Source: Isoetes taiwanensis (taxonomy: Eukaryota > Streptophyta > Lycopodiopsida > Isoetales > Isoetaceae). Taken from it: DNA of 64,000 nucleotides. Position 1 is the first letter of the stretch. Every line of letters starts with the position of its first letter. Both the position numbers and the translations under genes were made by a program. This document shows positions 1 through 64,000 of this stretch, piece after piece. The DNA lies in the NCBI GenBank assembly GCA_021234155.1, contig JAJEKV010000308.1, forward strand, positions 250,001 to 314,000, written 5' to 3'. The notes below the pieces were generated by a model, which made no database searches, was not told where the DNA came from, and saw nothing but the letters and a program-made list of their open reading frames with translations.

Positions 1-60
1 AATGGTGTAACTGATTTCATGTGTTATTTTTTATAGTTCAAATGTTATGCCCCTAGGATC

Positions 61-262
61 TGCCATGCCACCTTGTTGGCTCCAACATGCCACGTGGGCT
101 CTAACATGCCACACAGGCTCCAATATGCCAAGGTGGCTCAAACAAGTCACGTGGGCTCCAACATGCCACCTAGGCTCCAACATGCCGAGGTGGCTCAAAC
201 ATGATGGGTTCCAACATTCAAACATGCCACCTAGGCTTCAAATGCCAAGGCGGCTCCAACAT
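61..262. repeat. Imperfect ~20-bp minisatellite
   Basis: About ten degenerate copies of a ~20-bp unit close to GGCTCCAACATGCCACGTG run head to tail. Variants replace CACGTG with AAGGTGG or CACCTAGG. Reading frames run through the array on both strands, but their peptides only reflect the repeat and I do not treat them as genes. Confidence 0.85.
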
Positions 263-1761
263 TCCATTCAAACACTAATGGGGGTTATTAACGAGAACAG
301 GATGTCATTTGCAGGTGGGGATTGGTGCAGCTTTCTTCGTCATGATGATTTAAAGGTTCATGAGCTTGGAAGAATAGGCGCCTCTTTCATCCAAGAACAA
401 TAGCTTGTTTTGTTGTTTTATTGTTGATCATCCATTCAATGAGAACATTTGGAATATCTTACTATTTCTATGCGGGGATTTGGAGCATTATAAACCCCTA
501 TATAATGTCATTGTCCTTCTAGAGAAGTTTTGGGTAAGGACAGATGTGCATTCTTTGTTGTGGGTTATTCCCTCATGGGATCATTCGTTTGAAAATATTT
601 TCAGGTTTTATCATTTGTTGATATGAGGTGAAAAATAGAGCGTGATTCCTTAGCGACACACAGACATTGGAAAAAAAAAAAAAACAAGTGGATGGAAGAC
701 ATGGGTAGCGTGTTCAAAACCCGGTGTGTGTTAAACATTATTCGGAAATTCTTGTTGCATATTAAAAATAATTCCAACTGAGATGTTCATGTTCAGGAAA
801 CTTTTCAAACACTATAATGGTTCTCTTGAACAATCAACACATGTCAATAGTAAATAATCCTTAATTGTATTTGTTATCCTACTGAAGCAAACTTTGCATT
901 ATAAGTTATTTGCCAAAGTTCACTTTGGCACTGATGGCAAGTTAACAATCTTTCTTTGCAGGTATTGAGTAATGAACTGGACTTGCCCGCAATCGTGGAC
1001 TCCAAACGACTCTCTATAGATTGAAGATGTGCCAAGCTTCTTCGATTTATTGCTCTCTAGAGTTGGAACATTAGAGTGCATTACTAACTTCTTACCTAGC
1101 TTGGTGGAATCAGGTGTCACGAGCCTATGAGCAAGATACGAGAATGACTCAATGAAGTACAAACAAAGATACTAGAATCCGTGTAATGTAAAAATATAAT
1201 GAAGATGTACAAAAGGAAAGCACGAACATAAGAACAAGGATACTCAAGACTTGCATGCAAGCTAGCCATGTATATACATGAATCTCCAATGATATAACTA
1301 ATAATGATAATGAGGTAATCTACTTGGTAAGTAGGCGGCTTATAACCAAAATGTTCTAAATTCGCGTCCTCTTTGCATCATAGTGCTTTTGAATGTGCGT
1401 GACAACCATATTAGTATTGTTGTTGTATGGTTGTTATACTGCTCCGCTATTTGGAACTCCAGTTCATGGTGAGCAAAAGTTAAATTGAGTTCTTGATGAG
1501 CAAAAGCTGGATCTTGAACATGTATAGGGACGTAAGTGGAACAAAATCCTCATAACTTATTGTTGTAAATATATAATCATGACCTTATGCTCAACAAAAT
1601 ACCCAAACTCATTTTCGTTTTCCATTCACCAACATTTTGAACTATGTAACTAAAACATCTTTCAGGTGCTCAAATGGCAGCTATCTTTAATGCAAGCTTG
1701 TCTACTCCCAATTTAGACCCAGTGAATTTCAAAATTCAATTGCTTTAGAAATAAGTTTTTT

Positions 1762-2174
1762 TTGTTAAAAACCCTACTCAATAAACAAAATATTGATGTT
1801 ATCTTTTTGCATGACAAAAATCTTGCTCATACTCTTCTGAGTTGCCCTGCTTTTGAGATAGTCCGGAATCATTTTTCGACCTTAGCATTCCATTCCACGC
1901 TTCCACAACTTCTCAGCGCACCATCTGTGCATGACTTGGCATTATACATACTTGAGGTTCTAGATAAACGTCTGCAATTACTGAGCCCTCAGTAGTCATT
2001 ATCTAAGCTTGTCTAGTATCATCATTACTGCAAAGGTTTTTCCCTTGAAAACCTTTCGAGGCAGGGGTTTTTTAATCCTAGTAGTAATGATTGTACTAGC
2101 CCATTGTATGGGTCCCATGACCTATTGGTCTTCGTGGACGTTAAAAAAACTATTCTATTCTATTCTATTCTATG
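1762..2174 (+). mobile_element. 5'-truncated LINE, C-terminal end plus 3' UTR
   Basis: The open frame at 1762-1995 encodes the last ~75 residues of a LINE ORF2, including HTLLSCPAFEIVRNHF and LALYILEVLDKRLQLL. It aligns with the C-terminus of the long LINE near 46.43-46.60 kb (ASVGLLGSYLQEVMDAR in another frame). It is followed by a 3' UTR nearly the same as 46,640-46,775, with a GGTTTT...AAAACC hairpin and a GGGTCCCAT block, and ends in a (TTCTA)n tail at about 2150-2174. Loss of everything upstream is typical of incomplete target-primed reverse transcription. Confidence 0.85.
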
Positions 2175-3389
2175 GCTTGTTTTATGTAGACTTCCAAGTG
2201 GTTTTAGATCATATAAGGTCTTGCCATGTTTACTTGTGCTTTGCTAACCTTTGCAACAACAATAGGGTCTACTTGTTTTTGCAAGGCTTGCTAGTTTGCT
2301 TCATGGAAAGTCATAAAAATTTTATGTTTCTATATTTGCCATTTTTATTATTATTATTTTCTTTTCTACCTTGCCCTTTGCCCCAACCCTGCCCTTCTGC
2401 TAGTTATTTTTTATTTTTTGAAAAGGGCTTTTATTGTAAGCCATTCAATCTCGTCTTTTTTAAAGAGGCCCTTTGATTCTTGACCATTAAGAAAGGAAAA
2501 AAAAATTAGCACAAGTTGCATGCAAATACCTGGCACACTCTAGATGTACCAATTAGTACACCTCATGTAATACGGCCACCAAATCATATAAAAACCATTG
2601 AAAAAAATGTATAAAAATACAAAAGAAACCCCCTGTTATTATGCTAGATATTATTGCGTTGTTAAGTTCTTTAATTCTAGTCATTATTCCTCGATAGAAA
2701 AATCCATCTTCATGGCACATTTAGATTATTTTGTTTGAAATTCACTAATGCGTTGCTTGAATTGTATTAGAGAAGGTACACAACTTCTCAACGCTACAAA
2801 AAGTTACTGAAAACTTCATCTGTGAAAAATTCCTTGCCGTGTTTTTTAGCATGCTAGTCTGTCAGGGCAAAAATTAATCTTTTAAAGCATAAATGCATGC
2901 TTTCCTAGCAAAAAACTAGAGGCACTAGGTCTGCAAATTTGTGAGAGTTGATGACATGTGTCAAAATTGAAAAAAGATTCCTACAACCTCATTTGAAAAA
3001 ATTAGTTTGTTGTCAGGGATATTGACTTATTTTTTACTTGGTCAAATTTGCAAATTTGAGATAGATTTGCTTATTTGTTTGCATCTAATTTTTGCATACT
3101 AAATTCTTGCATATTAGATGGGATTGGAATTGCATCAAAACTCGAGCCTGAAAGCATTTGGCATAAGTTTTGCCAAGCTCACTTTTTCTTGTTTTGGGAA
3201 AGCATTTCTAACTCGATATTTGAGCTTTCTTCTTGCAATTTTTTGGCTTAGAGTGGTTGCATAAAGCAACCTAGAGGTCTTGTACTAGTGAGGTTAAATA
3301 TTTTGCCAGGAATACCTTTAGCAGTGACATACAAATCATGGTCTCCCGTTTGCTTGGAGAGGTTATCAATAGAACTTCCAAATTCAGTA

Positions 3390-3711
3390 AAATTAACTAT
3401 TTACACTTGAACATTGGAGCTTGTTATGCTTGCATGATTAGGGAAGATGATTTTGGCCCGGTCAATAGTTAGGATGGGCATTGGAACCTCCCAAAGGGGT
3501 TTATACTATGCTCACTTTGGAGGATTTCTTCGCATGTGGGCTAAGCAATGAGACTAGTAAGTGGGTCTGCTGGGGCGATAGAGGTATTCCATATGGAAAT
3601 CAAACTAGCCTTCCAGATCCTGAGTCTAATGTGCTCCTATGCAAATGGATGCAATCACTTTACGTTTTTTCATGCGTAAATGTGTCAACAAGTACTGTTG
3701 TGGAATTCTGA
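3390..3711 (+). pseudogene. CRINKLY4-like receptor ectodomain fragment
   Basis: The frame has FFACGLSNETSKWVCWGD, which fits the ACGL...CWG pattern of the RCC1-like 'crinkly' repeats in the ectodomain of plant CRINKLY4-type receptor kinases. The preceding bases continue the same theme (NIGACYACMIREDDFGPVN) but contain an in-frame stop. No signal peptide, membrane segment or kinase domain follows before the sequence becomes AT-rich. I infer a captured or relic gene fragment. Another RCC1-like repeat protein is possible. Confidence 0.5.
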
Positions 3712-3779
3712 AACCCATGGGATTGATATGGTTTTTGTAGAACAATGTCTTTATCAACTCCAAAGCACTGTTATCCCAA

Positions 3780-4516
3780 AGCTTACTTAGAAAAAATATG
3801 TCTAGCTACTATCTCAGGGGATTATGGTATATTAACAAAATTTGGACTTATTCAAATCCAATAGATATACTTCAAGAATGCCATGGTATGATTAACAGTA
3901 CTTTTTAACTTTTATTGATTTTAATCATTTGTTCTGTTTATCTTTAGATTAAAGATATGGTGATTGATAAAGTATAAAATTGCTTTCAAATTTTATTTTC
4001 ACTTTAGTTTATTTAGAATTATATTTTCATCTAAAATAAACTCTATATAATTAAAAGGTTATTTTTTCAAAATATTTAAATAAAGTTTTAGATTTAGAAT
4101 TAATTAAATGATCATGTTTATGTTTAAAATAAACTTATAATTTATTATTTATTAAGTTTCAATATATTTCTTTCATTAATAATAAATTATTCAATACTTA
4201 TTACTAAAATATTAACTTTATAATTTAATTGATTTTGGCCTAAAAAACTTTTCTTAAAGGTGTTTTTAAAGGTATATATGTTTGTAAGTTGAAAGATTTT
4301 CATAATGGTTTTAAGTCAATTGCTTATCGAACCAAAATATTTCATTCACAAATTACCAGGATTGCCAAACTTTAAATTTATTAAATCACTGAAAATTAAA
4401 ATTTTATATTCTTCAAATGTCTAATTCTAAATAGATTTAAGTGCAAATTAGTTTGAAAAGCAATTTTATACTTTGATAGCCATTAAGGCCTTAACTTAAA
4501 GATAAACTTATATAAT
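3780..4516. other. AT-rich stretch without recognisable genes
   Basis: Very AT-rich sequence with no open frame of convincing length and no protein similarity I can recognise. It may be decayed transposon or intergenic DNA. Confidence 0.6.
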
Positions 4517-4800
4517 TAAGGGTACCTACACACCATGGGGTTAAATTAAAGTAAAATTTTAAGTTAACCAATTGTTTGTTATGCTAAATTAATGTTACTT
4601 TTATCGAGCTTTCACACCAGCTGTTATGCTAATTACTAACATTACGAAATCTGTTAAAACGATTTTCACACATGTGATTGTTATGTTATCTATTAATATA
4701 ACAGAATTTGTTAAAAACATTTTCACACTGGAGTTGTTATATTAGTTTTTAACTTAACAGAATCTATTAAAAAGCTTTTCACATTGCAAAACAAAAATTA
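4517..4800 (+). repeat. Dispersed repeat end with internal ~60-bp tandem copies
   Basis: It starts with GGGTACCTACACACCATGG, which recurs inverted at 37,786-37,805. Behind it are about three degenerate ~60-bp units, each holding CTGTTAAAA..TTTTCACAC and a TTGTTATG..TATTAA core. The inverted copy near 37.6-37.8 kb is likewise rich in GTTAAC/TGTTAA words. This looks like one end of a non-autonomous element family. No protein is encoded. Confidence 0.6.
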
Positions 4801-5163
4801 ATCTGTTAATGGTCATTTCATAATCTGAACAATCTATTTTGGCTCCAAGAATTTACTAACAGTTTTACAAGAAGAACGTGTACAAGAGTCCAAAAGGGCT
4901 ATAAATTCAAGCAAGAACAACCATAATTAGAGTTGGCAAAAGCTTCCAACTGCACGTAACGCCAAGGCTAATCATGTAACTGCACATAACGCCAAGGGCT
5001 TTCCAAGTATCACTGATCTTGTAAAATAACGCCACACCTACATTATACAACCAAAAGAATCTCCATCTCCAACTTTTGGCAAGTGGCAGAAGAGCCCCTC
5101 GTCGTCCATATTGCTATAAGAAAACAATTGAATTGATGAACATGAATTACATAATGACGAGCA

Positions 5164-6116
5164 TTAATTGACATACCTTAGTTTAGTCCAGATTGATAAC
5201 TTCAAAAATCCCAAAGGAGAGCTGCCATGATAAGTCAAGTTCACCAACTGCCTGTTAACCACAACAATGAAATGTAAATGCAAGGATGTTAACCACAACA
5301 AGGAAATGTAAATGTTACAAGCCACTATAAGCTGCACCAATTTGCTGCTGCAACAAGAGTCTAAGATAATGGTGTTAACAATTTGTGAAAATATGATGGC
5401 AGTGGGACTGTAGTTGGAGTGTCTGAAGATTGACCCAAAGCAGGACATCATCAATGGATCCAAGTAACTAAAGCTGCCCTTTACTGCAGTGCCAATATGA
5501 AATTGATCCAAAGAACTTACCTTGGAAAGCCCTATCATCCAAGATCCCTCACGAAATAATGATGCAAAAGATGATATTCATTTTGGCTAGCTATATAAAA
5601 AAATTTGGCCTTCTTATCCCCAAATTTCAAGCTAGTCATATGCATGCCTTCTTGAACGACCGCCTCCACCTTCTTTTTTTCTTCCATATGAAAAGATCTG
5701 AGCACGTGCTTTTCCTCCTCCGCAACTCTAAGCTGCTGCTGAAGATGCTCAACATCTTTTTCAGACACATTGATTTTGTACATGTTGCTTTCATAAGCAT
5801 GCTTGACACTCATGTTTTCGCTTTCACATCTCAAAACAGATGTGCATAGTTGGAATATCTCATTTTCAAGATTTTGAATTACAATAGCCCTATCCTCAAT
5901 TTGTTGGTTGAGTCCCAGCTTCTCTTTCTCCAACTTGAGTTGGTTCTCATCATAGTAGTAGTTAAAATACGAAATCTCGTGATAACCAAAGTGCTTGTAC
6001 TGTCTTTTCTGGTAATGTGTAGGCATAATTATAATAGAATTTAAAGAACTTGCCACTATAGCATGCATATAATAACATGGAGAAACTAAAAGATGCATTG
6101 GGCGAACAAGAAGCAT
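5164..6116 (-). pseudogene. Coiled-coil protein fragment, unknown
   Basis: The - strand frame 6116-5535 gives about 190 residues. The middle part is strongly coiled-coil-like and rich in E, K, L and Q (for example QLKLEKEKLGLNQQIEDRA and VEHLQQQLRVAEEEKHVL). An adjoining frame (5538-5164) may be a further exon or a shadow. The N-terminal ~45 residues do not look like the rest and may be intronic. I do not recognise the family; kinesin tails and other long coiled-coil proteins look similar at this level. No clear promoter or full gene structure is visible. Confidence 0.35.
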
Positions 6117-6565
6117 TCATTATGCCACGGAGGCAAGAAAACTTTATTATGCTGAGGAGCAGCAGATAAAAAATACTACTCTGTTTGATCCCACGAATAC
6201 TGGCATGGCCCTTTGTGCACATACTCTTGGCTTACAAATACCATGTCTGCATTCCTGTAGCTTGTTGTGCCACATTATATGCTTGTAGTTACAAATACTA
6301 AGACACCACTAATGTAGAAGCATGCTTTGCTTAGAGGATTTGGGCTTGTCGTTCCAATTGCCAGGTTGAGCCATGCTTCTAAACTTTGTACTGGGCAAAA
6401 TATGTGCAGAACATGTGTAATTGAGGTCTTCAGAGAGGCATTGTACATGCCCTCACTACCATTCTTTTGAAGATTTTGTGAACCACGCACATGGTCAAAA
6501 TCACTTGGTCAAAAGCACTAGTCTGCCACATTAGGCTAGATTAGAGATATGTTCAAGGCTAGAGT

Positions 6566-6712
6566 TAGTCTTCCTGTGCCAACATTTTTTGTGCGTTGTA
6601 GTTGGTATAACCCAACAGCTATCTCATGCAACACTCTGAATATTCCTTCTGAATATTCCTGAATCCTTCACTTATACTTCAGACAGTAGCCCATGCCAAT
6701 GCCAAGCTTATA
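6566..6712. repeat. Direct repeat, copy 1
   Basis: This ~150-bp stretch begins GTTAGTCTTCCTGT, includes TGTAGTTGGTATAA and CCTGAATCCTTCA, and ends GCCCATGCCAATGCCA. It is repeated in the same orientation at 7517-7674. A LINE 3' end starts exactly where copy 1 stops. Confidence 0.75.
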
Positions 6713-7195
6713 GAATAGAATAGAATAGAATACATTTATGTCCTTTGTGCCGTAAGGCCCCCCGGACTTGTGTAGCATCAAGATCTCCCTAACAAGGGTG
6801 CTACTAGCACATAATTGTTTGTTTTAATGTAGCCAATATTTTTTCTAAGGCTGATTTTTTCCTTTAATATTCCAGCTTTATCCTTCTTCTTGGCAAAGAG
6901 TTGATGCCAATGCGTCGTTATCAATCAGCATATTTTAGTCGAAGCAATTGACATGGGGCTATATGATAACAAACCCAGATTAACACAACCATCATATTAC
7001 AAGCCCTCTTTCACGGGGGTCTCGCAACCAGAGCCGTTGGTAGGTACCTCTCGAAAGTGGTAATGGGGTCATCATTCTTTGGATCGATCCGCCTATAAGA
7101 TCCCGTAACGATTCCGCAAAATCATTATCATCATCCCGTGGATTGGTTCCCCCACTTTATATTTCTATATCCGTTGGACCCCTCGATGTATATTT
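6711..7195 (-). mobile_element. LINE 3' end, minus strand
   Basis: On the - strand this is a LINE 3' UTR ending in a (TTCTA)n tail, seen on + as TAGAATAGAATAGAATAGAA at 6711. It aligns over about 450 bp with 39,045-39,490, sharing TCCTTTGTGCCGTAAGG, GGGTGCTACTAGCACAT and CGTCGTTATCAATCAGC. Only non-coding 3' sequence remains. It belongs to a different LINE subfamily from the one at 2.1 and 46.7 kb but has the same pentamer tail. Confidence 0.8.
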
Positions 7196-7516
7196 CTATA
7201 TACAACACAAACCAGGAAAAAATTAGAATTCATTTGAGTACAATGGTGAGTCAATAAAACAAATAGACTTGGGAAAGCTAGTTAGATTGATCCCATTTGG
7301 CCTATTTAATTTAATGGTCCACATATCTCCAACATATCTTACCATGTGTGGTGAGAAACCAAAATGGAAACTTTTTTTATACTATCCCATGTGCAATTTG
7401 CTTGTAGCCATAAAGTGCTATTTCAAGGTTGATCAAGATCCGACCATATTGATGTATTAATGCATGGTTACCCCATGTGGTGCCCAAAGCCAAAACCTGT
7501 TATGGCAAATAATTGT

Positions 7517-7674
7517 TAGTCTTCCTGTCCCAATATTTTTATCATATTGTAGTTGGTATAAGCAAAAATTCTATTTCACATAACGCTCCAAATATTCCTT
7601 CCTAAAATATTCCTGAATCCTTCAATTTATACTTTAGAAAAAGAAAAGCCCATGCCAATGCCACGCTTATACAA
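7517..7674. repeat. Direct repeat, copy 2
   Basis: Second copy of the 6566-6712 repeat in the same orientation, about 80 percent alike by eye. It lacks the LINE insertion and continues with CGCTTATACAACATC where copy 1 has GCTTATAGAATAG. Confidence 0.75.
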
Positions 7675-7699
7675 CATCAATCTTCATTTATCGTGTCCA

Positions 7700-9380
7700 A
7701 AAGAATATGTTCAAAGGCAAGTGTACCGAGGCATTACAAACAACCCAAATTACCGACAAATGGTGACTCCATGCCAAAGATCATCCTAATCATTAGGCTA
7801 TTTTATTCAAAGATCGACAAATGGTCCAGAGCCAAATACAATGAAATTTAGATAGGTGTTGGCTAAAATCCACTTTCCAAGTTTGTGTTCCTCATGTACC
7901 AGCAACAATGTGGAATATATATGTTCCTCATATTCCAGAGTCAACTGTGGCTATGGAGTTTTGAGCTTGTGGTTTTGAACGAAATAAAAATTTGTATTTG
8001 CCTCCATGGCACTCTTGCCACAACATAGAAATATGTGGGCTATGACCAAGTAAATGTGTGTACTGGAGTGTAATGTGCTCAAGATGTAGTTCCAACTAAA
8101 GTTTGCTAGGCTCTTTCCTTAGTGCTAAGCCATTCATTTTAGGGTGACGGTCTGGATTTAAAAAAACTCCAAAGTGCTTTGCATCCTCAGGCTACATCCT
8201 AATGATTAGGTTTCATAGTCTATGACACTAAGTGGAGTACTGCCATGTACTGTTACATACAGACCAATTCACATGAGTCATGAAAAGAAATACCTTAGCC
8301 TGCCACAACAACTTGCTTCCACAGGTGGGTTAAAGCATGATATAGTGTCTCAATATGTTAGTTTTGCAACATCAAATAATAGGTCCAAAATAGTGGGAAT
8401 TTTAGTCCAAAAATAGCTCCAAGAACTCGAATGAACTCGAATGGCGAGAATGACGGAATTTTGGGGGGAACTCGTTTCAAGCACCCGAGAGCTTAGCCAC
8501 CACATCTCCAGAACCAGATGTTCACACACAGACGCCTCCATCAAGAACACGATTTGGGGGCTTGCAATTGTGGCGTCAATTAAACAGTTACAACAGGATT
8601 TCGAATTTTTCAAGGACGAATTTGCACTACATGTATTGACAGGGTGACAGGGAAGCTACCATTTGAAGATTCGAAGTTATTGAGTAAGATTGGTTATGCA
8701 ACATAGACTATTACAATTTTTTCTTTAGCCTTGGCATTCGATTTGCTTCACCCCTTTATCCACTCTTTGGAGTCGGATTTGTGAAGACCTGAGAGAATTT
8801 TTTGGTTCCCAGATAAGATAAATTTTAGATATGAGCAGCAAAGCCATCTAACTGTGGCCAAGAATTTCATATTAAAACTTTTCAAAGGTTGAGCATACCA
8901 AATTTAAGCCTTTGTTTCAATTCTGTATTTAAACATGCAATATGAAAGAAGTGGCTGCCATTTAGAATAAATTTGTTTTTTTTACAGAATTCTTATTAAA
9001 GAAAGCATTGTTGATTACAAAGATTATTAAAGTCTCAACGCATGTATATGTAAATGGCGGTGTGTTTTTGTTATTTGCTTTAGAAGGTGCTTTGCTTTTA
9101 TTGAAGCTAACGGTGGTAAGTGCACATTTGCGGGAAGTTTTGCACATTTGTATGCCCCGCAAAGCTTGCATTTGTATCATTTTTGGCAAAGCAAATTGTG
9201 GTTCTAATATTAGTCAATGACTTGCTACATATCAAAGAAACAGTAATGATGCGACATAAAAGAGTTTAGAACACTCATTTTCCCAAAGAAGTCTTTTCGC
9301 TTTATTATTATAGTCGGGTTTGTGGTTTGTAATTGTGCTTTTCATTTTTTATTTTCAGGTTCATGGAAGAAGATAAGCGA
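7700..9380. other. No supported gene; 5' flank of unit A
   Basis: Short open frames occur, for example at 8441-8647, but none resembles a known protein or has a counterpart upstream of unit B. The last few hundred bases should hold the promoter and 5' UTR of the unit A plus-strand gene. I see no terminal inverted repeat here. Confidence 0.5.
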
Positions 9381-9382
9381 GC

Positions 9383-12300
9383 GTGAACGGAAAAAAAGAG
9401 AGAGGGATCACCTATAAGGATTTGTATAAATCTGAGGAGAAGGTCGATGACATTGAGATGCGGAAGATGTGGGGTGAGAAAGTGAAGGGTAGAGCTTGTT
9501 ACAGATACAAGCTTCTACAAGAGAAAAGAAAAAAGGAGTTCATGGATCTATACAAGAAAATATTCAACAGAGATAAAGTTTTAAGCGGGCAGGTTCCAGA
9601 TGCTTTAGCGATGGCTTTTGTGTTACATTGCAATGGGCAGACGGTAGATTGGCTTAGCTTTTATGAGCATGCATCTTCAGCCTCAAGAACTAAAAGCATG
9701 AGTCATAGTGCTGAAGATGTCGTTACAATTGATGAAGAGGAGGAGAATGACGTACCTAAAGTCATATCGTCTCCAAGAGCACCCAGCTCCTATGTAACAT
9801 CTAACACTAAGCAGAGAGCAACTTCCAGCAACAATCCACAAGGTAATTTAGATGTATCTTTCTTGTTTGATAAGTGTATAGATAAGTTGGCAGTTTGCCA
9901 TAGTTCATAGTTTGTGTCTGTGTCGTTTGCATATGTTTAAATTTCTGTTGTTTATTCTGAGCTCGTGTTCATGTTAGTTACATTTGACATTTGAGTGGCA
10001 GTGTTAGTTTTAGTTAGTGCAGTCTTATTTTTAGTTAGTGTTAGAAGTTGTTTATATGCAGTAATAGTTGCAGTGGCAGTTAGAACTGGTGGAGTTCTAG
10101 TTTGGTGTTCAATTTGCAACTTTGGCAGTTGCAGTTCGAGTTGAAACTACTTTGAGTTACAGTTCGAATGTTAGTTGCAGGTGTAGTGTCAGCTGCAGTT
10201 CGAGTTGCAACTACTGTTGGAGTTATAGTTCGAATGTCAGTTGCAGATGTAGTTACAGTTCGAATGTTTTTGTTGGTTTGCAATTGGTGGTAGTTTCAGT
10301 TTGTTTTTAGTTTCAGTTAGCTATTAGTTGCAGTTTGAACTCAAACAATGCTCATGTGTTGTTGCAGTTTGTATATACAATTTTGTCTAATCAGATGATG
10401 CATGTTACAGCAATGTCAACAGGGTTGAAAAAATGGATTTCAGTGATAGAAGATAAGATTAGCAGATTGGCATTGGAAAGCCAGTCAATGAATGACAGGT
10501 GCAATGACTTAACTGACAAAATCAAAGGCCTTGGCAGTAAACAAGCACACTTGGAGGGTGACATTGGCAGATATGAAGCATTAATTGCAACCTTACCCAC
10601 TATAGCAAGGGTTGGCATTGAGGCTGTCATTGACCTACAGAAAAAAGAACTTGCTGAGATTACACCTGTCATAAAGGATGCAAGTAACGACCTGCTACTT
10701 TCAGAAATTTCTAGGGATGGCACATTGGATGAGCTGAAAAAGATGAAATCTTGTCTTAAAAGAATGTTACTTGTCAGTCATTTGATTTGGATCCTCCGCT
10801 GCCACATGGAGCAATAGTTATGAGTAATACGAAGGATATTCAATTGAACGAAGCGTGCCCATTTTGTCACAGATCATTGAAAACAGATGGCATGCTTCTA
10901 CCTACCATTGTTGCAGAATGCATGCATGCGTATCATCTCCCTTGTTGTCTTGTGCATTAATGCTGCGAGATCCATTGTGAGCACAAGATATCAATGACAT
11001 GGATATCTCTACTTGGTCTGAACGGACGAAAAAGAGTGCAAATGAACACAATGATAGAGTTTTGTGATGGTTGGTTGTACATTTATGATAAGTTTGAAAT
11101 GATCATACCTTATATTGAGGAATGTTTATGCATGTGGAGCAGAAAGGAATGGAGGATTTGCAATGGCTGCCTTTACTCCAACATCCATGTCAAGGAAAAC
11201 AAGCTGCTGCCAAGACGTTTGAGCGCTGCTTTGACTGTTGAAGAAGAAAACAAAAAGACGGCGTTAGTCATTACTGAAAATAATGTCAAAGAAGGTAATG
11301 TACTGCTGTATGAGTTGAGGTTATATGCATGTTTAAAATGACATGCAGGTTATGACAGTAGGTGCAGGTTATGAAATTGTTACTGCAGGTCTTGATCCGC
11401 ATGTCGCGGTTAAAGAAGTTTTAGCTGATATTAAGAGTGAAGCATGTTTTGAAGTTGAGAATGACATTTATCTTGAAGAGACAGAAGATTTGGCCACAAT
11501 GTCACTTCCACCAGGTAGCTTATAGAAAAATGGAAAGGTCAATAAGTGAATTCTTAGTCCTTACAATATTTAAAGTGTTTGCAGATAAAGAACATGTGCC
11601 GGAGAGGCCATATCATGTAGTATGAAAAGCAAAGTTGATCACAGTCCATGTAAGGAGAAAAGAGGGACTAACCAGGACTTAAGCAATCAATTTGAGAAGA
11701 AGAATGTTGAGTACCCTGTGAAAAAGAATTGTACGTTGAAGGAGCAGAGTATAGGCAGCCCGAAACAAATAAGTCAATCCTTGAGATCAGAGGAGTCATA
11801 TTCACCTGGTAACTTAGCAATTCCATCTCTTAACTTCCACTTAGTACGTGTTTTTAACATTTAAATTCTACAGGAAGTACAAGAGAGCAGGTGGCTACTA
11901 TAAAGAATAGTAAACGTGGCGGTGACATACATAGCAGTCCCTCTATGTTGCGAATCAATAAGCGGCTTAAACTGCCTATGAAGCTTTTAATTTTTGAGCT
12001 TGAAGGAGTTTTGTGCAAGCTGTTTGAGAAAGGGAAACTATTGCCCAGCAGCCTTGAAGATGGTGCAGAGGCAAAGCATCTCAATCTCACAAAGATATTG
12101 GTTTTGCGTCCAAGAGCATTGGAGTTTTTGGAATGGTGCGTGGAGCACTTCAGGGTTGCTATCTGGACAACATTGACGAGTGTGGCTGCAAATTTAATCC
12201 TGAAGCATACCTTTCCAAAGAGTCTTAGAGACAAGTTGCTATTTACTTGGTACTCAGTTGTGTGCACAAACACATCATTTAAAGTGAGCAAAAAGCCTAT

Positions 12301-12616
12301 TCTGCTGAAAGATCTCAACAAGGTCTACCACGACTCTAGATACAAGGGAATATGGGCTGAACACAACACAGTTTTGATTGATGACATGTTATACCGTGGC
12401 TATAAGAATAGTGCGGGCACAGTAGTGACCCCAAACAGTTATCAGCCATCTCGCCGTGAAGGTAATTTTCTCTTCGAGCATTTGAAACCTTTCCTTGCGG
12501 GGCTGTTGGAAGTTGAGAATCTGAAAGACTACGTGCTTGAGAAGAAACTATCCAATCTGTTGGATAAAGAATCTAAGCAAGCAATGGATATCCTGAAAAA
12601 GTTTAAGTACTCTTGA
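9383..12616 (+). pseudogene. Unit A: zinc-finger / FCP1-like HAD protein gene
   Basis: An intron-containing gene. Exon 1 (9383-9842, donor AAG|GTAATT) has ITYKDLYKSEEKVDD, EFMDLYKKIF and a WLSFYEHA end, a domain I know only from its unit B paralogue. A coiled-coil exon (about 10,411-10,770) and a zinc-finger segment follow: CPFCHR, AECMHAYHLPC, CCEIHCEH (10,855-10,984). Several short exons then lead to the last exon, 11,873-12,616 (acceptor TACAG|GAAGT). It encodes an FCP1/NIF-type HAD domain with LLIFELEGVLCK, AIWTTLTS and VLIDDMLYRGYKNS. Plant FCP1-like proteins usually have DLNG at motif I; here both acidic positions are Glu, so phosphatase activity is doubtful. Damage: a frameshift near 10,770 and a TAA at 10,958 inside the zinc finger. 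Confidence 0.75.
9910..10335 (+). repeat. Intronic degenerate repeat, AGTTGCAGTT words
   Basis: The first intron of the unit A plus-strand gene is filled with overlapping variants of AGTTGCAGTT, AGTTCGAATG and GTTAGTTGCAG. The same vocabulary, read on the sense strand, fills the intron of the unit A transposase-like gene at 16,180-16,510. Confidence 0.7.
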
Positions 12617-13160
12617 TGTACCTGATGCCAAATTTGCATTTAACATTTTGGATAATGAAGTTTGATTATGGTTGGTGATTGATCAAAGATCATGTTGTTG
12701 CCATCTTGATAATCTAAATTGATGTACTTTTTGAACTGCATTTAGAAATAATGTATCCACTTTTTGTACCAAATAGATGTGTTTGTTTGTCCATTGATAT
12801 GAGCATAATCCTAGTGTGCAATAAGCCTGAAATACTTGTTACTTATTCATAGTGTGCTACTTAATACTTGTTTCAGTATTAAGTAGCAAATAGTTGTTTC
12901 AATAGTCAATAAACATATTACTGTAGCAATGGAAAGACTCGATTTATTTGAGCAATGGGAACCAATTTTGCAACATTGCTTGATTTGGTTGCAAACTTCT
13001 TTGGGAACCAGTTCAACATTGCCTCTGCTCTGGTTTGGAAGTGCATCAGTTGTAACTAGTTTGGTTTTTATATTTCCTTTGACAGTATTAAGTAGGACTT
13101 GCAGAATAAGATGATTCACAAAGTAAATACATTAATAGATCTAGACAAAAGAAATTACAC
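12617..13160. other. 3' flank between convergent genes of unit A
   Basis: Downstream of the FCP1-like stop codon. It holds AT-rich 3' UTR-like sequence and the perfect hairpin at 12,856-12,887. No supported open frame. Confidence 0.55.
12856..12887. repeat. Perfect 13-bp hairpin
   Basis: GCTACTTAATACT and its exact reverse complement AGTATTAAGTAGC are separated by a 6-nt loop, TGTTTC. It lies about 240 bp after the FCP1-like stop, in the gap between convergent genes. A related AGTATTAAGTAGG occurs at about 13,085. It could be a tiny foldback element or an RNA 3'-end structure. Confidence 0.8.
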
Positions 13161-13167
13161 AGTTTCT

Positions 13168-13335
13168 GGACAAAAGAAATTATACAAAGTTTCTGTCATA
13201 TATTAAGGAAAAACCATCGGGTGGTTGTCTTACAGAAAAAGCAAGCTCGAAATTACACAAAGTTTCTGTCATATATTACATAGAAGGAAAAACCATCAGG
13301 TGGATGCTTTACAAAAAAAATCAAGCTCGAAGCTG
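13168..13335. repeat. ~85-bp tandem duplication
   Basis: Two copies share ACAAAGTTTCTGTCATATAT, GGAAAAACCATC and AAGCAAGCTCGAA or a close variant. The second begins near 13,252. Confidence 0.75.
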
Positions 13336-13406
13336 CCAGATACTTAAGTAAACCAAAAAGCAAGCTCTAAGCTGCTATATAAGTAAGTAAAAAGACATTA
13401 TATTGG

Positions 13407-13750
13407 CTAGTAATCATGAGGGGGCATCTGCAGCTCCACAAAAAGATAAAGTCCATCAGCTTGCATGGTCATCTGCAAAAGGCGCTCCTCATGAGGCAAA
13501 ACACGGTCTCCAGTTACTGATATTTGTTCAAGCTTTCCAAGAATCAAGGTATGGGTAGTCAACAATCTGATTCCACTGTTGAGATTGAGGCAGTGGCACC
13601 TGTGGATATCAAGAAATACCACCAGAATGTATCACAGAGGGTTGTGATGGGGTATTTTGAGATGGGCATAAAGATTCAGGATACGATTCTAGCTTGGGCT
13701 GAGGAAGCACCACTGCGTGCAATGATGTCGAAGCAACCTTTGTGAGGCAT
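13407..13750 (-). pseudogene. Unit A: small conserved protein gene
   Basis: The C-terminal frame reads DRVLPHEERLLQMTMQADG then LYLFVELQMP and aligns with the - strand protein at 28,345-27,899 (DRVNEGDERLLQMFIEADG, VLRVVLKIKF). An ARSG start-like segment (IIARSGASSAQAR) near 13,730-13,700 matches ARSGTPPLPRPK in unit B, but in a different frame, so at least one frameshift lies between. The product would be about 100 residues with a conserved E-R-L-L-Q-M helix. Function unknown. Its place in both units, between the convergent large genes, suggests it belongs to the unit. Confidence 0.6.
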
Positions 13751-14203
13751 GGGGATTTGCTGGGAATTTTTGAGTAAACAAAAGTACTTGAATTTGTATC
13801 AGAGACATTGATATGAAGGTAATAAATCATAACAAGCTGGTTCTGAAGGTAATCAGCCCTTCCAAATCAAAACAATGATAATACAAATATACATCCAATC
13901 TGATATTTCCAAACCAGAGCAGGGATATTTGTTTTATTCAAGAAAAAAGAACAGTACAATAGAAGTCCAAAATTTGACTTCAAATAACTGTTTGTTGATG
14001 ATGCAGCAGCAAACATCAATAACATAATAACAGAGTTACATCAATCTGCAAATAATATGCTTAGCAATTTCACATAGACATCATAGCTGCACACAATATA
14101 AATCAGACCCTTCGATCTGTTTGTTTCACTTAAAGCTTCAAGTATAGCAACAGGAACTGCAACACTAACTACATTCCAACTGTAAACAAGCTGAATATTT
14201 AAT

Positions 14204-17200
14204 CCTCTTCGCCTGATAGCACATCAGGGAGATTGTCTAAAATCTTTTCACTGTCAGCTTCACAAAGTTTGTAAACAACACGGTTTCCTTCGACCTATGT
14301 TTTGCTTGTGCCATATCAAGTCTTATTGCGCAAACTTGGGTTGCATAAACAATGCCTTTTGGCTCGTTAGAACATAAAGTGTAACCTGTAAGCGATCTTG
14401 GGACTTTTTTGTAGTAAGTTCCCTCTAAAACTTTTTCCCTTTATAAAACCAATTCCCATAGGCTTTAAAATCTGTCTGAACCACATATTTCTCTTTCGTA
14501 CACAATAACATCCAAAATGAAGTGTCCTCATCATTGTCCTTTGGAGCCGCGACAAAAAGTTATCTCCTTCCCTTACCAAATCACTCAACACATTTTGATC
14601 TCCAGAAAATAGAGCTCTTTCGGATCTGCAAGCTTCATTATTCATCAGCTATAGCCTTGCTTGGCTCAACAACTCTGAGCTCCCAATCATCTACATATTC
14701 CTTGTTCGGACACTTCTCCCATTGTGCATCAAGGCAATATGCACTGTAAAACAAGATAAACGCCTTTATATGCAATTCGTAGGAGATGCTAAGTTAAATG
14801 CATGCACATAATGAATGTTCCTCGTGTCCTCCACAGTCTCAGCACCCCATGCATTCTTTCTATCCACATTTATCACTTCCCAAAACGACCTTCTTACTGG
14901 TTTCTTGTTCACACTTGAAGATGGAGAACAGCTGTGAAATTCTCCCTGGCTATATTCACAATATCAGCAGCACATTCTACTTTTATAGACTGTGATCTCT
15001 TCATCATCTCCCTTAGCCACCGTTTCAACTCTGCAGCCTTCCCATCATGCTCCCCTTTGCCGTGATTGGAGCCGAACAAATTCCACATCATTTCAATGAG
15101 TGTCTCATGCGAATACCTTCCTACAAAATAGAATGGCCGGGCAGCTTTGAATTGGGATGCAGCTCCATCTGAAAATACCCAATGCTTTTTTGGATGTATG
15201 CCCTGTTCTTTCATGAATTTGTGATGCATCATAAATGCATGCTGGACGAATAGTGTGTCATGTTTTGTATCATCAGATATATAGTAATGGGTGTCCTTGA
15301 TGACGTCACCTGATGAAGGCTCCAAATAATATGTGATTTGTACAAGAATGGTGACCTGTTTGCTTGTCCAGTACGCAGATTGAACTTGATCCTGCATCTG
15401 AATTGTGAAGTTCTCTGCAAAGTCTACTACAGATACAATAACCCCAAAAGAGAGGTTGTCTAACATATCCCTAAACTGCATCGCTTGCCATTTGTGCCTA
15501 AAGCTGTGCACTGGAAGCTTTGCCAATCTGTTAATCAATGTGTGCATAAGATCTTTTGGTTTTGTTTTCCTCCACAGACGCTGGAGTATTTTTTTGGGTT
15601 TCCCCCACTTATCCTTACCTCCTTCCTCATAATCACAGTACTCCCAACTCACAAATCCTTCTTCGGACAACTCTAGAGGACACACAGGTAGCCGAGACAC
15701 AGCACACTGCTCACAATCTCCATAAATGCAATCTTTCTTGTGGAATTCTTGATTTTCTTCTTTAGGACACAATATGGATTGCCAGAGCTGAGTGGTTGAC
15801 TTATACTTCATAGTCTTGGCAGCCCATAGTTGGCCTGTAGATTGGCATACCTTACATGCACAGGTGCAACATTCTACATGCATATTTCTAAGTGAATTTA
15901 AGCCATCCAAGAGCATCTGCAGTCTCACATGATGAATGCAACAACATGAATTGAACTGTTTCAATTTCATTACATACCATGGTTTTAGTTTTTCAAATGC
16001 TCTTTGGCCAATTGTAATTTGCGGGTGCTGCTCTTTGAATTTAATGAACATCTCTGACTGCAAAACATAATCAAGAAATATGTGAGTAACATGTCAAATA
16101 ACAAGTACACATGAACATGTAACTCTACTCTAATCGCAACTATAAACGCCATTTGAAACTCACTATGACAACAGAAACACAAACTACAAACATACAACCT
16201 GCAACTAATGGTCATAACTGCAACACCAACTGTAACTGCAACAAACATAATCACAAACTGCAACCACTGACATAACTCAAACACTTGCTGAAACACTAAC
16301 TGTAGTCTAACTATTTAACATGCTCTCTGCAACACAAACTGAAACTATGTAATGGAGCTCAAACACTAACTGCAACACCAACTGCAGACTAACAACCTAA
16401 GTTGAATCTCAGCCACCAACTGTAGCAGCTCGAAATGTTTAAGTTGCATATTAAGAACTGTACTTCAAACCTTAGCTGCAACACCAACTACATCTACATA
16501 AGCTGCAACAACAACTACATCTACAAATGATGCACATATCACCAAAAAAATCAACAAAAGATAATTTGCACCTGAGTATCCTCCAGATAATGTGTAGCAT
16601 GTTCCTTCTTCACATTTCTTTCCAGTCTTCTGAACTTCACATCCTTTGCATTAGGGGAAACTCTTGTATTTGTGTCCCAAAAACTTTGAACCAGCTCAAT
16701 GACATATTTGTCAATTGAATCAAACCTCCGTGACCTTCTAAAATATACCCATCCTTCCTTATTAAACTCCACTTCTTTACGTTTTTCCTTGGCTGCTGCA
16801 ATACATCTAGGATGGACTCCCAAAACTTTTCCCAAACTTCTCTTGCTAATAGCTTGATTTAAACTCTCCTTCCCAATAGACATGGCAAGTACACTTCTTC
16901 TTGCAGCCATAGAATCTAAACTACTAGATCCTTTTATAGTCTGAATAGATTCTCGAATGTTCTCAATCAGATGGCTTTTGACTTCTTAATCCTTCAAGTG
17001 ATCAGCAGTGACATCCTTCATTTCTTTGTGCTTCAAGAAATCATTTAGCACTTCCCTTTTCTCTTCCAAATCCATTTGACAAACTTGCCTTTTGAATGAG
17101 AACACTAGATTAGACACAATCTTTTGTTTACTCACTTGATTGGCATAAGCTTTGGACTCCTGCATCAAAGCATTCTTCTCTTCTTTTTTTCTCTTTCTTT

Positions 17201-17279
17201 GTTTCCTCTTCTTTAGAGTCTTCTGCTCTCTTGTCCTCTTCCTCTTTCCCATAAAGTTTATTTGCTCCACTTCTTCCAT
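14204..17279 (-). pseudogene. Unit A: transposase-like protein gene
   Basis: Read on the - strand. The N-terminal exon (17,279-16,986) has a basic run KRKQRKRKKEEK. It continues at 16,910-16,551 with the helix-turn-helix-like SLGKVLGVHPRCIAAAK, then an intron. The core exon is 16,063-about 14,930, with Cys/His-rich stretches (CCCIHHVR, CTCACKVC, CIYGDCEQC), VVDFAENF (about 15,430), FSDGAASQFK (about 15,170) and NHGKGEHDG (about 15,060), an RNase H-fold DDE-type pattern. Small exons follow (VRRSFWEVI; LDAQWEKCPNKEYVDD), then a C-terminal exon with VAAPKDNDEDTSFW ending DNLPDVLSGEED at about 14,204. TAA at 16,986-16,988 replaces a Leu codon of unit B (HLKD-stop-EVK versus DFRDLKVK), so the copy is broken although its core is complete. 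I recognise the motif pattern but not the superfamily name. Confidence 0.75.
16180..16510 (-). repeat. Intronic degenerate repeat of unit A minus gene
   Basis: On the sense (-) strand this intron is made of variants of CAGTTGGTGTTGCAGTT, GTTGCAGTTAGTGTTT and TGTAGTTGGTG. It resembles the intron repeats of the opposite-strand gene of the same unit at 9.9-10.3 kb. Confidence 0.7.
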
Positions 17280-18352
17280 CTTGATTGCTCACAAACGCCA
17301 CCTTCGCACCTATAATAGTCCCTGCTTATAAAATTAACGAGACGTAAGAAACTATCATCGTAATACTTTAAGTCTTCAATATGCCAAAAAAAAAAAATCA
17401 GAATGCACCACATTCCTCCAAGCTAACCTGTATTTAGAAGCCATGCTAAAGCATTTACAGCATGCATAAGCTTGCATAAAATTCAGCCCTTATTCTTTCC
17501 TATAGATGCATCACTACACCTATAGCTAGCATAAAATTCTGCCATCAGTTTTCCTGTAAGAGCTTCATGCACCACCTTTTCTTTTCTTTTTTTTCAAACA
17601 AACCTGTGTTTACAAAAGTCAGGGGAAACATTGCACTAATCCTGGCCACCAAATTGATGCTATATACAAAATAACATACTAAAATTTATAATGCTTCTAG
17701 AACAAACAAGTTTATACCATTCTTGAATCAGTACAAGATATAACAGAATGATCACTAATTGTGGCTCTTGAATGCATGCCGGATATATTTTTCTGGATGA
17801 TTACAAGAAGGAAACCAAATCTACATGCAAATCAAACACAAAACAAAGAGAGCACTACAATCAATTTTAATTGCTAGAATGAGAATAATCTTGGATTAAA
17901 AGCAAACTTTGGATGGCAACATACCCAAATTTTAGTCTTCAAACGAAATTTCAAGAGGCCTTACAATCTTGAAATTCGAATTTGATCTTCTGCAAATAAT
18001 AAGAGACCCGAAAAAATTTAAGGAAACCAAAGGTACATGCAAATAAAAAACAAAGCAAAGTCATGTCTATTGAAATCAAATTACAATGAAAGAAATCTTG
18101 GATTCAAAGCAAAGCAACATACCCGAAATTTTGTCTTCGAAAGAAAGTATGCAAAAAGGCTCTACATTCTTGTAAGGCCGAATTTGATCTTCTGTCAGAC
18201 CCAAATCTGAGGAGAAAGTCCATACATTCTGCTTGATCAGTGATCAGTGATCGTGCACCGAAAATTCTCTGCCAAATTTTGAATTCTCTTGGGCGGGGTG
18301 GTGGTTGAAGCAAGACACGAAAATAGGTAAATGTCTAACTACCTTTCGAACT
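17280..18352. other. 5' flank of the unit A transposase-like gene
   Basis: No convincing gene. A short frame at 18,313-18,104 (-) has no counterpart upstream of unit B. The region should hold the 5' UTR and promoter of the - strand gene. Confidence 0.5.
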
Positions 18353-18396
18353 AATTTTTAAACTAATTAGGGGGGACAGGGGGACAACTAAAATAA
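18353..18396 (-). repeat. Conserved block, possible right end of unit A
   Basis: It carries AACTAATTAGGGGGGACAGG followed by GGGACAACTAAAAT and matches 36,514-36,556 (AACTATTCTAGGAGGGACAG, then GGGGGGACAACTACAAT), the same position relative to the unit B transposase-like gene. Outside it the two flanks differ. It may be an element terminus or a conserved promoter module. I found no inverted copy near the left ends by eye. Confidence 0.5.
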
Positions 18397-18914
18397 GACA
18401 CTAGGGTTGATGCATGATAAGGTGGCACAAAAATGTGCATTTTGAAACCACAAAATGAAGTTGAAAATTGTAGTAATAATGCCCTCAAAATTTGAAATAC
18501 GAGCCATTAATGCTTTGAAAGAAATTCCATTTTTGGATACCTCCAAAAATGGATTCTTTACGGAAAAATGTGGGAAAAAGTGGGAAGAAACGATTTGTTT
18601 GAAATTTTTTCAAAATTCCCACTTTCGTTTCGATGCAAATTCACCTCCGGAGAAGCTCTTCCATATTCATTCAATCAGGGACGGAACAGGGACGGAAGGC
18701 AAGTTCACATCTCCAAATTATGTTATGTAAAAGCAAAATGACATTCTCGGCTCACAGAAAGTATCTCGTTGCTTGTCAAGAATAACAGGAGAGAGGCTAA
18801 TTCAAGGAAGGCAGCAAGCTGTTCATGCCCTAGCCAGGTTTAGTTTTTTTCTAGATCATGAAAGGAATCAAGACTTATTATTGTAGGTCAACGATTTGTA
18901 GACCAAAGAAGTGA

Positions 18915-21900
18915 ATGGTGGAGAAAATAATCATGGGTGGTAGTGAAAAGACAGATTCAAAGGAACTAAGCTCAGATGGATTGTCATATACAGATCTATA
19001 TAAGGGGGAAAAGGAGTTTGATAAACAGAATGAAATAAACCGATTTTGGGGAGACAAGGTTAAGTCTTGTTACAAATTGAGGAACCTCCAATTATCAAAG
19101 AGGAATGAGTTCATGAATCTTTATAGGAAAGTGTATGTTGATAGACAACATGCTCAGGGAAGTCTAATTCCACAAACCTTTGCTGTTGCTTATTTTCTTC
19201 AAGAGATGAAGGGGAAACAAATAAATTGGTTATCTTTTCAAGCACATGCAGCTGAAAATTCAAGGTCACAAAAGTTAGAGAGTAAGGAGGACAGTTTTTC
19301 CGAGAATAGGTTACAAGAGAAGAATCATGCGAGCACTCAATTATCAGTGGGATCACGACTTAATGTCACTTCTAAATGCGAAAAAAAAGTCTGCAACAAA
19401 AAAAGTGGTAATCCCTTCTTCACATCTTTTACCTTGAGTTTGTTTAAGATCATACAGCCACTAATTATCTTACACTTGCAGCAATTCCTAGCCAAATTGG
19501 AATTGACGTGGTTTCAAGTAAGTGTTTCTCTATTTTTTCACAATGAATTACTCAAAGTGTATAATTTGGATACAATTTTAAAATTGATCAAGCATGCTGC
19601 TTGTTGTTGTTGCCTGAGGTATTCACCATTTTTAGATAGCAAATAGGTCTTAGATTATTTTGTATGCTCCATGCTGTTTGTGATTTGTATTGTCACGCGA
19701 GAATAGTGAGATTACAAACCCACATAAATTGCTTCTGGTTTGTAGCTTGTTCGGGTTTGTGTATGGTTTGGTGTGGTGATTGCATGAATTGTTTGCTAGT
19801 TTTTAGCTCTAAATTATGGTTTGATATGGTGATTCCAAGTTCAATGTTCTTTTCATGCTACTGAGGTGTTGGTTATAGCCCTAAATTATGGTTTTATGTA
19901 TGGTTCATGGTTTGTAGCCTAAATTATGGTTTGTGGCTCGATTGTGTGTATAGTTGAGTTGTATTTTGTCTTACATTATGTAGCTTGAAAGTTTATATAG
20001 TGTAGTTTATAGTTTGTAGTTAAAGATGTCTAGCAGATAGTTAGATAGTTGCTATAGTTTGTAGCCTGAGATATGATTTGTTTCATAGTATGTTGCTATA
20101 GTTTGTAGCCTGAGATATGCTGTTTTATAGTTTGTAGCCTGAGATATGCTTTGTTTCATAGTATGTTGCTATAGTTTGTAACCTGAGGTATGTTGTTTCA
20201 TAGTTTGTAGCCTGAGATATGCTTTGTCTCATGTATGTACTGTGGATTGTAGTTACCCGTTTTCCTTACATTTAGTATGGTCATGAATTAGTATCATTTG
20301 TATCCAAGTATCTTTGATAAATGTGTGTTGCATGTGATAGGTACACGAGGATTATGCATGAATGGATGGAATCAACAGAGATTGAGTTGAAAAAAATAGA
20401 ATCAAGGATCAGTTTATCCAAAGGATGATGCGAGAGAACTAAATAATGCATGCAAGTCAATGAGAAAGAAAAAAGAAGCTTTTGAGGAAGAGAGGCAGAA
20501 ATGGTTTGCTTTGATGAAGGATATGACAAAAGAAGCTAGTGCTGGAGTTATGGCAGTTATAAATTTGAGGGAACAAGAGATGGCCTGCTTAATTCCAGAT
20601 TTGTTATGTTCAAATGACGAGCTTCTAGGTTTAGAGAATTCAAGAAAGACTGATCTTAAGGAACTGTCTGTTTTGCAACCCCGCTTGAAAAGGTTGCAAT
20701 CAGGTTGCCAAACACTGAAGATGGGGATATCATTAGATCCCCAATTGCCAAACTTACCTTCAAATTCATGCATTGAGGCCAATCCAGACATTTGCCCATT
20801 TTGTGGAAGAGTTTTGTTGTTTGATGGCAAACCCTTACCAATACTGTTAGCGGAGTGCAATCACAAATATCACTTACAATGTTTGGTTTCCTTGATAAGG
20901 TATGGTGACCTTTGAACTTGACATGATTGCTTCTATCATTACTAACGTTATCTATGAGTTTTAGTTATGATAATATATGCTGCCAAGTTAATTGCGGCCA
21001 TGCAATGTCTGAAACCTGGGTTGGAGCACTTGGTGTTGATAGATCTACCTCACATGTGCAGCCGGGATATTCTGCAGATGGTAACCGACATTATTTACAA
21101 CAAAAGCACTTGATAACTTTATGTACTAATCCATTGCTTAATGTGTTAGATGATGTTTCAGCAGTCTATGTTCTCACTGCATCAAATGGACATGTAAGCA
21201 AATTAAACATTGCAGAAGCATCTCCACATTATGAAGAAGAAAAGGTTAATGGGAAAGGTAATGAAGAAAATGTAGAAGAGGAGGTAAAAATTCTCTCAGT
21301 GGAAACAAAAGGTAATTTTTTTGAAGGCATGCAGTTTGGTTTTAGCAAGTAAGATTTAGAGATGACTATAACAGCCAAGATTCATGGCCCTAATCATGTT
21401 CAAGAGCTGCAACATACTGGGAAAGAAATCGAAACAGATCTATATGCCTCAAGTAAGTGTTATGTATCTTTATGTACAAGCAATTTTTATAGTAAAGAAA
21501 ATGGTAGAAGGTAAACTGTACTATGGTGTTCCAACAGGTCCGATTATTACTCCATCGAGTGGATATATAAGCAAATTAACCAATGCAGAGGTTTTGCCCC
21601 ACAACGAGAAAGGTATTTCGAGTCCAATGCTAGAGTCCACACTTTATATTTGCATCTATTTACACAAGTTTTTGAGTTGTAGTAGAGAGCTTTCCCATAT
21701 CAGAAGAAGCCACCATTGGAGATCGGGAATTGTCAATAGGTAAGTTCTAATAATATGGTTTTAATAACTTGATTTTGAAATTTCATCATGATCTAATCAA
21801 ACATCCTGCTGTGCATTAATAGAGAGGACTACTTTTGATGATCAAAGAGTGCAGAAGCGTTTGGAAATGAGAAGTTCATCAATGTGTGATGGTGTAATGC

Positions 21901-22912
21901 TCAATGGTATGCTAATCTAGCTAAATCACTGTTAAATTTCATTGATTTTGGAACATATGCTTAATTGAGTGCAATCAAGTTAGAAATTTAACCATTGAGC
22001 TCCCTAATGGTTTTGATATTTTGTGGAGTTTGTGCAGCCTCAAATAGAATTGAAGATGCAACTCCAAAGAAGACCAAGATTGCAAACAATATGTCACTTG
22101 AAAGACAAGGTATGCTATGATTTATTAGGGAAATGCATTTGAAGCTTGTATTTTCTTATGTGTTTTTCTATGCTTGCATCAAACAGGAAGTGATAGGCTA
22201 GGAAGTGTAGATGTTGAAACAGATTCTGTATCATCTCCTCCACCTCCTTTAAAGAAAATCAGGTTGTCGAGAAAGCTAATTATATTTGATTTCAATGGAG
22301 TGCTTGGTAAAATGTATGAGACAAAGGGAGGGATCCCAACTTGCATTCCTGAAGAAGGAACAGTGCCTCAGCATCTATCAAAGAGCAAGCTCGTTATTTT
22401 AAGGCCAGATGCAATAGAGTTTTTGAGCTGGTGCAGTGAACACTTTGACATTGCCATGTGGTCTGATTTGGATGTTGCAAGTTTGAAGTCAATCACCAAG
22501 AAGGTATTTCCTGCAAAATTGAAGAAGAAGTTGGTGTTTGAATGGGGTGTTGATAAGTGCATGAAGGTAGGTTTCAAGTATCGAGAAAGTCAACATAAGC
22601 TTGAAACCTCATTGCGAGAAAGTATATAAGGACAAAGAGCTTGGAGGATATTATAACACATCGAATACCTTGATGATTGATGATCACCAATATAAAGGGT
22701 ATAAGAATAGCCCTCATACTATGATCACACCAATCTCTTTCCATCCTAACGCAGGGGATAGGTCATTTCTATTGAACCAACTGAAGCCATGGTTGGAGGG
22801 CTTGAGAGACTCAAATCACATTGTAGACTATGTTCGAGATCATCCTATTACTAATTGGTTGGATGATATTTCTGATTCAATAATTGAATTGTTGACAAAA
22901 AGAATGGTTTAA
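18915..22912 (+). pseudogene. Unit B: zinc-finger / FCP1-like HAD protein gene
   Basis: Paralogue of the gene at 9383-12,616. Exon 1 shares the YTDLYKGEKEFD, EFMNLYRKVY and INWLSFQAHA segments. A coiled-coil exon (about 20,341-20,899) runs into CPFCGR and AECNHKYHLQC. An intron (20,900-20,964) separates this from CCQVNCGHAMSETW, completing a C-x2-C / C-x-H-x2-H-x2-C / CC-x3-C-x-H finger. Many short exons follow, with donors such as GAAAG|GTAATG and AAAAG|GTAATT. The last exon (22,187-22,912, acceptor CAAACAG|GAAGTG) encodes the HAD domain with KLIIFDFNGVLGK (typical plant FCP1-like motif I), AMWSDLD and LMIDDHQYKGYKNS. The frame shifts by one base near 22,600, so the C-terminal third is out of frame. 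An unannotated splice could also explain this. A nuclear role is plausible but not shown. Confidence 0.75.
19640..20260 (+). repeat. Intronic tandem repeat, TTTGTAGCCTGAGATATG words
   Basis: The first intron of the unit B plus-strand gene contains about four copies of a ~50-bp unit (TATAGTTTGTAGCCTGAGAT, then ATGCTTTGTTTCATAGTATG), preceded by looser ATTATGGTTTGTAGC variants. This vocabulary differs from unit A but resembles the unit B minus-gene intron. Confidence 0.75.
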
Positions 22913-23680
22913 AATATCATTGTCTTTTGATTCTTGTATTTGATATCTGGTATGTAATCTCTGTATTTGATTCTTGTATTTGATATCTGGTATTCTTATT
23001 TGATATCAGGTATGTAATCTCTGAAATATGACAAGGATTTAGGTTTGTGGAGGTTAAGAAAGGATTAATTAATGATGGCATGAGATAGAGGATTGGACCC
23101 GCAACAAAGAGTGATGGAAGATGATTTTGCTTTAAATTTTTTAGTTTACATTGTATTTGAAAAGATGTGAATAGAGTTTTGGTTTATAAGAAACATACTG
23201 GCTTTGGCATTGAAAAAGCATGAAATCCTTCCAAGCTATTCTCATCACAAATGGCTATTTCATTTGGATAGATACTAGCATTCATGCTTAGCATTTGCGA
23301 GTTCAGATTTTGGGATGGAGAAAATTTTGCTGGTTGCAATTGAATTCTGAAGTGGATGTCCCACTTCAAATCAGCATGAAGAAGTACATGCACTGTTCTA
23401 AATAACTTCACTTTACATCTCCTCTTTTTTAAGTCGTTTAAAATTTGTCCACTTGCTGCATGTAGATGTTTGGTCTAGTAAGAGAAAGAAAGAATAAAAT
23501 ACATGTTTTTTCTGCATGAGCATGAGACCACAAACAGAGGTGCTTTATTTTATGGAACTTATATGTACAAAACATTTAAGAAATCGTATGTTTTGGGTAT
23601 AAATAATTGCCATATACAAGACACGTATATCAGAACTTTCTCAAAACAATATGGAAGACACGCGGTATCGTAACTTTCTT
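22913..23680. other. 3' flank of the unit B plus-strand gene
   Basis: It starts with direct repeats of TTGATTCTTGTATTTGATAT (22,920-23,010). No supported gene. Unit A has under 0.8 kb between the FCP1-like gene and the small gene, whereas unit B has about 5 kb, so inserted DNA begins within or soon after this stretch. Confidence 0.5.
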
Positions 23681-23682
23681 AG

Positions 23683-23850
23683 TTATATATATGTAGCATT
23701 ATAACAGGGGTTTTTTTGTGATTTTATACGCTTTTTGGCATGGTTTTCATATGATTTCATGGGCGTATTCACGTGAACGTACTAAACGGTATTTCTAGAG
23801 TGCACCTATTTGTTAGCCGTTGATTTTAAAGAGAGGGAAAATCCTGTGGT
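23683..23850 (+). repeat. Dispersed repeat TAGCATAATAACAGGGG, copy 1
   Basis: It starts with TAGCATTATAACAGGGG and continues through GTTTTCATATGATTTCATG and TATTTCTAGAGTGCACC to GCCGTTGATTTTA. It aligns over about 140 bp with 26,287-26,425 and 46,815-46,965. The DNA after each copy is different. Here it is followed within 0.8 kb by CRINKLY4-like coding sequence. Confidence 0.8.
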
Positions 23851-24439
23851 TGTGGGGCTTTTATTGTTTGCATGTTTTTTTAGTTTAGGTTTCAAATATT
23901 AGGTTAATATTAGAAGGAATCGGGTTTCTTCCCTCATTGTTGTTAATCTCTTTGTGATCCTCTGTTTTGCGAATTGAAGTTGATCGGATTTGCATACTGT
24001 TTTTTGCATCCGAAGCAGACGTGCAGATTGATCCTTAAGACGGAGTTGGGTTGGGTTCTTTGCTTCCCAAGCTTTTCGTCTATACAAGATAGATCTCTAC
24101 ATGCTTATCAGGCTTTTCAGATATGGCAGCAGGCACGGAAATTCCTCAAGTGTTTTTATAGGAGTTCACAAACCAAAGGCGCTGAATTCGCTATGCCCTG
24201 GCACTGTTGTGGTGGGTAACGCTAATAGCTGCTCTAAGGAGAGCAAAGGTACAGATTCACCCCGGTTCAATAATGGACATCACGGCATGTCTCGTAATGG
24301 GGCTTTTACGCAGAGCCTGGTAAGAATTTATTTCGCACTCTTCTCTGCTCAAGGACTTGTTAAATAAACTTGCTCAAGCTTTCTAGGCTAGCAGAGTAAT
24401 GTAATTTAAGAGTGATCAGGAGCCTTAATCTTTTTATTT

Positions 24440-24890
24440 TTTTTTTCCCCTGCCATATTTGCTGGCCGTTACCATGTCTGTGGCATAGAACTGATCACAA
24501 ATAAATCCTTGTGCTGGGGTATGAATGATGCCCATCAGTGTGATGTTCCTGCCAATTATACCTTCTCCTCGCTAGCACTGGGAGATAATCATACCGCTGG
24601 CCTTCTGATCGATGTGACCATGAAGTCGTCTCACTGGGGAGAACACCTATGGCGGTGCAACCCCGCCCGATTGGAGTTCCTTTTTGCTCGACACTGCAGC
24701 AGACTCCTACACTTGTGGTGTCAGGAAAGATCAACAAAGTATTCTATGCTGGGGTAATTATGCTGGTGATGCTAACCATTTAGTTTGTAGTGCAGGCATA
24801 TGTCAAGGATCTTGCAAGCATGATGAATATTACTTAGCAGGTAAGTGCCCTAGAGAAACTGAGAAAATTTGCTTGGACTGCTCATCCTAG
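24440..24890 (+). pseudogene. CRINKLY4-like ectodomain fragment (RCC1-like and TNFR-like)
   Basis: The first part reads YHVCGIELITNKSLCWG, then VPANYTFSSLALGDNHTAGL, the spacing of CRINKLY4 'crinkly' repeats. In another frame after about 24,690 it continues with SYTCGVRKDQQSILCWGNY, then CSAGICQGSCKHDEYYLAGK and a CPRE..CLDC end, like the Cys-rich TNFR-like segment after the repeats in CRINKLY4-type receptors. The frame change in the middle means it is broken or contains an unseen intron. No transmembrane or kinase part is recognisable downstream. Best explained as a gene fragment carried in by a repeat. Confidence 0.6.
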
Positions 24891-24935
24891 AGAAACTGCT
24901 CATCCTAGAGAACCGAGAGAAAATTTGCTTGGACT
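24860..24935. repeat. Short tandem duplication
   Basis: AGAAACTG, CTCATCCTAGAGAA and GAGAAAATTTGCTTGGACT are each repeated side by side, just at the end of the CRINKLY4-like fragment. Confidence 0.6.
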
Positions 24936-25313
24936 TCTCGGTTGTAATTACCAACGTGGGGATTTCTCGATTCTTGCGTAATGGCCAGAATACCGGCCAA
25001 GATATGCCCCCGGCTTTGCTTTTCAGTTGAAGCCCTCCAATATGCGGTACATGTTTGTCTCATTTGATCCCCATTCATTCATTTCTCTTAGATTGATTCA
25101 TTTGTTCTATAAATGGTAGAAGTTTACGTACCTGATGGTTCCTTTTTGTACTTGCGGTGGCATGATTGAGATCAAATCATTCGATAATAAGGAAAAAATA
25201 CAATTTTCCAACTTTTTGTATCACAAATTTACTTCTAGCATCCGGATACTACTTTTGATCTTAGATGTGTGCATGTAATTTGTTTGAGTTTCCAGTTCCA
25301 GCTTGCTAGCTCT

Positions 25314-25365
25314 TGTTTGTTTGTTTGTTCTTGCTTGTTTGCTTGCTTGCTTGCTTGCTTGTAGA
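25314..25365. repeat. TTGT / TTGC microsatellite
   Basis: Tetranucleotide run of TTGT changing to TTGC repeats. Confidence 0.9.
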
Positions 25366-25924
25366 AAGGTTCTCCCTATGATACAAGCATCAGATACTAA
25401 AGAAGTTACAATCTATTAAATGTTGATTGCCTTGAAAGGCGATGCAAGAAGGCGGTGGTCATGCAATCATGAAAATATGCGAGATTTTGAAAAGTGGGAC
25501 AGGTCTGGAGGCCCTAGTACTAGCCCACAACATTGCCATGGGAGTCCATCTCCACAGGAGATTTTAGGGTTGTACTATACTAAGGCATTTGGTTGGCAAG
25601 CTGTAGATGGCAATCTCTTACGGTGTTAAATGATTATTGGCTGGCTGGTCAGACATCGGAGTTTCATCACAATGTATTCAATCCTCTTCTCTTCAAAGTC
25701 TATGCTTACCTTGCCATAGGGCTCACGGATATCGTGGTCATACGTGTGGTAGTTACGTGTGGTAGTTATGAACATTACAGGATTGAAGACAACACAAATG
25801 TTCTTTGATATGTTGCTGATTTGGCAAATTCTAAAATACTTTTTATAACTTGAGTATGTGGTGTATATGTTGTATTGTTATAAATTGCTTATTTGTTTAT
25901 TTGGTTTTTTTTTTCTTTTGTTAG

Positions 25925-26286
25925 GGCCCGAAGGGCCAAAAAAAAATTTTAGTATAACTACCAACACATAACTACCATTAACATTAATTAAACAAACCAT
26001 TGCATTTCACACTTAAAAATAAAATTCCCCCTTAAACCCCCTTTGGTTTAGGTGCATATTCACACGGGGGGCGACGTAGGGCGGCGAGAGCCCCTATACA
26101 TGTACAAAATCAACACCATATAGTACATTCTCAAATCTTATAGTATTTCGCAAACTGTGTTATACAATATACTAAAACTTGTACATGCATACCCCACAAA
26201 CGAGGATCTCTATGTACGGTCCAGATCGAGGTATAAAAGGCATATATGCTCATCCAACAGCTCTCGATGCCCGGAGTCACCCATAT
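25925..26286. mobile_element. Foldback-element arm, copy 1
   Basis: It opens with GGGCCCGAAGGGCC. The next ~170 bp (AACACATAACTACCATTAAC, TTTGGTTTAGGTGCATATTC) match the left arm of the foldback element at 27.2 kb in the same orientation. Its later part, ACAAAATCAACACCATATAGTA onward, matches 27,480-27,610 inverted. It ends where dispersed repeat copy 2 starts. Confidence 0.7.
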
Positions 26287-26425
26287 GTAGCATAATAACA
26301 GGGGGTTTTCTTTGTGTTTTTGTACGCTTTTCACTAAGGTTTTCCTATGATTTCGTGATGTATTCAAATGGATGTACTAATGCGTACATCTAGAGTGCAC
26401 CATTTCTGAGCCATTGATTTTAGCC
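26287..26425 (+). repeat. Dispersed repeat TAGCATAATAACAGGGG, copy 2
   Basis: TAGCATAATAACAGGGGG start, TTTTCCTATGATTTCGTGAT, TCTAGAGTGCACCATTTC and GCCATTGATTTTAG end. It directly abuts the foldback arm upstream. Confidence 0.8.
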
Positions 26426-26433
26426 TTTTTTTT

Positions 26434-26560
26434 TCAATGGTCAACAACCAATGGCTCACAACAAAAGCCCTTTTTTTGTGTGTGTGTGATGCATAATGTT
26501 CAACAACCAATGGCTCACAACAAAAGCCCTCTTTTTGTGTGTGTGGTGCATAATGGGCAC
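26434..26560. repeat. ~65-bp tandem duplication
   Basis: Two head-to-tail copies carry CAACAACCAATGGCTCACAA, AAAGCCCT, a (GT)n run and TGCATAATG. Confidence 0.85.
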
Positions 26561-27194
26561 ATGAAGGGCTTGAAGGGCGCATGTAGTGCAGTTTCCCCAC
26601 CAGCAACACATTTCTTATCATAACTTTTGATCCAGAGCTCTGTTTCAGATGATTTTTATTGCGTTGGAAAGCTCTCTCCGAGATCTTTTTGATAGTGTAT
26701 GATATGGATATGTTTGGTTAAGTTATATATGCTAAAACAGCAATTTTTCGGCCGGGTTTGGTAGGCTTTCACATCCTACCAGCTGATTAATACAGGATTG
26801 CGCTATTCGAATGAAGCTTGCAAAAAAATTACCATGCATTTTTAGATTTTGAGGCAGTTATTGAGCAAATTTCAAGGCTTCTAGATCCTTGTGCTAACAA
26901 GCAGAAAAGTTTCCCACTTTGGTTTCGCATCACAAGAATCCATGGAGGCCAAAGGCTGCTGTTAAATTCCAGTTGAAAAATGTTTGTGTATGGGTGTTGC
27001 AAACTCTATGACTTTCAGAATAATGGGATCAATCTGCTCTATCTTTATGGTAACTTTTACTTATGTTCTATTTGTTTTATTGTGATGAAATTCAAAAGCT
27101 ACAGGTGATGAAAGCCTCAAATAAGTTCTAGTTTTTTTTCTGGTTTGAATTCTAAAAGTTTTGTCACACTGGGAGAGGGGAAGGTGACGTCCCT

Positions 27195-27775
27195 AAGGCC
27201 CCGAAGGGGCCAAAATTTTTTTTTTGCAACACAAACCATTAACATCCAATATATAAAAATTAAATCCCCCAACACATAACAACCATTGACATTAACAACC
27301 AACACATAACTACCATTGACATTAATTAACACAACCATTGGGTCCAACACAATTAAATTAAAATCCCCCTTAAACCCCCTTTGGTTTGGGTGCATATTCA
27401 CACGGGGGTGACTCCGGGCAACGAGAGCTGTTGGATAGGCATATTCACCCCTTATTCCTTAATCTACACCGTACATAAAGTTCCTCGTTTGTGGGGGTAT
27501 GCAAGTACAAAATTTGCTATACTGTATAATAAGATTCGCAAAATACTATAAGATTTCAAGCGGAATACTATATGGTGTTGATTTCGTACGTGCAAAATAC
27601 AACTATGAGGGCTCTCGCTGTCCTACGTCACCCCCCGTGTGAATATGCACCCAAACCAAAGGGGGTTTAAGGGGGATTTTAATTTAATTGTGTTGGACCC
27701 AATGGTTGTGTTAATTAATGTCAATGGTAGTTATGTGTTGGTTGTTAATGTCAATGGTTGTTATGTGTTGGGGGA
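27195..27775. mobile_element. Foldback element with ~147-bp inverted arms
   Basis: Arms at 27,265-27,411 and 27,628-27,775 are near-identical reverse complements, so the same short peptide reads out of both strands; it is not a gene. GGCCCCGAAGGGGCC precedes the left arm. The spacer (27,412-27,627) is related, inverted, to 26,090-26,260. There is no coding capacity. It sits at the right edge of the DNA inserted into unit B. Confidence 0.85.
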
Positions 27776-27898
27776 TACAAAAAGCTCACTTCAAATGGCA
27801 TATCTTACTTCAAAGGGCATACAAAAAGCTCACTTTTGTAAGACTTTACATAGGAGCCCACTCCTTATAGGTTTAAGTTACATAGGTTTAAGATATGC

Positions 27899-28345
27899 TT
27901 ATTTACATAGGTTTAAGCATATCTTAAAAATAGCCACGACATTTCTTACATACATCCGATTTCTTATATATATCGAAACTGTAACCTTTAAATATATATC
28001 GAAACTGGAACCTTTAGATCCGAACTTTATCTTCAGAACCACACGAAGGACGATCCCATCAGCTTCTATAAACATCTGCAAAAGACGCTCATCTCCCTCA
28101 TTAACACGATCGACCCATTTCTGCACCTTCTCCGAAACTCTAGCTCCTTGATTCTGCATTCGGGTTATCTCCAAAGCTGAAAATTTCGCAACAAACATCA
28201 TTTGCATGCCCGGATGGCTGGAAGAAGAGGACTCCTCTGGCTTGGGCCTCGGCAAAGGCGGTGTACCGGATCTAGCCATGAGATCAAAGAGAAGAAAAGA
28301 AGTCACGCAAGGAAGAGCGCGCAATGAAGCGTAAGGGAAGATCAA
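27899..28345 (-). CDS. Unit B: small conserved protein gene
   Basis: The - strand frame is open for 148 residues. The likely start is ATG at 28,279 (MARSGTPPLPRPKPEE), giving about 125 residues. A Pro/Ser-rich N-terminus leads to ALEITRMQNQGARVSEKVQK and DRVNEGDERLLQMFIEADG, the part shared with unit A at 13.4 kb. The conserved part ends around VVLKIKFGS (about 28,015); the tail to 27,899 may be read-through. Function unknown. It lies upstream of no obvious partner on its own strand except the transposase-like gene about 1.9 kb away. Confidence 0.55.
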   Translation of the reverse strand: MIFPYASLRALPCVTSFLLFDLMARSGTPPLPRPKPEESSSSSHPGMQMMFVAKFSALEITRMQNQGARVSEKVQKWVDRVNEGDERLLQMFIEADGIVLRVVLKIKFGSKGSSFDIYLKVTVSIYIRNRMYVRNVVAIFKICLNLCK

Positions 28346-28379
28346 AACAGCTTTCGATTGAGGAGTGAAGATTCTTCAC

Positions 28380-29960
28380 CTCCCGGCTGGTCTTATATAA
28401 TCAGACCATTATGTCCCTGCTGCATGCAGAATTGGGGTCGAATCAAACCATTATGTATTCCCTGTTGCATGCAGAATTGGGGCTCGAAATCCAAGCCCCC
28501 AAGCCATGCAAAATAAAATTAGACATTCTAATGTATTAGAATTCCCCTAAAAATAACATTCTAATGCATTGAATGTAATATTTGTAACATTTGTGTACAT
28601 TTGTGTTGTGTACAATTGTGTACATTTGTAACATTCATCCTATCTAAAGCATGCTCAACCCCCATTAGGGGAAACATGCTATCATGATATTACTAGAAAA
28701 GTTCTAAGTAAAGTTAGCATCAAAAAGGCATTTATACAATTTATACAAGACAGTTTATACAAGACATTTATACAAGGCATTTATACAAGGCATTTATACA
28801 AGACATTTATACAAGGCATTTATACAAGACAGTTTATACAATTGCAAAACATTGCTGCAATTATTCACTGTGGTCGAGAATCTAAGAAGTAAATCCATCC
28901 CAGATGGATTAAAATGCATTTCAGGGATTGACCCTATTACTGTAGCTGCATTGACTGGATTCGACATATATCCCATAGGCTTGGTGACAATATGAAGCCC
29001 TTAGACCATTGAACCTTCAAATTATTCAATACTGCTTTTCTTTTAGGTTAAACAACCTTAACTATTTCACCATGACTACAAGTTCAACACCTTCATATCT
29101 TCTACAAGGGGAGCCAAGATATGTATCATTCCCCCTTCATGTGATATTCATGACACTTAAAGTATGCTAAAATCAATAGGTAGATAACAACTTAGTATGC
29201 TAAGATCTTAGACTTCACAGAAATGCATAGGCTATATATTCAATGACAGTTGATTGCATAACTTCAGCTAGATAATTTGGCAAGGAGATCACAAAAGTCA
29301 CTAAGCACACTCCCACAGTTTATGCAAATTCATTAACTCCTATAGGATTAATTAAAAAGGCATTGATGTTTATGGAAAGGGGGTGTCTTTTTCCCATCTT
29401 TCCATTTTTTGTAAGAAGATCACAAAGGTCACTAAGCAAATTCAACCATACACACCCACTAAGGGTCTATAGTTAAATTGTATTGATTGTCTGATTGTTT
29501 TAAATTGTATTAAATTGTATTGATTGTTTTAACAAAGGTTAAGTCGAATATGGATCAATTAAGAAAATCTTTAAAAGGAATGGATCTTCATGGGAAAGGG
29601 CTTTCTTCTTCCCCTTTCCCATGAAGACCCAATCCAACCCAAATAAAAATGCAAATGTTTATATAACAATGGTTTTTTTTTCCATTCATGATTGTGGGAT
29701 ATATAAACCCTGGACTGTTCATTTGGTTTAGGGCTCATTTGTTACAAGGCCGAAACCTGCAATACAACCAGGTCAGATGCGTGCCAATTTTGTTCAGGTG
29801 GGGTCAATGAATCAAGAATACTTGTTAGGTTCTGCTACATAAACAACTCTGATGGTTTTATGCCTAAGATACTTGGAACACAGCAACAAGGCAATAGTTT
29901 TGGGCCTGGGTACATGGAACACATCAGTAAGGAAACTTCAGCAATGGGACACAATTACAG
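28380..29960. other. Non-coding stretch in unit B
   Basis: No supported gene. It contains short repeats of ACATTTGTGTACA (28,590-28,640), TTATACAAG repeats (28,727-28,835) and AT-rich runs. The last part leads into the 3' UTR of the transposase-like gene: CAGTACAATCTAAGTCCAAA at about 30,060 matches unit A at about 13,955. Confidence 0.55.
28727..28835. repeat. TTATACAAGGCAT tandem repeat
   Basis: About seven copies of a 14-17-bp unit GACATTTATACAAG / GGCATTTATACAAG. Confidence 0.9.
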
Positions 29961-30226
29961 ATACACAAATACACAATTCTTATATTTCTAAAATAGAGCA
30001 GGGATATAAGTCTGATATTCACATATGAATCATATCTGATATTCAAGATGCAACGAACAGTACAATCTAAGTCCAAAATTTGACTTCAAATATGTGTTTT
30101 CTTGATTATGAAAAATCAAACATGAACAACAAAAAAAAGAGTTACATCAATCTATTTTCTGGCGTTGCAGACCCTTCAATCTGCTTGTCTTATAGCTTCA
30201 AGTATACTACTCCTTATCTTATCAAC

Positions 30227-33183
30227 TCATTCTTCATCACTTAGCACATCAGGCATATTATCTCTGATTTTCTTTGCATCATTCTCATCAAGTATGAATA
30301 TCTCGGAACTCCCTTTGACATGATGCTTAGCTCGTACCATGGAAACTTCGAATATAATGGACTTGTGTTGCAAACACTCGGCTTTTTCTTCATTCCTACA
30401 AAGTTCGTATGATGATCGGGTTCTTTGAAGCTTTCTATAATATAGGCCTTCTAGGACACTTTCACCTTTTAAAAACCATACACCATTCTTTTCAAAATCT
30501 GACTCAATAGAATGCATCTCTCTTGTGCATTTCACCATCCAAAAATCAGATCCTTCTTCATTATCTTTGGGTGCAACAACTCGCAAAGTTATCACCCACT
30601 TTAAGCAAGACTAGCTAAGACATCCGACTTAGTAGAGAATAGAGCTCTTTGAGACTTCCGGCTCTCCACCATATCAGTTTTGAATTGGTAGGCTCTACTA
30701 CCACTAACTCTTATTCATCAACGTATGCCTTGTTCTCACATCTATCCCAATGTCCATCCAAGCAAAGAACTACAAAAGCATGATAATTTTTGAAGTATGC
30801 AACATTGTGTTGAATTTGAAGATTGAAGGCATGAACACAATGAATGTTTCTCAGATCCTTTATTGTGTTTGCGCCCCACGCCTTAGACCTGTCAACATCC
30901 TCAGAACTTCCCAAAAATATCTTCTTACATTATCTTGTTGTGAGTAAGTGGAAGAAATTCCATGGGAAAATTTTTTGCAATTTGCCTCCACAACGTCATG
31001 TGCATTTTCAAGCTTTATCTCAGGAAACAAGAGTTGCATCATTCTAATCCACCTCTTGATTCTGCAGCCCTTGCCATCGTGCTTTCGCGCCTTTACCGGT
31101 GGTTTGAACCAAAATAACTCCACATCATCGTACTGTGTTTCAACCGAAAATGGGAGAACAAAATACATTGGACGAGCTGCCTTAAATTGTGATGCAGCTC
31201 CATCGGACCAGACCCAATGCCTTTTTGGGTTTTAGCCCTTTGGCCTCCATGTACCGAAATGCATCTTAAAAGGGTAGATTTTCCAAATCTCATTTAAATT
31301 GCTTGTCTTGCCATTTGTACCTAAAGTTATGCAAAGAAAACCTCTTTAATCTATCACGTAACTTCTCCACAAATTCTCTAGAAGTGGTCTTTTTGTATTG
31401 ATGCTTCAGAATCTTCCTTGGTTTCCCATTCTTGCCCAATCCTGCACCCTCATAGTCCAAATACTCCCAATTCAGCTCTACATCACTCAATTCAAGAGGA
31501 CATATATGCAACTTGGAGATGCCACAATTCTGACAAGTACCATAAAGGCAGTCCTTCCTATGGAACTCATCATCAACTTCTTTTGGACAAACAATGCACC
31601 TCCATAACTCATGTGTTGAAGAGAATATTAACGCGTGAGCATTACAAGTGCACGTATGGTGAGGTTCACATACACTACAAGTACATTTACAAGGTTCAGA
31701 ATGCTTCCTTCTCATTGTTTTGAATGCATCAAGCAGCACTCCAAGCCTAACATGATGAATACAACAGCATGTATTATAGTCTTTTAGCTTCACCACAAAC
31801 CATGGTTTTAACTTTTGAAAAGATCTTGCTCCTACCTTAGCTTCAGGGTATTCTTCTTTGAACCGTTCATACAATTGCATCTGTAGGAATATATGTGTTA
31901 GCATGCAAAATAACTCTCAAAGTATAGCACAAAAGAGGAATACAAACCATAACTACTCTTGTATACCACTTACTACTACAAACCATAATCAGCATCAGAT
32001 ACCACTTACTACAGTCTTCCACTTACTACTACCACTGTAGTTCCAAGAGTGCACTCCAACTATGTTTAAAGCACACACCATTATGGCTGCACCCGAACTA
32101 TGTTGAAACACTCACACCATTATATAATTGCACTCAAACTAGTTTGAGATCCACTATATCTCCAAGAATACACTCGGTTTCAAAACAAACCACTTATAGT
32201 TGGAAAACAACCATTGAAGATCAAGGGCACAAATGAAATTATAGTTAAAGACAAGCCACTATGGCTAGACCGGAAACCATTGTAGCTCAATAATTGATGC
32301 AGCAGAACTATAAATAGATATACTTGATATAAACTTTTAATCCAACCACTATAGCAAACTGTTATCGAAAACCTCAACTATAAAAATCTCAAAGGAAGAG
32401 ATAAGAAGAGATACCAACCTGAGATTGTTCCATGTGTCGCATGCTCCTCTCTAATATTTCTTTCTAGTCTTCTAAATTTTACATCCTTAGTATTTGGAGA
32501 AACTCTAGTGTTTGAGGTCCAAAATGTTTGTACAAGTGTAATAATTGAATCTGAGATAGAGTCACACCTTTTAGATCTTTTATAATACACCCACTTTCCT
32601 CCATTGCAATCAATTTCTTCCCCTGTTTTTTTCTTAGCAAATTTGAAATATTTCTTGGATGAACATCAAGTAGCTTTCCAATTTTTCTGTTACTCAAATT
32701 CTTATTTTCTCCACCAACTGCCATAGCCAAACAACTCTTTTTGGCAGCCAAACAATCCAAATTTGTAGACTGTTTCACGGTCTTAATAGACTCCCTGATG
32801 TTACTTATCATTTGGTTCTTTACTTTTAAGTCCCTGAAATCATCTCCCACAATTCCATCCAATGCCTTATGCTGAACAAAGTAATTTAAAATCCTTTTTT
32901 TCATTTGCACACTCATATGCTTAGACTGCTTCAAGAATGATTCCACCAGATTCACACCCACTCTCCTCTGCGTGGCTATGCTTCTTTCTACTCCAAAACA
33001 TGCATTACACTGAGAAACCAATGCATCTTCATTTTCTTTTTTTCTCTGGCGTTGGCGTCTTTTCCTCTCGGTTTCCTCTTCTCTTGTTCTTTTCTTCCTC
33101 CTTCCTGAAATTTTTGCCTTCTGTGCTGCTAGTCCAGACCCTGAATCCGATTCCATTAGTTCAATCCCTGATTCCGATTCCAT
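30227..33183 (-). pseudogene. Unit B: transposase-like protein gene, core deleted
   Basis: Paralogue of 17,279-14,204. The N-terminal exon (33,183-32,479) is open and has the basic run RRKKRTREEETERKRRQRQR, IRESIKTVKQSTNLDCLAAK and the HTH-like KIGKLLDVHPRNISNLLRKK. After a frame change and an intron, the exon at 31,904-31,290 carries the Cys/His stretches (CCCIHHVR, CKCTCSVC, CLYGTCQNC). Near 31,280 about 75-80 residues present in unit A are missing, including VVDFAENF, so the first catalytic Asp is gone. SDGAASQFKAARP (about 31,205) and RKHDGKGCRIKRW follow. The C-terminal exon, 30,595-30,227, has VVAPKDNEEGSDFW and DNMPDVLSDEE. It cannot encode an active enzyme. Confidence 0.75.
31900..32380 (-). 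repeat. Intronic degenerate repeat of unit B minus gene
   Basis: On the sense strand this intron is rich in TATGGTTTGTAGTAGTAAGT, CATAGTTGGAGTGCA and ATAGTGG words. It resembles the TATAGTTTGTAG vocabulary of the unit B plus-gene intron rather than that of unit A. Confidence 0.6.
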
Positions 33184-36100
33184 TTCTTCAGGTCATGCAA
33201 TGTTAGGAAACATGCAATTGATCAGGTAATGCAATTGGATCGAGCAACCTGATCCTGCCGTGCTCCCAATTTTGCATTTCCCTCCATACACCAGAATTAG
33301 TAATTACCACAATTCTTGCTCTGTAACTAGCTAATAGAACAAATTTCCTAATTAATGCAATTTGGTAGTTTTTGGGTTGCCCCTAAGGGGGCAAACCCTC
33401 GTTTGTATGGGTTTGTGGCATATCCTAAGTATATGCTGGAATATACATAGAATATCTTTGGACCGCTAAAAAACCGTTGTTCCTCAGAACCGGCGGTTAC
33501 TGCGTCTTTGGATCAAGGATGTTTCAACCGGTATATCGGTTGATCGACGCCTAAATCGATGATGCAAATGCAAAAAAACGTAGTAATAAATGGTGGTAGA
33601 TCAGGCTTGCACAGAAGGGGTTTCTTTACAGGTCATAAATTATGAGTTATCAGTGGAACTCATGCTTTGTGTTATGGACGATGCGGGATGCTTTTTCCAG
33701 AAGTCCATGGAGGAGAAGTTGAAGTAATCATGCAATTCAGGCATGGCGCTGGAAGGTTATGCCTGCAAGATGTTAACTAGGGAGACCATGAGTTGGAGAG
33801 ATTACTTAAATCATGGGTGCCGGATAAGATGAGAGCTTTTTTTTGAAGTTTGTGGCTGAGAGCTCTTTTCTCCGACGCATCTGCATGCAAAGGGATGAGA
33901 AATACCTCAATGGAATGATATCGAAGAAAACAGAGTGGAAATGCCTTTTATCCGCTATAAGCCGCTTTTTATGATAAGCTCAAGGGAATCCGCCTTGCGA
34001 AGTTTATCCCCTGTTTTCTACTTATCCGAAGTCTTGGGACTACACGCCCATATAACTTAGAGCTCTGGAATTTTATCTAAAATGGTAAAAAATCACAATA
34101 AGAATCACAACAAAAGGGCTTTATCAGCATTCGATAAAGGGAAGATCATTGTTTCGGGGAAACCTCGTTCAAACTTGCTTTCCGACATGTATTCCGGCAT
34201 GAGGAAGGAATATTGAGAGAAGGAATATCGAGAGAAGTAGGATCAGAATAGGAGGTTTTCGTCGCCATAGCTGCATGCAATATGTTATAACCAGAGTAAT
34301 CTTTTTAAAAATGGCGATAGCATAAAAAACCCAGGAAAATCTTATTTGTTGATTCCATCGCAGTAGCTGCTTACAAAGGCCAGCCTTCTAGTCTAGCGGC
34401 AATGGCCTCAGTAACAGAGCTCAGCTTGAGCTTATAGCATCGGAGAGGAACAGAGCAAAAAGTTACAGAGATGATTTATTTGCTGAGTCTAAGGCGATCA
34501 TAGACTGGAGTGGGCGTCCGATGGAGACCATGGAGTTTGCTTCAGGCATCTCTGAAAAAAAAAGGGAAAGCATGAATGAATCTAAGCGCATCATCAAGGT
34601 TCTTTGCCTTTGCATAATAATCTGGAACCTGTACAGATGCATGAGGTGGATCACCTGTTCAAAACAAAGATTTCATCAGAGATTCTCATTCAATAAGTTA
34701 AATAGAAGAGTGGATCTACCTTATTTGAAAGCGCCGAACTCCATCGCTCATTGCTTAAGATCCCTTTCTTTTGGAAATCCAGGCCGGATTTGAAGTCTCA
34801 GTTTTATAAGGAAGTAGACATGCATTGAGACATGCAAAAGGCCAAAATGGACATGCAAGGCTAGTATACATGCAGGCTGCATGGAGCAGATTGGTGATCG
34901 GAGGAAGCGCCATAGCTGGAGCTTCAATTCTCAATGCACCAGAACAGGACTCATCGCCATGGCCATGGCGCCCCAGGTGACAAATGAAAAAGCGTAAGGC
35001 CCATCACTCCTTGCCAGTTTCGTACTGCCAGCTGGACCTCATGCCATCATTTTTTCGTTGACAGCCTGATAAGGTCTTTTTATTGCTGCACGAGTCTACC
35101 TACCCCTGTTATTATTTTCCCGTTGAAGCCCTTCTTTTAGGGTGATAACTTTTTAAGACAAGATTTCCAATTTAAACAATGTTAGGTTTCCATGTTAAGT
35201 TGTTTTTTGGGCCTAGTGGATGTTGACATGTATTTTTGGCCGAGGTGCAGGTATGAAACCCCCTAGCCATTTTTTCCAAATTATCCCTCTATAGAGGTTG
35301 GCGTTTTTTCTACTAATCCCCCTTGCCTTAATGAGTTAAGGGCTAGATAACATACCTCTCGAGGGGCAGTTACCGCCGGGGCCGAGCAAGCTGCCGAGGC
35401 GCCTTGATGCCCCATAACGCCCCCCGAGAGGTCAAGTATCAGCCTTTAACACCCCGGGCAAAGATTGATTTTATTCCGCCACGTGTCTTGTGGAGGCTGT
35501 TATGGTCATAACAAAAGGTGTTATGGTCATAACAAAACAGGGGAAGATGTTACGGGCCATACATGCCCTCTTGATGCTTGATCGGACGCCTCAGATTCAT
35601 TCCTAGAATGAAAATCTGGGGACAGGGTGTTAAGGGCATTGGTCCCAATGTTTAGGGGCTTTAGTTTGAGGGCTCAATCGCGTATGTGGTATTAGGCCCC
35701 CCCTTGGAGGTGGTGGTATGATCTTTTTGTATGTTTTTGGTGCCCCTCTATTCATGGTGGAGGTACAAGTGGCCCCATGAATACATTGGCTACCTATGTA
35801 GTATTCTTTTATGTTCTATATCTTGTTGCCTAGCCTTAGTGGTTATGGTGTTTAGGTAAGGGGCATGCCTCAAGGTTAGTGATCATGGGTTCAAACCTTT
35901 ATTATGTATGATACGCTTGGTGGAGGTAAGGAGGTAAGAGTCCCCAAGTGCTATGGCTATGTTAGTGCTATTGTTGCAGTCAAAGTGCAAATCCTTCTGC
36001 TCCAAATTTCTTGGTTTTGGTAACAGATGGTTTTAGAGGTGAACATTTGAGATCAATGCACAATTCAATTAATGTTATTGAGGGGAATTGAATTGACAAT

Positions 36101-36300
36101 ATTGTGTTGTGTTTCATACATGTGTTCATGGATGATTGACATATTATATAGAAAAACAATCCTAAGTGCAAGTGCTTCCTAAGGCCAATGGCATTATGGG
36201 GCATGAAACATTCATTCTATGTGCCTCCAAATGACATGTCAGCAACTCGAGTAACATGGTTATTCATAAAGGCCCAAAAGCAGGAGGATTTAAGCCACTT
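33184..36300. other. 5' flank of unit B transposase-like gene with inserted DNA
   Basis: About 3.3 kb separates the gene from the conserved block at 36,514, against 1.1 kb in unit A, so about 2 kb was probably inserted. A partial palindrome GGGTTGCCCCTAAGGGGGC lies at 33,374. Short frames (for example 34,521-34,793) are not convincing. From 35,350 there is a GC-rich stretch around CTCTCGAGGGGCAG. I recognise no gene. Confidence 0.45.
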
Positions 36301-36313
36301 CACCCTCTTCGCG

Positions 36314-36372
36314 GACGATAGGCCGATTGGCCTATCGTCCCATAGGCCGATTGGCCTCCGCAGACGATAAAA
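36314..36372 (+). repeat. Hairpin joined to a LINE 3'-end-like block
   Basis: GACGATAGGCC and GGCCTATCGTC form an 11-bp perfect stem with a 4-nt loop (36,314-36,339). CCCATAGGCCGATTGGCCTC and CAGACGATAAAAGAACC follow, close to the LINE 3' UTR at 46,735-46,770. The (TTCTA)n tail is absent and a TTCC run stands in its place. Confidence 0.55.
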
Positions 36373-36513
36373 GAACCTTCCTTCCTTCCTTCCTCTGGCC
36401 ATGGAAGGCAACCCTCTGTGCGCAGCACCTTGTTTAGTATTAATGCCTACGTGACTCCATCTAACCACTTCTTGACCTATATTTCAAACTCTTCTTGGGG
36501 GGACTTGACCTAC

Positions 36514-36556
36514 ATTTCAAACTATTCTAGGAGGGACAGGGGGGACAACTACAATG
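36514..36556 (-). repeat. Conserved block, possible right end of unit B
   Basis: Counterpart of 18,353-18,396. A similar TATATTTCAAACT..GGGGGGACTTGACC copy lies just before it (36,478-36,510), so the motif is partly duplicated here. The sequence after it (TGCATCAACCC) is the reverse complement of GGGTTGATGCA that follows the unit A copy. Confidence 0.5.
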
Positions 36557-37499
36557 GCCCACTTTACCCTGCATCAACCCACTATAGTGTGCTTTAACCC
36601 AGGTGCTTGTTACACAAATAAGTGGTGAAGAGAGCCTGCTCCTCTTGGATTTGGTTATTACTTAGGCATGTCCATGTCAGCATCCAGCGTGTCGTCATTC
36701 TTTAAATTATCTGTTAACCTAATCTCTTGGTTCAAGGAACAAATGCTAACAAATTGAAGCTATTTCAAGATAGGTTTTTAACATCTAACCTTTGTACTGG
36801 GCAAAACCATCCGTTAATTTGATATTGTTTGTAAGATCTAATTCAACAATAGTGAAAGAAAGATTCATCTGTGAAAAAAAGATTCTGATGAAAAGGAACA
36901 GACGGATGGAGATGTTTGACACTCAAATTGACAATGGCATCAACCAGTTGGCTTTGATCTACATAGCCCCAAAGCCCCAAACTTGAAGGTTGAAAATAAT
37001 GAAATAATATTGGCTCCACGATAAGGGAGTGCTTCATTAATTGCTTTTGCTTAAAGATCAACCAGAATCTAGCTTAATATTAATCTGATATACAGTAAGA
37101 CATTTGATAACATGGACTGCACAGAGGTGGCATGAAGTTTATGAATCCTATGTTTTTACAAATTTATGAATCCTATGTTTTTGGAATATTTAAATAAACT
37201 GAAATTTCTGAGCTTATGCTCAAACCCACTTTCAAATCCACTGGCATAATTCTGCTTCAAAACTATAAACCTATTCTCTGTCATTAGATTTTAAATCTTC
37301 ATTCATTAGATGATAACTGCTCTGTGAATAGTGGAATATATGAGCATCAAGAAGTGATGGTATGATGGTCGGGTGGAGCAAAAAAAGAAATTAAGTCACG
37401 AGATGTACCCTACAAGTTTCTTGAAAAAACTCATCCAGGATGATGGAAAAACACTTACAGGGTAGTGACATTTGATGATTCTTCACTCTGGAGCCGACA

Positions 37500-37806
37500 C
37501 CACGGCAATCCGGTGACGCCCTCGATCACTTCGATGCCGGCCCTCGATCGTTAACAAAATTAAAAGGAGGGATAGGGCATCGATTAACTTTTCGTCGACA
37601 AATTATGATGCTGTTAACCAACTGTTAAAACCTAACTTAACAAAAATAGATGTGAAAGGGGGTTAAATGCCTAATTTACCCCTAACAATTTGTTAAAAGT
37701 TAACCCCTTAGATTTAACAATTTTTCTAACAAAAACCATATGTGTTAGTAGTTATTTTTTTTTCTTAACTAAACAAAGTTAACCCCATGGTGTGTAGGTA
37801 CCCTAA
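37500..37806 (-). repeat. Dispersed repeat end, inverted relative to 4.5 kb
   Basis: It ends with CCATGGTGTGTAGGTACCC, the reverse complement of the start of the 4517 element, and has the same GTTAAC/TGTTAA-rich interior. Confidence 0.6.
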
Positions 37807-37879
37807 AACTCATAAAAATTATAACAATTAAGAAGAATTAAATAATATATATATTCTTATAATAGAGTCCTTGAAGTGT

Positions 37880-38990
37880 TATCTATTAAACCTGATAAAG
37901 TCCAAGTTTTATTGAATACGCCATAATTGCGAACCTCATTGTTATACTTCTGTATGCACCCCATGTTCTGCATATTTCATCTGGAGAACTAGATGGCTCA
38001 TTCTTCCTTCCAACTGGCTTTAAAGCATTGTGGATCCATGACCAATGTATAGGCGGGGTTTGAAAGGCTTGAGCCTCCAATGCTTGCCACTTTCTAATAG
38101 TATATGATTGTGACATTCCAGATTTGAAGAGGTAGAGACCTGGTCTCTTATAAAAATGTTTGATATGGTACCGTGGACTTGACTCCAAGTGCTTGAGTCA
38201 GAAAGGCTTTCTATACCCATTCCAAGTCCTCCCAAGTTGTTACTAATTTCACTGCCCTCCATACTTCCACTTTATACAAAAGCATCGGTTTTACGAACAC
38301 CCTGAACAAGTGTGATTTGAACAATTACTGAAGATCTTCACTGTAACAATTGTTCTGCATTGCATAGAAAGCCTTACAGCCTGTCGTCAACCATTGCCTA
38401 ATACAACTATTCCAATATGTGGTAATAGTGAATTCCACTCCCAAGTATTTGTATGTTTGCACTACTTCCACGTCTTGAGTTTGGTAAGTGAAGCAAGACT
38501 GCCTCTATTGCCTCGAAGATGACACTAGGAGCACCTAAATTTTGGTCAAATTGACATGCATTCTAGTGGCTTAGAAGAAAATACTCAAGGCATCTTAGAT
38601 GTTGTTGCATACTTGCTGGGGTGTAGGCTAAGAGGTATTAGTTGTCAGATGACATGGTGATCAAGAATCCCCCTTCCCCCGGGTGTTATGTAAGACAATC
38701 CTCAAGTTGATCAATGTACAACCCAAACAACGCAGGAGAGAGTGGGCATCCTTGGCACTCCAATACTACTGTTGATAATATTTTCTGAAGGTGGCATTCG
38801 AGTTGAACATGTTTCGTAGAGCATGTGCACTGCATTTTTCAATTCCTGGGGGACTTCCAACTGCATCAATATTTCCCATTGTTATTTTAGTCTTTAAATT
38901 TTGTGTATGCAGCTTACTAATTGCTTTTTGCAAATTGAAGGCTTCTAGCTGAGATACTACCTTGGAATTTTTGTTGATAATATGCATTGT
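37880..38990 (-). mobile_element. LINE reverse-transcriptase fragment, minus strand
   Basis: On the - strand, from 38,990 downwards, it reads in shifting frames VHMLYETCSTRMPPSENIIN, then QGCPLSPALFGLYIDQLEDC (RT palm region), a degenerate YLLAYTPASMQQHL in the YADD position, YKYLGVEF-like sequence and LFRVFVKPMLLYKVEVW. The last parts align with the long LINE at 45.78-45.90 kb (KAFLTQALGVKS versus KAFLARAPGVKS). There are many stops. It is a relic of the same or a sister LINE family. Confidence 0.75.
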
Positions 38991-39044
38991 GCTTTCTGAA
39001 CTATGGATAGCATCAAACTTGATACCATTTCAATGATTTTGGAT

Positions 39045-40930
39045 ATAGAATAGAATAGAATAGAATACATTTGTGTCCTTTGTGCCATAAGGCCCCTGGA
39101 CTTGTGTAGCATGGGCGAGCTCCCTAAAAGGGTGCTACTAGCACATCACGCTGTTACAATGTAGCCTTTTCGGAAGGCTGACTTTTTCCTTTTAATACCG
39201 GCACCCCACTTTTACCTCGGCTTGGCCGTGCGCTGATCGTCGTTATCAATCAGCTTTTAGTCGAGTAATTTGTGTGAGGCTATATGAGTCGCGTTTTGTA
39301 CCGGATCATATTACAAGCCCTCTTTTCATTGTGGTACTTCTCGTATGCCGGTCGTCATTCATGGATCGCGTCTGCTAGATCACTTAGTGATTCTGTCATC
39401 TTCATCAGCTTGTGGACTGGTTCTCCCCACCTTATATTCCTATATCTGTCCCTGATGTCTCCGTATGTCAGGCAGTCACTAATATATGACTTCATATGAC
39501 TTCATATATTCATATGACTTCATATTGGTGCTGTCTATTTTCTAAGTTATCTTATTTTGCAACGTAAATGGAGACTTTGTGAATGAGATATGGCTTTCAA
39601 ATTGGATATTATATCATGTTTAAACGGAGAAAACGGAACTGGACATGGAATACAGTGAGTAATGCTAATCAATTGGAGTAAAACTGCGCAGACTCATATT
39701 ATTCTAGGATGTTATAAAGATTATAGACTTTAACACCCTATGATGTTATGAAATGAAATGATATTACGTCTAGGGAGACCTCACAGATCTCGGTAGGCGA
39801 TAAAAAAGTTAACAACCTACAATAAGTAACAGTCTACAATAAGTCATCTGGGAAGTCCATACCAGGGGCTTCCACAGTGCTCTCATCCCAATCATCACTA
39901 CTCTCACCATCTAACAATATTTGTAATTGCTTTACACGCAACTCTCTATGTTGTAGAACCTCAATAATAAAGGATCCCAATCACATATTTCTTATTAGCC
40001 ATAATGGCTTTAGCTAAACTTACCCGAGAATAATCCCAAACCTTTCTGTGGTTTAGCTAAACTTTGTACATTTTCCGTCTCATACTTTCTAGCGTTTAGC
40101 TAAACTAATCCAAAATTAATTCCAAAAATTTATGTGGTTTTGTCAATGAAAAAAATTAAGCTAAAATTACTTCACTTTTCTTTCATTTGTTTCCATTTTC
40201 TTTAATCATTTTCTTTCTAGAAGCACTCTAAAACAATGCCAACTAGCTAAGTCTAAGCTTCAAATTATTCTATAGATGCTAGAATATAAATTACTAATCA
40301 AATATTTCTTATACACTAGAATGATATTAGCTTTACTAGCCCGAAATTCAATCCAAAAGTTTTTATGGTTTAGCTAAATAATACAAAATTTCACTCTTTT
40401 ACTTTCTAGTGTTTAGCTAAAGAGATCGAAGGTTGATGCAGGCGCAAAAAAAGTTAAGCTAAAATTCTCATTTTTTTCTTAATTTTTTCCATTTACTTTA
40501 GCCAACATTTTTTGAAAATGTGCTAAAAAATCGCCAAATAGCTAAGTTTAGCCTTTAAATTATTCCATGGATCCCACCACATGAGAATCTAAAATAAATA
40601 ATTGGGTCAAATCATCGATTGATTTACCATATCTATTTCTAATCCCCATGTAAGCAGGGCAAGTTATGAACACATGATGCTCATATTCCACATCCATACT
40701 GCCACAAGCATTACATGTTCGTTTATCCTTGGGAATCTCCCCTCAACGTCATGTTTCAATTCCAAGTCTATGAGAGCTCAATCGTACGCATGTCTCATAC
40801 CCACCAAAATGTTTTCTTGGAGGTGTTTAGCCTATCTCAAACTTGGGTTCATCTGACGCTCATACATGCTCATCTTGGGTTGCGGGTTCATCCATAATTT
40901 GGCCATCACTTTCTGTTTTACCCGTTGCCT
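39045..40930 (-). mobile_element. 5'-truncated LINE with zinc knuckle and (TTCTA)n tail
   Basis: The tail is TAGAATAGAATAGAATAGAA at 39,045. Read on -, the ORF2 C-terminus has KRTCNACGSMDVEYEHHVFI then TCPAYMGIRNRYGKS (about 40,720-40,640), a C-x2-C...H...C knuckle usual in LINE ORF2 ends. After an insertion it continues FIIEVLQHRELRVKQLQILL and ends ESSDDWDESTVEAPGMDFP at about 39,840. The 3' UTR matches 6711-7195. The ORF is split at 39,972-40,585 by a repeated insertion. Confidence 0.8.
39972..40585. mobile_element. Dimeric insertion inside the LINE
   Basis: Two tandem units of about 300 and 270 bp (starting near 39,986 and 40,303) share ATATTTCTTAT, TTTTATGGTTTAGCTAAA-like and TTTCTAGTGTTTAGCTAAA-like words and AAGCTTCAAATTATTC-like ends. 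GGATCCCAATCACAT (39,972) and GGATCCCACCACAT (40,569) flank the pair and look like a ~14-bp target-site duplication. Joining the LINE frames across one copy continues DSHVVGS into FIIEVLQ. Confidence 0.7.
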
Positions 40931-40974
40931 AATATCCCCCTCATAACCCAAGGCTTCATCAAAGGCTATCTAGC

Positions 40975-41545
40975 GCCTAGCACATTCTCTCTCTAGCGCC
41001 TAGCACATTCTCTCTCTAGCGCTCTCTTGCATTCTCTCTCCAGCGCCTAGCACTTTCTCTCTCTAGCCTTCTCTTACCTCACTTTCTCTCTCTAGCCCTC
41101 TCTTACCTCCTTCCTCTCTGCTCAATCTCTGTCTCTCTAGCCTTCTTCCCTCTCTAGCCCTCTCTTACCTCCTTCCTCTCTGCTCAATCTCTGTCTCTCT
41201 AGCCTTCTTCCTCTTTCTACATCCTATCTTCCTCCCTGCCCTATCTCTCTAGCCTTCCTTCCCTATCTCCCTCCCTGCTCTCTCTCAACACACTATCAAT
41301 CTCTCTAGGCCTCAAGGCGACCCATGGCGCGCCAATCCCTGCTCTCTCTCAACACACTATCAATCTCTCTAGGCCTCAAGGCGACCCATGGCGCGCCAAT
41401 AAGGTGTTCCAGATCCTAGCATGCTCAAAATGCGCGGGATCAGTCGCCTCTTCTCCTTGTGTTAGGCCTTTCCCATCTCAGCCTATTCCAAAAAGCTCTT
41501 CTCCTTGTGTTAGGCCTTTCCCATCTCAGCCTATTCCAAAAAGCT
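40975..41545. repeat. CT-rich tandem repeats before the long LINE
   Basis: First come ~23-bp copies of CTAGCACATTCTCTCTCTAG and then looser CTCTCTAGCCTTC runs. A ~65-bp exact duplication (CTCTCTCTCAACACACTATC to CATGGCGCGCCAAT) lies at about 41,279-41,400. A ~48-bp duplication (CTTCTCCTTGTGTTAGGCCT to CAAAAAGCT) lies at about 41,450-41,545. Confidence 0.85.
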
Positions 41546-41570
41546 CATTGAAGCCCATACCAAAAATATT

Positions 41571-41650
41571 CCGACAGTAGCCGGAATCGAACCTCCCCCC
41601 CACAGGGTTGAACCCCCCCAAACCCCCCCGTGCCAACCAATGAGGGCGGG
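41571..41650 (-). mobile_element. tRNA-like SINE head (B box), minus strand
   Basis: On the - strand GGTTCGATTCCGGCTAC is a canonical RNA polymerase III B box in a T-arm context. TTGGTTGGCACGGGG about 45 bp upstream could be an A box. A clover-leaf is not evident because of G runs. Probably a SINE head or a decayed tRNA. Confidence 0.4.
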
Positions 41651-42596
41651 CATCGTTTGTGCTTTTAAATATCTTTCAATTCTTCATAACACTTTAGTTC
41701 TTTAACCCCCATCCATATCATACAACTTCATGGACGCTTTCAGAGCCCCTTGCCCGGACCCCATTTGGAGGGGAGACATTCCCCAACCCGGCCCCAGCCC
41801 CCCGGGAGAACGGTGGGAGGGGGCATGCAAAACGCCCCCGGTCAGATAACAAAGACGGGGGAGAAACCTCTTCCATGAGGAGGGAAAGGCGGCCCAAGGC
41901 TTAACCCACGGATTGGCTCGGGGAGATGGATGAAGGCTGCTCAAGCTCGACACAGAGCAGAGGAGGGGCCATGAACAATTGGTGGAGGAACGGTCGAGAA
42001 TACGGGGAATCCGGATTGCGGGCTTGACGTTGAGAGATCTGATCCTCAAGCATCCCATGTGCTCAAAAAGACAAATTTTGGTAGTGGAAAGGCAACGGGT
42101 TTACATACATGGAGACCATCGATGCCAGCTTAGAAGTAGAGGCTTCGCTTTTGGCCCACTTTGAGAGGCAACAGGGATGCGCCCGTGGCCTTGCCGCATT
42201 TGGCGAAGTTCGCTATGGATTCCCTCATCACCACCGGGTGGAAACTATGACATGCGACAAAGTGGTGTTGAGCGGGATCTGATGGGTAACTATTTCCCCG
42301 CCAGGTCGGGAAGTCGAGGGGTATGCCACCGCGGATACAAAACGTCCGAGCCATCGTCCCGAAGCCAACCGTGTGAGTAGCTAAGAACCCCGCGGTAGGG
42401 CTGGAGACACAAGATCGGGAGATCCAGGAGCTCAAGGCAACCATTGCCCAGCAAGGCAGCGGCCTCCGTGCTCAGGTCCATGAACACCTGCGGCACTGCA
42501 CAAATGAGCTGGCCAAGCAGCAGAGATTCCAACAGGAGCTAGGCTCCCGGACCTGAGGCGCCAGAGGCCGCAACACGGGACTGACCAAAGCGCGCC

Positions 42597-43110
42597 GTGC
42601 CCCAGCCCTTCACAAGCCAAGCGGGCCGGCGCCGCCACCTCCTCCATCTCGCGCACACCACACCGCCCTCAGCGCGGAGCAGCCCACACGCTCAGCCAGC
42701 GAGGCGTCCCACTTTGGGCCGGCTAATGTTGCCCCTCGACTCAGTGAGCAGCAGGAGCAGGGCCGCCGACGCCATAATGTGGTGGTGCGTGGACTCTCAG
42801 AGGAGGCAGGAGAAGATCTCACTAAGCGCATTCAGGATGAGATCCTATCTCGAATGGCATTCCCCGTGCGGGTACACATTGCTAGGCGAAGGCGCCTTGG
42901 GGCTCAACGCCTGAATCGCCCGTGTTGTCACCTTCCGCGATTGGCGGACATCGAAGTCTGGGGAAGGCCATCTGCGTCGAGTAGGCAAGCGAAGGGACTG
43001 CTCAGTATGTTGACAGGATCTCACCCCGTGCTACAGAGTCCAGCCCGGAAGCTGGTACAAAGCCGGTCGTGGACGTCCCGTCGAGGGGGGGCCGCAGCCT
43101 TGTCCGGGGC
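42597..43110 (+). pseudogene. LINE ORF1-like protein, broken
   Basis: Two overlapping frames. The first is Pro/Ala-rich and ends RLSEQQEQGRRRHN. The second begins VVVRGLSEEAGEDLTKRIQD and continues ILSRMAFPVRVHIARRRRLG, typical of the RNA-recognition part of L1-like ORF1 proteins (conserved 'v-v-x-G-l-x-E' strand). Such proteins coat the LINE RNA. A sister frame continues to about 43,060 (frame change near 42,915). Confidence 0.65.
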
Positions 43111-43319
43111 AAGCTTCGTGATTTTCAGGCCCGGGCTGCCGAGGTTGCCGACCCAACGCGTCCGCCGCTGCCACTCCTGCTTCCGCTAGCCGCTTCGCGG
43201 CCCAGTACCCCTTTGCACCTCCTCCCTCCCGCTCCATTGCTGCTCGGTAGCGCCGCTCCCCCCCCCCGCAGCGGGGCAGATCATCGGCGTCCACATCGAA
43301 TGGCGGCAAATAGGGCCCC

Positions 43320-46300
43320 GTGCCTCGGGATGGTGTCTTCAGGAACTGCCGGGGCTTCCCCGTCGGAGAAAGGCAGAGTCTCAACTCTATTGCACAGGAT
43401 ATGGATCTCATTTTCCTCATGGAAACATGGGAGCATGCAGGGGGCCGCAGCACTACCAGACCTCGGGCTATCGCATTTCTCATTTGTTCAATGAGTGCAC
43501 AGCAAGCGAGGGCATGGCGGGGTTACTGCTACTACCGCGGCAACCTTGAGGCACTTTTCGGTCTCCGTTGCACAAAGCAACCAGTACAATCGCTACTTAT
43601 GGGTGCGGCGTGCGGCAAAGATGACAAAGGGCGACCTCTCCTCATAGCAAAGATGCTACTTTCCACATGCCGAGAGCAACTTTTATAACACTCATTCAGA
43701 TGTGGATCGATTGGAGCCTTATGTCGATCTATATGATGACATCTGGCCAAAGATAAACAACAGGTTGGTTATTTTGCTTGGCGACTTTAATGCACCTTAC
43801 GAGGGAGCCCGGCGAGGTTCCAAAATTTGAGCCCCGGCAGAGGGGCGTCTTCGATTGACCCCGCAGAGGTGGCTTGGTCAAGGATATCGGATGGCAACCA
43901 TATTTCGCGCTATGGCGATTCTTTATTCTTTGGGTAGTATCTTCGACCTGGTTATCCGTAATGGGTTGGGGCAATGGCCGTCTTCCAAATGGGGCCGCGA
44001 CTTGTAGACGTGGAGAACCAAAGGGGCGGCTCCAAAGGTGGTGGATTATCTGGCGGGCCGAGGAACGTGGGCACTGGTTACTCATTTTTCCATCGGATGG
44101 GACACCGGGACGGGGAAGTAGACTCCGACCACCGCCCCTGTTCATGCATCTCGATTGGGAGGCTCCCCGTGCACCCTCGCCTCAACACACGGGTGCCCGG
44201 TTGCGCCTGGACTACGGACCGTGCAGGGACCTATGCCCACCGCTTGAGCATGATCTGGCGGGGCTGGCCGCAACTCCCCACACTTCAAGAACAATGCCAC
44301 CTGACTCACCCGCTCGGGCACGCGAGAAAGATGCTTTGGGAGAGGCCGCCACGGCAAGCCTCGTGCACCACCACCTTCCCCGCAATGAGATGGTTTGATG
44401 ATGAGTGTCGGGGAGCTCAAACGCACACTCGGCAAGTCATCATCCCATCTCGCCCGCGGGCCGTCCGCCACCAATACCGTTCCTTTCTCAAGAACAAGAA
44501 GGCGGATACCTCGCCGGAAGCATCACAACAGATGTTTGGTCTCCTGGGACCGGCACCCAGGACATTCGAGAAGGGTCTTGAGCAAGCCTGCACGACCCGC
44601 GGGGAATATCACCTCGGAGCAATGGGTACAAGACTTTGCAAATTGTATGACCCGCACGGGGCGGGCACCATCCCTCCACAGATAGGCATGGCTCACGGTT
44701 ATCACAGAGGGGATGTCATCATGGGCCTCTGGCCAGCCTAGCTAATGGGAAGGCGGCTAGATTTAGATGGCATGCGGCAGAGCTCTGAAATGGGTCGGGC
44801 CTCCACCGGTGCTCGTTCTCCGGCATTGTTCAATAAAGCATTGCGAGAAGGCTTCCCACGCAATGGACCACTAGTAGAGTAGTGCCCATATACAAAGCAG
44901 GGGACCCTCAATGTCCGCCAACTACCGTACTATTATGGTTCTCTTTTTGCAAAAGCTGTTGGCTGGCATCCTTGAGCAGCGGCTGACAATATGGGCAGAG
45001 GAAACGGAGGTGCGAGCTCTTACACAGGCAGGTTTTCGCCCGGACATTCCACCATTGATCATATCTTCACTCTGCGACATTGATTGAAGATAGCAGGAAT
45101 CGCCCGGCAGAACACATCTTGTTGTTTCGTGGATTTTGCAAAGGCATTGACCACGATTACCCTTAATAAGCTATGGACACGGTGCGGCGTACCGGGGACC
45201 CCCGGACTTGCGAGAATGCATTATATAGAATTTGTCGAGGCATGCTCGGGCCGTATCACATCAGCAAGCATGGCCGGTGACCGAGTAGCATCGAGTGCGC
45301 CAAGGTTGCCCCTCTCCCCACTCTCTTTGGCCTCAGTACATTGATCGATTTGGAAGATTGGCTCGGAGCATGGAGGTGCTGGGCACATATCATGCATCAC
45401 ACAATCCGCAACTCATATATGCCGACGATGTCAACCTCATGGCCTATACTCCGAGGACATGCAACGCCACCGGATGCCCTTGACACTTTTGCCAATTCAA
45501 TCGGCATGCGAAGTTAACTTGGCCAAAACTAGCGTCTTCGCTAGTTGCATCATCCCTGTCGACCCAAGGCTTCCCACATTCACTTACCAGGGGCAAAGAG
45601 GTAGAGGTGGCTCTCGACCTACAAGTACTTGGGGATTGAGTTCTCAACTACCACCCATTGGGATGCGACTATCGAGGTTGCGGGTCACTGCGGGTTGGAA
45701 AGCACTATATGCCATGCGTAACAATAGCCACAAAGGCGAGTTGTATGCCCGGGTCACCATCACATTTGTTTTGGGCCTTGGTTGAGCCGGCCCTTTGTAT
45801 GGGGCAGAAGTGTGGGGTCCGGTGATATCCCTCAACACCGGAATGACCTCGGCGGTGTCGAAGGCCTTCTTGGCACGGGCCCCCGGGGTGAAGTCCGCCT
45901 GCACTGCATCCTACTCCAGAGACGGGCTTCTTACCCCTTCAACGGGCCGCATTGGAACGCCATATCGTTTTACTTCCAAAAGGTGGTCGCTATGGCTGAT
46001 ACACGCTTTGTCCCGCTTTGCTTTGGCCACGGCAATGGGTCCCCAACGCCTGAAATCCTGCTGGAAAGACAAGCGTGCTCTGGTTCTCACCGGGGTGTGC
46101 AGCAAACGATGCGCCCGTGTCGGGACAAAGAAAGATCGCGAGGCACTAAAACTATACCTTGATGCTACTTTCCTTCGCCCAAAGCCGTGGGATGCGGAGG
46201 CTATGACGCGATGTTAAGTCGGGCACACTATCGCCAGAAGGTCAATCCTAGGCTCACAAGAGGCCCACACCCGCATTTGTACACCCGGCTACCCATGAAG

Positions 46301-46610
46301 AAACGCAGTTTATAGCTTCCATTCGCTGCGGGGCACATCGCCTCCGGATTGAAACAGAGGCGTTAGGCTCGTGAAGCCACGAGCAAAGGCTTTGCGATGT
46401 TGCCACCTGGCGTATGATTGAGGATGAATGTCATGCCCTCCGGACACGCAAAGATTTGCCCACATCCGAAGCGATATGTTCGATTACTAGTGTGCCGGCC
46501 AGCCGTTGCATCAGTTATTGGCTACGGCGTCAGTGGGTTTGTTGGGGTCATACCTCCAGGAGGTTATGGATGCACGGACTCGTTTATGTCCTACGGGACG
46601 GTATTGAACT
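43320..46610 (+). pseudogene. LINE ORF2: endonuclease and reverse transcriptase, broken
   Basis: Endonuclease landmarks are AQDMDLIFLMETW (catalytic E, about 43,420), LGDFNAPYEGA (about 43,785) and DSDHRPC (about 44,125). RT landmarks are NYRTIM and ILEQRLTIWAEE (about 44,920-45,010), GFRP..STIDHIF in mixed frames, CFVDFAKAL (about 45,130) and LIYADDVNLMAYTP (about 45,415-45,455). Then come ALLYGAEVW (about 45,795) and a C-terminus matching 1762-1995. It would nick target DNA and reverse-transcribe the element RNA, but it has many frameshifts and is inactive. Confidence 0.85.
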
Positions 46611-46814
46611 GTCTTATGCAATTGTACAGTGTGCCAGCAGGCTTATTACTGCTAAGGTTTTTCCCTCGAAAACCCTTCGGGGCGGGGGTTTTTTAATCCT
46701 GTCAGTAATATGCTTGCTGCTTTCTTGTTTGGGTCCCATAGGCCAATTGGTCTCCGAGGACGCTAAAAACCTATTCTATTCTATTCTATTCTATTTATCC
46801 AACCACTGTTTAAT

Positions 46815-46965
46815 ATCAATATCTAGCATAATAACAGGGGGTTTGTTTTGCATTTTTATACACTTTTTGCTAAGGTTTTCCTATGATTTGGTGGCCGTAT
46901 TCATCTATGTGTATTAAATAGTATTTCTAGAGTGCATCGTTTCTTGGCCATTGATTTTTTATAAG
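46815..46965 (+). repeat. Dispersed repeat TAGCATAATAACAGGGG, copy 3
   Basis: TAGCATAATAACAGGGGG, TTTTCCTATGATTTGGTG, TATTTCTAGAGTGCATC and GCCATTGATTTTT in order. It begins about 20 bp after the LINE tail and is followed by exon-like sequence unlike that behind the other copies. Confidence 0.8.
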
Positions 46966-47089
46966 AGACAGAATCGTACGGTTGTAATTAAGTTTATCTC
47001 ATTTGCACAGGCTGGACCATAGTCTAATTTTTGTATTAATTATTTTTTTTAAAGGGCCGAAAAGGCATGCAAACATCAAACCCTTTTGC

Positions 47090-48480
47090 TAGGGTTTCAA
47101 GATCTTCACAAGCTGTTGCCGATTCTGCTTGCTGGCTGATTCACCTGAGATATTGAAGCTGCCAATTTGTTGGGTTCTGGTTTTCAGGTTGTTTGGGTTG
47201 TCCATGGAGAAAACGGAGGAGGATATTCTCCATCCTTGCAGGCAAAGGGGATTCAACACCATGGGCTGAGTCCGGGAGGCGGGGTATTTTCGAATGACCA
47301 TTTTTATCCAGATACCTTTGCGTTTCTGAACAAGACTAGGGTTCAGGCACTAAACTGGGACTATGGCGGGTCGGCAAGTCCGACGGCTTCTGCGTGGAAG
47401 CCATGTTTGTATTTTTGCAAGAGGATACTGCAAGCATAGAAGCCGCTGCAGATTTTCGCTTCCTCTGTTTCTGAAGATTGGCTTTTGAATCTCTTAAAAT
47501 CGTTCTGTAGTTATTGCATTATAGAAAAATTTGCCCTCTGTGGTTAAATTTCCAGCCCCGGTTTCCAGCCTCGGTGCCCTTAAGTCATTCTGTGGCGGCT
47601 TCTATAGATAAGTACATAAATCTGTTGTGCTGCCGTTGAATTTTTTTAAAGTCTGGAAAGAATCATTCACATCCATGGCTTGGAAACCACAGCTGTGGTA
47701 AGCTTCCTTTATCTATTCAGTATAGATCGTCTTTCTCTTTGTGTTAAACCGTTGGTTGCAGGCACCGCTTTATTGGGATGTGTATACAGCTTCAGGGTTG
47801 AATTCAGCATTCACATGCCTCTTAAGAAGCAGTATGTGGTGTTCAAACAAACGTTTATTCAGTTCTTGGTGCTTTTTTTACTAGAAAAAAGCCTTACATT
47901 CGGTACACAGATTGTTGCAGAATCTAGTTCTTTAACTGGACGACTCTGTCATATTGGAAGGCCAGAATCTAATATCTTAACTGGAGGACTCCGTGATATT
48001 GGAAGGCTACCTCCTTATTCTCTGCTTAATGTATATGCCATTATTCACAGCATCCTGTCCCATCACATCTGCTAGGTATGATTGTAATATGCATTCTCAT
48101 AGTTTGTACTTTGAAATTAAAATTCACATTTTAAATCCTGTTTGTACTGATACTGCAGAGACTGCAAGGTAGCAGAATAATGTATTTTCCACTTCCTTTC
48201 TTCTACTACTAGTTGAAACAATGTAAACGGGATTTGCATCCATTTACAGCTTTTTTGTTATACTCGTCATCTCATTTTATTCAATGTGAAGATTGTGTTG
48301 AAGGTGAGAAGTCATCAGGAATGGTAGCCTTTAGATGTCCTGAATTGCCTGTCTTTTTGTAATATATGGTAATGCAAAATGGTGGAAGATGCTTTTAAAG
48401 AAAATAAAGTTGTTTCAGGCGCAGAGATTTCATGAAATGCAGGGTAATGCATTTGAGATAAATGCTTTACAAGCCCAAAG
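47090..48480 (+). other. Unrecognised exon-like region
   Basis: Fairly GC-balanced sequence with short open frames, such as 47,167-47,439 (HGENGGGYSPSLQAKG) and 47,680-48,075. None is recognisable and frames do not join. It may be a captured host gene fragment; the evidence is only its position after dispersed repeat copy 3 and its composition. Confidence 0.25.
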
Positions 48481-48509
48481 GTCTAATGCCCCAGATGAAA
48501 GGTGAATCT

Positions 48510-48715
48510 ATTTAACTATTTACGAGAAAGAGGAACGTGTCGTCTGCATATTGATTGCATACTTCTTGCATACCATCCTCCATAGCAAGATCTTGAAGGA
48601 GCCCTTCCGCTGTCGCAACAACAAATAACTACGGCAACACCTTCGCAACAATTGTGAAAAGAAGCGGTACTAAAGGGCATCCCTGGTGAATACCACGACC
48701 AAGAAGCACAATTTC
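48510..48715 (-). mobile_element. LINE reverse-transcriptase fragment, minus strand
   Basis: On the - strand: GIHQGCPLVPLLFTIVAKVL, one stop, then MQEVCNQYADDTFLFL. QGCPL...YADDT is the RT palm motif pair of non-LTR elements. It differs from the LINE at 45.4 kb. Flanks carry no further recognisable domains. Confidence 0.8.
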
Positions 48716-48761
48716 ATTATAATGGGAAAATTTTTAGTAAACTGGAATTTTTTTATTATGG

Positions 48762-48880
48762 GGGTTGTATAGACCTTATGCAGGGGTTGTATACACGTGT
48801 ACAGTACCCTGTATCATAGATCTTATGCAGGGGTTGTATACACGTGTACAGTATCCTGAATCATAGACCTTATGCAGCAG
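48762..48880. repeat. ~54-bp tandem repeat
   Basis: Two full copies and a partial one of a unit with CTTATGCAGGGGTTGTATAC, ACGTGTACAGTA and CCTGTATCATAGA. Confidence 0.85.
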
Positions 48881-49617
48881 TACCCGTTTATCATACATAC
48901 ATGAATATTTAGAGAACATAATAACACGGTATCATATACCAACTTCCAAACACAATAGAGACCGAAGTATGAACTATGTATGTCCCTAGTAACCTTCCCC
49001 CAGGTTCCTAACCCCTTCCCCTTCCCCTTTCCCTTGGCTCTCGCGAGGTCTAACCCACGATCCGGGTTAGGAGTCAAGAGCTCACGCTCCTCCGGCTGAT
49101 TCTTCCCACCATATGGGGTACCTAGTCATTAGAAAAAAGTAATTCCACGGGATGATACTCACGGAAGAAGAGCGGACCCAACTCCACAAAACCGTTGTAC
49201 TTCGTTGTAGTACACCCTAATAAGGCCATACATCTGTCCCTTACAAATTTCATGAATGAACTCGATATGTATGCATCCGAGGAGAGAGTGTGCTAAATAT
49301 CCGGGATTTAAGAAGAGGCCTCAATTGTTTGTAGCATCTCGTCCCGGATAAGGAGGGGGTTCAAGAATTCCCCTCATTGCAAGTCTCCTATAACATTCGG
49401 GGATGGATTAATTTCCATCGGTGGCTCATGACCACAATCAAATCGCTCCAGAATGAAGTTGATCAACTCCATTGTAAGCTCCTTGGTGGGGCGTGGCGCA
49501 ACCTCCACTCCAAGAAATGGTCCCATAGCTCATCCATTCCAGGTGTGCATGCAATTCTGGGGGCATGCTTGCGAGGCCTTCCGGGAGTAGCCCCCGGGGA
49601 GGATTGGGTCCAATCAT

Positions 49618-50088
49618 TTGCAAAAGCAAGCAAGGGTCACCGACGGAGCAAGGAACACCTGAAAGCAGAGCAAGTAGCAAGTTCAAGAGCAAGCAACAAG
49701 ATCAAGTAGCGGGGGAGCAGGGAATGAAGTAGCAAGGAACAAGGATCAAGATCAAGTAGCAAGATGCAATGAACAAGGAAGATCAAGTAGCAAGAAGATC
49801 AAGGAACAAGGAAGATCAAGGAGCAAGAAGCACCGATCAAGATCAAGTAGCAAGGAACAAGATCAAGTAGCAAGATCAAGAGCAAGGAACAAGATCAAGT
49901 AGCAAGGAGCACGGGAATGAAGTAGCAAGGAACAAGGATCAAGATCAAGTAGCAAGAAGCAATGAACAAGGAAGATCAAGTAGCAAGAAGATCAAGGAAC
50001 AAGGAAGATCAAGTAGCAAGAAGATCAAGGAACAAGGAAGATGAAGGAGCAAGAAGCAAGGATCAAGATCAAGTAGCAAGGTGAAAAG
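49618..50088. repeat. Purine-rich AAGATCAAGTAGCAAGGAAC repeat tract
   Basis: About 470 bp of degenerate tandem copies of AGATCAAGTAGCAAGGAACA with AAGGAAG and GAAGC variants, plus a higher-order duplication around GGGAATGAAGTAGCAAGGAA (49,720 and 49,913). Confidence 0.9.
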
Positions 50089-50129
50089 TGAGAAGTGAAA
50101 ACAAGGTAAAAGAATTTATAGCTATGAAT

Positions 50130-50255
50130 CCAATAATGTTGAAGTAGAATACCAATAATGTTGAAGTATAATACCAATAATGCTGACGTATAATACCAAT
50201 AATGCTCACGTATAATACCAATAATGCTGAAGTATTATACCAATAATTCTACAAC
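50130..50255. repeat. ~24-bp tandem repeat
   Basis: About five and a half copies of ATACCAATAATGCTGAAGTA with single changes. Confidence 0.9.
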
Positions 50256-50296
50256 GACTATAAAAGCAGCTCCATTCGGTAAGTCATTCATCTCCC

Positions 50297-50536
50297 ATGG
50301 CTTATAATATTTATGAAGATCAGTTTGAGATCATTCTTTGCTCCATGAGCTACAATGATATTAATCGCTGCATACATAAAGGTGTTAAGCTGGATCCTTA
50401 CTTACAATCCAAAGCAGAAGGTCGTGAGTGTGATTGCCCCGGCCTTACTCGTGTTGTGATCCATCTTCTTTTGGTTCCTGAGCGCCATGCCTACGAGCTA
50501 AATGCGATCACAATAGCAGGGATTGATGATGAGTGA
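50297..50536 (+). CDS. Small hypothetical ORF
   Basis: 79 codons from ATG to TGA: MAYNIYEDQFEIILCSMSYN...IAGIDDE, mixed acidic and hydrophobic, with one CDCPG. A TATAAAAG motif lies about 35 bp upstream at 50,261, so a short transcript is possible. I do not recognise it and nothing else supports it as a gene. Confidence 0.25.
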   Translation: MAYNIYEDQFEIILCSMSYNDINRCIHKGVKLDPYLQSKAEGRECDCPGLTRVVIHLLLVPERHAYELNAITIAGIDDE

Positions 50537-50752
50537 ATCATCGACTCTATAATGCCATCAATAATATGTGCATCTAAACTATATGTATACCATCAATAAT
50601 GTGTGCATCAGATGTAATGATGTGTATTAAACACCTATTATAAAAGATGTAAGGATGTTAGTATAAGCATAATGGAAGCTAATTGATGTATCGACAACGT
50701 ATTAATTGTCCAAAATGCTTAAGTATTCTAGCAAAAGAAATTACATACATGA

Positions 50753-53700
50753 TTATCGAGAACATGACTGAGATTGAGAGCTTTTAGCTAATGCTATGTC
50801 CCCCCACATGTCAACAATGTATTTTGGAATCTGAACAGTCTTCGGTCTTTTGCCATTTGCATCCCATGCATAATGTATGGCATCTAACTTCTCATACCTT
50901 GATGGATCTGATGGATTGGGTCGCCAACGTTTAGTTAAGCAACCTGTATAGTCACGACCAACAGGCATCCACCATGATACATAAATGTGACCATAATTGG
51001 TAGACTCTGGATCTAGGATGGCATCTTCTTCTGTAAAGCCCAACCACGTTGGAGTTTATCGTCTCCAGGTCGGACTAAAACAAACATACCTTTCGTAACA
51101 TGTACATGAGGATCGAACTCATCCATAGGCAACACTGGACGCCCATCTGCTGGCCCACAATACGTAGGCACACTACTACAAAAATAGGTAGAAATGGCAC
51201 AAAAGTGACATTTATCCTCCGCCCTTTTACCGCGTATAAACGTCACTTTTGTGCCATTTGGGGAGCACAAACGTTATAAATGGCACAAAAGTGACGTTTA
51301 TACGCGGTAAAAAGGCGGAGGATAAATGTCACTTTTGTGCCATTTCTACCTATTTTTGTAGTAGTGGCAAAAGTCTTACAAGCACAGCGGCTTCATCGAC
51401 CTCTGGAGTAAATGCAGCTTGTAGAGGTTCTTGCCTTGTACGCAACCAAAAGTTATCATTTTGAGGTCGTCCTGGAGATACATCTTCCAAACACACAAGA
51501 ATCTCGTTCCAGTAATCCATAGTTGCTTTGTACTGTCGTGCAAACATACTATCTTCTTGATTTTTGCAGAAGGAATTCCATAATGCTATGTACTTGCTGA
51601 TGCTGTCTGCCAGGCCAGGGAGATCTTTCAATGCCTTCCTTGGAGGGATATTTTTAGGCACCCCCGTTGGTAACGTTGGCTCACCATTTTCATCCTCCTT
51701 CCACATTCTTATTCCTTTTTCTGGAATCCACTCTTTATGAGTTGGCCGCATCTGGCCTGTTAGACGTTGGCCTTTATCAGGGATATATCCCTTGACAAAG
51801 CCTTTCCAATCTAGAACTTCATCCACAAAATATGGAACAGGAGACTTTGCATTGCACTTGCTAAACAAGTAAAGCAACTCAGGCAAAGTTAGAGCATCCG
51901 ATGAACTCATTAACGTCGAAAAGTTCCCGAACAATGCATCAATATCGTCATGAGTATGCCCGACCGAATCTCATCGAATACCTTAAGCCATGTCAAATAA
52001 GAGAGGTAGGAGAACACATATCTATTTTTATTTTGACCCGATGCATTATCCAACTGTAAGTAGAGATTTCGAGGAAGAGGATTGAAGCCTTCTAAGTTGG
52101 CACTAGAAGATGAAGGCATCTTCTCTTGTGTCTCAAGGCTAGCTTATCTTTGAAGTGGTCGAGTATCTTTTAGGGCTTGCATCAATTTGCAACTGTAGTT
52201 CTCGCTTCCACCACGGATCACCACACTTGTCTTCTTTAGGCAACTCAAGATAGTGTAGGATCCTAGAAAGTGATCCAACATGAAAGTTTGAGTCATCCTT
52301 CCAAAGATCAAGAGAGAAATGGCCATAAGCCCGTCCACCATGACCATGTGTCAATGCTCTGTCAAAGCTGCTCTTCAAGCGATCTCCTCTCCAAACAGGA
52401 CTTTTGCGAGATGGTGACTTCTTGGTGTGAGTGTTTTGACCTGATCCATCTTATCATGTATTATGCAAAGGTGACTTTCTCGCTTAAGCGATGTGATAAT
52501 GCACGCCAATGCCAATATTGACTCCTACAGAACGTTGTTCCAACATATGTGCCGTAGTTGAATTGAAAGGTTACGCCCTCTCCCTTGTATCTTTTGTTCT
52601 TTCCAATTTACGCTTGATGACTACACATATATGTTACACTTGGAGAATCTTTGTATTTTTGCTATCGACGCGTGGAAACTCCTTCTTCCAAATATTGTAA
52701 AAAGAGGGCAAGGTTACACTCTTTCCGTCAATTCTTCCACCACGGCACCCACTTCCTTATGTATGATCTTCTTATTAAGAATGGAAGGAAGTTTTGAACA
52801 TTCTCCCTTATATCATCCTTCCCTTTTTGCTTCTATGTGGAATGCTCTCCGCATTCTCACTAATGAAGGTATCAAACACACTTTTCGTAGCTAGTGTCAC
52901 GAGATCTAGGCTTCTTAGAGCTCAGATTACCATGCTACTTCCGATTTTTCCACCTAACTTTCGAACCTCTTCCTCCAACTATAAAAGCGTGACCGAAAGC
53001 AACTCCTAAAGCCACGCCGCCATGCAAATTGATGACCTCCACTCCGAGACCACTACTTTAAGCCTCGGAGCGCCTGTATAAGTTACACTCAACACATCAA
53101 AAACAAAGCGTAATCACGGCCCGCTTGATTGAGAATAAAATTCTTTTCTTAAGGCACATACTTGCTCTCGGCGGCCGGTTTTTGACACATTCATCCTTGC
53201 GGCATGTTGATTTTAAAGCACTCTTGATTGACTTGGAAACGCACATCCTCTCCTCCTTCCTATCCCCTTTGGTTCCCTCGACCCTCTTCACATATGTATA
53301 TTTCCTTTTCCTCTTGAATTGCTTCTCAACATCGCCTTCCAAGCACTCAACTTCTAAGTCATCTGTTCGAGAGCAGCTCGAGCTTGTAAATGTTGTGAAA
53401 CTTGTCCTACCATCATGAAGCAAAACATCATGGGTCTCCGTGTTACTAGATTAGCTATAGGCCTCTCAAAGACAAGCATGACATGACCTGATATTTTGGT
53501 TTCCCATTGGATCTATTATGTTACCTACTTTGAAAGCCCGACCTTTGATACACCCAAGAACTCATCGTCTATAGCATCCCGAGGATCACTAAAGACTATA
53601 TTAAGCCTCAGAATATTTAGATCCAATCACGGGAATGAAGAATGTAGCATGGCAAACCTAGTAGATCTGTTCGGAGTAGTAGATCTGTCTCATCTTCGGG

Positions 53701-54039
53701 CTTAAACAACCCGAGACCAAGACGGGCAGCTAGATTCTCATGACCTTCAATCTCCTCTACTATCTCGTCTTCTTCATTTGTTGCTCTGTTGCTTGGTTCA
53801 CCACAGTGAGCAGTGAAACTGATGTCCGGCGGGCTACCTACAGATGGTGGACTACTAGATGAATCCTCTTCTGAAGAGGGCAAATTGAGGGATCTCGAAG
53901 ACGTATCTTCACTTGAGGGGAACTCATTTTGTTTTACATCCCTCTTAGGCCATTGAATGAATGTGCCCTCTTGCTTCACCAATGTTATCCGCCCCGCCAG
54001 GGGACCGGAAGCTTCGGTCGATGGGATCCGCGGACTCAA
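50753..54039 (-). pseudogene. Second transposase-like pseudogene
   Basis: Read on the - strand in several frames. An acidic Ser-rich N-terminal frame (54,039-53,617) is only possibly part of it. Basic KRKRKYTYVKRVEG and CRKDEC follow (53.4-53.1 kb), then LPSFYNIWKKEFPRVDS (about 52.7 kb). RALTHGHGGRAYGHFSLDLW, YLQLDNASGQNKNRYVFSYL (about 52,080-52,020), a region in the place of 'GHTHEDID', DALFGNFSTLMSSS, and a C-terminal WMPVGRDYTGCLTKRW and VDMWGDI complete it. The QLDN..NKNRYVF pattern is that of a widespread transposase/integrase-like domain also found in uncharacterised plant proteins. Stops, frameshifts and a MITE at 51,171 break it. It is not closely similar to the unit A/B protein. 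Confidence 0.65.
51171..51366. mobile_element. CACTA-type foldback MITE
   Basis: 196 bp, starting CACTACTACAAAAATAGG and ending with its reverse complement. The arms pair along almost their whole length, with a short GGGGAGCACAAACG-like centre. GCA flanks both sides (51,168-51,170 and 51,367-51,369), the 3-bp duplication expected for CACTA elements. It lies inside the transposase-like pseudogene. Removing it with one GCA joins RLLP to TYCGPADGRP in frame. Confidence 0.92.
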
Positions 54040-54059
54040 GTGACCTCAATAGCTACATT

Positions 54060-55560
54060 TGAAGGATCTATTTCCTTCCCATGAAGAGTGGTTCTATTCA
54101 AAATATGTCCCCGGGCAACAATTGTCCTTCCGACGAATAGGTTGTACGGGGGAAAATTGAACCTGTTTCAATCAAGCAAGTCGACACTTTTTAGAACATA
54201 TGAAATAGAACAAGGTTTAAAATGAAACGCACTTATTTAAGAAGTGCGTTTGAAAGATTCCTTCTAAAAATTTACAAAATTCTAAAATACCCCTAAAAAG
54301 GACTCTTTTACTATCTTGTGTCTAAAGATTTATAAAACTGCTCATGAAAACAGACATTTTAGGAAGACTTAACATTAAGGAGAAGAACAACAAAGAAAAA
54401 TATCTCATTTTAGAGGGGAAAAGGACCACTACGAAAGCCAAAGATTTATTATGGGGCAAACTCATATGAAAAAATTAGACGCTTTTGTATCTTATCCCTT
54501 AGAACGTTTATATTGGTACATTTATAGAAGACAAAAATTTGTTATTTCACAACCATTTTGGCTAAACATCCTAATTGACCTTAAAAGACATTGGGAGACA
54601 GTTGAACAAACCTGCTTGAATGAAAAATTATTGTTTTGCATCATATGGTGTTACAAATGGTAATATATCCACGAAATCATGCGAGTTAGTTGAAGTTCCA
54701 AGCGGCGATGCAGTATAAATTTATCTTGAGGAAGCGAAGTTGAAGTAATGAAGCTCTGTGATTACATGGCCTTCTTTGTTGTTCTCGGAGATGTATTCAT
54801 CATGTCTTTGGGCTTGCACAATACCAATCCACAATATAGTGTTGTTGAGAAGATAGTCAAGCTCCTTGTCAATGTTGAGAGTCTTCAGCACAATTCCATC
54901 ATCTGTAGCAGTGGGCGTCACTGCACATTTCTCCACAGAGAAGTATTTGTCTATCTTGCTTTTTTTTGTCTGTTTGCAAAGAAATAGGTAAACTTTTGAG
55001 GGGTTGCTACTCCTCGCACCCCTATGGACAAACTACGTAGTTTCCTTCTCGTTGAACACATGTGTCTCCATAACATTTTGGGGTCCTTTGCCCTTAGTAG
55101 CAGTTTTTGAGCTGCCTAAAGTGAAGTTAGCATGTGTGTAGAGAAAAAAAAGTAAAAATAACAACGGGATTCGACTAATTTATGCTCTAACATTGCATTA
55201 CAATGTCAGAGAATCTAGAACTATTTTAGAACTTTTTGAACTAAAAAACTAAGAAAATTGCATAAAATTATCCCTTGAGTGTGTTATTTCAATAGTATTA
55301 AGTTGCAAAAACCTTTGGGAGCAAGAAAGACCCCACAAACTTTTGCACGATATAAACTTATACTCCTGGACTACATATTTTATGTATATATATAGCTATA
55401 TACATCTTATACATCTTAATATATATATATATATTTAATATATATACGTTCACATATTTGTACATATAAAAAAAAAAAACGGTATAAATTTATACCGCAG
55501 GAAGTCTCGCGATATAGATTTATACCGCAAGAATTCTTTTTTTTTTCGGATATATCTGAT
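54060..55560. other. AT-rich stretch without supported genes
   Basis: Short frames on both strands (54,451-54,663 +, 54,936-54,721 -) do not resemble known proteins. The end has TA runs and the perfect 18-bp palindrome CGGTATAAATTTATACCG at 55,480-55,497, followed by a half copy at about 55,511. Confidence 0.5.
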
Positions 55561-55978
55561 ATATATATGTTCTTATGTTTGTCCTCCTAAATCCGACCGT
55601 TGATCCGAGATCCTACGGCTCACGTGGCTTTGGGACGTATCCTACGGCCCAGATGGCTTGGGAGTTTGTGTATAGACTATATGTAAGCGATCCTACGGTC
55701 CAGGTTGATTTGATCCACGATGCCGGTCCGAGAATCCCTCTGACCACGTTGCTTTGGGACACATCCTACGGTGCACATGGCTTTGGGAATTATATGTAAT
55801 CGATCCTATGGTCCAGGTTGTTCTTGATCTTGATCGTCGATCTAGGACCCTACGGCTCATGTTGCTTTAGATTTTTGTCACATGGCACGATCTCGGCCCT
55901 TGATCGGGTCCAAGATCCTACGGCCCACGTTGAATGCTCATCCTTTAAGGAAAGGCTTTTAAAATTTTTATGTTGTGT

Positions 55979-56040
55979 GGGGGATTTGAACCCTGGTCAT
56001 TGACCCCCCAGCCCCCCATTCTAACCACTAGACCAAGCAT
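55979..56040 (-). mobile_element. tRNA-like SINE head in arm 1
   Basis: On -: TGGTCTAGTGGTTAG (A-box-like) and AGGGTTCAAATCCC (B-box-like) about 30 bp apart, as in tRNA-derived SINEs. The anticodon stem is not well formed, so it is not called a functional tRNA. Copies lie at 58,016-58,078 (+) and 58,898-58,954 (-). Confidence 0.6.
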
Positions 56041-56159
56041 TAATTCTATGAATAATTTATGTTTCAAATATACTTAAGGGTAGCAATCCAGTTAAGATAA
56101 AATGGAGTATAACATTCCAACTAGTTCAAAAGAGTTCTAGAATGTTCTGGAAGGCTCTA

Positions 56160-56187
56160 GAAAGTTCTAGAATCTTCTAGAAAGTTC
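56160..56187. promoter_or_regulatory. Perfect heat-shock-element array, arm 1
   Basis: Six alternating GAA/TTC pentamer cores with exact 2-nt gaps (GAA-AG-TTC-TA-GAA-TC-TTC-TA-GAA-AG-TTC). That is the heat-shock factor consensus, where three units suffice. Equivalent arrays are at 57,866-57,893 and 59,073-59,100. Function is inferred only; the words may simply be part of a TTCTAGAA-rich repeat. Confidence 0.5.
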
Positions 56188-56339
56188 CAAAATATTCTAG
56201 AAAATTCTAGAACATAATCTGGAGGGAATCTATGAAAATTCTTCCAGAAAGTTTCAAATTGTTCTAATAGGTTCTAGAATGTTCGAGAATGTAGGAATCC
56301 ATGGGAAGGTAAGAGAATCTAGGGAAATACTTCCAGCTA

Positions 56340-56343
<4 letters not shown>

Positions 56344-56381
<38 letters not shown>

Positions 56382-56549
56382 TAAGAGTGTGTTTTTTGTT
56401 ATTAATAATAATAATAAAGATACAGAGAGTCCCCAATGGGACAAATAGGAAGCATTAGGGCTATTATATGGGTTCTCTATGCATCATGATGCACAAGGGA
56501 AGTCCTATTCCACAACAACATAATGGTAGAGAGACCCTATCACTAGGAT
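56344..56549 (-). mobile_element. Retroposon insertion with poly-A, copy in arm 1
   Basis: About 200 bp with a ~34-nt poly-T on + (poly-A on -), flanked by CTAGGAT at 56,337-56,343 and 56,543-56,549. The inverted arm has a single ATCCTAG at 57,704, the empty site. The short body, with TTATTAATAATAATAATAAA at the poly-T side, fits a SINE or a 5'-truncated LINE. Confidence 0.8.
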
Positions 56550-57179
56550 ATTTTGAAAGTCTCAGAATGTTCTAGAAAGTCTTAGAATGTTCCAGAAAGC
56601 CTTAGAATGTTCTAAAAAGTTCTAGAATGTAAAGGAATCCAGGAGAATCTACTTGGAATCTAAGAAAATCTCATAAAATGTGAGAGAATCTAGGAAAATA
56701 TTTACAAGCCTAAAGGGAATCTCTTAAAATCTAGGGGATCTAAGGGAATCTTCATAAAATCTAAGGCAATCTAGGAAAATGTTGATGAAATCTTAGAGTA
56801 TCTAAAGGAATCTTTATAGAATCTCTTTGAATCTCATATAATGTAAAGGGAACCTAAGGCAATCTCATAAAATCTAAAAGGAATCTAAGGGGATCGTCAT
56901 AGAATCTTGGAGAATCTCACGAAATCTAATGGAATCTAGAGGGAATCTTATAAAATTTAGAGGAATCTCCACGAAACCTCCAAAGAGAACCTTGGTAGAA
57001 TCTTAGAGAATCTATGAATTTAGAGTATTCTCAAGACATTCTTTTTAGAATGTAGGGCGACGACAAGAACTTGCGACATAGGAACATGCTAAAACTCTAA
57101 CATGTTTCCTATGACCCAATAAATTCTTGTATATATATATATATTCTAATAGAATATCTTATATATTTATATAATCATA

Positions 57180-58480
57180 GATATATACAAGAAATCTAAT
57201 CTCTTGGAGGTTTCATGTTCGAAGTTTTAGCATGTTCCTATTCCTCAGATTCTTGTAGATTTCCCTACATTCTAAAAAGAATGTCTTGAGAATACTCTAA
57301 ATTCATAGATTCTCTAAGATTTTACCAAGGTTTTCTTGGAGGTTTCGGGAGATTCCTTTAAATTTTATAAGATTCCCCTAGATTCCATTAGATTCCGTTA
57401 GATTCTCCAAGATTCTATGACGCATCCCCTTAGATTCCCCCTTAGATTCTTTTTAGATTTTATGAGATTGCCTTAGGTTCCCCTTACATTATATGAGATT
57501 CAAAGAGGCTTCTAAAGATTCCCCTAGATACTCCCAAGATTTCATCAACATTTTCCTAGATTGCCTTAGATTTTATGAAGATTCCCTTAGATCCCCTAGA
57601 TTTTAAGAGATTCCTTTACATTGTAAATATTTTTTAGAACATTTCCTGAGATTTTTCTAAACATTCTAAGACTTTCTAGAACATTCCCGAGACTTTCAAA
57701 AATATCCTAGAACTTCTCTCGAAGTATTTCCCTAGATTCTCTTCTTGCCTTCCCATGGTTCTACATTCTCAAACATTCTAGAACCTATTAGAACAATTTG
57801 AAACTTTCGGAAGAATTTTCATAGATTCCCAGAGATTATGTTCTAGATTTTTCTAGAATATTTTGGAACTTTCTAGAAGATTCTAGAACTTTCTAGAGCC
57901 TTCGGAGAACATTCTAGAACTCTTTTGAACTAGTTAGAATATTATACTCCATTTTATCTTAACTGGATTATTACCCTTAAGTATATTTGAAACATAAATT
58001 TTTCATAGAATTAATGCTTGGTCTAGTGGTTAGAATGGGGCTGGGGGTCAATGACCAGGGTTCAAATCCCCACACACAACATAAAATTTTAAAAGCCTTT
58101 CCCTAAAGGATGAGCATTCAAGCGTGGTATAGGATCTTGGACCCGATCAAGGGCGAGATCGAGTGCCACGTGGCAAAAAATCTAAAAGCAACATGAGCCG
58201 TAGGATCCTAGATCGGCGATCAAGATCAAGAACAACCTGGACCATAGGATCGATTACATATAATTCCCAAAGCCATGTGCAGTAGGATGTGTCCCAAAGC
58301 AATGTGAGCGTAGGATCTCGGGACCGACGATCAGGATCAAATCAACTGGACCGTAGGATCGCTTACATATAGTCTATACACAAACTCCCAAGCCATGGGT
58401 AGGATACGTCCCAAAGCCCGTGAGCCGTAGGATCTCCGGATCAACCCGGGCCGGATTTAGGAGGACAAACATAAGAACAT
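57180..58480 (-). repeat. Giant palindrome, arm 2 (inverted)
   Basis: Inverted copy of arm 1, ending GGACAAACATAAGAACAT. It lacks the poly-T insertion, giving an empty site at 57,704. The centre between the arms is an AT run around 57,150-57,180. Confidence 0.9.
58016..58078 (+). mobile_element. tRNA-like SINE head in arm 2
   Basis: Same A-box-like and B-box-like pair as at 55,979, on the + strand because the arm is inverted. Confidence 0.6.
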
Positions 58481-58897
58481 AGGAGGACATATGTTTGTCC
58501 TCCCAAATCCGGCTGCTGATCCGAGATCCCACGGCTCACGTGGCTTTGGGACGATCCCCGCCCATGGCTTGGGAGCTCAGGTATAGACTATATGTATTAG
58601 CATCCTACGTCCGAGTTGATTTGATCCTGATCGCCTATCCGAGAAAGAATCTGCTCACGTTGCTTTTAGACACATCCTACGGTGCACATGGCTTTGGGAA
58701 TTATATGTAATTCCATCCTATGGTCCGCAAAAGTTGTTCTTGATCTTGATCGTCGATCTAGGACCCTACGGCTCATGTTGCTTTTAGATTTTTGTCACAT
58801 GGCACGATCTCGGCCCTTGATCGGGTCCAAGATCCTACGGCCCACGTTGAATGCTCATCCTTTAAGGAAAGGCTTTTAAAAATTTTTATGTTTTGTG

Positions 58898-58954
58898 GGG
58901 ATTTGAACCCCGGTCATTGACCCCAGCCCCCATTCTAACCACTAGACCAAGCAT
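58898..58954 (-). mobile_element. tRNA-like SINE head in arm 3
   Basis: Third copy of the A/B-box pair. It is slightly shorter because its G run is reduced. Confidence 0.6.
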
Positions 58955-59259
58955 TAATTCTATGAATAATTTATGTTTCAAATATACTTAAGGGTAAACA
59001 ACCAGCTTAAGATAAAATGGAGTATAACATTCCAACTAGTTCAAAAGAGTTCTAGAATGTTCGAAGGCTCTAGAAAGTTCTAGAATCTTCTAGAAAGTTC
59101 CAAAATATTCTAGAAAATTCTAGAACATAACTGGGGAATCTATGAAAATTCTTCCGTAAAGTTTCAAATTGTTCTAATAGGTTCTAGAATGTTCGAGAAT
59201 GTAGGAATCCATGGGAAGGTAAGAGAATCTAGGGAAATACTTCCAGAAAGTTCTAGGAT

Positions 59260-59290
<31 letters not shown>

Positions 59291-59463
59291 TAAGAGTGTG
59301 TTTTTTGTTATTAATAATAAAGATAAAGATACAGAGAGTCCCCAATGGGACAAATAGGAAGCATTAGGGCTATTATATGGGTTCTCTATGCATCATGATG
59401 TGCGTACTAAGGGAAGTCCTATTCCACAACAACATAATGGTAGAGAGACCCTATCACTAGGAT
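59260..59463 (-). mobile_element. Retroposon insertion, copy in arm 3
   Basis: Same insertion at the same site and orientation as in arm 1, with CTAGGAT at 59,253-59,259 and 59,457-59,463, a shorter poly-T and a few added bases (GTGCGTACTAAG). Confidence 0.8.
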
Positions 59464-59636
59464 ATTTTGAAAGTCTCAGAATGTTCTAGAAAGTCTTAGA
59501 ATGTTCCAGAAAGCCTTAGAATGTTCTAAAAAGTTCTAGAATGTAAAGGAATCCAGAAGAATCTAACGGAATCTAAGAAAATCTCATAAAATGTGAGAGA
59601 ATCTAGGAAAATATTTACAAGCAGGCTGCCTTACTG

Positions 59637-61064
59637 CTCCACTTGCTAAGACAACGGGCCTTGGCTTTGACTTTAGTGGTTTCAACTTCAACATTTGAAC
59701 CATTCTGGGGGATGCAAAGTTATGGCTACTTCCTGAGTCTATCAGGACTATGAAGGACTTGGTCTTGGCCTTCCCTACTGTGGAAATTACTTTATACTGG
59801 CTCTTGCTCTGTATCTATTGCGGCAAAGATATGACACTCACCCTGAATGTAGTCGCGGCCTTCCTCGCCATCGTCGTCAGACAGAGTGTCCCAATCTCCC
59901 AACTCCGCTAGTCTTTAGCTCATGGCGTAGGGGCGGTTCACCGGTCCTATGGCCCGGCTGGAAGCACACAAGCAAAAGCCGCTTTTCTATGCACTCTGTC
60001 TCTTTTCCTTGGGCATAGCTCGCAAAAGGATCGCCTTTGCTTTGGAGTAGTTTGACCCCCCCGCTTGTCCTTGAAGGACACCGCTTCTTCTCTCCTTTGT
60101 TTCCCCTGGTTGCCACCATATGGGGCTCTAGCCGATTTGGACACAATTTGGCTGCCCTAGGGCTATAACTCCTGTTGCCTTGCCTTTATCCCGGTAATGC
60201 TGCTGCCTGCCCATTTGTTGCGAGGTCCCGTTCCTTGCAAGCTTATTGCCTTGGACTCGCCGATCTTGTCTTAGGGTTTATTGCCCTTACAAGCTTTGCG
60301 GATCTCCTCATTCGGGCCCTCAATGTAGCTCTCTCTTGCATGTTTTTAAGCCCAACTTTGGCACATAAAGTCTTAGCCTCATGAATTCCTTTGTGTATTT
60401 CTGACTGATTTGTTTCCCTGTTGCAACTTCAGAGAACCGTTGCATCATCTTTGGACTTGTGCTCCCTTTGGGACGTAATGGCGCTTTGAAGGCTTTTAGC
60501 AAACTTTCGAACTTACAAGCATCCCTGCTTAAGCCATGTGCCTTTGCATAACCCTTCCACCAAATCCGTGCGGCTCCTTTCAAGTTAGCATTTGCCACTC
60601 TGCCTTTGTCTTTATCCTTCATGCCATAAGCATTGCCAGGTACTCACTCATTTCGTCCAGCCATACCTCTGCTTCTAATCTCGACTGTTTCTCCCCGAAC
60701 TGTCCGATTTCGGGCCTTCCATACATTGCCCGAAGTGCAGAATCTACCTTCTTCTGGTGTAGTCGAGGAGGCTCTGGTGTCCCTTTGTCGTCCATCTATG
60801 GCGTCCCTCTGCCTTGCATCTGCCGTGTTTCTTTGCCTTGCATCTGTTGGGGTTCCCGGGCTGCTCTTCTTCTTCCTGCGAGTGGTGCGGACCGAACTTG
60901 AGTCGAGGAGGATTAGAGCTGGAGGACCTCCTTCTCTTGCTCCTCTTCTTGTCCCTTCTTTGTTTTTCGAAGCTGATGCTTGAGGCAACCGGGCGTTGCC
61001 CCCAAACCAGCTCCCGCAGCATGCGGCCAGCAAAGCCTTTATCCGCTCGGGTCCCAGTCCTCAT
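59637..61064 (-). mobile_element. Ty3/Gypsy-like gag and protease fragment
   Basis: On -: an N-terminal region with short peptide repeats (DARQRNTADARQRDAIDGRQ, 61.0-60.65 kb), a gag core ANLKGAARIWWKGYAKAHGL to KYTKEFMRLR (60,622-60,380), a degenerate Cys/His knuckle around CFQPGHRTGEP (about 59,950), and an aspartic protease start KTKSFIVLIDSGSSHNFASP (about 59,755-59,700). Frames change between parts. It is cut off at 59,622 by palindrome arm 3. No reverse transcriptase or clear LTR is present. Confidence 0.75.
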
Positions 61065-61373
61065 CTGTGATATTTCCTCTTCGGGGTTATGGGTCCAAAT
61101 TCTCGAATAGGTTCCTTGCCGGGTGCTGGGTGGACTCTCATTTCTTCCATATGGTCTCGGCGTTGTCGTTCCCCTGAGCCTAGGCCTCTGGCTGCATACA
61201 CAAGTAGTTCATGGCTATATGGTTAGTTTTAGCTTGTTCTCTTGCATTATTTATGTTTGTTGGTATAGTTGGGGACACAGAATACATCAACAAAACATTT
61301 GAAGTGCAAAAAGAAATTATATTTATATTATATAATATTTTAGTACAAAAAGTCTCCGGGATCAAGAGTCTAA

Positions 61374-63558
61374 CTAATCTTGGAATCGCCGGTAAGATGG
61401 GTTGTCCTCAAGGAACTTCTTGACTTGGGCCGTTCCTACCGAATGACCCAAGTTCCTGAGGACGTTTGCTGACGAGCCGCCCTGCAAGGCTCTCGCCAAC
61501 TCTTCCACCCTGCGGTCAGATGTGCAGGCCGCGGTCACTGCCAATCTCGCCTGCCGTCGATGGGGTATGGCGAAGTCGAAGAGGTCAAGTGCCATTGCTC
61601 TCTTGACTAGGGACAGCAAGATAGTCGACATTTGCCGCTATTCGAAAGCATGCCCGCCGGCCCGAGAGTGCAATAAGCATGAACACTCCGTCTTCTCTCG
61701 GGGGGCTGAACTGCGGTGTACTCTTGCTATTCTCCCATCTAGCGGCCAGGGGCGGTAGTACCTCGGGGACTGTCATTTGTGTGTCGCTGAAGCTTCCGCT
61801 TGTTTGGCCTCGGCTCATGCCCGGGCGTATTAGATTCGACCTCTATCTCGGTCGGCTCCGGTAGTCTTCAATTGTGGAGTCGACTGCGCGCGAGGTCAAT
61901 TCCCCCTCCTCTTGTTGGAGGTGGTGTCGAAGGCCCGGCATTAAGATGCTCGTGGTCTTTCCACGGATCCCCATCTCTGTTCACGGAGGGCGAGGAACTC
62001 CTCCTCCGATTCGCGGGGATAGGTTAAATGCGTATGAAACTATTTTTTCAGGCGTATAAAAGCATAAAAATACGTATTTTGGGAAAAAATCGCGATTTTG
62101 TATTTAATACCGCGGGGAAAAAAAAAGGTTCGGCGTAAAAGCGAAAACCTTGTTTGCTTCACGCGAACTTTCTTTCAGCGTAAGTCTAAAAGTCTAAACG
62201 TACAGCGAATCCCTCATAGGCTTTTCATTAGCCCGAAAGCCTTAATGTTAAACTACGGCGAAACTCTTTTCGGCGTAAAGCTGAAATTATAAGGTTAAAC
62301 TACGCGAAACTTTTGTTAGTAAGCATTCTTTAGCGTTTAAACTTCCAGCGAAGGCCCGGTTCGTAATGACGGCGAAAGTTTTAAACTTCTGGCGAAGTTT
62401 TCTATATATATTATTTGGCGTCCCAAAAATTTGGCGTCGCGAAAACCAGTATTTAAACTACTGGCGAAGATGTTTTCGGCGTAAAAGCGAAAGCAGTTCA
62501 TTCGTTTACGCGAAACTATTTCTGGTTCGCGTAAAGAAAAATCTTTAAACTACGAACCCGGACCAGCGTAAAAGCCCAGCAGGTTGTTTCGCTCTGCGAA
62601 AGTTTTTATTAGCCGGAAATTTTTGGCCGTATTTTTGGCGTATTAAGCGTCAAATTTGTCGCCGTATCAAGCGAAAAATCATTATTGCGTATAAAGCGTG
62701 TCTGATATTGAACCTATCTGCTTTCAGATTGGCGGCTCGTGCTTCCATCATTTGCACGATGTTCTTTGTAGGCTGGATGTCCGAAGTCGACTCCCTGTAT
62801 AGGTATCGGCTTACACGACTTGAAGTGGAAAGTCCGAGACTCGGGGACGATGAAGTCGTCCAAGTCGGACCGGCCGTAGTTGGTGGAAGCGAGTTCATCG
62901 GTCGAGCTCCCTCTCCCTGCATTCGGGGAGGTTCTGGATGTCGCTGAGGAGTAGATACTCCTCTCCGTCGATGATGATAGGGGCTAGGCTTGTGATGCCT
63001 AGCCCAAGCGAGGGAGCAACTCTGATGTTCTGCCGGCTCTGCTCAAAGTTGACCAGCTCCTCTTTCGCTTGTCGCCGTTCCTCCTCTGAGTCCAGCTCGG
63101 TGTACTCTTCGTCGTCGACTCCTCTTCTTCCTCTCTTCCTTCTTGCTCTTCTTCAGTCTTGCAAAGCATCTGCTCTTCTTTCTCGGGCTGCTATGGGGTC
63201 TACCTCCATGGGAGGAATAGAGGTTGCCCCCAATGGGTTTTCGGCACGGTGGGATAGGAAAACAGCTAAGGCGGCAGTGTAGGAGAAATACTTGGTCCTG
63301 TTAGCTGTCGAGGACCATATAGTCCCGGTAGCCTCTGCGCCTTTGTTAGTTAGGTACTTGGCGATGTTGGGGACATCACCCAAAGGCCGCTTTTGAAGGG
63401 ATGGGCGGGGAACAAAATAGCCTATGCAAGGGGAGCTGGACGAGGGAGGGTCCTACCCTAGCTTGGAACTCTGCTAAGACTTGTCTATATCTTTGGGGGT
63501 TGCATTGAGTGGCTTGCACATCTATTTCTTTCGAAGACTCGGAAGATGTCATTGACAT
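61374..63558 (-). pseudogene. Unrecognised gag-like or hypothetical coding region
   Basis: - strand frames: 63,558-63,376 (CNPQRYRQVLAEFQARVGPS), 63,383-63,153 (GDVPNIAKYLTNKGAEATGT, FLSHRAENPLGATSIPPMEV), then out-of-frame APIIIDGEEYLLLSDIQNLP near 62.95 kb, and after a repeat-filled gap 61,631-61,374 (LARALQGGSSANVLRNLGHS, VKKFLEDNPSYRRFQD end). The Gln/Arg-rich style and the Ty3/Gypsy neighbour suggest a retroelement gag, but I recognise no domain. Frames are broken. Confidence 0.35.
62040..62700. repeat. Degenerate GGCGTAAAAGCGAAA repeat tract
   Basis: About 650 bp built of scattered variants of GGCGTAAAAGCGAAA, TTAAACTACGGCGAAA and TTTTCGGCGTAAA in + orientation, with irregular spacing. 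It separates the two halves of the - strand coding region. Confidence 0.7.
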
Positions 63559-63569
63559 CCGCCTCTAAA

Positions 63570-64000
63570 CATGGGCACTAGCTACCACCATCGCTGAAGT
63601 CGGCTGATGGCCATTGATCTAGCTAAGAAGAGAGTATCAAGCGGATGCGAAGCACCTCGAGCCTTGGAAGATCGCCTAGCGTTGGAGAGCAAACTTGCGA
63701 GGGTGCTAAATGAGAAGTGGAGGACCTATTTATAGAAAAGGGGAAAACCCTAATTTTTGGATGACCTAGAATTTACTGAGATTGGGTGATTCTGATCTAT
63801 TAAAGGGTGCAATTGGGAGTTTGAAGACTACTTCTAGGGTTTGAGCATGCTAAGATGGATTAATGAACCTATTGCAAAAATTTGGAGATCATTTGGATAT
63901 GGCATGGTGAAGAAAATGCTGAGAGGTCTCACACATTGCGCCCAGACCGATAATGAAAAGTTCATTTTCTGCCCTGGCGCGACGTGTGAGACATGGGCTC
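63570..64000. other. Window end, no supported gene
   Basis: No open frame of note. GTCTCACACATTGCGC (63,924) and GCGCGACGTGTGAGAC (63,978) form an imperfect inverted repeat about 40 bp apart. A TATTTATAG motif lies at 63,728. It could be the promoter or LTR side of the - strand element at 61.4-63.6 kb. Confidence 0.35.

Follow-up and report, generated by a model that had tools for sequence, protein, structure and literature searches.

The DNA analysed here (the window, a stretch of 64,000 nucleotides from the lycophyte Isoetes taiwanensis) holds two related terminal inverted repeat (TIR) DNA transposons, one nested in the other. With a probability of about 0.9, these elements, A and B, belong as diverged relatives to a large TIR transposon family with 4-bp target site duplications (TSDs), in which a pair of genes recurs and is maintained by selection. 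One gene of the pair encodes the predicted transposase; the other is a convergent, multi-exon accessory gene encoding an N-terminal domain, a coiled coil, a RING-like finger and an NIF/FCP1-like domain, which in this reading serves the element.

Two nested elements in the window

Element A is a TIR DNA transposon of ~10.1 kb that occupies positions 8327–18403 and 36585–36600. It is flanked by the TSD AGGT at 8323–8326, which pairs with a second copy at 36601–36604. Its left TIR (GGGTTAAAGCATG...; 8327–8350, plus strand) coincides with the start of homology among copies, which 5 of the 8 left flanks place at 8327/8328, and the nesting analysis of the ends placed the remaining part of its right TIR at 36585–36600 on the minus strand. 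A subterminal direct repeat at 17808–18194 (17808–17992 versus 18020–18194, 72%) is also present in other copies. Element B, a diverged relative of A, spans 18404–36580 and is inserted into the right TIR of A, where its TSD ACTA is found at 18400–18403, with the second copy at 36581–36584. Its left TIR (GGGTTGATGCATGATAAGG...; 18404–18426, plus strand) has an end identical to the one that opens copy L102, and its right TIR lies at 36559–36580 on the minus strand. The region of B from approximately 23000 to 27800, with inverted and direct repeats and an RCC1-like fragment, is a probable foreign insert. Among the B-type TIR pairs listed, 8 of 17 span 11.1–13.3 kb, versus 18.2 kb for the window copy of B. 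Both window copies are decayed.

The preliminary description of this DNA had recognized two units of a mobile element, alike in gene content, order and orientation. This likeness is borne out, mainly at the protein level, and mobility is supported by TIRs, sharp ends, 4-bp TSDs and dispersed copies. The division into two units also stands, but with other ends than those first given (8327 and 36600 for A, 18404 and 36580 for B) and with one unit inside the other. Since B sits in the right TIR of A with a TSD of its own, the pair is a nested insertion, and the tandem segmental duplication that had been offered as an alternative is ruled out. Duplication of a host locus that happened to hold a transposase-like gene would likewise yield two adjacent units with identical gene order. 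Yet the position of B inside the TIR of A with its own 4-bp TSD, the TSD of A flanking the whole, and the many dispersed copies with their own TSDs leave this explanation a negligible probability.

The transposase gene

As judged from sequence, the minus strand of both A and B holds a gene that is spliced and in which DDD-like transposase motifs are conserved. In A, exon 1 (16551–17288) encodes a basic region and an HTH-like domain, and exon 2 (14912–16093), behind the splice acceptor TGCAG, encodes the putative catalytic core with the motifs DFAEN, SDGAASQFK and HGKGEHDG. The conserved Asp motifs follow an RNase H-like order, with HGKGEHDG as the third conserved acidic motif. The C-terminal region of A (14202–14911) is split over several frames, and is open and contiguous in copy L017. 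Comparison with A located exon 1 of B at 32479–33192 (HTH-like, with a sub-threshold match to HTH_38) and the core of exon 2 at 30863–31916, in which ~70 amino acids around the first conserved Asp are unmatched between 31231 and 31293. The transposase cores of A and B are 44–47% identical (best E 3e-66), and the HTH exon region 31–63%.

Searches with the transposase against Pfam and PDB gave no match, the best PDB result being no better than E 0.17, and scans of viral and genome contigs with the transposase alignment found no viral or prokaryotic relatives. A PHROGs search with four proteins returned nothing better than E 0.026. A structure model of the transposase built from window-only sequences reached a pLDDT of 34 and was discarded.

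The accessory gene

The accessory gene lies on the plus strand. In A it comprises an N-terminal domain exon (9383–9842, approximate ends, with a possible donor GT after it), coiled-coil and RING-like exons (10311–11341), which are frame-disturbed in this copy, and an NIF/FCP1-like exon (11858–12616). The N-terminal exon has at least 152 matches in the genome and the NIF exon at least 151. The corresponding exons of B, identified by comparison with A, lie within 18915–22912, with the NIF exon at 22129–22629 and continuing in another frame to 22912. Identity between A and B is 37–40% for the NIF exon (E 5e-41) and 32% for the N-terminal exon (E 9e-21).

The preliminary description had called this a zinc-finger/FCP1-like gene. 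Its FCP1-like part is confirmed by matches to PF03031 above the cut-off of 21.8 bits in A (39.5 bits) and L019 (39.6 bits); the two frame pieces of B, taken singly, remain below it (16.8 and 14.3 bits). Moreover, a profile of the C-terminal domain retrieved UBLCP1 (PDB 3shq; E 2.9e-5) as its sole match at E ≤ 0.01. The finger holds up less firmly: its Cys/His spacing is RING-like by eye, but the best RING matches reach at most 21.7 bits against curated cut-offs of 27–31, and the RING and BRE1 Pfam matches in relative copies are also sub-threshold.

Copies across the genome

Element ends were defined by copy-to-copy comparison together with the TIR motif, which matches the genome 93 times in forward and 86 times in reverse orientation, with no matches for the reversed control. 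An exact inverted k-mer search of four copies found no TIR, one copy being swamped by simple repeats. When 20 facing TIR pairs of the A subfamily were tested, a perfect 4-bp TSD flanked 18 of them, versus an expectation of 0.9 with permuted flanks, and a 5-bp TSD flanked none. A 4-bp TSD was also seen by eye in 5 of 6 further copies. The elements show terminal inverted repeats and a TSD of fixed length, as expected of TIR DNA transposons, and the joint, convergent occurrence of transposase and FCP1-like matches at dispersed loci with sharp common ends, anticipated from the window, is indeed found.

The convergent pair recurs in diverged subfamilies: of 8 diverse transposase loci, 6 have a convergent NIF gene (not found at L026 and L030), and of 5 NIF loci, 3 have a convergent transposase (not found at L100 and L101). 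Among the matches listed, 47 of 146 NIF matches have a transposase match within 60 kb, 41 of these 47 in convergent orientation; by chance, 0.37 NIF–transposase pairs would be expected within 20 kb. In the 20 TIR pairs of the A subfamily, the matches listed place an NIF in at least 14 and a transposase in at least 3. Such a count is misleading: three TIR-delimited elements without a listed transposase match, examined over 10 kb each, all proved to contain both genes, collinear with A. A search for the host progenitor of the NIF led to L100 and L101, where the ~9 kb on the convergent side are free of transposase matches. These NIF genes (motif DMNGVL in that of L100, read from L037) may belong to the host or to a decayed element.

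Selection on both genes

Substitution patterns indicate that both genes are under purifying selection. For NIF, dN/dS was 0.11–0.16 at dS 0.91–1.01 (15 pairs between two groups), and for the transposase 0.07–0.10 at dS 0.27–1.19 (6 pairs). Closer NIF pairs had higher ratios, of 0.28–0.37 at dS 0.25–0.28 and up to 0.81 at dS < 0.06. These values describe open-frame sequences, of which some, not all, have established element membership.

A rival reading is that the transposon, like Pack-type elements, picked up the FCP1-like gene from the host as a passenger that has no role for it. Giant transposons elsewhere carry non-transposase genes and are likened to Pack-MULEs in the accessible part of one account (PMC12477816). 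One gene also occurs without the other at some loci, and L029, whose transposase is close to that of L021 while its NIF is far from it, breaks the co-divergence in a way that resembles a swap. However, the pair persists with transposases that are 48–57% identical to the core of A, and lower. Furthermore, transposase and NIF distances are correlated across 14 loci (Mantel r = 0.775 and 0.796; of 2000 permutations, 1 and 0, respectively, attained these values), splice sites of both genes are common to the copies (for instance, the transposase donor CAG|GT in A, B and L017), and purifying selection on NIF is seen at dS ~1. A passenger without function is therefore very unlikely. That the accessory gene has followed the transposase over deep divergence, with purifying selection acting on it, suggests that it functions in transposition or helps to escape silencing.

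Possible role of the accessory protein

SCP, FCP1 and UBLCP1, the CTD phosphatases that have PF03031 in common with the C-terminal domain of the accessory protein, carry DxDxT as motif I. In contrast, the element NIFs have DxNGVL-like or ELxGVL sequences (ELEGVL in A, DFNGVL in B). Canonical DxDxT was found in none of 12 readable element NIFs, 10 of which have DxN and 2 EL(E/D), whereas 6 (L034–L036 and L041–L043) of 10 NIF genes in a separate sample keep DLDxT or DMDxT. Replacement of the second Asp by Asn, or of the first by Glu, abolishes or cripples known FCP1/SCP enzymes.

An active CTD phosphatase acting on RNA polymerase II or on the transposase would be in line with the PF03031 match above cut-off, the first Asp of motif I retained in 10 of 12 readable loci and a later IDD-type motif in most of the aligned rows. 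Yet in those 10 loci the second Asp is Asn, and the A subfamily has Glu as its first acidic residue, which makes an active enzyme improbable. With canonical DxDxT lost, the NIF domain probably has little or no phosphatase activity and may have been retained for binding; it would more likely bind a phosphorylated partner, for example the tail of RNA polymerase II, than remove phosphate; we propose this binding role tentatively.

In the reading that we favour, the transposase would move the element by cut-and-paste in the manner of Sola, and the accessory protein would aid the life cycle of the element rather than being cargo. The coil/RING part may recruit ubiquitination, and together with the NIF domain could keep the element transcribed or regulate transposition. 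A more specific scenario, which is rather doubtful at present, is that a widespread transposon lineage has long kept a dedicated host-control protein, in which a BRE1-like coil and a RING are fused to a catalytically impaired FCP1-like domain that would dock on transcribing RNA polymerase II and ubiquitinate silencing factors or chromatin, thereby keeping the element expressed. If true, plants would have in it a transposon-encoded factor for anti-silencing or transcription coupling of an independent kind. Because a single genome offers many members of the family, with clean ends and with open copies of the two genes, the role of this pseudophosphatase/E3-like protein is directly testable. Some gene models annotated as 'FCP1-like phosphatase' in Isoetes taiwanensis are likely transposon genes.

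Relation to Sola elements

According to the accessible parts of the literature, Sola elements have a DDD transposase, 4-bp TSDs and variable TIRs, are mostly 2–9 kb with some >15 kb, and occur in the moss Physcomitrella (PMC10741241) and the ferns Azolla and Salvinia (PMC6786969). A and B show the 4-bp TSD of this superfamily. Their TSD and size fit Sola, as would their DDD-like motifs, a likeness judged from descriptions of Sola; these descriptions, as far as accessible, do not mention a RING/NIF gene. The giant Sola-1 element Sola1-1_Ec32 of Ectocarpus (21.5 kb) is described, in the portion available, as resembling A and B in that an accessory gene and the transposase occupy opposite strands, but the accessory product has ParB-like and DNA methyltransferase domains instead of RING-like and NIF domains (PMC12477816). 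Similarly, the Sola-type Sola2-Fanzor chimeras combine a second protein gene with 4-bp TSDs, as A and B do. Their second protein is Fanzor1, however, and the accessible part of the source mentions no phosphatase-like or RING domain (PMC3627910). No described element with a transposase and a RING-like/NIF gene pair was found in open-access papers, and within that scope the combination is, as first supposed, apparently undescribed.

A third gene and a conserved intergenic block

A small minus-strand gene had also been proposed for each unit. Such a gene exists on the transposase strand, at 27899–28270 in B, with homologues in L017, L019, L027, L098 and L099, and as a remnant at 13410–13631 in A, recognized by comparison with B and the copies. 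It was matched by 7 of 20 element sequences examined at E ≤ 0.01. The minus-strand frame at 30227–30610 in B is rejected as a separate gene: the same domain is joined to the transposase core in L017, so that it forms the C-terminus of the transposase.

Similarity near 13,960 and 30,070 had been reported to extend beyond coding sequence. This corresponds to a conserved block between the convergent genes, at 13935–14047 in A and 30040–30153 in B, with 82.6% identity. A 20-mer within it (13965–13984 and 30071–30090) has 79 exact occurrences in the genome, versus none for the reversed control.

Two nested transposons in the window

The likeness of units A and B reported in the preliminary description is real: their content is collinear and related mostly at the protein level. 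The 20-mer pointed out there lies at 13965 and 30071, within an 82.6%-identical block separating the two convergent genes, and has 79 exact copies in the genome (1,658,258,908 bases in 1110 contigs; reversed control, 0). When the flanks of eight A-related copies were compared with the window, homology started at 8327/8328 on the left and stopped at 18403 on the right in five of the eight in each case, and ended further inside in the others. The right ends of the copies run on into the terminal inverted repeat (TIR) GGGTTAAAGCATGGTATAGTG. In the window, this repeat of A is broken at 18403 by B, which has a terminal repeat of its own, GGGTTGATGCATGATAAGG. The right end of B (36580) is followed by ACTA, the remaining A TIR (36585-36600) and AGGT. 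The target-site duplications (TSDs) are thus AGGT for A and, inside A, ACTA for B; the arrangement is a nested insertion. Of the two explanations first proposed, the mobile element stands and the tandem segmental duplication does not.

Without B, A is ~10.1 kb long. The length of B, 18.2 kb, is probably due to foreign insertions, because other B-type TIR pairs among the matches listed span 4.9-35.2 kb, with 8 of 17 at 11.1-13.3 kb. B contains long inverted repeats at 25955-27776 (a palindrome at 27264-27776, with partners at 25955-26282). These are probably a separate mobile repeat, since another B copy (L102) has similar repeats at a different position (2991-5505 of that copy). An RCC1-repeat fragment inside B (24416-24757; PF13540, 25.7 bits, cut-off 22), which we take to resemble the ectodomain of CRINKLY4-type receptor kinases, is possibly captured host DNA. 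Direct repeats that are 72% identical (17808-18194) adjoin the right end of A and also occur in other copies; they are possible transposase binding sites.

Element ends across the genome

At a limit of 2 mismatches, 179 genome sites matched the A-type TIR (control, 0), and among the 100 of these that were listed we found at least 22 facing pairs no more than 30 kb apart, 10.1-28.9 kb long. The TSD analysis covered 20 of the 22 pairs, leaving out the C1030 pair, already read by eye, and one other. Identical 4-bp flanks were present in 18 of the 20 pairs (mean of permuted-flank control, 0.9) and identical 5-bp flanks in none. The sharp shared ends and TSDs anticipated for a mobile element are present at dispersed loci. 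The duplicated sequences differ from copy to copy, and therefore there is no strict TTAA-like target. Outside the 20-pair set, TSDs were read by eye in five of six copies: A and B themselves, copies on contigs C1030 (TCCC) and C974 (3.67 Mb; AAAG), and a member of a subfamily with different TIRs (C1033, 1.68 Mb; TTTT); the copy at 5.70 Mb on C1033 had none. Further copies of the B-type TIR exist as well (79 matches at a limit of 3 mismatches; control, 1), including a distinct right-end variant.

Transposase and classification

The transposase gene is clearest in copy L017, where a basic, HTH-like exon has a frame of at most 246 codons and a second exon lies within a 674-codon open frame. Splice sites are similar in A, B and L017 (donor CAG|GT, acceptor CAG). 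The motifs VVDFAEN, VFSDGAASQFK and HGKGEHDG are well kept across subfamilies, with a few departures in single copies, and their order suggests an RNase H-like DDD/DDE enzyme. The transposase had no match in Pfam or PDB, and a structure model from the window sequences alone was of too low quality for use. The A transposase has an open core and a broken C-terminal part, and the B core lacks ~70 residues; judged from sequence, neither element looks autonomous.

Sola elements have DDD transposases and 4-bp TSDs, are mostly 2-9 kb long, with some >15 kb, and occur in Physcomitrella (PMC10741241). The features measured here fit this description, with Sola as a candidate superfamily. Sola2 elements can carry Fanzor1 (PMC3627910). 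In a 21.5-kb Sola-1 element of Ectocarpus, an accessory gene likewise lies on the opposite strand, but it is of another kind, ParB-like/methyltransferase (PMC12477816). In the literature searched, mainly open-access papers and not Repbase, no transposon turned up that carries a gene of the NIF/FCP1 or RING-phosphatase kind.

Accessory and third genes

The accessory gene encodes an N-terminal domain, a coiled coil, an intron-split RING-like finger and a NIF/FCP1-like exon (PF03031). In A the frame is disturbed and no intron is evident within the finger. NIF scores of 39.5 in A and 39.6 in the copy L019 exceed the Pfam cut-off of 21.8; in B the domain is spread over two frames, and its pieces score below the cut-off. 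All RING and BRE1 matches are sub-threshold, and the BRE1 matches (E 9e-6 and 3e-5) can arise from coiled-coil composition. Canonical FCP1/SCP enzymes have DxDxT as motif I. At 14 element loci the motif was readable in 12, as DxN in 10 and as ELE/ELD in two (A and one on C1096).

The small third gene encodes ~90-120 aa with no Pfam match. At E <= 0.01 it was not matched in 13 further element sequences, which were 9-10 kb pieces and not whole elements. In B (27899-28270) and in three copies (L017, L019, L099) it is located between the two other genes, on the same strand as the transposase, and there are partial matches to it in A, L027 and L098.

Association of transposase and NIF gene

Our lists held at least 146 NIF and at least 105 transposase matches and were skewed toward relatives of A. 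Among the matches listed, 47 of 146 NIF matches lay within 60 kb of a transposase match (41 of 47 convergent), and for 32 of 105 transposases a convergent NIF lay no more than 20 kb away (pairs expected by chance, 0.37). A less biased sample consisted of 11 listed transposase matches with at most 57% identity and a stop-free core. Eight of these (48-57% identity) were fetched on the 3' side, and six had a convergent NIF, two of them weak (L027, E 1e-6; L029, E 4e-10); one of the other three (L022), fetched earlier, had one too. Conversely, convergent transposase pieces accompanied three of five NIF loci from the PF03031 search and were absent at two. The predicted recurrence of both genes, convergent and at dispersed loci, is borne out. 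Three TIR-delimited elements without a listed transposase match all hold both genes, collinear with A, in 10 kb each.

Transposase and NIF distances correlate across 14 loci (Mantel r 0.775 with one reference and 0.796 with another, values reached by 1 and 0 of 2000 permutations, respectively), with L029 as an outlier. For sequences picked for absence of stop codons, 15 of 66 NIF-exon pairs, between two groups of A's relatives with motif I ELD, gave dN/dS of 0.11-0.16 at dS 0.91-1.01. Pairs at dS 0.25-0.28 gave 0.28-0.37, the spread among very close pairs (dS < 0.06) was 0.13-0.81, and many of the remaining pairs were saturated. Open transposase cores gave 0.07-0.10 in the 6 of 15 unsaturated pairs (dS 0.27-1.19).

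From the TIRs, TSDs and motifs, the transposase would cut and paste the element. Co-inheritance and selection support a role of the accessory protein in serving the element. Our best guess is that it would bind phosphorylated polymerase or another phosphoprotein and couple this binding to ubiquitination.

Other NIF genes in the genome

NIF genes on C179 (L100; motif I DMNGVL) and C961 (L101) had no transposase match within ~9 kb and may be host genes related to the one in the transposons. A DLNG-type motif is found in some plant HAD proteins, and such a protein may be the source of the accessory gene. Among ten NIF genes fetched from the genome, motif I was canonical DxDxT in six (L034-L036, L041-L043) and DxNG in four (L037-L040). 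In the PF03031 genome search, about 100 of the 151 rows listed were NIF exons at dispersed places, with scores of ~61-85 bits. Three of the exons that were read had the canonical motif (L034-L036) and the others were DxNG-type, some beside a transposase; many of the listed exons may belong to genes of further subfamilies, counted as phosphatases by annotation. NIF clusters at 3.38 Mb on C1060 and 1.88 Mb on C1084 have near-equal scores on opposite strands, which suggests an assembly duplicate (haplotig) or a segmental duplication.
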